This document shows positions 1-64,000 of a DNA stretch of 64,000 nucleotides, piece by piece. Origin of the DNA: Saccoglossus kowalevskii (Eukaryota; Hemichordata; Enteropneusta; Harrimaniidae); contig NW_003107588.1 in assembly GCF_000003605.2 (NCBI RefSeq), positions 314,195 to 378,194 of the forward strand. Reading direction: 5' to 3'. The notes beneath the pieces were generated by a model. It was not told the origin of the DNA. It did no database searches and was given only the letters and a program-made list of their open reading frames with translations. Each line of letters starts with the position of its first letter. The first letter of the stretch is position 1. Both the position numbers and the translations under genes were made by a program.

Positions 1-3000
1 AATTCTAGATGAAAGTATTACTTACAGTGATGCACAACGGATAACCAGGTGAGAAGATGAATATCACGTGTCTTCTTTTCCCAATGGACGGCATCCTCAA
101 ACAGCAACATAATGGATGTGTCACACAATTCAAATCATGCTGACTTTATCTCAACAGACGAACAATTTCGGAATATTATTAGCATTCGAAGACATTTCCA
201 ATTATCTAGTTAACATCGTTCGTATATTTTCAAAACAAGCAATTGAGCATGATCTAAATATAAAACCGACCTGTGAAACACGTTTTCAACCCCCGCCTGA
301 CATACTTACACACAGAAAATAGAAAATCCGATTTTTTTGCTAATAAACGAATAACTTATGTTGAATCAGTGTGATGGCTTCTCCTGTCGATTCGACAGAT
401 GAGGGGGGCAGGCAAATCATTTCGACCTGCTTGTCTGACCGATTTTTTTAAGGTGAAAATGTGTGTGCAGCTCCTTTTTCACTCTCTTGCCTAACTGGCG
501 CTCATAGTCACACAGACTCAGAACTGTATTTTGAAAGTTACTGTTGGGTAACGGTATTGGTAAAACGTTTTGTTTGAGTTAATAAAGATGAGTTGCACAA
601 TTATTTAAATTATTTACCAGTAAGATACTCAAGGCGGCGGCGTTTGTCAAACTTTGAGGATAGCGTCGAAACTGTTCTACCCTAAAGGATTTTCGGGCTA
701 TATATTTATTCATGATGCCATTTTTGCTACTAATTGTTTTGCTATTTTTTTAAGATGAATTTTTTATAATTATTTTTTCCACAGTTTGAAATATTTTCCC
801 GGATTTTTTCCCATCACCCGAATTATTCCCTAACAACTTGTTTTATTAACAGTAACCGTACATGTGTATTGTTGTATCTAGCAACAACAGCGAAAGATTT
901 CAATGTTTATTTTGGAATGCGAATCATCGTTTCTCGCCAACCAGTCACTGTGCATGCGCACGCGCGCAAAATATGACCAAGTGCGACGGCCTGTATCGAA
1001 CATTTCACAGACATAGAATATTTGACAGAGACAGAAACATCTTGTACCAATACGTGTTTAGTAAAAAAATCAACTCAATGTTTTGGTTTTTCACAGAGAG
1101 CAAGTTGAGAGCGATTTGACATTTCTTGGATTACTAATTATGCAAAACACCTTAAAACCTGAGACGAACCCTGTAATCGCACAATTGTCAAAAGCACGCA
1201 TCCGTACTGTTATGGTAACAGGTAAATAGCTACTTTCATTTAACTTTTTGATTGAACGTTTTAATCTTTCTCACCAAAATGTAATGTTACTTGCAAGATT
1301 GTACCTGACCAATCAGAGAGAAGCTCGTTTGGTTACATGTTTGTTGACATATTTCTATATATATATAGTTTTTTTTTTAAATAATTATTATCCAATTGGA
1401 AGAAATTATGTCTAATTAATCTAAAATACTATTATAGTACATGCATTGTTCTCACTCACAGGAAAACATCGATTTTATTTGAATTCTACGTTTCAAGGGT
1501 TAATTGAATTCATTTGAATTCTGCATTCAAAGGGCCAATGACTTGTTCTTTTATGCATCACTCGGTTTCCGAGAATGTATAACTATCGTGAGTTTTGATA
1601 CAACATTGGTATTTGATTGACAGGTGATAACATTCTGACCGCCATCCACGTAGCTCGTAAATGTGGAATGATTGACGAAAAGGAGACTGTTGTGCGCATT
1701 GATGCTCATGCACCAACTTCCGATGAGGGCTCTTCCATTCAATACACCATTGTACGTGCGGAACTACATGGACGCGCATTCTGTAGGGCAAGTGATTCAG
1801 AACAGTCTAAGATCAGCAACGAGAACAGCGCCCTCGTTCTAGACGATGAAGAGGTAAATATTGTTTTTCTTCACATTCTTGTCGAAGAGCTTATGATAAA
1901 AAATAAAATTTTCACTTGCGTTGTATAATAGCACATTCTGGCATTTCAGACTGGTTGGTCCTATGTGTTTAACACCTGGGTGACAAATCTAACAGCATTT
2001 TTTATATGTAGCAATAGAAAAAACAATAGAAATTGGACGTCCTCTGTGGCTTCTTTTTTTGTCTAATCCAAAGATCGCTCTCAGATGCATTGATCACTTT
2101 ATCAATTCTACAACGGTACATTACAGAGTAGGGTCCATACTACAGATTTCCATAAATATTTTTTTGCTATATGGTGGAGTAGACGAACACCCAGTCCTCG
2201 TCCCCGACCTATTTTTATGGCGATACTACAACGAATAGACCTTTAATCGCAAATGGCCGTCGAGATCTCGTTGAAAGCGAGAAATTCACGACACTTTGTT
2301 TTGCTCCTGAAATAACGTTTCATTTTCTCCTGTCATCGCGTACATTGTTCTTCTAATGTACATAGCCATGGTATTTGGAACAGTGGATACGATGAAAAGG
2401 AGAAATGCTATTGGAGGGAGCAAAACAAGACTCACAGAACCCTAGCTCTCAACGAGATCTAAGCGGCCATTTTGTCTAATGCCTAGTAACAATGACCGGC
2501 TATTTCAATGAATCAATCATAGTAAATGATTGTATGTTGTTATTGTAGGATTTTGAGAGTGTTAAAATAACAATGGATGGAGATGCGGAAAAGGTAGACC
2601 ATTCGACCTATCACTTTGCAATGGACGGGAAAACATTCGCCGTTATCATGGAACATTTTCCGGATCTTGTTCCGAAGGTGAGTCAGCATAATATTTCAAG
2701 AGTAACCATATGGGAATGTAACGCTGAAATGGTATATAAATATGTGTGCCTTATTTACTGTATACATATCTGACAGATTGTAGTTGTCCGGGGTAGCTTT
2801 TAACAAAAATATGGATCGTTAAATCGTTTCAATCACACCCCAGTCGCATTTTTCATGTAGTGCAAGCATAGAGGGCGCAAAGTCTTTAATGACTGCGTGC
2901 TGGTTATGCACATGCGCAATGATTTGACCAAAAATTGCAACTGTTCCAACGGATGTCCGTGAATCTGACTTTTCGTTTCTTCTAGAAAAAGACTGTAGCA

Positions 3001-6000
3001 GCAATGTCTTTATTTGGTATAAATTTGGCTTACAAACATTTTACTTTGGAATAAATATGTGTATGGATTTTTTCAATATATGAGTATAAAAATGCTCACA
3101 CTTTTGAAGGCTCAGTGGCATCCAGTCCCTCTACCCAATTTTAGATCTAGTGCCCCGGAAATAGCATCCGATTTATCTAGTGCGCAGTAACATACCTTAA
3201 CGCCTTTTAACGTCAATCACAACTCCGGAATCATTCTTTGTGAGCGTGTACTAAAGACTCATCCTTCCATCACAGAATATGGTGAAGTTGAGCGTATACC
3301 TCATCGAAGAACAGGAAATCGCGATGTTTACCGTCCTATTATAAGTTATAATAATGTAATTGAAATAACACAGACTAACAAAAGAGTCACCACGTGCTGT
3401 GCTTCTACAGTGGTCTTAGCAATTTCTGTCCACCATTACAATTATTATGTACCAACAAAATAGCCGATCACAACACAGAAGTGTTTCGTCAAGAGAGGGC
3501 GTGTCGTGACTTATTATTATATACATCACGTGTACTTTTTCATTTATTTCTATTAATAGATCGCCGTAAGGGGGACAGTATTTGCACGCATGTCACCAGA
3601 CCAAAAAGCACAGTTGGTTGAAGCTCTACAGAGCCTAGAGTGAGTACCTCCAATAACAAACCACTCACAAAACATGTACATATTTAATGATTGATAAGGC
3701 TAAAGAAACTATTATTTGACGTCGCCTTGAGCGGTACAATATTGAACAATGAACAGTGCATGCAATTTGAATAATTTGTACGTATCATTGACTCGCAAAA
3801 CGTTTTTATGTTTTTAAATCATATACATCCAGGCATCATGGAAAGACGCATTTGTCAAATTCATAAAGAAAGTAACGTTTTTTTTCGAGTACACTTGTAA
3901 TATGTCTAACTATTCGTTTGCTCAACTCGACATTCATCTCAAACGATAAATACATCTTTCTTAGATATTATGTCGGAATGTGTGGAGACGGCGCCAATGA
4001 CTGTGGCGCTTTGAAGACAGCGCATGCTGGGATTTCTTTATCCGAAGCGGAGGCATCTGTAGCTTCACCATTCACATCTAGAACTCCAAACATTGAATGT
4101 ATCCCGACGCTGATCAAGTAAGTTAGACTGTTATCGGATGAAATGGTGCCTTAGTAGTGGGCCGTGCTATGTTGATATTATGCACAGTCAACTGGCATAC
4201 ACGATTTAGTTTCAAGTCGTATTCAAGATGGCTGTCTCCATATAGTAAATATCAGCAGATTAATAGCATTTATTTTATTATCACCTGTATGCCAGCTGAA
4301 TGTGGCATTATGATGATAGTACTGTGCTGCCAGTACCTTGGACTCTTACCCTTTCAAACCCAGTTGGAATGCCAAAATGGATACTCCTTTAACAACATTT
4401 TGCGAAAAAAGTGTAAACACCTCAAAGACATTAGATTTTATTCTTGTTATTAGTGCTGTATTGTACGAGTTGTTTTTCCAGCCAAATAGCAATATTGTGT
4501 GTGTCTTTCAAAGTTTTTCTGCAGCCACAGGAACCACAGGAGTGTAGGCTGCACGTCATTTTCTTTCGTGATTCGAACAAATATGGCCGACTGGCGGCCA
4601 TCTTGTTTTTCATGGTACCCATGCTACTTTATCTTGAATGCAATAAACGTTTCTGTTTAAATTTTGTACAAAGATAGTATACCAAGAGATACATTTGCAC
4701 CAACATGATTTTTGTGATTTAATTCAATATGGCTGGCCGACGCCCAATTTTCATGTAAAAAGCGCTAAATTGTCATTTTTACATGTCCACAGCAGTTTCT
4801 CAGAGATGACTGGGCCGATTTGGATCAAAGTTGGTATGATAATCATACATATTTGGTTATAGATGCACGTCGTACTTTTTCCGTGATTCAAACAAATATG
4901 GCTGACTGGCGGCCATCTTGTTTTTCATGGTACCCCTGCTATTTTCTCTTGAATGCAATGAACGTTTCTCTTTAAATTTTGTACAAGGATAGAGATACAT
5001 GCGCTAAATTGTAATTTTTACATGTCCGGAGCTGTTTCTCAGAGATGACTAGGCCAATTTCGATCAAAGTTGGTATGATGATCATACATATTGGGTTATA
5101 ATTGCATGTCATATTTTTTCTGTGATTCAAACTAATATGGCTTACTGCTTTTGTTTTTCATGATACCCATTCCTACTTTCCCATGAATGCAATGAACATT
5201 TCTGTTTAAATTTTGTACAAAGACAGTATACCAATAGATACATGAACATGAACATTATTTTTGTAATTTGATTCAATAATGTTCAATTCTCGTGTAAAAG
5301 CACTAAATCATATTTTTTTTTTACAAATCCATCTCCTATTACTGGTTTCAATCTAATCTCAATGACTTCATCAGCATCAAATTGATATGTCAGATCACAC
5401 AATTTTGGACGGAGACTGTGTCATTAACAATGACTTGTTTTTAAACAATTTGCACATATTTAGGGAAGTTACATGTTTAGTGCGATTTTAAAATTACATC
5501 GTATACATGGCCTGGGCAAGTGACAGATCTGCCTACTCAAAATACACAGAATTTCTTCATTTTGCAATAAATAGTACTCAATGAAAATATAGGAATATTG
5601 ACTTTAAGTAAGTTTCGGTTACTACTAGTAATTGTATTTTAGTGGATAGTTGCCATTTTGGCAACATTACAACGATTTTACCATAGGTTTCTATGGCAGG
5701 GATATTATGCCGTATCTCAAATTGTAGGCTGGTGACATAACCTGACAAAAATCTTTTTGGTGTCCTGAATTATTTTAAAAATCTAAGTTTTAAAAATCGA
5801 GAAAATGCAATTTTGTGTTATATAGAATTGTTTTAAAAATAGCGATTTTTTATACATATTAGGATAAGTTCTCAAAATACGTCACTGTAACACACCAACA
5901 AATTCTATTTTGTTGTGTCATGGGCCACAAGCTCAAAAATTATGAGTAGGTTTCTATCTTAATCGACTTTTAATTACCCTTTATTCACCTTGTTGTTTTA

Positions 6001-9000
6001 GGGAAGGACGCGCAGCTCTTGTGACGTCATTCGGTGTATTCAAGTACATGGCGATGTACAGCATGATTCAGTTTATTTCTGTGATCATTCTAAACACGGT
6101 GAGTATATATTTCATTGACATAAAAAGCATTCCAGGTCTCTGGTAGGGGAAGAAAGCTGTAACGAGGAGGGATAATAATTTCCGTGTTTTTTTGCTGACC
6201 CAGAATACAAGAATGACTAGTTTTATTGCGTTTCTGTAGAAATTGTATATATTCAAAACATAACAAACTACTTGACATCCAGAGTTGTCTGTTTCAACAA
6301 CATTGCTTTCATCTATGACGTCACAGTAACCCCCCTATCGCTAGAGGGAGACTTCTTTAGTTAAAGGAGTATTAAGTACAAATCCCGAACAAGCCAATTA
6401 CATCTGTTCCACTTAGTCGAACACACTAGTGATTCAGGTCTCACAGAATTGATCCACACCTGTTTAAATAACATTCTGTCACTCACTATGTTCGATTTGC
6501 TTGAACGCATTATTGATCTACGTCACTAGATGGATAATATTCTGATTAACTGAAACTGTTCTTGCTCTCCTGTTTACACAATAAGTCAACGAGAAGCTAC
6601 AATGCTTCTGACTTTCATCCCTGTGTGTGCTGCATCGTATCTTAAGAATAGACGATGTGTGAGTTTCAAGTCCGCGTGATTACGTCAGCACGCGCACCAT
6701 CAACGGAAATTTTCCCAAAGCGACTGTACATTTCCATGTGTTCACGGTATATATTACGAACATTTACCCGAAAAACACTTGGTATAAATGAATATTTATA
6801 TTATTATTGGTTTTATATCAACTACAAACAAGAACTACAAAATGACGGATAACTGACAACAAAACCACGTGACACAGAAACTTGCTTATGGTCTATTTAA
6901 CTTATTTTTGAACACAGATCCAATCATTCCCCGGCGACTGGATGTTTATGTACTGGGATATTGCTATTACAACCACAGTAGCCTTATTTGGTGAGTAAAT
7001 ACTGATTAAACCACTATGAAATGAAACAAAACTGCTCAATAAACATTGTATAACGATATTCTGTTTTAGCTCTTATACTATTGGAATTCTTCAAATATTT
7101 GAATTGACAATTGCCACGTTTCAAGTTCTGCCGTTACCTTGAAAATTTGTGCGCTCAGGTGTAAAAACTTTTAATTTCGTCTGCTGATTTAGCTAGAAAT
7201 CAAACTTCATTCTCGCAGAGAAACCGACCGATGGCGCTATAATTCGAAAATACTTCAAACAAATACTTCAGAATGTTATATAGAAAACTGATTGTTACAT
7301 TCTCTTTGCACAGCTGGAAGAAATGAAGCCTATCCCAAGATAGTTGCTAGAAAACCTCAATCACAGTTAATGGAGGCGCCTATGATCTTCTCTATCGTCT
7401 GCATGATTCTTCTTCAAATGTTATGTCAAGTCGGTGGTTATTTTTTCCTTACTACACGAGCATGGTGAGCAACGATTTTTTAAATATTTTTCTCGTATAT
7501 ATAGTGCTAGTCTCATCGAAAGCAGTTAATTTACAAAGTAACATAGACCGAAGAGTATGACATTAACATTTACATACTTCACGTCACGTGCCAGTACCCT
7601 CAATGACGTCATCCTGTCTCAGATACTAGTATACTAGTCTTTCATTTGTTATCGACATTTTTGATTTGTCTGAATGTAGCCAACACGTTCTTTTTATCGT
7701 CCGTGGTATTACCTGGTTGGTACACCGTGGTCTCGAAGAATTTCAGATTCTGAACTTGAAATGTTTTTTTAGTTTCCAATCATCATGGATCAACATGTTA
7801 TTGGGGCATATTAGAACTCTTCTATATAGAGAATTGTCTGATTCGTGAAGTGCAACTAATTATATGTCCTTATCCTCTCTATTGATGTTTGTATTTCTGT
7901 TATATGAAATTATTTTTAATATATCAATACAATATTGACCCTAGAAACACTTTCGCGACTCGCAGCTAATACAAGCTTGCATCGTATAACAACATCGATT
8001 GGCGGTACTGTCGACCAGTGAAGGCAGAATATAATGAAAAAGCAGGGAGCTCTCCATAAATACATCTTTGCTGGTCTTACATCTTTGATCGCCTTACTCT
8101 AACCTTGGCAGAACCTCAGTTATGCAAGGATTTAAAATTGTGCCTCTTCTGGCATATCGACATACCGCCGTTTTGTTTTAAGTCCGTTGTAATATGCAAC
8201 CCCTGATGCTACACCAGCTTTGATTGGGTGCATTTTGACAGGCGCATCCAATCAGATTTATTTATTTTCTCAAGGTCAAACACAGTATATTCACGCACGG
8301 CTTCGTGGAGCAGTATATTTCGAGTTCGCAAAACTGTGCAATTAATTAGATACTGCACTTTGTAAATATTTATTTCTATAATGGCCAGCCTACTAACAAT
8401 TTGAATTCATTTTGTACCAGGTTTACACCACTAGAACCGATCATAGGCGATATGAACATCCTGTGTTATGAGAGTACAGTAGTGTTCTACATTTCTGCGT
8501 TCCAGTACATCATTGTAGCATTCCTGTTTTCGAAGGGACCCCCATTTAGAAAGCCGCTATATACTAATAGTAAGTATTTTTACATTTGAGGCGTTAAACA
8601 AATATACGTTTGTAATAAACTAAGACAAGTTATTTTCATGGGCAACGTGTCTAACACCAATTACCCACTCATGTTCCTTCGAAAATGATGTTCAATCTTT
8701 TAGTCGTGCTAATAAATAGTTCAAAAGTATAAAACACTGTATTTCTATTTTTTGTATTTTTTGTCTGTGGGAAAGAGCTCAAAATGACGTGCATTTCACT
8801 ACTATTTATTTTTTAATTCATTCAAATAGTTCCATATACAATTGGGCTCATTATATTAACACTGTTCACGGCGTTCTTAGTAATCTATCCAACGAAGCCA
8901 CTCGAAGATTTCTTCATGGTATGTATATTATGCAAAATATTTATGTAACTTAATATAATGAAAATAATCTTTATGGCACATTATTGGTTATTTAGTAACA

Positions 9001-12000
9001 ACTTGAATTTTGAGTGATATCTATTTATATCAGAGAAAACCGTCGCTACTATAGTTATTTACATTTACAAAGGGGTTCATTGGACACTATGACATTTGCT
9101 TAATACCTATCATTTGAAACGCTAACTCCTTTATACTTGTAATCCCCAACTTACAATATGCATTCTAATGTTTACAATTTGCATATGAATCCAAGTGAAA
9201 GGTTTACAATCTACATATGAATAAAAGTGAAAGGTTAACAATCTGCATATGAATACAAGTGTATAGTTAACAATCTTCATATGAATACAAGTGTGTGGTT
9301 TACATTCTGCATATGAATAAAAGTGTACAATTAAAAATCTGCATATGAATAAAAGTGTATAATTAACAGTCTACATATGAATAAAAGTGTATAGTTAACA
9401 TTCCGCATATTAATAAAAGTGTGTGGTTTACATTCTGCGTATGAATAAAAGTGTATAATTAACATTCTGCATATGAATAAAAGTGTGTGGTTTACAATCT
9501 GCATATGAATAAAACTGTGTGGTTTACAATCTGCATATGCATAAACGTGTATAGTTAACATTCTGCATATGAATAAAAGTGTATAGGTAACATTCCGCAT
9601 ATGAATAAAAGTGTGTGGTTTACATTCTGCGTATGAATAAAAGTGTATAGTTAACATTCTGCATATGAATAAAAGTGTACAGTTAACATTCTGCATATGA
9701 ATAAAAGTGTGTGGTTTACATTCTGCATATGAATAAAAGTGTATAACATTCTGCATATGAATAAAAGTGTATAGTTAACATTCTGCATATGAATAAAAGT
9801 GTATAGTTAACAATCTGCATATGAATGAAAAAGTGTATAGTTAACATTCTGCATATGAATAAAAGTGTAAAATTAACATTCTGCATATGAATAAAAGTGT
9901 ACAATTAACAATCTGCATATGAATGAAAGTGTATAGTTAACAATCTGCATATAAATAAAAGTGTATAGTTAACATTCTGCATATGAATAAAAGTGTATAG
10001 GTAACATTCCGCATATGAATAAAAGTGTATGTGGTTTACATTCTGCATATGAATAAAAGTGTACAATTAACAATCTGCATATGAATAAAAGTGTATAGTT
10101 AACATTCTGCATATGAATAAAAGTGTATAGTTAACATTCTGCATATGAATAAAAGTGTATAGGTAACATTCCGCATATGAATAAAAGTGTGTGGTTTACA
10201 TTCTGCGTATGAATAAAAATGTTTAGTTAACATTCTGCATATGAATAAAAGCGTATAGTTAACATTCTGCATATGAATAAAAGTGTATAGTTAACATTCT
10301 GCATATGAATAAAAGTGTATAGTTAACATTCTGCATATGAATAAAAGTGTGTGGTTTACATTCTGCATATGAATAAAAGTGTATGACATTCTGCACATGA
10401 ATAAAAGTGTACAATTAACAATCTGCATATGAATGAAAGTGTATAGTTAACATTCTGCATATGAATAAAAAAGTGTATAGTTAACATTCTGCATATGAAT
10501 AAAAGTGTGTGGTTTACATTTTGCATATGAATAAAAGTGTACAATTAACAATCTGCATATGAATAAAAGTGTATAATTAACACTGTGCATCTGAATAAAA
10601 GTGTATAATTAACAACCTGCATATGAATAAAGTACATAGTTAATATTCTGCATATGAATACAAAAGTGTATAGTTAACATTCTGCATATGAATAAAAGTG
10701 TATAGTTTACATTCTGCATATGAATAAAAGTGTACAATTAACAATCTGCATATGAATAAAAGTGTACAATTAACACTGTGCATCTGAATAAAAGTGTATA
10801 ATTAACAACCTGCATATGAATAAAGTACATAGTTAATATTCTGCATATGAATACAAAAGTGTATAGTTAACATTCTGCATATGAATAAAAGTGTATAGTT
10901 AACATTCTGCATATGAATAAAAGTGTATAGTTAACATTCTGCATATGAATAAAAGTGTAAAGTTAACATTCTGCATATGAATAAAAGTGTACAATTAACA
11001 CTGTGCATCTGAATAAAAGTGTATAATTAACAACCTGCATATGAATAAAGTACATAGTTAATATTCTGCATATGAATACAAAAGTGTATAGTTAACATTC
11101 TGCATATGAATAAAAGTGTATAGTTAACATTCTGCATATGAATAAAAGTGTATAGTTAACATTCTGCATATGAATAAAAGTGTAAAGTTAACATTCTGCA
11201 TATGAATAAAAGTGTACAATTAACAATCTGCATATGAATAAAAGTGTACAATTAACACTGTGCATCTGAATAAAAGTGTAAAGTTAACATTCTGCATATG
11301 AATAAAAGTGTATAATTAACAACCTGCATATGAATAAAGTACATAGTTAATATTCTGCATATGAATAAAAAAGTGTATAGTTAATATTCTGCATATGAAT
11401 AAAAAAGTGTATAGTTAACATTCTGCATATGAATAAAAGTGTATAGTTAACATTCTGCATATGAATAAAAGTGTATAGTTAACATTCTGCATATGAATAA
11501 AAGTGTATAGTTAACATTCTGCATATGAATACAAGTGTATAGTTAACATTCTGCATATGAATAAAAGTGTATAGTTAACATTCTGCATATAAATAAAAGT
11601 GTGGTTTACAATCTTCATATGAATAGAACTGCGTGGTTCACAATTTGCATATCAGAGTCTCACAATGTGCGTATAAAAACATAATAAATATTTGCTAATA
11701 TCTTTCGAACTAGTTGTCCGAATGAGACCGAAGTTGGTATAGACTTACTTGATCTGTCAATAAACGATATGTGCTATGAAATATTGAGTTTCAACTTAAC
11801 AAGCTCATTTGCATATTTAATTAATTTTGAATTTTTCTTAATATCTTTTGAACTAGTTGTCCGAATGAGACCAAGTTGGTATAGACTTACTTGATCTGTC
11901 AATATAAAATGTGTGCTATGCAATATTGAGTTTCAACTTAATTAATGAACTAATTTGAATATTTAATTAATTTATCTGTCAATATAAGATATGTGCTATG

Positions 12001-14148
12001 CAATATTGAGTTTCAACTTAATTAATGGGCTCATTTGCACATGTAATTAATTTTGTGAATTATAAGTCCAAATAAGACCATACTTGGTATAGACTTACTT
12101 GATATGTCGATATACGGTATGTGTTGATTGTCAACTTAATCTTCCTACCCGATTTTATACATATACATTCAAACTTTATAACTCATAGCCAACTAAATCA
12201 CATTTGACAAGTGGGGGCTGTGTCATCTTCAGATGACTTGTTTTTTCTGCGTTTCGTCTGTGCATTCCCGTGTAGAGTAATAAATATGCACGTTGCCAGG
12301 CCACGGTGGTTTACGCTCCACATGTATGTTTAACGTTTGTTAAATAACCCAATGACACTGCGATTGAAACAACCAACACATAATGATTTTAATAATAATA
12401 ACAATGAATTAGATTCAGAATAAATTTAAAACTGCAAACATACCAACCTCGTATAAAACCGACTAATTCACTGTGGCACTGTGTTGTGTTATTATTTTTA
12501 TAATAATATTTGATCATTGTTTATTTTTCAGTTGATGGACATTCCTGATTTACTGTTTCGTGTTCTTATCTTAGCGCTAGCCCTTGCTAATTTCTTAGCA
12601 GCTATAATAATCGAGGTGAGTAAACCACAGTCAGTTGTGCAATGTGAATATGAATCAATTGAACCTACAAGTTCTGGGAATGTTGTTATAGAATACATTC
12701 TGAGTCATTTTTTACCCGTCATCATTTATTAAATTAAATATTATACACTTTCTTAAGGTAGAGATGCAGTTTACCTGACAGGTATTTTAATTAGCTAATT
12801 AGGAAACCAAGATGACCTACCTTGTCCACAAAACTATATATTTTCGGAAAGCTTACTGTATGAATTTTCACATTTTGTTAGTATTTTATTTTTATGGAAA
12901 CTGTAGCTTGAAATATGCACAAAAATGTGCTTTTTTGGTCAAAAGTGATTTAAAAAAAATAGCTTCTAAACCATGTTTCTGTTTCCTGTAAAAATTGGTT
13001 TATAGGTACATCTGTTTACTATGAAGTTGTCAATTTTGCAGGGCGGCAGCTCAAATTTCACTACTTCAAGTTTATGCATAAATTAACACCCAGACTAGTT
13101 GTCTGTACGATTGTTGTAACACTGTTCAACCAAAAACAATGCCCCGACGGCGTTTTGACAATAAACACATTGTCAATCATTTGTGAAAATTTAAAAACAA
13201 AAGGTCAAAGCGTCTAGGAGCTATTTTTTTTAAAGTTCTGGGACGTGTACTAAAAAGAAGCTGAGATAATTGCTAATTTGCATGACAATTCACTCAGTAA
13301 GAAGTTTGCTAATGCTCATAATTAAAATGGCTGTAACAGTTCCAAATTTATATGTATTATCGTTTTGTTAAATATAGTGCATAATATGGAGATCCCGTCA
13401 TTTACTTTTTTCACTATGTTTCTTTTTTATTATTTATGTACAGCCTTGCTAAATCTTGCTAAGCATTCAAAAAAGAGAATGTTTTCACCTGTTATCTATA
13501 TTTTAAAATCGTTTTTTGAGTATGTTCCACTATTCAAAATTGTACAAAATAAAAAAAATTCACTCCCAAGTGCCCTACAACCTGCATCTCTACCTTAAAT
13601 ATTGTATTGCGCTTGTTTGTTCGTTTGTTGAATGTTTTTATTTATTTCTAAATCTTATTATGCCGTGGTGTGAAAATGTAAAATCAGACGTAAAGATCGA
13701 TATTATTCATATTCTCCCAAAGTCTGTCTACATTAAAGGCAATGATGTAATAACTTGATGTATTTTTAAACGCAGAGTGCTCATGTGTGTACCGATTTAG
13801 AGAGGAACGCCCTCATCATTACTCATACCCGCATATCCCACAATACAGTGCAGCAATTGCGTCATCTGTTTTTGGTTATATACACATTGTTTCTCACTTT
13901 CTTCTGTTTCTGTACACATAAAGGTTTACATCGCCAACAGCTCTTTTGTGAAAAATCTCCTGACATGCAAGAAGTGTAGAGGGAAGGATACATTACCTCG
14001 CTACATGCAACTTCAAAATGAATTGTCAGAAGATCATCACTGGCCGCCGATTACGCACAAAGATATGGAGGGTGTAAGGAACAGGCACGGGAGAGTGCCG
14101 CCGAACCCGAGGATACCCCCTGCATATATATCCGAATCCGCATTCTAA
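1..14148 (+). CDS. ATP13A2: P5B-type ATPase (ATP13A2-like), 3' part, 13 exons
   Basis: The 5' end lies outside the window. Exons: 1-48, 1097-1221, 1624-1853, 2549-2677, 3560-3639, 3965-4117, 6002-6098, 6918-6990, 7314-7464, 8421-8569, 8830-8918, 12532-12615 and 13924-14148 (stop TAA). All join in frame through GT/AG sites and give 543 residues. Visible motifs are [18 protein letters not shown] (exons 2/3), [13 protein letters not shown], and [13 protein letters not shown], the Mg-binding hinge of the P domain. These are followed by [15 protein letters not shown] and six hydrophobic helices M5-M10, one in each of the exons at 6002, 6918, 7314, 8421, 8830 and 12532. P5B ATPases are polyamine/cation pumps of late endosomes and lysosomes. 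[13 protein letters not shown] and QVGGYF look closer to ATP13A2 than to ATP13A3, but orthology is inferred from memory of the family. The phosphorylated DKTGT site would lie upstream of the window. The C-tail has a CKKC pair and HHWPP. Confidence 0.93.
2251..2472. mobile_element. MITE-like element with ~57-bp terminal inverted repeats
   Basis: This 222-bp element sits in the ATPase intron 1854-2548. The left end (AAATGGCCG..GAGATCTCGTTGA) and the reverse complement of the right end (AAATGGCCG..AGATCTCGTTGA) match over about 57 bp with mismatches, both running into TTGTTTTGCTCC. Related copies lie at 14799-14985 and 39811-40017, and one arm at about 27890-27954. No coding capacity is visible, so this is a non-autonomous DNA transposon by structure. 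The superfamily is not determined. Confidence 0.75.
4551..5330. repeat. Three tandem copies of an intronic repeat (315 / 239 bp spacing)
   Basis: In the ATPase intron 4118-6001, three degenerate copies begin near 4551, 4865 and 5104. Each carries GTGATTC(A/G)AAC, an ATATGGC block, TTTTTCATG(A/G)TACCC, GAATGCAAT(A/G)AAC and TTTAAATTTTGTACAA. Copies 1 and 2 continue into CAGAGATGACT and GATCAAAGTTGGTATGAT. Two copies contain GGCGGCCATCTTG. Copy 3 has lost part of this. No protein is encoded. Short ORFs here are shadows of the repeat. Confidence 0.8.
5620..5980. repeat. Dispersed repeat, copy shared with 24995-25405
   Basis: Near the 3' end of ATPase intron 4118-6001 lies a diverged copy of a sequence also found in the CTL-1 intron. 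Shared landmarks in the same order are GCCATTTTG, TATGGCAG(A/G)GATATTATGC, CTGGTGACAT, GGGTTTTAAAA-like text, a TTAGGA(C/T)A block, and AAATTATGA(G/C)TAGG(T/C)TTCTA near the end. Both copies are in the same orientation. The family is unidentified. Confidence 0.65.
9156..11660. repeat. 32-bp minisatellite array, ~75-80 copies
   Basis: This array fills most of the ATPase intron 8919-12531, between the exons for helices M9 and M10. The unit is about 32 bp, built from TGCATATGAATAAAAGTGTA followed by TAGTTAACATTC. It contains the palindromes CATATG and GTTAAC. Variant units carry GTGTGGTTTACA, GTACAATTAACA or the truncated AATAAAGTACATAG. A set of variant units recurs as a higher-order repeat between 10581 and 11350 (see findings). 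Because 32 is not a multiple of 3, the apparent long minus-strand ORFs here (for example 9331-9756, rich in [16 protein letters not shown]) are translation artefacts. Confidence 0.95.
11690..12130. repeat. ~143-bp tandem repeat, about three degenerate copies
   Basis: Immediately after the 32-bp array, ATATCTTT(C/T)GAACTAGTTGTC starts at 11698 and again at 11841. Each is followed by TTGGTATAGACTTACTTGAT, TGTGCTATG.AATATTGAGT and TTTCAACTTAA. A third copy, partly deleted at its start, continues to about 12130. The closing text of this intron (to 12531) shows nothing else recognisable. Confidence 0.8.
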
Positions 14149-14798
14149 GTCGTCACATCAGAAACACAAACATGTTAATAATACTTTGACATCGTGTGTC
14201 TATGAATATTTTCGTTAATATAATTTTGTGTGTTTTCTTTATTTGGAGATGACCAGATTAATACTATTTATACGATCTTTTTTGATAAGCTTCCATGCAT
14301 TACTCATTTTTAAAGTCTGGTGTCGATTATGCACGAGTCAATGGAAACCCCGACGACTTCACCCTGAGTCGGGATACGTATAGCAACAATCTCAGGTTAG
14401 CGATGCTCAGAGAAGCTTAAAGAGGTCAGGCATGTTTTTATGAAATATCCCACAAAGGAGTAAAAACGTTGAAACACCGGTGAAGGGAGAAAGTAGCGTC
14501 GGGATAAGATGGTAATAAGGCGTTTTTGTTTTATCCCAGGAGGCGGCCCGGGGAGTAATTTAGGGATTTTTCTTGTCTTTACATACCCATATGTGGGCAG
14601 AGTCGGGGTTTATATTGACTAGCGCATTACTCTACTATTGGTATAAGTGAAGGGTCTAAAGAACTTTTATTTGTACATGTGTTTGCGTTTTCGAATTAGC
14701 AAGTTATTTGACTTAACAATATATTTGGAATAGGCATAACAAAATGACGGTTGACGATATTTGTTTCATGTTAGAGCTTCACAAACTTCCATGATACA

Positions 14799-14985
14799 AA
14801 ATGGTTGTTATTCGTTCGCTTTGTGCCGAGAGTTGCTTTGTCCCTCATATAATGTTCTATTCTCCCCGTCGATCGAGTCTACTGCTCCATATTGGATACA
14901 GTTCGCGCGATGATTAACGAGAATTAGCGGGACAAAAACAAGTCACGTCGTTCTCTCGCTCTTAACGAGATTTCGCCGGCCACTT
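14799..14985. mobile_element. MITE-like element, second copy
   Basis: This 187-bp relative of the 2251-2472 element has a left end starting AAATGG. Its interior GTTCTATTCTCCCCGTCG corresponds to the interior of the other copies. Its right end is GCTCTTAACGAGATTTCGCC followed by GGCCACTT. The terminal repeats are more decayed than in the first copy. Confidence 0.6.
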
Positions 14986-16954
14986 GCTTCTAAGGTATGT
15001 TCCATGTGATCGAGGACGGTGGCTTTGACCTCGTCTTGGAGCCTATTTGATACAGAGATAATAAGAAAATTTGCTGTCACAAATTACGAAATTCCAAAGA
15101 AAATACTCCCATACAGCATTACATTGTATATGCAATCGTGCCCGAAATCCGTTACATTGATCCAAATAATACACCGCGAGAACGAAAATGTCCGTTAGTT
15201 TACACACTTTCACAACCATTAAATTGCAATACTATTCACGTATTATCTTGCTTGTCTGATATTTCACTATACAAATTCAAATTGGCTTATATGTTTATAT
15301 CAAACAAGAAATGCATTCCGTATACTTTCGTATTAGTGGTAGTTTTTTTTAAACAGTACAATGTAGCGATTGAATAATATTTCGAAGTCTGTGATTGAAT
15401 AATTTTAAAGATAGAAAATGTATATTGTTAGTATAAAAGCAATAATCCTATGTAATCGCAGTTCTTCCTTTCATGGTTTGTACTTGTAAAACAGACAATA
15501 TTACGTATCGATGACGTCCTTACTTTTTATATGCTCTTTAACACTTCGACTCCGTCATCGGAGCGATTAGCGGGCCCCATTGTTTCCTCTGAGTGGAAAA
15601 TTTTAGGTAGGGTTTTAGGATTGTTGTATCTTCTAACCCATTCTGTGATTTGTATATGTTTAACCGTGGACCCAGATTTTCATTTCATTTGGAACGTTAT
15701 TATGCGCAGTATTATTTAGGAGTTACCACTTATGTAATAATGATGTTTGTAGTTTCACGGGATTCGAAATTGAAACGAAAATAGAAGCATAATATAAACC
15801 CAGCATATAATTTGACTCGAGTCAATGCGCCCTCGCCGATACACTCTGGTGCAAACGACTGAGCGCACCGGCGAGGGCGTAGCAGCTTCAGTCGTATGTA
15901 TCAAGCTGATATATTGTGCCAGATTTAATGTGAACAAATGAACATCTGATCTAAAATGTCGAATTCTTTATTTACGGTGTGGGTTAATATGCTAATGTTG
16001 TGATGGTACAATTAGTTGAGCCGTTGTGTGTTGTTGACAATGGTAGCCGTTGTTATGTCTGTCCCACTTCCATTAATATATGTATAAATGTCCCAAAAAA
16101 TATATGTACGTTTCGGGTACAATAAGTAACTTTTTTTCACATCTCTATAAATGTCGAGAATTTTGTAAATATTGGCGAATGAAAAATGGGCATTATTCTG
16201 ATTGTACTTTTAGTAGACGTACTTGTAGTTGGTTGTTTTGTGGGGTTATGTGATACGAAGCCATGCTTCGTAATAATGACATTTCAATCTCGCTCTATCT
16301 AACGATTACAGAGGCGATGTGAATAACTTTGAGTATTTTTTTACATGTTAAAAAAATCTCTTAAATATGTTAACTTGATGGAATAGTACGATTTATCGAA
16401 CAAAAAACGTCGTTCGGGCAGTATATGGTGAATGAAATGCTTAAATGAGCTCGTGCATACTTAAAGGTCAACCCAAGCGCACGCGCACCAATGTCGCCGA
16501 TTCCGCGTTTACTGCCAAAACAACAGTTTTTTTTACGATAAATTGTACCATATTGATTTTTTATCAGGGAGCTTTTTAAAACACAGTTATTTAAACATGC
16601 TCAAAGTTATCCACACTTCAATTATGCGTAATTTACAAAGGCGTTTTAAACAACGTCGTTTGAGCAGAAGTTTTTTGCGCATTGTATATTTGTAACATAA
16701 CGGCTGAGGCGACCATTCTAACCAATAGGTGGCGACAGAGGGAGAATAAGGGAGTGAGGCAGAACGGGATATAGACTTCCTAACAACTGACATCGTTACT
16801 GTATTATAAATCGATGTGTTGTTCTCCAAATTGGACTTGTATAGTATTTTCAGAGTGACTGTATTCAAATATGTGCGACTCCCGATTTGGTATGTATTGG
16901 CGTCATATCGAAATTTTGAGACAGAAATATCTTTCCATAATCTCTATTCAACTA

Positions 16955-17110
16955 TTTGGTAGAGTTATCGATATACTACTAGTACTATACGCCCACTGCA
17001 GTGCCATTAATGGTAATCATATGTCCATATTTGGCAGAGTTATCGATATACTACTAGTACTATACGCACACTACAGTGCCATTAATGGTAATCATATGCC
17101 CATATTTGGT
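16955..17110. repeat. 75-bp tandem duplication
   Basis: AGAGTTATCGATATACTACT begins at 16961 and again at 17036, a period of exactly 75 bp. The two copies differ at only a few positions. A third, broken copy starts near 17101 (ATTTGGTATACTACAGTGCC). The 75-bp period keeps frame, so a 114-codon ORF runs through with a duplicated 25-residue block. I see no other sign that it is a gene. Confidence 0.85.
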
Positions 17111-17246
17111 ATACTACAGTGCCTCGTAGGAGGGAAAGAGCGGGCTCAGCTTAGCAAGGGATTTTTTAAAACATTTACGTGTACTTTAAAGCTGCTTGGT
17201 GTATTTCACTCGTAATATATAATATACATAGCTGTATTTGTATAGA

Positions 17247-17262
17247 TTCGCGCATGCGCGAA
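17247..17262. promoter_or_regulatory. 16-bp palindrome containing an NRF1-type site
   Basis: TTCGCGCATGCGCGAA is a perfect palindrome in AT-rich surroundings and contains CGCGCATGCGCG, which fits the NRF1 consensus YGCGCAYGCGCR. No gene start is recognised next to it, so a regulatory role is only a possibility. Confidence 0.3.
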
Positions 17263-18106
17263 GCGCGGAATGTGAATAAATTATAGACACGTACGGGCTG
17301 CACTGACAAGTGTTTCCTGTTATAGGAATTCTATTATTGCATAGGCGTTCATTTTTATATATCAAATATAAATGTCTAGTATTGAATTGTAATATATAAT
17401 TGCATATAACACATTACTATTATAGAAATGTAGATATATTTACGCGAAGAACGGGAATAAAATTCAGAGTGAATGTACAGTTGTGATTTTTTGTGTTATA
17501 TTCATACGGGCGTGGTTTGCATAACGTAAGGACATCACCTTACCATCAATCGAACGTTACAATACTGTTGACGATTCGGTACTGTGTGGTGTACTTCACG
17601 ACGTTTCCTGTTCTATATATAACTTGCACGGTGTTTTTACTTGTCGAATGATAAGAAATAAAGACCAGCGTACGTTTCCTTACGAGTTTAGAGTCGGAAA
17701 CAGAAGGCTTGTAGCATTGATCAACAAAACTAAAACTCAAATAGCACTACATTATTCCCTGGATGGGAAGACCCACATTTTTTTGAAAACATATTATTAA
17801 TGTATGGCTGTTCATTAAACTCTTCTTGGTCTGTCTCTGAGCCCATGGTCATTACTGCAGTAACTAGCTAAAGCACGCCCTCTATTCTCAGCTTATCCAT
17901 ACTATATAAAACAAAATAATAAACCACACCCAGAGCAGTGAACAAATATAACTGATGAATTAAATTGTATTTAAATGTAATAGGAAAACCAACCAATGCA
18001 CAGTTAATATTGCCACGTCACTAGTATCCATTAATGAATGAGTATTAGAGAGACAAACAGTTTAGTGGCTCTTCCGTTCTCCTTGAAGGTTTCATAAACG
18101 AGTGTC

Positions 18107-18186
18107 ATAAATCGGGGACACGTGTTAAGTTTCTCACTTTGGATGACACGTGGCACTATCGGGCTTGACACGTGTCCCCGATTTAT
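18107..18186. repeat. Perfect 19-bp inverted repeat with 42-bp spacer
   Basis: The left arm ATAAATCGGGGACACGTGT (18107-18125) and right arm ACACGTGTCCCCGATTTAT (18168-18186) are exact reverse complements. GACACGTG occurs three times: once in each arm junction and once in the spacer (about 18145-18152). This could be a small MITE or a fold-back structure. No target-site duplication is obvious. Confidence 0.85.
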
Positions 18187-20451
18187 TTTTTCTGTCTGCA
18201 TCTACAAACATAAAACTGTGAATTTGGTGATTCCAGTAAGTCATCGACCCGACGGATAACTCTTATATATCACATTCTCTGGTCGAATAACGGATATAAT
18301 TACATTTCTTTAATCGCAGATCCGGAACATGCTCCACATAAATTCTCTCTCTATCATTTTTTGTCGAGAGATTATATTTTGAGCACTATATCGAAATAAT
18401 ACAAACAACAGCCCCGAGATACTCATTCCAATCTGAATTGGAACCATGCGGACAGTAATTGTATGACTGCGCACAAAAGCAGTGATTGAATAGGGCACGT
18501 ATGGCAAGACACATAAATTAAATATACCTTAAATTAAGTGATTTGCCGTATGGTTCGGCGGTAGTCTCAGATATACCAACATCAGAGAAGTAATAAAATG
18601 CCGCGATGTGTGTAATTCTGATACCTCAATCATCATGCCTTTCGAAGGTCAAAGGTTAAGCCTAATTATAACAACGATATTGGTACATGCTAAATGTAAG
18701 TCCCAAACTGCATATTATGTCAGTGTGTTTACATAGTTTTATAGACGTAAACCTGCGATCCCATAAACGAGGGATATGAAATACAAACGACATAAGAAAT
18801 TAAGATTTTGTCAACCATCTAGGTTATATTCACTGAAATTTATAATTGGGTTAAGCTAGGTTAAACACAAGAACCATCATTCCGATTTTGAAATATGTGT
18901 GTTAATTGATAATTGTCCCAAAATACCGATTATCTATCTCAAAATTTCATTCGCGGTGTTATGGACGTAATGAACAAATCGAGTAATAAGGTGATTTACA
19001 GAAATCAAAAAAGTTTTAATATCGGCTGTTAATATATATTGTTAATTTATACGAAGGTGCTGTATTTCATGTGCAACGCTGATCTATAATATGTGTCACG
19101 GTTAATTAGTTATGTGTGATGGTGATAATTTATTTGGGCCCCTTCACAGAATGCAAGACATTTACACGTTTGAACATTTTTGTTGATTTGAGAAACATTT
19201 TCAATAGAACAGCAACAGTCATGTGTATTGACAGTGAATCAGCATGAGGGATTACAAGCAACATGACATCTAAAAAATGCCTAAGTTTCTAACCCCTCTT
19301 CTAGGGAATCTTTAATTCCGCCAACATTGAAAATTGAATTAACAACAACAATAACTGCAACGACAACAATGAAAACAACAACAGCAATAAGTGTGTACGA
19401 CTGTTATGTTTTTGATTCACGATTTCAGACCAATAAATGTCTACGCTTAAAAAATAGTTCAACTAACCATGTGACGTATTTCAATCGATATACGCGAAAG
19501 GTTGCTGATAATCATTCGCCAAATTTATAGACGTAGATTCGCATTCTAAATTTGACACATGTTCGAAAAATCTGTAAGTTAAAATCAAACACCTTGAATG
19601 TTGCTGTACATAATAACGTGTTTGAACAATCAACATTAATATTCCACTTCATTGCTCGCAGGGCCACGGTTCTAAGCACAGACACAACTAATAATCGGTA
19701 TCAAAACCAGAAACGCATTTGCTAATTAAATATTAACCGTATGCTCTACAGAAAGGTGTTTACGCCACGTTTGACAGAATATTGCTTCACTACTATAACA
19801 CAAGACGATTGATGAAATTAAAATTCCCACGAAGTAAATAATTATTCCGGATACCACCGACACTTACCGAGTAATTCCCGAGAGAAGCGCCCACAGTAGC
19901 TTTATTTACCGATATTACTATTCACTTATACGCATGTCGTACTCACGCTTACTGTGTTTTTAAATTAGAAAAGAGTCAAATCGAACATACATCTATAACA
20001 CCACAGTCGTCGCTTCGCGTCGTGTATGGATTACATGCGATGTATACGACGCGTGTAAAAGGTATTCAGTGTGATGATTTCATAGATAAAATTTACATAG
20101 AACATTTTCCTGTCAAAATAACTGCGAATTAGAGCAAAACAACCACTACACAATGTCTCTTGGTTAGATGGTAATTCATGTTTTATTTTCGTAAGATGTA
20201 CAGAACATATAACTACAGGCCTTCATGAGGGTATTGCCTGTTATATATTCATGTCACAATATACTGTAAAAGATGTCCTTTTAGCTAGCATGACTAATTT
20301 AGCTAATTTGTATTTTCGCTAATTTAAGGTGTCGCTTATTCAAATGAAAGTATATTCTCACAATGAGTTTGTTGACACTTTAGTTAAATTCTGTTTATTT
20401 GTGCACTGTGCTAAATTAGCTAAATGGGCATGTAGTTATTTCAAAATGTAG

Positions 20452-20474
20452 TGTAATGTAATGTAATGTAATGT
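20452..20474. repeat. (TGTAA)n microsatellite
   Basis: About four to five units of the pentamer TGTAA in tandem, in intergenic DNA. Confidence 0.85.
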
Positions 20475-20974
20475 CCCCAACTATGGTTCAAACCGGATAG
20501 ATAATTTAGCTATAAATCTGACCAATCGCATCATGACTTTGTATAGTTATACTTTATGTACAACCTTGTTTCCGCGCGACTATATTTCAGTCAAAAAATG
20601 TATTTATAAATATGTATACGTTAATCAATTAAATCTACTGATACAGATATTTGCATTCTGGCATGTCTATGAATAACACCTTATTGCCAGTACATACAAC
20701 GTTCGTTATTTCGTTCCTCCACTCAGTATTTTTATATATCGGAGAGCAATCAAAGAGTATTTCAGTCCTTTAAATAATTGTAATTTTGACAAATGAGAAA
20801 AATCAATGAATGTACTGTCATAGTTGGGATGAGAACACGTAACGTAGCAACCTGAATCAAAATTTGGTCATGGTCCAATACACTTTATATGTTAACTCAT
20901 ACCAAAATATCTAATACAAGTTCATGATAATAATTTATTTACCTATATTCCTATTTGTGAACAAAAATCGATCT

Positions 20975-21150
20975 TCTTCTCCGTTTAGCCTTTCAACTAC
21001 CACAGACAGTCTCCTTCAACTCTTTTCTGCTCTGGGCTAGTCTATTGATGGTTGTGGCCTATCTTCTTCATTTTTTGTTGTCATGTTCTACGCCAGGTGT
21101 TACTTGGCCTTCCTCTATGTCTCTTCGCCTGTGGATCCCATTGCTATGCC
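20975..21150 (-). mobile_element. LINE fragment: C-terminal end of the ORF2-type protein
   Basis: Minus-strand translation starts QWDPQAKRHRGRPSNTWRRT, followed by a stop and then further recognisable but broken text. WDPQ.KR.RGRP..TWRR is the hallmark C-terminal segment downstream of the reverse transcriptase in many non-LTR retrotransposons. In-frame stops show that it is dead. An A/T-rich AAATAA tract lies just beyond, at 21165-21182. Confidence 0.6.
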
Positions 21151-21639
21151 TTTATAGTGATAAATAAATCAAATAAATAAATATAGTGTAAACATACGTA
21201 GGAAACAAAATGCCCGAATAATACTAAATTAAAATATCTCAGAAAAAGCAAGATGAATATTATTAACCATTCTGAACAAAAAGCATCGAATCAGATGCTG
21301 ATCTAATAGAAGATTTTTGATTTTAACAGGTAACGTTTATTCCAGGAAAATATCAGCATGTGTTACAAATAGTTAAAAAATGTTAAATAATGTGATTAAA
21401 AAGTTGCGCTTTTCACATATAGTAAATAAGTAAAGCTTAAAGAAGATCATGATGGCATGTTAACATGTTGGCCAAATCCTCGGATGTCTGACTATGAAAA
21501 GCTTTGAAAACAGGCAATAAAACTTAAAAACTATTTACACACAGGAACCGAGCTAAACCTATTTAAAAGAGGTGAAACATGTTATATATATCCTTGTAAT
21601 TTACATATCTGCTCGTCGGTGATTCTATACATTAAAGTG

Positions 21640-21855
21640 CTACCTTAATCAAACTTAGAATCTATATTTTAGAAGAGCATGTCCGATAACCTATTACTTT
21701 TGATGGACACACAATTCCCACGCGAGTGATAACATATGATTTGAAAGTAACATGACATTTTCAGATTTCCGTCGAATATTACACCCAGATTACGAACGTC
21801 ATTGCTGATACAATTATCAGGGGGGAAATTCTTCTCTGAGGGGTTCTCCACACTT
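21640..21855 (-). mobile_element. Non-LTR reverse transcriptase fragment
   Basis: Minus-strand translation contains VRNLGVIFDGNLKMS, matching the conserved (A/V)(R/K)NLGV(I/L)FD..L.(M/F) block near the thumb of CR1/L2-like reverse transcriptases. Sequence on either side loses similarity quickly. It is a short dead fragment, possibly related to the piece at 20975-21150, although the order and spacing do not prove a single insertion. Confidence 0.55.
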
Positions 21856-23777
21856 GTCAGTGGGGGAATCTCGTCTCGGCTCTATATCTCGTCCCCTTGA
21901 GGTGCGGGATCGGGAAAGTCACTTATACTTTACAGCCAAATAAGACACACACAACGAAATACGTTTCAGCTCTCGTCTTAGTCGGTCAATCGAGCACTCT
22001 AGTGTGTTTTTCTATGCAGACTGAAATATTTCCTCAATCGAATGTTCCATATTATGCGCCAGTACTTGCTTAGACACAACCGTTTCAATCAACTTCGAAA
22101 AAAAAGATAAAGTTAACACTGGACGAAAGTTGACAAAAGTCAAATCAAGACCAGTTTTTTCTCAAAACAATTGCCCACTTACACACAGTTGGAACATGCC
22201 ATTCGATAATTATTAAAATAAACAAACAGACAATATGTCACGTTTCACTGAATGACCAGTGATAAATCGGACGCCGTGTCCTGCATCCAGTCAAAGCGGT
22301 TCACAGAACGAGGCGGGGGCTGTTGTATAGCGTGGGACATATAGAACCAACTAGGCTGGAAGCAAATATTCACGACATACACACAATCATGGCGTGTACG
22401 TTTGTTTGAATTCCAATAGAGGATGGATTTGTCAACCCGAAATGATTTACTTCCAGTAGTAGCAATTTTGCATTTCATTATACATGTACTAGATTCAACC
22501 TCATACCACTAATAAACAGAATGGCGACGCGGGTATTTCTTTTGATCTAACGCGTGTCTTGAGTTTACTTTTGCGATAACGTTTTAGTCTTACCAACAAT
22601 TGGGGGAGATGCAAATCATGTCCACAAAGTCACACACGACTTCGCGACAAACTGTGGTGTTTCAGCAGAAGGTGACGCGAAATGTCAGACCGAAGCTTCA
22701 TATTTTCTTTACGTTAGTGACACTTATGTGCCCACAGACATTCTTAAAACGGGTAAAAAGTAAAACAGAAAGTATAAAATTCAATTGCAGGTCAAACTAA
22801 ATAGCAGTGAGAATAAATACATGATCGGCGAAATATAATAACATAAGACCAGCTTTGTTGTAAACATGGTGACATAAATTATCGTAGGAAAATCGAGTAA
22901 CTATCTAAGTAACTAAGAACATCACTATAAAGATTGTCTCTACATTTTGGGCAAAAATATATTATAAAATATATTATACGCGATTTAAAACTATCTCGTT
23001 TCCGGGTGATCTGATCTGAACTGAATACAGAGAATGACTGAAATGCACGCAAGACCGAGGATTTCCAATGTGTGTACTCACCATTCGGCAAAATTTGGTA
23101 AAGCGTGAGCCACCAGAGTAGCCGAGACACGCGTTCGCCGGGGTTTAGGCCGACTGAAACCTCTAAACAATAGCGTTGCCAGTCTGTTTATTAGTGTTCT
23201 GAGATTCAACTAACTAAACACACATCCGCCCACCCCAAACAACCAACTACACAAACAAACACAACTAAATTTAATAATATATTACGCAAGTAAACAAGCC
23301 CACACATCAGTTGGTAAAACCATGATGCCAGTTGAGATCATGAGAAGGAAAATGATAAAGAAAATGTCACAAAATTCTTGTATCGATTTCTCTCAACTGA
23401 TCATATAAACAATAATCTGTGAAACAACTTGTGTGTATTGAAACATGGAATGTATTCAATTTGTATGACAAAACAACAACACTCTATAGCAAATATATAA
23501 TAAAATTCCCGGAATATGACATCAAATAAGAATCAACATAGCTTTTACCGAATCCAGTGTTATTTGTCTTGACTGGTAATATATGATTTTCTGCCGGTAT
23601 CACCAAAATGACAAGATGTCCATTTACATATTGACACTAATTGCACTTAAGTGGTCTAGCATATGGGACACGTTTTACTAGCAACAGTTATAACGAATAT
23701 TTGTAAAATAATATGTAAAACATGCTCTTAAATTTGAATAAATGACCTAAATAATGGCCTTAAGAATTTGTGAATTT

Positions 23778-23908
23778 GTCACAAGTTTCGACGTGGAAAC
23801 GCCAACGTGGCAGCGAGTAACCCTTTATAATGTGACCAACTTGACGTAAGAAGTATCAGATCTGTTGGATGAATCGAGCAATAGCACTATTCCGGACATC
23901 TCTGAACG
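23778..23908 (+). promoter_or_regulatory. CTL-1 promoter block and noncoding first exon
   Basis: GTCACAAG (23778), ACGTGG (23791), ACGTGG (23805) and CCCTTTATAA (23821, TATA-like) precede a putative noncoding exon ending in CTGAACG at the donor GTGAGT (23909). The same elements occur upstream of CTL-3 with the same spacing. The TATA-like box would place the start near 23850. The transcript then joins the acceptor before 24374. Confidence 0.6.
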
Positions 23909-24382
23909 GTGAGTTACACGTCTTTTGTCATTTGTTAGTTCCGTGTGAGTACGTGTTTTGAAAATATTTTATTTATCATCATCGTGATTTCAGTTCACAT
24001 GTTCATTAATTTTTTTAATACGGGTTCTTTTTTCAATTTCGCAACAATTGTAGAGTCACCTGACAGAGTATTCTTAATTTTTCGGTGAAGAGATTTCACC
24101 AAATCGCGGAATTTCACTCAGAAAAAATGGTTTATATTTACCTTAATATCGTTATAACTTGTGATACTATATTCAATAAAAATTTCCATCTAGTGTAACA
24201 TTTTATTTATTTACTGATTTGAAATCTAATATCAAATTAGAAATATGCAATTAATCAAAATTAATCCACAGTGAGCATATATAGCTGGGAATGTTTATAT
24301 ATTTCTAAAAAATAAGTAAATATAAAATTAGTTACAGAATTAAGATTTTTAATATGTTTTTATTTACTCGCAGATTGACGTA

Positions 24383-27300
24383 ATGAATTTCGCCCTTTCC
24401 GCACTAGCCTTGGCTGTCCTATGGACACTGGCTTATGGCAGAACAGAGTTAGCGAACGTAAGTAACATCTTAGAATCTTTTCACGAATGTAAGTGTCATG
24501 AAATCATTTTAAACGACCAAGTATAAAATACAAGCGGTACATTGAATCGTAATAACCCAAAACAACTTTCTGATGATGAACGAAATAACCTATTTTAATT
24601 TGAAACGTAATTAATATTTACTCAATCTACCCAACGGGGTAGCATGCGTGAAAACATTTAGATTAAAAATGTAAGAATTGCTCCAACACACGATAATCAA
24701 TGAAGAATCTACTGAAACCGATTTATCATTTATTTGTGATATAGTTAGAAAAAAAGTTCTGAATAAACCGTCACCTGCGCATGCGTCAGATGGCCATGTC
24801 GTTGTTTACAATTAAGCGTCTACCCACGAGCCTTTGCGTTTTTAGCATGCATTGTTATCGTCGCTTGGAACTCATAAATTAAAAAAACCATAATTTATTC
24901 ATTTTGCAATAGATTGTACTTCAAGGCAATATAAGGATATAGACCTAAAAAAAGTTGGGAGTCACCAGCCTTTTTTTCGAGAAATTGATGGTTGTATTTC
25001 AGTGAAAAGCCGCCATTTTGACACTATTATAATACTTTTACCACAAGTTCATATGGCAGAGATATTATGCAATATCTCACAATCTAGCCTGGTGACATTA
25101 ATGTTAATGATCAAGTACCTTTTGTTGTTCTGATTTTTTTTAAATCCGGGTTTTAAAAAGTGTCAAAAAATGACATTTTTCTTTACCATTGTGTTCTATG
25201 GAATTGATCTAAAAATAGAACTTTTCAAGAAATATTAGGACACGTTTCTCTAAAATAAAATAAAATAAAATAAAATAATGCTATTTCACTGTACCATGAA
25301 ACATTAGCTTCATGATTGTACATAATATACTAATGAACATTGTCATGCGATTTATGATCAATTTTGTCAAAAATTATGACTAGGCTTCTACCTTAAACAC
25401 TATTCTTCTTACATCGCTTACAATATTACACATTCAAAACGAATATTATTTGTGAAAATTGAACAGCTGATTCACCAAGTCCTAGAGATAATACAGATAT
25501 TAAATATTACTATTATATTACACTTTTTCCATTTGTTTTACAGATGATGGACGAAACTGGTAAGTTTATATGTTTAAATATTCGCACAGTTTTCTTTGTT
25601 ATTTTTACTAAAGAATATGCATTGTTACTTGTGCATTTCAAAAAATAGCCCATTGAACTTAAACATTAATTTCCGATCTTCACAGAGGAGCATACTGGAC
25701 CGCTTATAGTTTACAACATCAGTGTTCAGTATTCAACATCTGTTGTTGAAAAACTACTTAAAACCAACAGTTTCCCTGGTGTAAAACAAGGAACATTTTT
25801 CCAAGATATATTTTACCACTAAGGGATAAACCATTTGCAATCTCTAAGTATGCAATTAACCAATTGTCTCCAGCTCCCTACTCAAACATCAAACATGTCA
25901 CCGCTAACTTACATCATCTCTTGTTCACATTCACAGAAGTGTGTGATCCGAAAACAGGCATCGTTTACAAGTTCTTCCCTCAGTTTAGAAACAGATGGGA
26001 TCTCGCTAGGGATAAGTGCCAAGACGATGGCGGAAAGCTGGCCACCATAAACTACCAAGGACTGCATAGACGAATTAAGAGACATATCAATGCCTACCCT
26101 GACACTTTGACGCCCCAGGGCTTGGGATACTGGTTTGGATTGAACGACAGAATTGAAGAGGGTGTATACAAATTCGTGGACAACGAAGACTTTGTCTACA
26201 CGGAAGGCTGGTACTCCGAGGCTCTTGGGGGAGTTATGGTCTCACAGCCCAATAACAATGTCGACGAAGATTGCCATGGACAGGACTGTGGTCAGTTATG
26301 GTGAGTTCACGTGGGTGTACATATAATTACAGATACATTAAACAATTACAGTGCAAGATATTCTGTGCATTTGACATAACATCGAGAACACGAACTTACG
26401 AGAGATGCGTTAGGGTGATTTTCTAGAATCAGAAACAGTAGCGCCCATACAAATTAATATTGTCAATGTTGAGGGAAATTACACCCTATTGTTCAATTAT
26501 GATGAGTGTTTAGCATTTAAAAGGCGGTGGCCGTCGTTATTTTGTTCTTCAATGTGAAGGTACAAATCCATTTGTACGTTTTCGTGTTTATGCAGTAAAG
26601 TAAATTTCCAAGTAAATTTATTGTTCATACAAGAGTTGTTGAACACACTGACACAGTTTGGAATTTCATTCAGCTTCTTTCAGCTATAATTCAAGACAAA
26701 TAATATAAAAAAAATGTAGCGATTTTGTATATAATATTCTTGTGTTATCGGTTAATATGATATTATCGTCGGTTTGTATATGGAATACATTTCTTTATAA
26801 ATTATTTTAAATATATTTCTGTGTTTTCTAGTCAAAATCAGCTGTTTTCTTTCACAATATCGTAGTATTGACGTGTAGTAGATTAGAGACCATCTTCTTA
26901 TCGCAACATGATAATACGTTAACACGGCATCAATCCAGTCAACTCACATTGATCATAAACATCAACATGCCGATAAAGGTGTCGTCACGATTAGTCAGTG
27001 GTTATATATATATAAAGTCAATTATTGATCACAAACGTTACGCCCATTAGACAGTACTCTCATCACTAATTCATTTCACATATTTCAGGCGACGTCCCAA
27101 ATCAGGTCCAGCATATGACTTTGATGATGCTTACTGTCTGGAGCTTAAATCGTTCATATGTGAATATCCAGCAGGTATGTTAATTGTGAATAAAATATAT
27201 AAAAAAATAAAACATCCATTGAATGTTCGGAAATAAAAACACAGACAACATGCATAACTCCCGGAGCTATGATTGTTGAAGAATTGAAACAACTTTCGGA

Positions 27301-27552
27301 CGATATATCATGGAGTGTTATTATACATGATGCCGTAAGAATTGACTGCACCGGTCTGTAACAAGCTTTAGAAATAAATAAAAAAAACAGCTGATGGAAA
27401 AACTAAACACCTGAATTCATTTGACACGAAACGAACATGGCTTGATATTTTCTAAACAAGGGACAAAAAAGTCACCAATCTTTTCAAAGGCATTGCTAAT
27501 ATCATGGTTTTCTTTCATTACAGGCACTGGCGGATGTGTTATTGAAGCTTAG
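24383..27552 (+). CDS. CTL-1, secreted C-type lectin-domain protein
   Basis: Coding exons: 24383-24457, 25544-25559, 25937-26300, 27089-27174 and 27524-27552 (189 residues). The first exon encodes a signal peptide (MNFALSALALAVLWTLAYG). A 16-bp microexon adds MMDET. The main exon encodes VCDPKTGIVYKFF, GGKLATINY, LHRRIKRHIN, GYWFGLNDR and EGWYSE, then VSQPNNNV and CHGQDCGQLW. The next exon has FDDAYC and SFICEYP. The tail is GTGGCVIEA. QPN plus DD occupy the places of the EPN/QPD and WND calcium/sugar motifs of CTLDs, so calcium-dependent sugar binding is possible, but the specificity is not predictable. There are seven cysteines in the mature protein. An AATAAA follows at 27676. The start was chosen because it opens the signal peptide and is the first ATG after the acceptor at 24372-24373. 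Confidence 0.9.
24775..24875. repeat. Dispersed ~100-bp repeat, copy 1 (CTL-1 intron)
   Basis: The block TGCGCATGCGTCA..ATGGCCAT..GT, GTTTACA, AAGCGTCTACCCA, TTTGCGTTTT and GTTATCGTCGCTTGG recurs in CTL-5 intron 4 (61705-61811) in the same orientation, with good identity by eye. It is probably part of an interspersed element. The GCGCATGCG core is a near NRF1 match. Confidence 0.75.
24995..25405. repeat. Dispersed repeat, copy shared with 5620-5980
   Basis: It lies in CTL-1 intron 24458-25543 and has the same ordered landmarks as the copy in the ATPase intron. It is interrupted by an (AAAAT)n microsatellite at 25251-25277. Confidence 0.65.
25251..25277. repeat. (AAAAT)n microsatellite
   Basis: About five units of TAAAA in tandem, inside the dispersed repeat in the CTL-1 intron. 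Confidence 0.9.
26301..26495 (+). other. Conserved intron block shared by CTL-1 and CTL-3
   Basis: The first ~150 bp of CTL-1 intron 4 match the start of CTL-3 intron 4 (47111-47260) at about 85-90% by eye. Landmarks are GTGAGTTCACGTGGGTGT, AGATACATTAAACAA and GATTTTCTAGAAT. A second island, GGAAATTACACCCTATTGTT, follows in both (26474 and 47450). No open frame explains this. The other CTL introns lack the block. Confidence 0.8.
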
Positions 27553-27889
27553 AATGCATAATGCAGAACTCTAAAGTGGAAATATTTTTGCTTCAGCATC
27601 AGCACGAAACAACTGAACGACGCAACGAAAATAATTAATGAGACGAACTTCTCCTCCAATCAGAAATATGTTACAAATAAAAATGTATAGGTATTCAGTA
27701 ATTTAGTTATGTGTATTTATTGTTCATAGTACGGTAAACCAATAATAAACCAATAACTCACCAAATATGACGTTTATTTTAAATATAATATATTTTTTTC
27801 TTACTGTTTCCCCTCTCCTTTAAAAAGTGTTTTAAAATTGTTCGCAACACCGTGTCTACTTTTACTCTGGTCTATTGGAAGAAGACGAT

Positions 27890-27954
27890 ACTGTCTGAGG
27901 ACGAAATCAATTCTCGTGGCTTTCTCGCTTTCAACGAGATCTCGGCGGCCATTT
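27890..27954. mobile_element. MITE arm, third family member (partial)
   Basis: TTTCTCGCTTTCAACGAGAT followed by CTCGGCGGCCATTT is a good right-end terminal repeat of the family at 2251-2472. No convincing left arm is seen, so I call it a fragment. The overlapping short ORFs on both strands are shadows of this element. Confidence 0.6.
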
Positions 27955-30900
27955 TTGCCTGAAGCCCATTCTTCCATGATGTTTGGTCTGATCGTGATGA
28001 GTATACTCATCAGTAAATTAGTTTGGTTTTTAAATCGAACATTGGCAGGGCATACAATTCTTGAATCACCTATACTTTTGAATTAATATGCTTGATGCAT
28101 CATGTCGACGTACCGATTGCCTTATGTCTGTCGCCAATATTAATTAAATTAAAAGTAACAAGGTAAAGTGTTTACCTTAATAGTTCTAAATGGATTCACA
28201 TCCGACTAACTTTATATTTGTTACGAGACAGCGTAGCAACTAATTTGTCCACTGCAGTCAAAATGACCCTAACCTAAAATTATTCGTGATTGTTTCCCCC
28301 TGAAATTGGCCTGATCGCAGTTATTTGTTTGAATAAATTACAAAATTTATACATTATCGACTCGTCTCTGTCTTTTAATGTGTATTAACAGCAATCCGAG
28401 GCTATTGTAATATTTCGGCATTTAGTGACGAGATCAGCTCATGGGTATCGTCCCATGTAGTATTTTTGCAAACCATGTTGCAAACTCGTCATCCTTTTCC
28501 AAAAAAATATTACTTTCCGAAAAAAAGTTAACACCGCAAATATCATGAGTCGCTTTCAAAAGGTATCCTACTAGATTGAACATTATACTGTTATTATCTT
28601 GTATACAGCTAAGTTACAGTAGAAATGTCCAATATAAGTTCTACCGATGGTCTTCCGACAATAGATTTGACTTTGTACGAACTTTGTACTGCAAACTGGT
28701 TGTTACGGAAGAGGCGACATTGCTGATAATCTGGGATATTCGTCCACGTGTCCCAGTGTTGATAGAACCATCACAGTATCACCGAATCCGGTTTGTTTAT
28801 TCAAGCTCTCCGGCAATTACATTTGGATAAAAAGACAAAAAGAAGATAAACATGAGTAAAAAGTACATGTATACAAAATAGTATGTGATTGCGCAAGACA
28901 ACAACGATCTAATTGGATTAAAACTTGTATGTCAAAAAAAATGTATGTCTAGAAAATAATTGTTTTTTCACAACAGATGAATTAATATTGATCCATTATT
29001 TCTTTATTAAATTTTCTTGACATACTGATTTATTTTAATAATTATTCAAAATAATTATGTCGGCCATAAATCAAATAGCGAGCTTGCGTCTTCAATAACT
29101 GCCAGTAAGCTGACGGTAACGTCGCATCTATATTCCGTTCATCGTAATCGATTTTAGCTACATTTAGCGAAATTACAGATTAGCTGAATTAGCTAATAAC
29201 GTGGCCCGTGTTTTATTAATTATCAAACGAATAAGTGTATCCTTCAATGTGACGTAATACAGAACAGATGGAAAATACTTATTACACAAAAGTGTCATGG
29301 ACTTCGAAAGTGTCCCTTTAGCATTGCCGTCAGTTCTAGTCCTGGCTCACTAAATCGCCACATCTGATACACACTGAGCATAACCCCATATCTTACTGTA
29401 TATCAACACAGACGGCCAATAGTTCCAAACTTCTGAACTTCCGAGTTCATCTACGGATTAGCGCGAATAGTTCATGTTGGCAAGCACATGTGTTTGTTAC
29501 TATTCAGTTACTTAACAAAATCGGTTGAAATTCCAAAAAAATAAATCCTAGAAAATATCACGTATATTCGAATGTGGCGTATCTCAGTATTATTTCCACT
29601 TTCAACACTCAGCTGTTCAACTTTTTTAGCAATACATGTTATAAATATATACTAGTAATCCCACGAGATTGACGTCAGTATGAGTAATTACTGCAGGAAT
29701 ATGTATGGCGAGGATTGATGCAATTCTGGCGATAATCACGAGTGTCTGCTGACGTCAAACTAAAACACAAATGGAAGAATTATATGTATTCATCCACCAT
29801 CAAAGTCAAGAGATTGCAAGTAATTTTGATTGATCAATTGCAAAGGAGTTATCATCTCTTTCAAATTAGAAAACTAGGTAAATACTTGGTAATTCATGTA
29901 AATGCACAACTGATAATGTGACTCGATATGATTATGCAAACTATGATGGAGGTAGATTTAGATATTAAGGATTTTATTTGTAGACAAAATAATAAAATAT
30001 CATCTTCAGTTCTTGTCCAGTGCATTCAACATTGTTATGTTAATTCGCGCACTGAATTAAATCACCTGCCAGTCTTGTTTAGTGTATCGTTTAATTTTGG
30101 TTTTATTGGCAATGCAGCCAAGGGCAACATCCAAACCCTTTTAACCAAATTCTACAAATAATGCACAGCTATATACAACGAATTTCCCCTCGCACAGAAA
30201 TGACATATGATTAACGTGTCCCACTTTACCAAAACGCGTGGTTTGATTCCGAGTGTAGAAAGTTTAAAAAATACAATTACAATTACAAATACAAAATTTT
30301 GATTGAGTAACGCGTCACAGAATGCAGATACGGGCATGAAAAACATGAAAGTCTGGCGATTCCAAAAATATCTTTTTGTAGTCATTTAGTCACAATTAGA
30401 AGTATGCAAATATAAGTCTCGCTATCTTAAAGATGGATCAAAATGTACGTGTGTAGAAAACTTGAACAACTTGCTGTGCATACGTGATTGCGGAATGTGT
30501 GAGTGAATTAACAAACATAACAGGGAGACCTTTCTTATTACAAAAGCACCATTTACATCAATGGTTGTGACAATAATCTGACTTTATTTGAGTATTCTCA
30601 TATCACATACACAACTTTTATTGTGCGCAGTAAAATGTATCCGTGCTTGTATATAACATTAAGATAAACGTAAAGAATAACATTCGGAATATGGGTGTCT
30701 AGTTGTGAGTTGGGCTGTTAATTCTGCGTGTTTTAATATACAAGATGGAGTGAGATGAGGATGAATAATTTTCGCTCATGTATTTGTTCTTTATATGAAT
30801 GATTTGCATAACCAGCTCGAACAGATGTAGTGTTTTGAAAAGTGGACGTTTAGCGCAACTAAAGTAAACTTTGAAACTTTATTCCAGCATTTTGCATTTT

Positions 30901-33780
30901 TGTTGTTGTTCCAGACTTAGCTACAATATTCTATTTTTTATCATATGATATTGTTCAAGATTTTTTTTAATATTCTCAGAAAATATGAATTACATCACTA
31001 TCTCACTGACTGTATTGTTAATACGTTTTCGTGTAAATCAGAATAAAAACATAATCTGATCAGTATGTTGATCTGTTGTTAAATTTAAATTAAACACAGA
31101 TCACTGTGTTGTGTTAAGTATATACTATGCAAATATTACATAATCATACATGTCCCAGGCCTTTATAAAAGAAGAAAAGTTCACTAGTGTTTTTTCATGT
31201 CACCAATATTCCGATTTTTAAAATAATAAATAAATGGGTACATGGCAAAGATTAATGCCAATGGCATATTAAATTGGCGGATACTAATAATATTGAAAGT
31301 GATGTCCTTCAAATATGTTAAAAAAAACATTGATTTCAATAAAGGCTAGAACGTTATGGAAGCATTGTTTAAACATATCAAAGATCACACTTGTCATCAA
31401 CTTGTGACTTGTGTACTCATTTCATTCTGATAAGGGCATGTGATTTTGGGGTCTGGCCATAAGATACTTATTGTATGCAACTTTCTGTAAAACTTTGTAT
31501 TTTGGCTAATTTGATTGGATTAATATGTTCAATCTGAGAATTAGTAATATTACACGGAACTGTAGTATGCTTGTAAATGATTGTCAGTCTTTTGTTTTGT
31601 GGTCTTACACTTGTAAATCTCTTTAATGACTATGGATATGGATACCGTATGCTGTTAATTCCACATTACCAATTTACAATTCGCACAGTTCAATTGATCA
31701 ATATCATCAAAACATATGTTCAGACAAAAGAACGTGCTATATAACAGATACAAGTCCAAATATATGTGCTAATTAGATATGCGTCCAGGTGACAGTGAAA
31801 ATATGGCAACGACGATATTATTATTCTGAGTAGTTCATCAATAATATATATATTTTACAAAGTGGTAGTTATCAATTAACATACAAACCCATAGTTCTGC
31901 TCGTGTACCGTTGATTGAATCCGCAATATGGCGTTCATTTTTAAACAGATTCTCTGATTAATACATTTGCAGTGGGTATGCTAACACACTGTTTGTCTGC
32001 AAGGAACATCCATACAAGTCAATTGAACCACTGACATTTTTCGAGTCCATATCATCGTACTGTTATAGGTAAGGCAGAGTAATACCAAATTCATATTTGA
32101 GATTAGCGACAGGGATTTTTTTATGATTTATATGTATGTATGTATAGTGCCATTGATTTATAAGGTACGGGTATGCTACTGGTGTTATATGCGATGGAGA
32201 TCTCACGGGAATTGAAGAAAAGTTACATGAATTGAGAGATCGTACGAGAAGCACACATTTCTAGAAATACTACAGCCAGTATGTGTAAAAAAGCTGCTGC
32301 GTGTCCTTCTCGGACTGGTTTGATAGTGTCCTGGCATATTTAGGAAACACGGGAAAGTACATTTTGCTTTTTTGAAAATAGTGATAACCTCGCTCATTTT
32401 TGTTTACGCAATCGAAACCCTTCAAGCAGCCATTGCGCTCTGTGATGGTTAGAAATATGGTCGATTGACGCGCACGCAAGATTATGAAAATTTCATACCC
32501 TTATTTATAAATACTTTGTACTCGCGCATATATAAGGGGTATGTCAGATTAACACATTTTGTATATTATTGTTTCTGTATGTGTATGCATATTATTTGAT
32601 TCCCCGGTTATTTTATTTAACATACTTACCATTGTTCTAGTCTTTGAGTAATTAATATACTTTGAAAATCGCAATGAGCAATGAATCATAATAATACTAA
32701 TAATGAACGAGAGTGTATTGTTCGTTTCCAATATGGCGGAATTCTATAATGATTGTATAACATCATACTGATATGCATGTAGTATGTAACGTGGATTATT
32801 GTTTCCTAAAGTTGGCTTAACGTGTGGGCGACATACTATACGGAAAGTTGATATACTCGTGATATTATATTTTATTATATCTCAACATCAATGGGCCGCA
32901 ATGGATTGTAGGTAACCGATAAATGCCGAATGACTACCGACAAGCGCCGAGATTACACGACGCCAGCGAGTTATGTAGTATTACTACTAAATGATGCAAG
33001 TGTATTCACAGAACCAGAGCGTTAAATACTGCTAGTATGGATTGCACATGAATAAAACTCAAATGAAATTTGTTAAGATTAATGTTTTTCTTGAATTGCT
33101 AATTCCGAGGTAATTGTTGATGTATATATATCATCTGGAAGAATGCGAGTTCGACAACTGTGATCGGCTACCCACTAAGTAGTAAAGAAAAGAAAAGTTT
33201 GTCCACAAGCTCCCGACAATCGAAGGTGGTAAAATGGCATCTGGTCAGAAATGACGTAAGCCTGTCGACCCCGCGTGCTGCTCCAGTGACAGTATCCTTG
33301 TCACGTCGACACAAGGGTTTACAGAAGATAATATTTGGTAATCGTAGTCTTAAGTAACTAATGAATATTAAAATAGCTAGACGTTTACAGATGCGTAGTT
33401 TGATAACCTTCTCTTCTTACAGGCATGAGTAAAACAAATGTATGTATCGGAAAGCTACTAATACCGTTTGGACAATGTGTTTTACATTCTTTGTAAATAT
33501 CGCATTGCACCTTGTCAAACACGACGCCTCGAAGCGACAACCGCCCTTTGAAATTCGTGGCTGAACTCTCGTGCTGTGAGACCGTTCTAAAACCTACGTA
33601 AACTATTTAAAAATACATCCCATGTAACGTGTTAAAACAATCGTTGTCCCAATTGAACATGTTCCACCATATGGAAGTGTTCTACATATTAATTTTGTAA
33701 AAAGAACAACTAATCCGTTCTTTACAATATTAACAATACACAAGCCATACCCAAGCTTATAATCTTATCAAAGACCAGCG
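27955..33780. other. Intergenic spacer CTL-1 / CTL-2
   Basis: About 5.8 kb in which I recognise no gene, RNA or complete mobile element. Open frames are all under about 85 codons without family motifs. The sequence is AT-rich with scattered A/T runs. Confidence 0.5.
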
Positions 33781-33800
33781 ACCGTCTGCTGGTATCAAAC

Positions 33801-33875
33801 ACGTCGCACTGAATTGACGTGGTATTTGTTAACGGTCAGGAATCAGTAAACTTATCGAAACGGTCGTTCATAATT
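33801..33875 (+). promoter_or_regulatory. Probable CTL-2 promoter and first exon
   Basis: ACGTCG (33801) and TGACGTGG (33815) are followed by about 55 bp and then ATAATT at a good donor, GTGAGT (33876). The layout resembles the CTL-1, CTL-3 and CTL-5 upstream regions, but the GTCACAAG and CCCTTTA parts are not recognisable. The intron would run from 33876 to the acceptor at 36396. Confidence 0.4.
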
Positions 33876-34074
33876 GTGAGTATGTTTATTTCAAATTTAT
33901 TTATATTCCAACGTCTCAAGAAAATACACATATAATATGCGACTAGATTGAGTTCAATAGTTTGAAAATTTAAACATTTTAACTTAGTTTTGACTGTAAA
34001 AGAACAAGACCAAGGCTAACTGCATACGCGTATGGAAACACTTTTCTTCGGTCACATGACCATATGTCTGTTGG

Positions 34075-34640
34075 TTGATTTTAGTGTATCACTGCAGACT
34101 GAGTACACAGGAACTGAGTTTCCAATATAACGCTCTCGATGGCTGCTATTATTCAACAACTTACACATATTATCGGTTTCGAATCGGTATTTCGAAGCTG
34201 GACATTGTTTGTACTCAAATTGCAGAGATACGTGTCATATACGCCGATGACGCCAATAAATATTTTGTTGCGCGTCACAGTCTGTTTCCTGGTTGGTTCT
34301 TTCTTCATGGGCTGTGGCTACATGACACCAGGGTGCGTTCACATATTCCATGCTTGGCTTGAATCTACGGACAGGATCAGTTGTTCATCTGCCAGTTTTG
34401 ACAATAGTATTGCCGTACAGGTCTTCTACATGAACTTGACGCCATGTTTCCCGCTGTTCCCACATGCGTCGCGTTACGTCACGAGTGCATGTATCAATCT
34501 GGTGCAACTGAACGCGGTATCTGGTCTGACTTCCATGACCATATGTCCACAAGCTATATAATAGCAGCACAACGTTTATCTGAAGAAGAAATTGAAAGTT
34601 CCACGTCTTCGTCTTTATTTTCAGCTAGTCTGTCTAATAA
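34075..34640. other. Unidentified open-frame region on both strands
   Basis: Several overlapping ORFs of 61-140 codons occur here on both strands (longest + strand 34139-34561; minus strand 34385-34570 containing TRRMWEQRETWRQVHVEDL). The patch is less AT-rich than its surroundings, which alone lengthens ORFs. The minus-strand text looks like a decayed coding fragment, possibly from a transposon, but I could not assign a family. It would lie within CTL-2 intron 1. Confidence 0.25.
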
Positions 34641-36423
34641 TTGAGTTATTTGAGGAAAAATGAATACTATAATGAAATATGTTGTTAATTTGTACAATGG
34701 AGGGAATGGTTTACTTCTAGTGTCTCCTTGAGCTATTCTATGGAACTGTTATATGTATTTCCAATATAGCTCATCCAATGTATGAAAGATAATCGGTGTA
34801 TTTGCCAGCAACGCTGCAAGTGAATATTAGACTACATAAGTCCGGTTATAAATCATTAGTAAATCATCATGTGGTACTTTCTCATATATAGCATTACGTT
34901 TTCCGTGACTTGTGTCCCGTGAAATTACAAAGCTATGCAGTCAATCAAGTTTCCTTTTCATTTATTCATTCATTATACAATGTTGAGTTTAACCACGTAT
35001 AATTACCATTTGTGTAAACTAATTTTTAAAAGTTTTCTAAATGCAATGTTTTATTTTGTCGAACAAACTATTCTCTACCATGGTTAAAATCTTGCCTGTA
35101 TGTAAGAAATGTCAACGTATTTGCATTCAGTGTGTATTGCATGACACATGGATAGAATAAAGCTTATTGTTGTGCATATACATAAATAGTCTCTGAATAC
35201 ATATTAAGTTTTGTCATGAGTCAATGTTTCTTTTTCAAAACAAGCTTCAAAACTTTGTTCAAAATACAGAGAAAAATTGTAACTTCCTCGGTATTAATAA
35301 CCTCAGGAACTCAGAGCATGGTTCAATATATGGTCTCAATGTGTTTAAGCCGAACATGTGACAAATACCTTTACTCATGTAAAAATGCGTGTATAGTATT
35401 TCTGTCACAAATACATCAAAACAAATGTTTTCAACTTTATATTTTATTTAATCAGAACCGGACTCATGTATGCCACGATCACATGTACAGATGTGGTTAT
35501 TGTCAATACCCCAATCTTCATTTATTGGCTTCATGTCCAGTGGTCTATATATCTTTCTCTCGCTCATGTCGTCATGTATTGTTTTCTAGTTTCAAACAAG
35601 TTTTCAACGTAGGACAAATGACTGAACTTTATTTTAAGGAAGTGTCAAATGGCCCATAATATTTAAAACTACTTCGATATTTACACATATAATTTACATA
35701 TGTTGTCGTGTTTATTATACAACATATGTATCGTGGTAAATAAAATGTCCTGTGTGTAAGTTGTATCAACAAATACCACACTGGCTCAATGTGACAATAT
35801 TTAGGTTGAGCACACACGATTGTAAAATGAAGATATCGTAATAAATATAAGTAAGGTATACTAGTAAACATTGGCGTTAAAATGCTAGACATAAAATACG
35901 GTTTTAATTGAGTTTATACACGATACTTTTATAATTATATTACTACTACCTATATTGCGCTAAGCATGAAATCTTATCAGAAACTTACACTAATCTTTCT
36001 CATTTCATTGACGAGACTGTGTCAAATAATCAAATTAAAAAAATAAATATATAACATATATAGCATATACTATTAAGCTTGTTAAATTATAACATCGTGT
36101 TGTTACTTATTTACACATATACCATGATGAATCCTATAATTCGGTAATGACATTATTTCCAGTGTCATATATTAAAATACATTCCAAAATATTAGGGTTG
36201 TTTGGCTGTAATTGTTTGCAGGCAATATATATATATGTCCAATTTAGATGCCATGTTTCACGGCCAAGCGCATATTTATTGTATTAAGTTATTGTCGCTT
36301 ATCTAGTACGTATAGTTGTTGACGCTCTAGTAATTTTGTTTCGCTATGAGAATTATAACTATGAAAAGGATATTTTATTTATTTTTTATTTTTCAGCATA
36401 TATTATATCGCTACTTCACCATA

Positions 36424-39400
36424 ATGAAACTCCAGTGTGTGATAATAGTGGTGTTATTTGTGTCATCGACTTACGGTGTTGATTTAATACAGGTAAGGTT
36501 GCTATTCTGCTGGAATTGTTACACGTACTATGTTGACATCATTCAATTCTATGAACACATCTTGGATTGTTTATTTCTCGGTTAACTTTTGGCTCACCCA
36601 CAACAACTCATCATTTTTCATAGTTTACGTGCAGTTTAATCCCAAAGTCAACTTTGCAGTCCGGTTACATTACAGTAATAGATCGTTTTAGGGTAAAACA
36701 AATTCGCAAATGTCAAAACGGCAAAGAATTCTGCGTCTAGACTGGTCCCTCGCTGATGAAAGTATGGGCATATTGCGCCATGTTTTAAAAGACTTCATTG
36801 ATTACTTGTTATGTATACGGCGGAGTTTAAGATTCTGTTGTTTGTAAGATTATAAATAACCAAGTACCCGAATATATATCATATATGCTACATTAATGAG
36901 TTCAATCATGTTCGGGCTTTAGGTCATGATCTCCAGATTGTCACTTGGTTGTTTCTGGAGATTATCTACCTGTGGGGACATGACATTCGATGTTTATTGA
37001 ATTCTCTGCCAAATTATGTTAACAACATTCTTTATGGCTGATTTAAATATATAAATGAATATTCAAACCATTTAGTTTGTACATATTTTTTTCACCCCTT
37101 CTTTTATTTATTATGTAACATTTGATTTATTATTAGACCAGTGTTCAAGTGTAAAAAGCGCAGTCTAATTAAATATGTTATGTAGGCAACATAGAATTAA
37201 GTCTATTTGATCCAAAAGTAACAGAGATTTTTTTATTAAATACATACACAATTGCATTTCTACGTCATATCAAAATTATGTTGGAATAGATGTGTCGTTG
37301 TAAAGGTTAATTATATTACAAGAAAGATTTGCATTATACTTACGTCATAGTTACCAATATGAGACATTATCGGTCTATCCTCAATGTAAGACAATTTTAA
37401 CGAGTGTGGTTGGAAGGTGAATGTTTTAGTATACTATAATGGGAGCAGTATAACGAACATATGTTTCAATCAGGCATTATTAATGACAACATCATTGGCT
37501 ATCGGCAACAAGAACAATTAGAAATGTACACAGCGTGCGATGTTTATGATATGACACGAATATGACGTCAGATATTAAATACTTTTCTTATATATTTAAT
37601 TTCAGCTATCTGGGGAAAACGGTATGTTAACATGTTTTGAACTACTATTATTGTAATATTAGAAACGATGATGATCTGTCATGTCCATGGATATCATTGA
37701 CCAGATAGATGTGTTTGTGCGCTTACATGTTACGATCAGCCAGTATGAATATATGACATGGATGTAATATTATTAACAGAGAAATGCTAATAAAGCAAGC
37801 AAAATAAAGAAATCTCCAAATAAAAAAATTATGAATGTTGTTCGTTCATCCACAGATGTATGTGACCCCGTGAGCGGTATACGCTATAAGTTCTTCTATG
37901 AAAGCAAGAGCACATGGACTGTGGCGGTTGATGACTGTTTCGCCGATGGAGGGCAGCTAGCCACCGTCAACTATTTGGGACTGCACAAAAGGATCAGGAG
38001 ATACATCAACTCACAGCCGAATATTGTAAACCCGCTAGGGGATGGTTACTGGATTAACGGAAATGACAGAATGGCCGAAGGTTACCACGTCCTACTCGAT
38101 GGCGCGCCATTGACTTATACCGAGGGTTGGCATTCCGAGGAGGTCGGAGGTGTGAACATTACACAGCCCAACAACAATGTAGCAAGAGACTGTCACGGCC
38201 AGGATTGTTTGCAGTTATGGTGAGCTAGTTAAAAATTGTTTCCGTAATAGGAACGCATCTCAATTACTAAACATAAAATGGCGCTACTTCCGTTTCCGGT
38301 CAACATACATCAACTAATTGGCTTTCAAGTGTTCAAAACCTTTTGCACCCTGCACAGTCTCAAAGTGAAAAATCAAACAAAACATAACTAAATAGAAATA
38401 AACAAATGAAGTAAATACAAGTAAATCTTCCACCAGTTGAAAGCTCTTTGTTCAACAAAACAAAATAAAAAACACCTCGACTTACATTCACATTGGTATT
38501 TTTTATTTGACAGGCAAAGACCCAAGAATGTACCTGGAAAACTGCCATCTTGGAATTTAGACGATGAATATTGCTTTGAACTGAAATCATACCTTTGTGA
38601 ATATCCTGGTATGTATGGCTTAGCGAGCACTTCCGGTCAATGGACGACACTAAACGAGATAACTTCATAAATGTTTTTTTTTTCAAAATAAGCCAATTTT
38701 CTAGCAACGGACTGACCATAGTGTCACTCTCATGGTTCAAATCCGTATGTTAGTTTCGTGTCACCTTGACTCAAAATGGTGTGTAACGCCATAATGAGTC
38801 CTACTAAACTCCAGTAAGATGCGGGAAATGATCGTAGATATATTACATAGAAATACATGGAATATTTGTTGGATATATTCTCATTTAACACAAACCGGAA
38901 CAACGATTTGAATTTTTTGAAAATTTAAATTCTCAATATTGATGATTTATATCCTGGTCGGCCTGGTGGTATTTAAAATACGTGGATATATCAATTTGAA
39001 TTTAAATCCCGAATATTGAGGATTCTGTGATCATGCTCAGAGCGGACTAATCATCTTTTTCAGAACGACCGTCCGGTTTACGGCCGTCTTCGTTCACTAA
39101 TTAATCAATATATTGTTGACAAGGTATTTCCTCTTTAAAATACAAGCATAGAAGTGACTGTGTAATATTGCTGTATAAAAGACAATGTCTAGATGTTCAT
39201 TTTCGTTTAGGAGATGCAATATGTGTTTGGATAATCGTAGAACAACTTCACTTAGCATGATCATGGACGGACTGGAACCAAAAAACTGCCATGTACTTTC
39301 CGACTGGGGGCGGGGGCAATAGTGCTATACTGGTCTATTGTTTGTCATAACAGAACCCACACAACTATTTATGATTGTTTATTATTAGAACACTAATATT

Positions 39401-40322
39401 CAAGAACGACTAAACATCACTTGCGTATAACCATCGAGATATAAACACAGAGACCATCATATTAAACGTGGCCTCATGCACGAATAACGAATAAGGTGTT
39501 TATATCTTCCCAAAGCTAAATTTGTTATACATGAAACAACCGGAATGTTTATATACATATTTCAATTCAATTTGTTCCAATTCAAAATTTCTTTTCCGTG
39601 TCTGCCTGAAGTCAATAGTAATGAAAATGGCATTGACTGACTTTTAAACGGATAGTATAAAGTGCAAATCAATAAATCGAAGAAACACTTCAGTCTAAAA
39701 ACCAGTAGATTGACAAAGACAATAAAACATATATGTGCGTCACTCACGTCAATTTTATTGAAATTATTTAGAGGGGAATGTATATGAGTTTCTAAATATA
39801 CCTCACGTGCAAATAGCTCCCGAGATCTCGCTGGGAGCGAGCGTACTGCGAGAATTGTTTTCTCCCGCGAAGAATGTTCCATTATCACCCGTCATCGTGC
39901 CCTTTGTTTCAAATAACCTGGTTACTTATATCAGAGGTACGATAAACATCATTACGGGAGTGAAACTATCTTACGACCAAAAGCAGGTCTCGCGAATCTC
40001 TATTTTGATGGCTATTTGTAAAAAAGGTCCACTAATAAGGATATCTAAATTTCCTAAAAAAATGGAATTAACGTTCTGTGCCTGACATCACATGCTTTTG
40101 TGATTGATGTACGACCATATGACCCACGACGTATGGATATTTCACTAATACTTATTATTCATATCTCACTGTGTCGGTATAAGCAGAATACAGGCTAATG
40201 TATAGTAGCAATAAATCATATATTCAAATGGTTTTATTTAAAAATATAACGCGTACAGTGGAGACCAAAGCATATTTACTGACTTTTACGTTTTTTTTGT
40301 ATTTACAGGGACGGCGTGTTAA
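36424..40322 (+). CDS. CTL-2, secreted C-type lectin-domain protein
   Basis: Coding exons: 36424-36492 (signal peptide starting MKLQCVIIVVLFVSSTYG), 37606-37621 (16-bp microexon, LSGEN), 37856-38219, 38514-38608 and 40309-40322 (185 residues). The CTLD has VCDPVSGIRYKFF, GGQLATVNY, LHKRIRRYIN, GYWINGNDR, an NIT glycosylation sequon just before QPNNNV, CHGQDCLQLW, and then LDDEYC and SYLCEYP. The last exon encodes only GTAC before the stop. WINGNDR replaces the W(I/F)GL(N/S)DR of the paralogs, so the conserved loop is altered. The sixth-exon intron (38609-40308) carries a MITE. The start is the first ATG in the signal exon downstream of the acceptor at 36396. A possible ATTAAA polyadenylation signal is at 40468. 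Confidence 0.88.
39811..40017. mobile_element. MITE-like element, fourth family member
   Basis: A 207-bp relative in CTL-2 intron 5. The left end is AAATAGCTCCCGAGATCTCG, and the interior CCGTCATCG..TTTGTTTC matches the 2251-2472 copy. The right end, GGTCTCGCG..GATGGCTATTT, is a weak reverse complement. A 92-codon ORF over it is incidental. Confidence 0.6.
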
Positions 40323-41234
40323 AGCGTGAAACCCACCCAAGAATTGACAAGCCGTCGAATGATGAACTGCCTAGCAACGGAAACGCACTATATAATTTCA
40401 AATTAGAACCCACCATATCGATACGATTATTTCAATCACTGTAAATTTCAACCTTCAGTATTGTCCAATTAAATCATGCCTTGTTGAAAACAATCCAGTC
40501 TGTGTGTTATTCATTTCCGTATTTAATTCTAACTTAGGATAATAATTTAAGCGATAATCACTTGAAAACATCCGTTCGCAGTGTCTATAAACAACCTACA
40601 CGGAATAAGGCTGAGTGAAGGGTCATCATAAAATGTTTGATGTAGTCGCACCCAAGGTCGGTGCATGTTATTACCATAGTTGATTGCTCGAATAAAGTCA
40701 ACATTTGTGGCCATCTCAATTCTCCATGGATAATGTTCCGACTCCCATACACTGCGTACAGAGTGTCGAATATTTCATTCCTGGCTTCCATTCACACTTT
40801 GGTAGTGAGAAGTAATAGTAGGTAAAGAATACAACAAGGCCTCGTAGTCTAGAGAATCAATTGTGCTCTTTACACCAAAACATATGGGATTAGGACTCCA
40901 AAACAAATTTTTATTTACGTTAAAAATAGCGCAAAAACAATAAATAAAAATGAAATGGATCCTTTGTAAAGAATCTAAATACATGCCAAACCCTTTGCAA
41001 AAATACCTAAACAATCCGTATATTTATTGTATTTTATTCAAATTGTAGAAACAATACAAGAAAACAATTAAACAGAAAAAATGAAAGAAGTGAAAGCCAG
41101 CCAAATAAGAAACCTTGACAATCTTAAAGTCGACATTTTTGGGGAATACGCTGGGTTTTCAATAAATTATTAAACTCGAGTGACAATAACAAGGGTGATA
41201 CAAATTTGGATCTGAATGAAAAAATAATTGCAGT

Positions 41235-41640
41235 ATTGAGGAGTTGGACAGTCCAATAACAAAACGGGAAATACAAAAAGCAACAAACATGAAAAATAAT
41301 AAAGCATCCACAGAAGATAAAGTAAGTTTTACCTGAAAGATGCCATTATTAATTTATTTAATACTCTTTATTCGTCGCAATGCTTCACACAATCTTGGAC
41401 TACTAGTATAGCAGTTCCAATACATAAATTATATTCCAAATTTAACCCATTCAATTATACGGGAATCACCATCTCAATTTGTCTTGGAAAACTATTTATA
41501 AGTAAAAATACTAAATAAAAGATTAACAAATTTCCTGTACACTCCCAAATTACCGAATTTTGCTTAAAATTAAACCATCGCACATTGGACAACGTATTTA
41601 TCTTGAATAAACATCTGTATCAGGACGAACCACAGGAAGT
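41235..41640 (+). mobile_element. LINE reverse-transcriptase fragment 1 (dead)
   Basis: Broken + strand translation shows ELDSPITKREIQKATNMKNN with KAS, then a region resembling the NY.GI(S/T)I...LGKLF block and HRTLDNVFILN, in the order expected for the fingers of a non-LTR reverse transcriptase. Several stops and frame changes interrupt it. Confidence 0.6.
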
Positions 41641-41739
41641 TAAAAATAACAAAATATCAAAACAGAAGTAGAACAAATCAATGTTGTAGAACATTGTTGT
41701 AGAATCATTTGTCAAATTATTCACTTTACTCAAAATATC

Positions 41740-42320
41740 AATTCGCATATCGTCATATTCACAGTACAGAAACAGCCTTATTGAAAGCTCAAAATGATGT
41801 GATAGTATCTTTAGACACTCATTGTGATTTAATTTTAGTTTTATTAGAACTGAGTTCTGCCTTTTTATACGAGTGATCGCACCATACTACTAGAACGATC
41901 ACAGACTAGCTACGGGGTTAAGGGTGTTGCTTTAAATTGGTTTTCATAGTATTTAAAAGGAAGAACATATTGTGTTAGTAATGATGGTGTATCATCGGAA
42001 CCATGTGAACTGTTGTATGGTGTGCCACAGAGCAATGTATTAGGCCAAATTCCTTTTACTCTCTATTGTTCTCCTTTGGAAGATATCATGAGGAAACATT
42101 TGTTGAATTTCATGATGTATGCCGATGATACACAATTATATGCCACGTGTAAAAACGCTGAAATGTCTAGACCTGTGATTGAGACGTGCATTGATGTAAT
42201 ACGGGAATGGATGGTGTCAATCAGGTTGATTTTGAATGACAGGAAAACTGAAGTGATACACAAGATGAATTTATGCATGCTTTGCGGACCTTGCGTTACA
42301 CAAAAATATAAATATTAAAA
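41740..42320 (+). mobile_element. LINE reverse-transcriptase fragment 2 (CR1/L2-like, dead)
   Basis: Following fragment 1 in the same orientation are TETALLKAQNDV-like text, a degenerate D-(L)-S-(A)-AF block, SYGVKGVALNWF, YLKGR, GVPQSNVLGQIPFTLYCSPL and the catalytic MYADDTQLY (YADD box). A 101-codon frame (42013-42318) stays open over the YADD part, while the upstream part has stops. The first block here repeats ground that fragment 1 should already have passed, so two different elements are probably juxtaposed. Confidence 0.75.
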
Positions 42321-45215
42321 ATTGGGTTACGGGCAATATGTATAAAACATATGTACAGTAATTTTAATGAATCCAATAACACGCATAAGACGTTCTTGTA
42401 TTAGAAGATTCTGTTTGACATGACAAAGATAAGCATTGACAGAGACATCTAACAATAATGACAAGTGTGGTAGCCTAATTGTAAAATGTTTTTACGTTTT
42501 ACGCTCGGTTTTCCCAAATTAAGTTCTCATTCAATGAAACTCCAATACATTTGACGCTACAGACATCTTAAATGTACCCACTGCTGCAAATTGTTCTGCC
42601 TTGAACATAAAAATACTATTTCTACCGGTGAGTTTGTTTATATCGCACCACTGAATGATTTCTTCTCAAAATATGAATATATTTTAATCATCAGAAAACA
42701 ATTAAATAAGAGTAGGGATTCAAGAATATCATTAATGTGAATAATAAAGCAAAATTTATTCAGGATTAAATCGTGGATCACTCTGCACGTGATAGAGAGT
42801 TCCAATTGTTTGTATACATACTGCCTGTATCGAATACTTTCGAAAAATAAATAAATACCTCAACATTGTTCTTATTGTCATTATTCATATAATGCATTAA
42901 AAACGTAATGACAGTGGAGTTAGATTTTGCAACTATAATGTGTGGTAAAGCCGTGTTGGTGACCGTATAATATATTGAATTTATCGAAACATTGTTCCAA
43001 CAAATCTACCAATGCTAGGCAATATTGACTTGTTTCCTGAGTTTATTTAAATTACTTGCTTTTGTAAACTGACAGCACATTGGCAATTACTAATGCATAT
43101 TACGGATAGCCTAATGGGTCATGGGTCATTTCTGGTAATAACAAGTTAAATCTTAGACAGAATGTATATAAATGTACACACTGTGATTGTGACTGTGTGA
43201 TAGGGCGATTTAGGATTTTAGGAATTGCAAAGAAAGTTTAAATTTGACCGGTATTTTCTTTGTTTAATTGCTTGAAATGAATAAAAATAACATACCAATT
43301 TAAATTTGCATTATAAGTGATTTTCAAAAAATTGTACTAATAATGTTTATGGAAATTGTGTTCTTATGCGAGGTATTTAATGGTATGAGTACATCTATGC
43401 AGGAATTATAATTGGTTGGCACTTCTTGTAAATTACTTTGGCTTTGAATTTCACATACCCATGTCATAATAAATATATATAACTAAGAACCCCAAAACAA
43501 AGTGCCATCTTAGAGAGTTTAACTTCAAAATGTTTTATAGATTTTATACAAACTTTGCCTTTATGTGTAAAAAACAAACACAATTTATTTACCCGTATAA
43601 TTAATTATTTACTCGCAAATCGCCCACGCTTACATAGAAAATATTAAAACGTTTTTATCAAAGGGTTTTTGAAGATAGTGTGCGTTTTCCCATGCAAATT
43701 ACATTTTTAGTGTATTTCCATTTGTATGTGTCGTATATGTTCTGTAGTTGGCGATGTTCTGTTAGTCTAGATGATGTTCTGTTAGTCTAATTGGAGAGTG
43801 TGGTAATACAATGTTCTGTTTTCATGATTAGAACATTATCAATATCTATAATAATATCACCACCAACTAACAAGCATACATCGTATTCACTTTTAATTTT
43901 TTAAGTAGATTCTGAATTTATGTGGTCTGAAAATAACTACTATGAGAATATAATGTATTCCGTTTTAGCGACTTTAGAATGATCTAATGCATGATTTGTA
44001 CGTACATATATACCCACCATCCTCTTCGACTAGCGTGCCTAGGTTCTGGTGAATAGTTTGGTATACTATGTTTTACCTTTTAATATATTTATTATTACTC
44101 TTCTAAATCTCTGTATGATTTGAAAAAGTACAAAATAGAAAAAAAGGCTGTTTTGGTTGCCAAATGATTCATTGGAACGAAATAATGTGTATATTGTACA
44201 GTTATATAACAGTGGGCATTCCAATCTGTGTGCACTATTAATCATCATTTTTAAAAATGTTCTAAAATAAATAACCACGTCATTATATCGAGCGATTTTT
44301 GTAATATCGAACTATATTTATATGAGCAGTTTCATTTGATTTTCGAAAGAGATTCGTACCTCTACGTGTTTACATAATCTATAGTTAGTTGCATTCTGTT
44401 GGCAGTAAAAGTAGGTACCATGTAGATGTAGTAAGGCTCTCGTTGTTGTACATTTGACGTTTTCACCTGAAGCCTAGTTTATCAATTGTTGTGGCATTTA
44501 TTTTACTCTGCCTTCTATATGTTGTTGCGTATCTTCCTGCTAAAACAATTGACAATATTTAGGTGTTCATTTGTTTTCTTGCCTATTCTATGTATTGCAT
44601 GTCTCTCTCATTCACTTCTGAGTGGATTGATTCAAACAAATAAAGACTTTCAATAATTATAGAAATAGAGATGAAAGATCCCCGAGATTGGCAATTATAT
44701 ATACATGCACTTTCGAAAAATATATTACGCATAAAATAATTCACCTGTTCACAATCTGCGACATTCGGGTTATTGTAAATACGCACTATGGATTCCAACG
44801 AAATTGCGATTAGATCTGATCGATTCCTGGAACATTCCATTCGTTTCACTGAGGGTGGTGATAATCATATTTTAATTTGGATCTGCTAAGTTGAATACAA
44901 CTTCCATATTTTCGAATTACGTAATCACGATTCTATTCACAAATCTATTTTGGAAATTGAAAAGGCTTCCAACAATGTTAATTAAGCCGAATTCTTAATA
45001 CCCCACTTAAACCAATCATTGTTTGCTTATCTCGAGGCCCCGGTAGGGAGATCAACACCAAACAGAATACAAACATCAAGTTTATTACCATAAGGATAAA
45101 CATCGTTTAGCCAACCTTCAACATATGAGAAAAAAGGTAAATTCTCCTTTTCTTTATGGAACAATAGATAAATTCAGTTTTACATTTCAATATCTAATCT
45201 GCAATTCAATGAGTC
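42321..45215. other. Intergenic spacer CTL-2 / CTL-3
   Basis: I see no gene. There is a small tandem duplication GATGTTCTGTTAGTCTA (about 43752-43790). ORFs are short and without motifs. Confidence 0.5.
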
Positions 45216-45222
45216 GTAGCTC

Positions 45223-45343
45223 GTCACAAGTAGCGACGTGGCCCCGTCGACGTGGCACGGAATATCCCTTTAAATAAGATTTACTGCTAAAGGTAGTTTC
45301 ACAATACTTCAGGAGATAAGCACTCCTCCCGCAATCTCTAACG
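45223..45343 (+). promoter_or_regulatory. CTL-3 promoter block and noncoding first exon
   Basis: GTCACAAG (45223), ACGTGG (45236), ACGTGG (45250) and CCCTTTAAATA (45266) have the same relative distances as in CTL-1 (13, 14 and 16 bp). The exon ends CTCTAACG at the donor GTGAGT (45344), close to CTCTGAACG of CTL-1. It joins the acceptor ATATTCAG before 45988. Confidence 0.65.
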
Positions 45344-46015
45344 GTGAGTAGTATGATTTATACTTCTGTGGTGCATATTAGTCAAAACGCTGTGATTCTT
45401 TTGGACAAACGCTATCAACGGTTGCAAAAAATGTACTTGTGTGTGTTGATTTAAAGTCTTGGCAACCTATTCGATGTACATTGTGTATGCGCCTTTATCA
45501 TTGCCAACAACATCTTTCAAACGTAATTTGTTAAAAACGTAAAACAATCAGAGAATAATTACGAATTAGATTAGTAATATTAACAAAAATGGTGTTTCTG
45601 ATGCTGCATTGTTGAAATCACAGTTGCATCACGCGAAAGGGCACGATTATTGTTGCCATAGATACATTTCACTGATTTCAACAATTACTCTTTGTGCTCA
45701 AAGTAACTATTTAAAACATATGTTTCATACATACATACATAGCGTACTCATATGCGGAAGTCGATTATATTTGGCTGACGGAACTTTACATGCATCATGA
45801 TTGTTTATAATTCGTAAATCATGGCATAAAATGAAATATCGAACATATTAGCACTTGTACAATTACCTGAATATTATCACATTTGTCCAATTATAACATA
45901 GCGCAGAATATCGCGATAACGTTGAGTGAATGCTTATGGTTGATTATAATCGAATTCACGTATGTACTTATTATTTATTATATTCAGACTTACTGAACAC
46001 GTCGATATAGTAACC

Positions 46016-47967
46016 ATGAAGTCTGTCGTAATATCCTTAGCCATGCTGTGCACGTCGGTCTATGCCACAGTGGATTTCTACCAGGTGGGTGTGGTGTCGT
46101 TGCCATGGTATTATTATTAATATACCACTCAGCAATATCGAAATAATCACTCAATGAAGTATAACAATAAATCACTGAGCCATAACAGAATATTTATTTT
46201 ACTAAATAACAGTGTATACATTTGCTGGATTTGAGTGTCATCCATAGTATACACGGTACAACTACAAACATTATGCATTCAATATTGCACCATTCATGTG
46301 TCTATTCGCGTATATTGTGTCTATTCGCGTATATGGTTGATCTTGATATCGTGTTTTAATTATTAAATATAGTTATTATAGTGTTAAAAAATGTTGTTTT
46401 CATTGTAAAGATAATATTTGTTAATTATTTTCTTTACTATTTTTCAATTGTTGCTAGGTTGGTGGTCCAGCGGGTAAGTCAAGTTTATCCAATCATTTAA
46501 CACTTTCATGTCGTCATTCACCGGCGACCACGTTTGCAGACAATTAATAGTTTGATAATCCAAAAATTTCTCAATCGTTGTTAATGACCCACATAATCGA
46601 TATAGAGGAAACATAACAGAAATAATAGTATTCCTTAGAGATAGTCATTGTTCACAGGATACTCGCGCATAGTCAAAGCGTTCAAAACGTTAGAGACGTG
46701 AAATATAATGACTGGTGCCAAATTAACGTGACTTATTTTAATCTCATAGAAGTATGTGATCCTTCAAATGGCATGCGGTACAAGTTCTTCTACGACTTGA
46801 AATATACCTGGTTAGCAGCCAAGGACGCATGCGCACTCGACTCTGGGGTATTGGCTAAAATCGACGATTCGGACTTACATAAGCGATTCCGAAGATATAT
46901 CAACTCAGAAAATGATATAAAGAATCCTATGGGTGGTGGTTACTGGTTCGGACTTAATGACAGACTGGTGGAAGGCTCATTTGTGTTTATCGATGATACT
47001 CCTTTATCTTATGACGGGTGGAGTTCTAGGAAGGTTGGAAAAAAAACCGTCACACAGCCAAATAACAATGTTCAGAAAGACTGCCACGGACAGGACTGTG
47101 GTCAATTATGGTGAGTTCACGTGGGTGTTCCTATAATAACAGATACATTAAACAAGTACAGTACAAGCCATTCTGTGCATTTGACAATACATCGTGAACA
47201 CGAACTGATGAGAAATGCGTTGGGTTGATTTTCTAGAATTAGAAACACTAGCGTTCATACAAATAATTTTGTTTCAATCGATGACATCAGAAACTTCGTT
47301 TTAGTGTTACAGGCAGATATAGTCGATCATTTTCAAAATATTGATATATGTAAAAATATCTATTCACTAATGACAATGATGAGTGTAATGATAATGGCAA
47401 GTCAATTGTTTCACGCACCCATTGTCGCATTTGAATATTGTCAATGTCAAGGAAATTACACCCTATTGTTCGGAAATTCTTTTTAAAGAACTGTGCATAT
47501 AAAATGTTTCACGATTATGTAATACGTCAAGATTGTTTGTTCACAATTTTTATATGAAAGGGTTAAATAATTTATTTCCTGTCTATTAGGCAATTCCCGA
47601 AAAAGCGAAATAAGAACGCCACATGGCATTTTGATGATGCATACTGTTTGGATAAGAAATCTTTCATCTGTATGTACGAAAATGGTGAGTAATAATTATA
47701 TTTTGTAAATAACAGCAGGTTTGTTGCTTAACGGTAAAAAACAGCCCAACGAGTACACGGATTAAACATTACGTACTACAATAAATAGCGTTTCTTCCCT
47801 GATCTAGTACATTGCACGACAAGTACACCATATCAGTGTGTGGCTACATCGCAGTAAATTTGTGAATGTATCATGTAGTTATTTTAGTTTGCCGCTGTGT
47901 CGTGTCGTTCTTTACGTTGTGCTGACACCTATGTTTTGTTCTCGTTACAGGATGTTCAGACGAATAG
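46016..47967 (+). CDS. CTL-3, secreted C-type lectin-domain protein
   Basis: Coding exons: 46016-46084 (signal peptide starting MKSVVISLAMLCTSVYA), 46458-46473 (16-bp microexon, VGGPA), 46750-47110, 47590-47684 and 47951-47967 (185 residues). Motifs are VCDPSNGMRYKFF, LHKRFRRYIN, GYWFGLNDR, VTQPNNNV, CHGQDCGQLW, FDDAYC and SFICMY. The tail is GCSDE. The CTLD exon is one codon shorter than in CTL-1 and CTL-2. GG.LATVNY is altered to SGVLAKIDD, and the following loop diverges. This is the most compact gene of the cluster, at about 2.7 kb including its first exon. Seven cysteines are in the mature part. An AATAAA is at 48296. The role is inferred as secreted carbohydrate or surface recognition. 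Confidence 0.9.
47111..47470 (+). other. Conserved intron block (CTL-3 copy)
   Basis: Partner of 26301-26495 in CTL-1, with the same donor-proximal 150 bp and a downstream GGAAATTACACCCTATTGTT island. The two islands are separated here by about 190 bp of extra sequence. Confidence 0.8.
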
Positions 47968-48301
47968 ACAACGTCTCTAGTTTCATCACTGCACTGTTAA
48001 ACACCACCCTACTAGCACGTAACCAGCTGCACGTGACCAGCTGCTAACCTCATCCTACAGTGGACACTCAACACAGTTGCAATGATATAGAGACATTTTC
48101 TGCGCTACTTAGTGTAATATCATATCTTGCATTCTTACTATTAAATCCTACATCATCCCAGCTGGATCTGATAAATAACTTGTGTCACGTGTATATTGTT
48201 CTTGGCTGCTTCTCTGTCTGATTGGCTCATCTACATCCGCTTCACAGTTATCTCAGTTAGTAGATTATCGGTGATATATTTCTAGAACCGTTTAAAATAA
48301 A

Positions 48302-51300
48302 GACGAAAAACAAAATCATTACCGTTATTACTGTGAATATCACGTCGGTGGGTAATCAATACAATATATTTCGGTTAAACATAGAGATCTTTATCTCATG
48401 TAGGGCCTACGTAGATACATTGCTCCTTGATATTTAGATGACGTTGTCAGAACGTACTCCGCTGATGAGTATTTTGTTAAAACGACATTTGATTTAACAA
48501 AACTGATGCGTTTTATATTAATTTTGGCTTGTTACGAAAATACAGTTATGTTTTGTGGTGATATAATTCAAATATGGACATTACAAAACTTTAAGTCCAG
48601 ATCACTTTCATTGGACCCTTCATTTTGTTCCCCATTATTACTTTACTTACTTGGCTCAAATAATACGGTAATTATAACACATCTTTTTATAAATTTTTTA
48701 TATATATATCAGTCAAACTAATTTATATTTAAAAACGACAAAATATACATAAGTATGATTTAAATGTAAAAATATTTTTTTATTTGTCAGTAATAATAAT
48801 AGCAGGAATTTCCGATTGTGGGGATTTGTTTAACTAATGTGACACTGAACTAAACGACCATCGTGGGTCCTAGAAAAGAAGAAAGTGCAACCACGGAATT
48901 TTAATTGAACGATTTTATATTAATTAAGTAAATCAATACCCACACAAATATGTATACTGTTTATTTCGAGTATTCTAGCAGTTACATAAATTTAGTCATC
49001 TTAACAAAGCCATACGTTTTAAAAATTGCAACAGGTTTATGGATAATTGAATTAGTACACACACTATAGATCCACGCAATATATTCTGGCCTATATGAGA
49101 AAGTGCTCCATTTAACATATTCAGCAAACAGCTGTAAAAATCTCTGTTTTCACCACCATTTACATAATTTTACCTCTTCTAAAGAACATTTATCATATAA
49201 ACAGATTATTTACTGAGACCAGTAAATTCTCAAAGACTATTAAAAATGGAAAGGGGTTAATTTGGATCACAGGAAATCCAAATACTCGGGAAATCGGGTA
49301 ATAACATTTTCTGTGGTGACTCTTTTTTCAAGATAATCCAGTGGGTTAAGTACGCAAAAAACATCGTAAAGAACACGTTTAAAATGTTATATTAGGGTCT
49401 ATGGTGATATCAAATGTAAGTATATTAATGTAAGCTTATGTGAAACATAACATACTTAGCTTGTCGATTTGTCAATTTATTTATAGCTATGTGCACAGAC
49501 CAGAAGATCTAATACTGTTTTTTTAATTTATGTTAGTTATGTTGGTTGCAGTTGCGTTCATGGTCTTTTTACTTTCTTTAAGCGACTTCTGCTCGGTCGT
49601 TTACTACGTTTTTTATTTCATCTTCATTGAATAAAGAATACATTTAAAGAAAATATACACGCTAAATATACACTTAAGCTACTGTCTATTCTATACGTTC
49701 CCGTGACTGCTGCAAACAAAGCCCAAAGGTTCAACAACAGTTTTCAACACATATTCCACACCGGGACGGAAGGTGATACTGCCCGGTGAACGTTTGTACG
49801 TATCCACGTTGATCATTGTTAATAGTTGTTCATAATGATAAAAATAAGAACGACTGTCATCCTAATGATGCACATACCATTTTTACCAATCCCCCACAAA
49901 CAATTCACTGTATTCGAAAATTTCAATTTAACATGGTAATAATATAAATAACCCATTACCAATGTTGCCATGGTATTCGGAGCACTAAACGCAATGGTGA
50001 CAGAGAATAAAACAACTTGCGTGTTTATCTCGCTCTAAGGAAAACAGAAATTAGCTTCACTATTTTTTCTTGAATTTTCCACGATTACAACAATTGCAAC
50101 ATCACCTGTTACATAGTACCGATTAACATTTTTTAGCAGTAACCGTCACAATACTAAAGCCCTCGTGATCGTCATCAAAATGGTAATAACATGTCCAACC
50201 GTGAATCAAACAATCTAAAGCCGTGTGAGGAAAATACAATTTCATAAAAACATAACAGCAAAAAACAACATTGACAGGAAATAAACAATGCATTACACAA
50301 CAGAAATCAGTGAAAGTTTGGTAAATGGATCTCGATTGTGAGATAAAACGGTGATGTCAGATGTTTTGAAAAAAATAGTCACATCCTGCTCAACAAGTGG
50401 CACCCGTCATACAACGACCTGAGTCAATCTGTTATAACAAAATACATTAATACGCCCCGAGATTATTTGTTTATGTAAATATGGCGTAACGGTAGGGTTA
50501 TATGAGTGGTTATATTACATCACATACTTGCGTAGGCATGCTCTCGTATACGCATTTGACATCGCTGTTACCGTACTGTAGTGTATCGGTGAGATTATAT
50601 TACGTTGCATTTGGACACTACATATGAATTATTGAATATATGGAAGTCACATTATGCAATTGGCATGTAGAAATTCGTTGGCGTTATTTGAAGATATTAT
50701 AGCATATCACGCAATCATAACGAAATACACTGATGATGTCAATAATAAATGTACGTTTGCGTTATTGTTGTCACGATATTTTGAAAATTGTCAAATAACT
50801 CATTGTACTGTGTCAAATAAGAGAATCCCAATAATCTCATATAATGCATTGTTTTTTTGTTTCTTTCCCGCCATTTGTTAATAATGATCAAAACCGTGAG
50901 AGGCAGGTAGCGTGACTGACTGGGTATAACACGGAAACGGTCGGCGCCATTGATCGCGAGTCTTCTCTGCAGACACTAGAAAGCGTCACTGAACGCGTAC
51001 ATCACCTACACACAGTTGAATGGTCAAGCGTTGCGAAGCCTTGTGATTTTAGTTATAAAAAGGGAAATTATTAATCAACAACTGAATTGCTGACGTAGAT
51101 ATCTAACTCAAGACGTGAACGAAACTAGTGGTAAAATCTTGAAAATGGCAGGTGATTTTTAGCGGTTACAGGTGTGTCTGAACTTCTTGAATTTTGCAGT
51201 ATAAGAAAATCGTATGTGATGAGTCATTTCTTTGCTATGTACACGATAAAACCCACAATTAAGCATTGTTTTTATTCCTAAACGATGTACATTTTCTAGT

Positions 51301-52080
51301 TAGTTTTATTTCACTCGATATGACGTCATAAGCCGGGGTACGTCAAGACGGACTATTTTCTGCGTTTTACCATTTGGGCTTAAGTTTTGAGCACAAAGTA
51401 AAATACATTAGTAAAACAATTTATACCTCTATACACATCGCTGGAGTATAGAATAGGAAAGTACAAACCGCGTAGTGTAAATATTATTTTTGCAGGTTGT
51501 GCGCGGAAATTCGCCTTTTCCACTCAAAATAGATGCGAATCTTGAATAAATACAGCATTCCCGTTGTTTGATTCCAACAGTTTAGGGAATTATGAAACCA
51601 ACTGCATCCTGTGTGGGTTTGATTTTGTGCGAGTTATGATAAGTTAAGTGTTTTACAATGTTAAAAAATAAATTACCGCTAGTTTTTATTCAAGTCGGAA
51701 AAATCAGTTTTTTTGGCACCAGTAAAAACTCCATTAAACTTCATCATAGCCCAGTTACACAACAGCATTTTGGTACAGTATTATAAATTAGTAAGAGTGC
51801 AATACTGGAGTTAGGAGTAAGTCTTATTGGTTTTTTAAAGTTTTTTACATGTCAATTTCCCTATACGACTTTTCCATTTCTTTTCAATTTTGGTCGGGTT
51901 TGTTATCTTTACTTTTCTGCACAAGACGCTTTCCTAAGATTCGCACTTCTTAATGCTTCTTCATTTTTGCTAACTGAACCAGAAATTTGATGATGATGGA
52001 ATACTTGCATATAAGAGCAGCCATGCCAAAGAAATAAGTCCACTAAGTACCAATGCATGTTTCAATAGTTTTATTTTAAA
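48302..52080. other. Spacer between CTL-3 and CTL-4
   Basis: No gene is recognised. A TATAAAA at about 51055 and a CRE-like TGACGTCA at about 51323 occur upstream of CTL-4. The paired ACGTGG promoter block of the sister genes was not found, so the CTL-4 first exon is unknown. Confidence 0.45.
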
Positions 52081-52495
52081 GGTCAAATACACTAACATCG
52101 TCGCCATAGATACTTTAATACCGGTGATAGCATTGGCGATGTTATTGACATCGGTTCTCGGTATGGATTTAGTTCAGGTGAGTCACGTAACATCTCAAAC
52201 GCTATTGTAATAGTTGCATCCATGTCACGGGATGTGGTATACCAATCTGTGATCATTCAACTTTGACGTTTTGAGTTGGGTATGGGACTGATGGTGACCC
52301 TATAAAATAAGAATGTTGAACACAATTATCTTTAACCGTGACAGTAGCTTCTCAACATCCCGACTAACATTTGGTGTTGTATTCATTCATTACAGATGAG
52401 TGGTGAAGATGGTAAGTCTTATACGTTTCTTAAGGTGCTCAATACACTTTTACGAACGTTTTACGATTTTGTTTACTGCTATACTATATATTACT

Positions 52496-52576
52496 GCCCG
52501 AATACGGGCGTTTGTGCCAGAGCGCAGGAGGGAAATTGATCTCCTTGCGCGAGGGCACTAACGCCCATATTCGGGC
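52496..52576. repeat. Long imperfect hairpin in CTL-4 intron
   Basis: Left arm GCCCGAATACGGGCGTTTGT and right arm ACGCCCATATTCGGGC pair, with pairing extended inward through GTGCC/GGGCAC and GCGCAGGAG/CTCCTTGCGC around a short loop (GAAATTGAT). Flanking TATACTAT occurs on both sides in the same orientation (about 52479 and 52577). It is either a small MITE or a structured hairpin. Confidence 0.7.
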
Positions 52577-52758
52577 TATACTATTTTTATTGCATGCCTT
52601 TAATAACATAAAGAATGCAGGGTTTATATCTTAATGTTTAAAGGTAATTCTTATTGGTAAAAAGGTACATTTTTCATGAGCAGTAACAAAGTTTTGCGCT
52701 GCGGATGTATATGTTACGCATTTTGTTAACCGAATCCCTTGACAACCTGCAGACGATA

Positions 52759-52990
52759 ATGGCTGCAGCAGACGAAATGGATATTATGCAATTGTTGCGG
52801 TCGATAGGACAGGGCCAACTTGATGAATCAGAAAAAGTACCAGACAAAGTGGACGGTTTTATAAAAGCACACTAGAAGCAAAGTACCGTTAAAACCACCG
52901 AACGTGGTGTCCGTCGCTGTACCGAGTGGCTAACTCAGAATACCGGAGAATTGCGACGCCTCGTGGCTATTGGTGACGGTCCGTACATGG
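52759..52990 (+). mobile_element. Coding fragment, possibly Crypton-type recombinase N-terminus
   Basis: An ATG at 52759 opens a frame starting MAAADEMDIMQLLRSIGQGQ, with a stop at 52873. The same frame then continues with TERGVRRCTEWLTQN and GELRRL. The pattern of a short acidic N-terminus followed by T..GV..(F)..WL....G resembles the N-terminal SAM-like DNA-binding part of Crypton tyrosine recombinases and their domesticated relatives. The match is from memory and is weak. The fragment lies in CTL-4 intron 52412-53905. Confidence 0.35.
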
Positions 52991-55283
52991 CTCACTAGAC
53001 CGTAAACATCCCCAGATGTTCCTATTCTAAAGTGTGTGTTTGATTGGCGGGCAGATGAAGGCATGTAATAAAAGGTCATGTGTGAAAAAACACACACATT
53101 GGGTACGACGCTATACGTTTAGATAAACGTGGTGTTATTGTTTTTTTGAATTAATACGTGCGACTTTATGGGGAAAGTAAAATCCGTTGCAATTTTTTAA
53201 TCTCGAGATAAAAAAAGTTTCTGTGACTATATGTTGAAAAAATGGGGTATGAAACTATTTGTAAAGACGAGGAAGTTATGGCAATTTGTCCAATGCTAAC
53301 AGCACGCTCGGTGGCGAGTGTGTGTTCGTGCAAATATAAACTTCCGGTCGCATGAGATTATGCTTTCCGCATACTAAAGAATTATACTCGTAATTCTATT
53401 ATATTTAGTTTCCTAATGAAACGTAATATAATCTCATTGATACATTACAGTACGGTACAGCGTTAATTGATTACAAATCATGCAAGAGTGTAACCAGAGC
53501 AATAATTTCAAATGATCGACCCCCTAAGTCCACATAAATAAAACTGTGGATAATTTGTGGAAGGCAATTCATTGATTTCAGGTTGAAAATCGTTCAATCA
53601 TTTTTTGCGAACAAACAATATATATTACAGGCTGCGAGTACGTCTCGTGGGACTCACGTCGAAGACGAGAAGTGCGAAGACCGTGGTGTTTTAAGCAATG
53701 GATTGTACACCCACATCTTACGTTGTTTCCTAATGTAATTTGTTCGGCATAAATTCCGAGATAAAAATAATAAAAAAACAAAACAAAGTCAATGTTACGA
53801 TGATGTTAAACTGGTGTTTATAGACGGGAAAAGTATTGAAAGGAAAAAACTGGGTACGATAAACTGAAAAAATTGACACTATTCCTGTGTTTCGTATTTT
53901 AATAGATGTATGCGATCCAAACAGTGGAATTCGGTATAAATTCTTTCACGGCACCAGAGTAGAATGGGAAACAGCCAGGGATACTTGCAAGTTCAATGGA
54001 GGGCAGCTAGCCATCATCAACTCTTCAGAATTGCATAAGAAAATCCGACAACACACCAAATCAAATCACAGCCAAACATCGCAGCCCCTGAAGGGTTGGG
54101 ATATTGGATCGGTATTGACGACAGACGAGCAGAAGGTATTTTTACTCTGAGTGATGGTAATGTGTTGACATATACTGATGGATGGCATATACAAAATGTT
54201 GTGAGAAAAATAATTCAACAACCTAATAATAATGTTGAGAAAGATTGCAACGGACAGGATTGCGTTCAATTATGGTAAGTACTGATTGCAAGGGTGGTAG
54301 AGGGAATCCAGGTTCCGTGAACTATAGTTACAGTGTTATTCACGCAAACATCTCGTTCACGGTGTTGCCAGTTTATGAGCCGCATCAAGTCAGATGCGAA
54401 CGATGTGTGTGAAATATACTATCTGTTAGCTCACTGGAGAATGAAACGTTTTGGTTGGAAAATCCCTAATAAAAATGGGGCAGGTTTTTATCGTATATCT
54501 GTCGGGTATGTATTTTTAGACATTTAGTATACAATAGAAGTATGCGTATATATTGGTCTAAAATGAAAGTATGGATTTTTACTTTCTCTAATTATTAAAC
54601 TTTTTGCAACTTATTATTCAGGAAATTATGGTACACAGACATGTGACATGCTAATGTCAGCCACTTTAGTTTGATTGATTGATAATTTGTACAGACAATC
54701 CAATATATCGTGTTGCATAATATGTCCATTTGCTTTAACAACTCTCAGGCGCCACCCGAAAAACAGACCCATGTGGAATATGGACGATGACTACTGTTCA
54801 GATTTAAAGTCCTACATATGTGAATATGCAAGAGGTAAGGTGTACCAGTCACGTGCCCGTCACGTGACATAAACGTAATAATATTTGTTGTAAATTACAT
54901 GTATCAAGAAAATAACATGTCAGTGGATATACAGAACAACTGAACGACAGCCGTATGTACATTGGTTGAATCACTTAAGAACTTCCGGTCAGATTATGGT
55001 TATTGTTTAATAAACGTTGTTGTTTAATTAGCGTTCTCAGGAATTGCGCATTCTAATATGAACAAGTAATATGTTTTCATTGCATGCGTACTGTACACGT
55101 AGCGTGGTACCCATAAATATGACAAACGACACGGTAATATGAATGTGACGATTTCATTTGTCTTTCAAATGGTAAAACCTGACATGAAAGATGATGTGAA
55201 AGCAAATTATATGTATTTTATTTCTTATTCCAGGCTGTCCAGATTTCATTTCTACGTCAGAGGGCGTCAACCAGATATATTAA

Positions 55284-56685
55284 TTGAAGTCTATAATTGT
55301 AACAGATCGTCGATTTATAATGTTCATTTGGATTTTCTCCCGAACAAAGCATGTAGTATTTTAGGTTGTTTATTTTTCACATTGTCAGAGTTCGCTACGC
55401 TATTATAAACAACAATGTAACTCCGAAATAAGGTACTGACTAATTTTGAAATGGGTATAAGTCTACAATACCCATCGTATCCCCATTGTGACCGTCGTGT
55501 AATGCCGGATACGGACAGAAATATATGTTGCCGTTCTAAACAAGATAATGACGAGTATTTGTATGTTTCACGCATTATGCATCACGTCTCTATGGCTACC
55601 TGACAGTGTCACATTATGTTGTCTTTCGCATAAGAAAAATGCCTGTTGATTTCATTATTAGAGACACATTTTTTGTTAAGTTTTTCATTTGGTCGTGCTA
55701 GATTTTGTTTTCAAGGAAAGTAGAGTTGTAACACACAACTATGCTTTAATCTTCATTCATTTCGGATTACTCATAGATGTTGTTAACTGTAAAATGTTGG
55801 TAATATGTATACATAAATCGAGAAATTGTGAATTACTATTAGGACATTATTTTGTACAGCCCACTATGCGAAACAGATTGCTGACTACGCAATGTTAAGG
55901 TCATTTAGAAATTATATTATTTCACCAACAACGTCAATATTGTAGCTGGTCTGATTGGTGAACGTTTCTCAACTGCTATCTGAGTTTCCAAATATAAACT
56001 ATCCGTAAAGCACATCCGTGGGTAACTTAACACAAGTGTTTTTTTTCAAAAATATGAGTTTGTCTCACATTTTCGCAACAGGATTCGGTTTTCAAAATGT
56101 TCTCCGAGCAGATCCGTCATTTTTCCAATAGGATTTGGTTTTTAAATTTTATTTCTGAGCATAATCTTTCTCTATAGATTATAATGGTTAAACGCTAAAT
56201 TTAAAATTGTCCAGTCTTTCATCTGCGCGGCAGTAGAGTGACAATTCAGTATTGTTCACCAAATATAACCATGACAACTTCCGTCGTCGGCTTTAGATCG
56301 AATGTGAAACGTGAAGACAACCGTGAAGTGTGGTCGAATGCGCCCTCTTCAACAAAACAAACATATTGTTATCCACTTTGTGCCACCGCAACATATCAAT
56401 CACTTCCCTGCTGGCGCATGTCGCATGATGTCGTTGTACACTCGTAGTATCACGTTCATTGCGTTCTTTCAATAACAAGATCATACATATATCAATTTCT
56501 CCTTGAAAGCGACGACAAATACTTATTAATTTGAATAAATAATTTCAAAATAACAAAGATCATAGCAATCCGCCATATGGGCCAAAGACGTGCTTTTGTT
56601 AAGTATCCCTTAATTCGGAGAGGATATTTGTTCAACATACGACCGTAGGGCTCTTTACATGCTATTATAGTCTACGACCCACCGT
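55284..56685. other. Spacer between CTL-4 and CTL-5
   Basis: About 1.4 kb with short, unremarkable ORFs on both strands. I see no gene or repeat that I can support. Confidence 0.5.
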
Positions 56686-56691
56686 GAGTCA

Positions 56692-56790
56692 ACGTTTCCT
56701 GGTGACGTGGCACCAAACGTGTTCAAACCTTTGAACGAACAACCCAAACCGAGAAACGGGAATTTATCCTTCAAACTTTATTCGCAATTG
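56692..56790 (+). promoter_or_regulatory. CTL-5 promoter elements and first exon
   Basis: TGACGTGGCA (56703) is an exact UPRE-type core. ACGTTT lies 13 bp upstream and ACGTGT 12 bp downstream, and ACCTTTG (56727) takes the place of CCCTTTA. The first exon ends CGCAATTG at the donor GTAAGT (56791) and joins the acceptor before 58323. The arrangement is related to CTL-1 and CTL-3, but the spacing is not identical. Confidence 0.5.
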
Positions 56791-57861
56791 GTAAGTGAAT
56801 GTTTTCATATGTTACGTGTGTACGTTAAAAATCCCATTAAGGCGATAACTTTGTAGTTATGTCGAAATAATGTCGGATGTTTTATAATGTTAGGAAAAGT
56901 GTCAACTCAGTAGTAGTTTTGATTGACATGCTATGATAGTTTGTTGTACTGCGTAATGTGATTTATGGATATCAGAATAATGCATGATTGTTGCCCCGGG
57001 CGTAGTAACGATGCCACGCTAACGACACAGAGTATTTGCTGTTTCCGTCAAATAGGCATAACTATGATGCTGATAATCATAATAATAATGTGCTTATGAC
57101 GTCATTTTACAAAACTGCCATGAGATACCGATTACAGCGCTCCCCAGTCATATCATCTCTATGTGCTAATGTTAATTCGCTGATCACCGTTATAAAATGA
57201 TTAATCGTGGTGGTATACACGAGACAGGAATTGATATTGTAAATATTAAGAGATTACGTCCACGCAGAACGTGTCGGGTGATTTCATCCACACTATTACA
57301 TATGAATATAGTAACTTCTTAAATCAACTTTAGCTGTACGTCAGAGCATGTTAAGATTTTACAGATTGTGCACTCTCAGACAGAGCATCGCAAACGTCAT
57401 TCTGATTTTAGAAGTCAGAAGTCAGAAATTAGTTTGGTCGCAAGATTCTGTTATTTACACATTACAAATACATTATATTACAATGATATGGCTATTGCTG
57501 CTCCTTGACACATCAATCAAATATATGAGTATAAGGTTATAGTTATACACGTGAAATTGAATCTTTCCACAGTCACAGGTGGGTGAAACACGGTATTTCA
57601 ATCATCTACCTGTATTGACAGGTATTTATGAGTCTTGCATTTGTTCACGTTTTGCGTGCGTACTGGTTAGCAAGAACCGATAATAGTGTTATTGATACAT
57701 CGAAGCTGATTCTATTTGTTTTCACTTGCGACCTGTTTACCATCGTTCATCTTTTCATCTAACCAGCGATTTAGTTTTATATCGTAAAATGAGAGTGAAT
57801 AATTATTCATGCATATTGTTATCAAACATTATTAAACCTTCACAAAATTAATGAGTTTAAA

Positions 57862-58176
57862 TGGCTGTAGTCGTCGCGTCACGCATGCGCGAGATATATG
57901 GGTTCCATATAAACAAAGATGACAACTTTGACTGTTACGCATATCAACAAGTACAACGTGAGACGTTACCAAGCTTTAATTAGATATTTTTAGGTGATTG
58001 CCAGTGGAAGGTATCGAAAGGGTCATCAGCGCTCATTAGTGCAAATTGCGCGAAGGTCAAACCTCATACTTGTGATTTCCATTAGAAGAGCACATTGGAT
58101 TGTGGGAAAATCAATGTGTATCAACACAAATGACGCACATGCGCAGCGCGACGACCACCGTCCTTTAACTGTGAAG
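57862..58176. repeat. Dispersed ~300-bp repeat, copy 1
   Basis: In CTL-5 intron 1. Landmarks are GTCGTCGCG, ATAAACAAAGATG, AAGCTTTAATTAGATATTTT, GGTGATTG, GGTCAAACCTC.TACTTGTG, TATCAACACAAATG and CATGCGCAG. The second copy is at 59007-59294 in the same orientation. Small ORFs here are shadows. Confidence 0.85.
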
Positions 58177-58350
58177 ATCAGATTATCAACTGCGGTTACA
58201 TAGTTTGAGTTGCGTCCTCTGCCGACGAGAACAAACGAAAGCATCTATGAGAGCACAAAAGCCCGCTAGATTAAAGAACTCCCACGACGCAGAATAATAA
58301 AGTACTATTTTTTTTAACCCAGAAGCTGCAAACATTTGAACACACTCACT

Positions 58351-61300
58351 ATGAAGTTAATGATAACTATTGTGATATCAATGACAATGATTTTGTCATC
58401 GAGTTGCGAGCTCATACCGGTAAGTAATTCTATATTATACCGCTACCACATGTGACCCAATACCATATACTTACAATAATGTTAATGAAAGGTTGGAAAG
58501 GGATCTCAATGAAAGGAAACACACAATGTGCTTTCAATGGACTATTGTTTTTTACATGAGCCAATAGTATTTTTATGTTTTCAAACCGAATTCACATTTT
58601 GTACTACTTGCTGTTGAGAACATGTGCACTGCATTATGGGAAGGAATTGTCATTACATAATTGTTTAAATAATATTCTCTCACTAGGAATCCATTAAACT
58701 CTATGTAATTATTTATAAACGTGTAGCACTATTAGAATTCATAATAATTAGAATTTAAGATCTTTCACCCACTGTCACCAAGCACAATTTCGAGATATGA
58801 GGACAAACCTTCAAATCCTAGCAACAAAAAATAGAAATAAAAAATCAAATTTCGGAATTTTCCATGACACTTTAGACTCTATTTTAACAAAACATTGTCC
58901 GATGGTCAGAAGGGAGGGAGGGAGGGAGGGAGGGAGGGACGAAGGTAGGGGTCTATTCTGCAAATCATTATAGCATTGTTTTATTCTAAATCAATAAAAT
59001 GTTAAAGGGCGCTGGTCGTCGCGCCACACATATAAACAAAGATGGCGACGTTGACTGTTAAGCAGACCAACAAGTACAAACTGAGAAATTTCCAAGCTTT
59101 AATTAGATATTTTTTGGTGATTGGAAGGCATCGAATGAGTCTCCGGTGGTAATTAGTGCAAATGGTGCCCAGGTCAAACCTCGTACTTGTGATATATTTC
59201 GAAAGGCGTATTGAAATATGGGATCAATCAATGTTTTATCAACACAAATGTCGAACATGCGCAGTGCGGCGACCACAGCTCTTTAGATGTGAAGCTATGA
59301 CGTTCTTTGATATTATAATTTTCATTTTGGATTTATGCAAATTAAAAAAATGTCGTCAATATAGATTTTTTGAATGTATGATCCCAGGGACCAACATCCA
59401 TAAATGTGTATAAGCTCAAAATCTAGGTTGGCCACGTTGTCTGTAGGACAAGATGTAATCTTTAATTTAATTCACAACCCTGCCGTTCTTGCCATGGTTC
59501 ATTCGGATTGGCTACATTCAGGTATATATTTAAGTCCCCGGTTCTGACAAACTTTAAAGAAATCTGTTATACCATTTACTCAGAATAGTTTGACAAATTG
59601 TTACCAATGTTTTCGATAAAGGTTTCACACGAAATGGACACTGTAGAATAGCTTTAATATTAATAACACTAATAATCCATTTCTGTTTTATTCTAGATTA
59701 CGTTTGATGGTAAGTTTTTTTTTTAGTAAATATGCATTACATCCATTCTTAATATATAAGAAATACACGATACTACGTTTATACGCTTGGGTCGTTGAAG
59801 GATACTATCAGAAAAGAATTAAATTTGTAATATAATTACCCAATTTTGGGGTGAATAGTCAGTGCTGTTGGTACTAAGCGGAGGTTATAAAAATGTCGTC
59901 TGCGGGTCTAAACTAAATATTTACCAAACACTGGCACCAATGTAAATCCTTTTATTGAATGTATAATGTATACAAACAAATTATACAATGCGTTCTCAAC
60001 ATTCTATCCAATCAATAAATCCAGACTTCACTTCTATATATGCTTCGACGCAACTGCCTGAGATATGATAGCTTGATATACATTATTCTGAAGGACTATT
60101 TTAGCCGGGTAGATTCGAAATAGAATAGACATTATGGCGGACATGGTGAAGTAGTCTGCCAATATAAAACTACTTGCCTGTAAATGATATAATAATAATA
60201 ATAAAAAACACTGTAAAAATTAGTTACAGTACAAATAATGTCGACGCAGTTGTTTTTATTTATAAGTGATACATTACACAGCTTAATGTGAACGATATTG
60301 ACAGCTTTGTCAGTTTCTTAATCTCGTCGCTAGAGGCGCTATTTATAAGTAAAAATCATGCGCGCGTTTCCAGCGTTTGTTTTAGACAAAATATTTGAAC
60401 TATTAATTAAAAAACAACAACAATTAATCAATTGGATATGCACCTTTTATCATTACCACTACAATAAATATTTTTCGTTTTCGACATTGTAAAATCCTTT
60501 CGTTTTTATGGAGAAAAATACCAAAAATAGTTTTACCAAGTAAAATATTTATAAGTTATTTCTCATACATGAGTTATTGACACGCGCTACATAGTTTGTG
60601 ATTTCATTTAACTCCTTTCAATCATAATTCAACAAAAATGAAATATAAAATTATAGAGAATATGCTTTGTTTTTAATATTCATGTGAAATTAGTAATTAT
60701 GACAATTATTATTAGTGTGCCTATAAAACACACTTCGTTATGAATTAGTATATTTATGAATTTTCAAAATCAGGTGCTTTCAACGAAGAATATTACAATG
60801 TCGAACACAGAACGTCTTTGTCGTAGTGTTATTCTCTCATTACATTTATTACAGAGGTATGCGAGGAAGGGATGCGTTATAAGTTCTACCCAAACTCCAC
60901 ATTAGAATGGGAACAAGCCAGAGATTTTTGTGAAAGTGAAGACGGGTTTCTTGCGACCGTAAATTATAGGGGTTTGCATAAGAGACTGAGAAAGTACATC
61001 AACGCGAATCCGGGTCTAGGGGAACCGTATGGAAATGGTTACTGGATTGGTCTAAGTGATAGAATGATCGAAGACGTGTTTATGTGGACTGATCTCACTG
61101 AGCTGACCTATCACGAGGGGTGGAGCGAAGAAAGGATTGGTAGAAAAACAGTCGTGCAACCCAACAACAATGTGAAGCAAAATTGCAATGGACAAGACTG
61201 TATTCAGATGTGGTAAGCGTATTTGCGTATTTATTAGTTATTCTGACATTGACCCTTGTACTAGGATGTCGCTATATATCATAGTGTAAAGGCCATTTGT

Positions 61301-62992
61301 TTCATCGTGTCAAATATTGTGCATTTTTTTTGCATACAGTTTGAACTGTTGCTCAAATTTAGATTTTTTTTAATTTTTTTTTGTCTTTTATAATTTTTTG
61401 TTATATATATATTTTCCAAAAAAGTACATTACTTCAAAATAATCTTACATGACAAAAAGATATACAAAAATATAAGTAACAACATAAAATGAAATGATAA
61501 TAGAAAGGAGAAGGGGGGAAAGTGAAAAAAAAAAATGGTTGCTCAAATTTAGATTACATGTACGATTTGGTGAAATGTCTGCTTGGCAGCTAAGAATTAT
61601 GCGTTGTACCGCTGGATCTAAATAAACTTATCGTCGTGTGTATTCGAACAAATCTACAATGTAGTCTGGAAGGATTTCTTGAAATGACACACTTGAAGGA
61701 GTCGTCATCTGCGCATGCGTCAAATGGCCATAGCGTGTCATTGTTTACAAACAAGCGTCTACCCATGAGTCTTTGCGTTTTAGCGTGTGTTGTTATCGTC
61801 GCTTGGGACTCAATTCCCGCGCGTTCGCAGGTGACGATCCTCCCGCCTTAAAGATATTGTCGTGAGTGCTAAATTCGGAAAAAGCTAGTGCCACCCTCAA
61901 TTTTGATATCTAAATTCAGAAAACAAAATTACTACCATGAAGCAATGATTTGAAAATTATGAATTTTAAAGAAGTTGCTGTTGACACTGGCGCACCAATT
62001 TATTAAATGTTGGTAGCGATACGGAACAGGTTGCTATGGAAACAACAATTGAGAGCATGATTTATTTGTGGTTACTGTAATTTCAAACTTATTAGATATG
62101 TTGATAAGTCTAAATAATAAATAATTTGACCCGATACAATATTCGAATTTTTTGCATTAAATATTCGTAACGGTTTCAGAATTAGACAAATATTATCATA
62201 GTTGTTTTATGTAATTTGTCGGAATTGTAGATATTCTTAAACCAATATTGTAGAAATTACATTTGAGTGAAATTAGTCGCCACTAATTGTTGAATTGTTG
62301 AGGTATGAATGAAGAATCATTCCACTAATTGTTGTTTTCATGGCAAGCAGATCTACATCTCTACCAACATTTAGTGAATTGGTCCGTGTGCCAAAAGAAA
62401 CTACATTTGACAATTTTATGGGATTCCATCAACAATATTTTGAATCTTTCGTTCTATACTGGTCATTTTTTTCTGAATTTGAAGGCCAAAAAGACAAAAT
62501 CAAGCGTGGCGTTTGCCGTTGAATTACGCATCCCAACATTATCTTTAAATTAAAATTTTATCACGAAATTACCACGTACCAACGTTCAAGGTGCTTATTG
62601 AAAATCGAGACTAATAAATTTTTCATTTCAGGCACAATCCAGCAATCGATGGGAAACTAACATTGTGGGCATTCGATGATGACACATGTGACGTAAATAA
62701 AGGCTTCATCTGTCAATATACATCAGGTGAGTATGTACCCATTCGCGACAAGACGAGACCATATAGAGTAAGTTTGGATAGAGATCGAACTAGAAGGTTA
62801 AGACAACGCATGCGCAGGCCCGATGCTCAACTTTTTGTAGTTTTCAGATTCAATGCTGGGAGCAATTGTTGTCAAATAATCCAGATTGTGATACACCGAT
62901 CATATTCGACATTGAGATGAAAATTTGATCTGCGAATAATGTATATGTTTTATTTTTCAGGTTGTGAGGGCGTCACGGCGGCTCCTCTATAG
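58351..62992 (+). CDS. CTL-5, secreted C-type lectin-domain protein
   Basis: Coding exons: 58351-58419 (signal peptide starting MKLMITIVISMTMILSSS), 59697-59709 (13-bp microexon, ITFD), 60855-61212, 62632-62726 and 62961-62992 (188 residues). Motifs are VCEEGMRYKFY, an NST sequon, FLATVNY, LHKRLRKYIN, GYWIGLSDR, VVQPNNNV, CNGQDCIQMW, FDDDTC and GFICQY. The tail is GCEGVTAAPL. It is the most diverged member, with a shortened start to the domain, an acidic stretch CESEDG in place of C..DGG, and DLTELTYHEGW. Introns hold two copies of a 300-bp repeat, a GGGA microsatellite and a short insertion flanked by an 18-bp duplication. All seven cysteines are kept. The start is the first ATG after the acceptor at 58321-58322. 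Confidence 0.9.
58911..58939 (+). repeat. (AGGG)n microsatellite
   Basis: Seven consecutive AGGG units in CTL-5 intron 2 (58420-59696). The run of GGG tracts on the transcript strand fits an intramolecular G-quadruplex. Confidence 0.9.
59007..59294. repeat. Dispersed ~300-bp repeat, copy 2
   Basis: In CTL-5 intron 2. It shares the ordered landmarks of 57862-58176 (for example AAGCTTTAATTAGATATTTT and CATGCGCAG..GCGACCAC), with several small deletions. The family is unidentified. Confidence 0.85.
61348..61555. mobile_element. Short insertion flanked by an 18-bp target-site duplication
   Basis: GTTGCTCAAATTTAGATT occurs at 61348-61365 and again at 61538-61555, enclosing 172 bp that begins with T-runs and ends in an 11-A run. 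This fits a short retroposon inserted by LINE machinery into CTL-5 intron 4. The two homopolymer ends leave its orientation open. Confidence 0.8.
61705..61811. repeat. Dispersed ~100-bp repeat, copy 2 (CTL-5 intron)
   Basis: Partner of 24775-24875: CTGCGCATGCGTCA, ATGGCCAT, ACAAGCGTCTACCCATGAG and GTTATCGTCGCTTGG in the same order. It lies shortly downstream of the 18-bp-flanked insertion. The overlapping 71-codon ORF is a shadow. Confidence 0.75.
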
Positions 62993-63459
62993 TTTGTCAT
63001 CCAGTACCTAAGTACCCAACTTGGTTCCCGGCATGCAACAGTCGTGGTGACAATTCCTTGCGCCCTATTTGCAGTTAAGCCTAGTAAACACCAGAATTAT
63101 CTAGAAATTGTCTCGTCAAAAAAATTTCCTGTAAAATCACACCTTTTTGTTTTTAGATAGTCGTCATTTATGAGTTTACGATCAACGTGTCAAACACAAA
63201 CAGTTAGTAAATTAATATTAATTAACAGTCATCCAATATATGTATTTGCTTCATTTGTACATTCTGACATAATTATACGTCATATGAAGCCCAGTGAAAA
63301 AGCCAAGTAGTGCCATTATATGTTAGTGCGTTTACGGCACATAGTGGTGTACAGCATATTCTTATCTGATCATATTAGAGCCGGTCTCACCCGGAAGTGT
63401 CCTGGCACACCTGTAAAACATATTGCCAAGTCAGTATTTTGAAACATGATGAGCTACGT

Positions 63460-64000
63460 GTGAGGGCTCATGATGTGTGAGGGCTCACTTCAATTATGAG
63501 AGCACTGAGACGGATGTGTGAGGGCTCACTTCAATTATGAGAACACTGAGACAGATGTGTGAGGGCTCACTTCAATCATGACAGTACTGAGACGGATGTG
63601 TGAGGGCTCACTTCAATTATGAGAGTACTGAGACAGATGTGTGAGGGCTCACTTCAATCATGACAGTACTGAGACGGATGTGTATGGGCTCACTTCATTT
63701 ATGAGAGCACTGAGACGGATGTGTGAGGGCTCACTTCAATTATGACAGCACTGAGACGGATGTGTGAGGGCTCACTTCAATCATGACAGTACTGAGACGG
63801 ATGTGTGAGGGCTCACTCCATTTATGACAGCACTGAGACGGATGTGTGAGGGCTCACTTCAATTATGACAACGCTGGGACGGATGTGTGAGACTCACTTC
63901 AATTATGGCAGTACTGAGACGAATGTGTATGGGCTCACTTCAATTATGACAGCAGTGAGACGGATGTGTAAGGGCTCACTTCAATCATGGCAGTACTGAG
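63460..64000. repeat. 41-bp tandem repeat, ~13 copies, runs off the window
   Basis: GGGCTCAC starts at 63481, 63522 and 63563, giving an exact 41-bp period. The unit contains GTGTGAGGGCTCACTTCAAT, ATGA(G/C)AG(C/T)ACTGAGAC and GGAT. Each unit has the inverted repeat GTGAG-GG-CTCAC. Variants differ at a few fixed positions (TTAT/TCAT, AGC/AGT). Confidence 0.95.

Follow-up and report, generated by a model that had tools for sequence, protein, structure and literature searches.

A probable old tandem array of single-CTLD C-type lectin genes with four intact-looking members and one probable pseudogene

A row of related genes on one strand raises the questions of what kind of family it is, how old its members are and whether all of them are still intact. 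The stretch of DNA analysed here (64 kb, called the window in the following) poses these questions for five genes with a CTLD, which an earlier note had described as five lectin genes in head-to-tail order sharing one exon plan. There is good reason for confidence that the window contains a tandem array of long-diverged C-type lectin genes of an animal, coding for single-CTLD proteins. Four of the five genes (g1, g2, g3 and g5) look intact as had been claimed, and the remaining one, g4, is a probable pseudogene. Large families of such CTLD genes are usual in animals, and the cluster is largely ordinary.

Arrangement of the genes and their exon plan

The window is AT-rich, with a GC content of 0.27-0.39 in 2-kb steps, and carries genes of the animal type with introns. 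Stop-to-stop open reading frames, and a tblastn search of the window with the CTLD-coding exons, yielded five CTLD exons, every one of them on the + strand. Together with gene models built by hand from splice signals they define five related genes in head-to-tail order, g1 to g5, spanning positions 24383-62992. The order given in the earlier note was thus borne out, and its CTLD exon lengths of 364, 364, 361, 369 and 358 nt for g1 to g5 were matched exactly. When compared with each other by tblastn the CTLD exons gave E values from 2.4e-48 to 1.6e-12, which is far past chance. The common plan consists of a signal exon, a microexon of 13-16 nt, the CTLD exon, an exon for the end of the CTLD and a tail exon, located as follows.

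24383..24457, +, g1 exon 1, predicted signal peptide, phase 0 (splice model; hydrophobic run)
25544..25559, +, g1 microexon, 16 nt (splice model; microexon scan)
25937..26300, +, g1 CTLD exon, 364 nt (ORFs, tblastn, splice model)
27089..27174, +, g1 exon 4, FDDxYC ... FIC end of the CTLD (tblastn, splice model)
27524..27552, +, g1 tail exon, one Cys (splice model)
36424..36492, +, g2 exon 1, predicted signal peptide (splice model; hydrophobic run)
37606..37621, +, g2 microexon, 16 nt (splice model; microexon scan)
37856..38219, +, g2 CTLD exon, 364 nt (ORFs, tblastn, splice model)
38514..38608, +, g2 exon 4 (splice model)
46016..46084, +, g3 exon 1, predicted signal peptide (splice model; hydrophobic run)
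46458..46473, +, g3 microexon, 16 nt (splice model; microexon scan)
46750..47110, +, g3 CTLD exon, 361 nt (ORFs, tblastn, splice model)
47590..47684, +, g3 exon 4 (tblastn, splice model)
47951..47967, +, g3 tail exon, one Cys (splice model)
52106..52177, +, g4 signal-exon remnant, ATA at the aligned start (splice model; upstream codons examined)
52396..52411, +, g4 microexon, 16 nt (splice model; microexon scan)
53906..54274, +, g4 CTLD exon, 369 nt, break in frame near 54059 (tblastn, splice model)
54749..54834, +, g4 exon 4 (tblastn, splice model)
55234..55283, +, g4 tail exon candidate (splice model)
58351..58419, +, g5 exon 1, predicted signal peptide (splice model; hydrophobic run)
59697..59709, +, g5 microexon, 13 nt (splice model; microexon scan)
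60855..61212, +, g5 CTLD exon, 358 nt (ORFs, tblastn, splice model)
62632..62726, +, g5 exon 4 (tblastn, splice model)
62961..62992, +, g5 tail exon, one Cys (splice model)

The phases at the exon ends are 0/1/2/1 in g1, g3 and g5 and are the same in g2 through exon 4. For these genes the single exon plan proposed earlier holds, in g2 as far as exon 4; in g4 no continuous protein results from it. The microexons measure 16 nt in g1 to g4 and 13 nt in g5. Scanning both strands of the 64 kb for an acceptor and a donor separated by 16 or 13 nt gave 13 matches on the + strand, four of them within a 41-bp array at the window end, and 19 on the - strand. The interval between exon 1 and exon 3 holds its microexon in all five genes, and a second match is found only in the interval of g4.

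The intron in front of the tail exon has a length of 349 nt in g1, 266 nt in g3, 399 nt in g4 and 234 nt in g5. With a filter demanding a polypyrimidine tract and a stop within 25 aa, no tail exon of g2 was found 234-399 nt past exon 4, the distance observed in the other four genes. The short tail exon which had been ascribed to all five genes is therefore borne out for g1, g3, g5 and, as a remnant, for g4, but not for g2. Loose candidates for g2 lie at 39064, 39211 and 40309; alternatively, translation may continue past the donor as far as a stop whose last position is 38670.

When 2967 six-frame ORF pieces of at least 15 aa were searched with a profile of the four intact proteins, the best 40 contained the known exons but no convincing further decayed CTLD copy. 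The piece ranking directly behind those exons, 49813-49944, reached an E value of 0.46, has no Pfam match and was not accepted as a decayed CTLD. A CTLD look-alike at 28549-28830 that had been spotted by eye has no Pfam match and was rejected as well. The window yielded no Rfam matches and no tRNAs.

Encoded proteins and their likely function

Judged from the gene models, the products of the intact members are about 185-190 aa long and have one CTLD each. The spliced lengths are 189 aa for g1, 185 aa for g3 and 188 aa for g5; g2 encodes 181 aa up to exon 4 and its end is uncertain. The assignment to Pfam Lectin_C (PF00059) suggested earlier was confirmed for all four spliced proteins, which score above the cut-off of 22.6 bits (g1 33.7, g2 25.6, g3 35.2 and g5 48.3 bits). 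The N-side ORF fragment of g4, the only piece of this gene that was scored, stays below it with 20.2. The claim made here is membership in the CTLD family, not that of a proven lectin.

The three other intact proteins are 51, 47 and 41% identical to g1. Invariant in all four aligned intact proteins are the sequence QPNNNV, the sequence GQDC, the DD before the third canonical cysteine and the last two cysteines of the domain. The four cysteines which we take to be the canonical ones, going by the known CTLD fold, are likewise present and invariant in this alignment. As the EPN/QPD-type motif all four intact genes have QPN, which is also present in the g4 fragment. The canonical WND is not kept; its place is taken by FDD in g1, g3 and g5 and by LDD in g2, the sequences of this region being YDFDD, WNLDD, WHFDD and WAFDD. 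Another finding was an extra cysteine in the loop following QPN in each of the four intact genes. Past the assumed signal region, g1, g3 and g5 contain seven cysteines each: the canonical four, a single one ahead of the domain, the extra one between QPN and GQDC, and a last one in the tail. Since seven is odd, one cysteine may be left unpaired, which might allow a covalent dimer. The N-termini are hydrophobic and signal-like according to a simple hydropathy window, which is not a signal-peptide predictor.

Structure prediction from the CTLD exon alone for the four sequences gave a mean pLDDT of 46.5, which is too poor to use and lends the fold no support. Among solved proteins, the best sequence matches are to CTLDs of Lymphocyte antigen 75 (E 4.3e-09), macrophage mannose receptor 1 (MRC1, 5.7e-09), the PLA2 receptor and mosGCTL-1 (2.2e-07). 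Going by their names, the solved matches listed, 12 in one case and 29 in another, are presumably all CTLD proteins. The CTLD homology of the cluster to the macrophage mannose receptor family and the mosGCTLs is one of sequence: the cluster proteins are short and have one CTLD, whereas the mannose receptor family consists of large multi-CTLD receptors. Among viral contigs 36 pattern matches included no relatives. The 23 pattern matches in genome contigs included two relatives, both from Lachnospiraceae MAGs, with 33% identity over query residues 50-142; these are of no use for placing the animal.

Most likely the products of the cluster are secreted single-CTLD lectins of a known kind. They would be released from the cell, use the QPN...DD site to bind Ca2+ and sugar, and serve in recognition as soluble molecules, for example by binding microbes at mucosal surfaces. 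Assuming that the canonical four cysteines are paired as usual and that the N-terminal cysteine is paired with that of the tail, the loop cysteine between QPN and GQDC would then be free and could link two molecules to a covalent dimer. Carrying this further, one may imagine a seven-cysteine CTLD subfamily in which two lectins are held together, binding face to binding face, by the cysteine of the sugar-binding loop, and in which gene conversion carries the exon end encoding this loop from one cluster member to another, a proposal that is unlikely to be right. The extra loop cysteine is worth testing and leaves the general picture unchanged.

As WND is not kept, binding of Ca2+ and sugar may have been lost or altered. 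It is conceivable, if doubtful, that these CTLD proteins no longer bind sugars and have assumed another role, be it structural, in a biomineral matrix, in adhesion or in the binding of enzymes. The FDD or LDD replacing WND and the additional loop cysteine of all four intact genes would fit such a change. The invariance of QPNNN and of the DD pair in these same four genes, however, is what would be expected if the Ca site were still in use. In the available portion of PMC12842671, F-x-D or L-x-D replaces WND in some lectins, with such variants occurring in working bivalve lectins, and M6 and M7, with QPD/FLD, are tabulated as Ca2+-dependent binders inhibited by asialofetuin, which also speaks against a loss of sugar binding.

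Secreted lectins of the kind favoured here have counterparts in bivalves, as far as described in the available portions of two papers. Bivalve CTL repertoires are large, with approximately 200 and up to 300-500 members in many species, and include lineage-specific subfamilies (PMC12842671, PMC10140915). Subfamily A comprises small secreted single-domain CTLs which are common to all bivalves and in Mytilus are expressed mainly in gills and digestive glands (PMC10140915); the cluster proteins, small and with a signal peptide and one CTLD, are likened to it by description only. The QPN motif occurs in several bivalve CTLs (PMC12842671). In MmCTL4, AiCTL5, VpClec-4, PmCTL-1 and TgCTL-1 it stands in the carbohydrate-binding position, as it does here, but these five lectins carry WxD where the cluster proteins have FDD or LDD (PMC12842671). 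A further feature of the cluster proteins is the cysteine added between QPN and the canonical second cysteine. The cluster and its cysteine plan were not met in a general reading of these portions of PMC12842671 and PMC10140915. By analogy, the lineage-specific immune expansion which the earlier note had seen in the cluster is plausible.

The fourth gene

With 369 nt the CTLD exon of g4 has a length of 0 mod 3, that of the exons of 364, 361 and 358 nt being 1 mod 3. Matches obtained by tblastn run through it in two frames with a junction near 54060, and a 5-nt direct repeat is located at the frame break at 54059. Where the other genes have their start codon, g4 has ATA. No ATG was found among the 40 in-frame codons upstream of it, and the first downstream in-frame ATG lies within the hydrophobic stretch. 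Because of the frame break and the ATA the exon plan gives no continuous g4 protein. The gene is probably a pseudogene, and since there are two separate lesions, a young pseudogene is the best reading.

The alternative would be that g4 is intact in the animal, the break and the lost start being assembly errors or the start lying in an upstream exon, so that five working genes would exist. In line with this, all four g4 introns keep canonical GT...AG ends, the CTLD exon is open on both sides of the break, and the 40 upstream codons examined are free of stops, which would allow a start farther upstream or in another exon. It is nevertheless improbable, as two separate lesions would have to be explained away, one of them a 5-nt direct repeat and not an error of the homopolymer type, and the other the ATA in place of the start codon, which none of the 40 codons examined before it makes good with an ATG.

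Age of the copies and exchange between them

Synonymous and nonsynonymous differences were determined over the CTLD exon body by our own count in the style of Nei-Gojobori and are pair averages. In all six intact pairs pS is 0.72-0.94 and pN, at 0.30-0.38, is below pS; the Jukes-Cantor correction is infinite in five of the six. These counts put the synonymous differences close to saturation and mark the duplicates as old and, on average, constrained. The values of pS and pN in the six pairs argue against a recent rapid burst, and a recent duplication of the cluster is ruled against by pS. Diversifying selection at single sites may be compatible with such pN/pS averages.

Against this background of old copies g1 and g3 resemble each other in the following places.

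23778..23827, +, promoter-like block upstream of g1 (50 nt, 78% identical with 45223-45272)
45223..45272, +, promoter-like block upstream of g3 (common with g1)
26239..26463, +, g1 side of the conversion-like tract, CTLD exon end and intron 3 start (self-comparison)
47049..47272, +, g3 side of the conversion-like tract (self-comparison)

The tract was revealed by comparing the window with itself and is 86.7% identical over 225 nt; it takes in the QPN-loop end of the CTLD exon and continues for about 160 nt into the intron that follows. Over the opening 165 nt of this intron, intron 3, g1 and g3 agree at 139/165 positions (0.84) and all nine other pairs at 0.38-0.50, much as by chance; a control of 40 shuffles of one pair, g1/g2, had a mean of 0.43 and a maximum of 0.58. 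In the exon body the same two genes agree at only 155/299 positions (0.52), which is the second lowest value among ten pairs. Over the last 62 nt of the CTLD exon conservation is higher in every one of the ten pairs, with 0.85 for g1/g3 and 0.61-0.79 for the nine others. The synonymous difference in the last 21 codons is 0.48 for g1/g3 and 0.55-1.09 for the five other intact pairs. As the value of 0.48 is near the 0.55 of g1/g5, conversion is argued from the intron. Gene conversion has probably passed DNA between g1 and g3 across the stretch that codes for the sugar-binding motif. The cluster may serve as a small, clear example of ageing, with an exon plan strictly kept, one copy probably lost and a probable exchange of DNA over the binding motif.

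Instead of a product of conversion, the tract could be a functional element, in the form of regulatory DNA or RNA, that both genes have kept. This is rather unlikely, yet a live rival because the upstream block common to g1 and g3, by which the two may be co-regulated, is absent from the nine other gene pairs, in which no upstream match at E 0.01 was found when 3 kb upstream of each gene were compared. A further match of 39 nt and 92% identity between the two genes downstream of the tract (26456-26494 and 47434-47471) is in favour of such an element as well. Opposed to it are the similarity spanning the exon-intron border and the intron sequence itself, in which no unusual RNA fold was found over the first 149 nt in g1 and g3 (z -0.61 and 0.07). 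The word ACGTGG is found in the upstream block as well as in the tract, which would again suit an element, though it is frequent in the window (15 on the + strand and 16 as complement). In each upstream block ACGTGG occurs twice, with a distance of 14 bp, and the block of g1 runs into TTTATAA.

The upstream neighbour of the lectin cluster

The cluster of five C-type lectin genes (g1 to g5) has a P5B-type ATPase gene as its upstream neighbour. An exon of this gene lies at 3876-4121 of the forward strand, and sequence comparison gave the polyamine-transporting ATPase 13A2 as its nearest relative among solved structures (E 3.5e-19). The gene perhaps spans 1617-6100; two further pieces, at about 1617-1928 and 6000-6100, were ascribed to it by visual inspection alone. 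A Pfam search of the open reading frames 1617-1928 and 3876-4121 yielded no match.

Repeats in and around the cluster

Repetitive features of the window
9180-11625, large tandem array, 32-bp unit, about 76 copies
24769-24874 and 61703-61812, short dispersed repeat, two copies, 85% (window self-comparison)
41950-42318, + strand, fragment of a reverse transcriptase (match to Pfam RVT_1 at E 5e-08)
57906-58176 and 59029-59294, dispersed repeat, two copies, 79% (window self-comparison)
63472-64000, tandem array, 41-bp unit, about 13 copies

The copies of the 79% pair flank exon 1 of g5, one on each side, and those of the short 85% pair are located in an intron of g1 and an intron of g5, respectively. 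Self-comparison also matched 26615-26849 in intron 3 of g1 with 60553-60781 in intron 2 of g5 (69% over 242 nt), which is probably another dispersed repeat. The reverse transcriptase fragment, a LINE-like remnant, sits between g2 and g3, and the 41-bp array starts just past g5 and reaches the window end.

A bacterial stretch resembling the lectin domain

In two Lachnospiraceae metagenome-assembled contigs (L001 and L002, positions 3001-3234 in each) a stretch is encoded which is 33% identical to part of the C-type lectin-like domain of the cluster.
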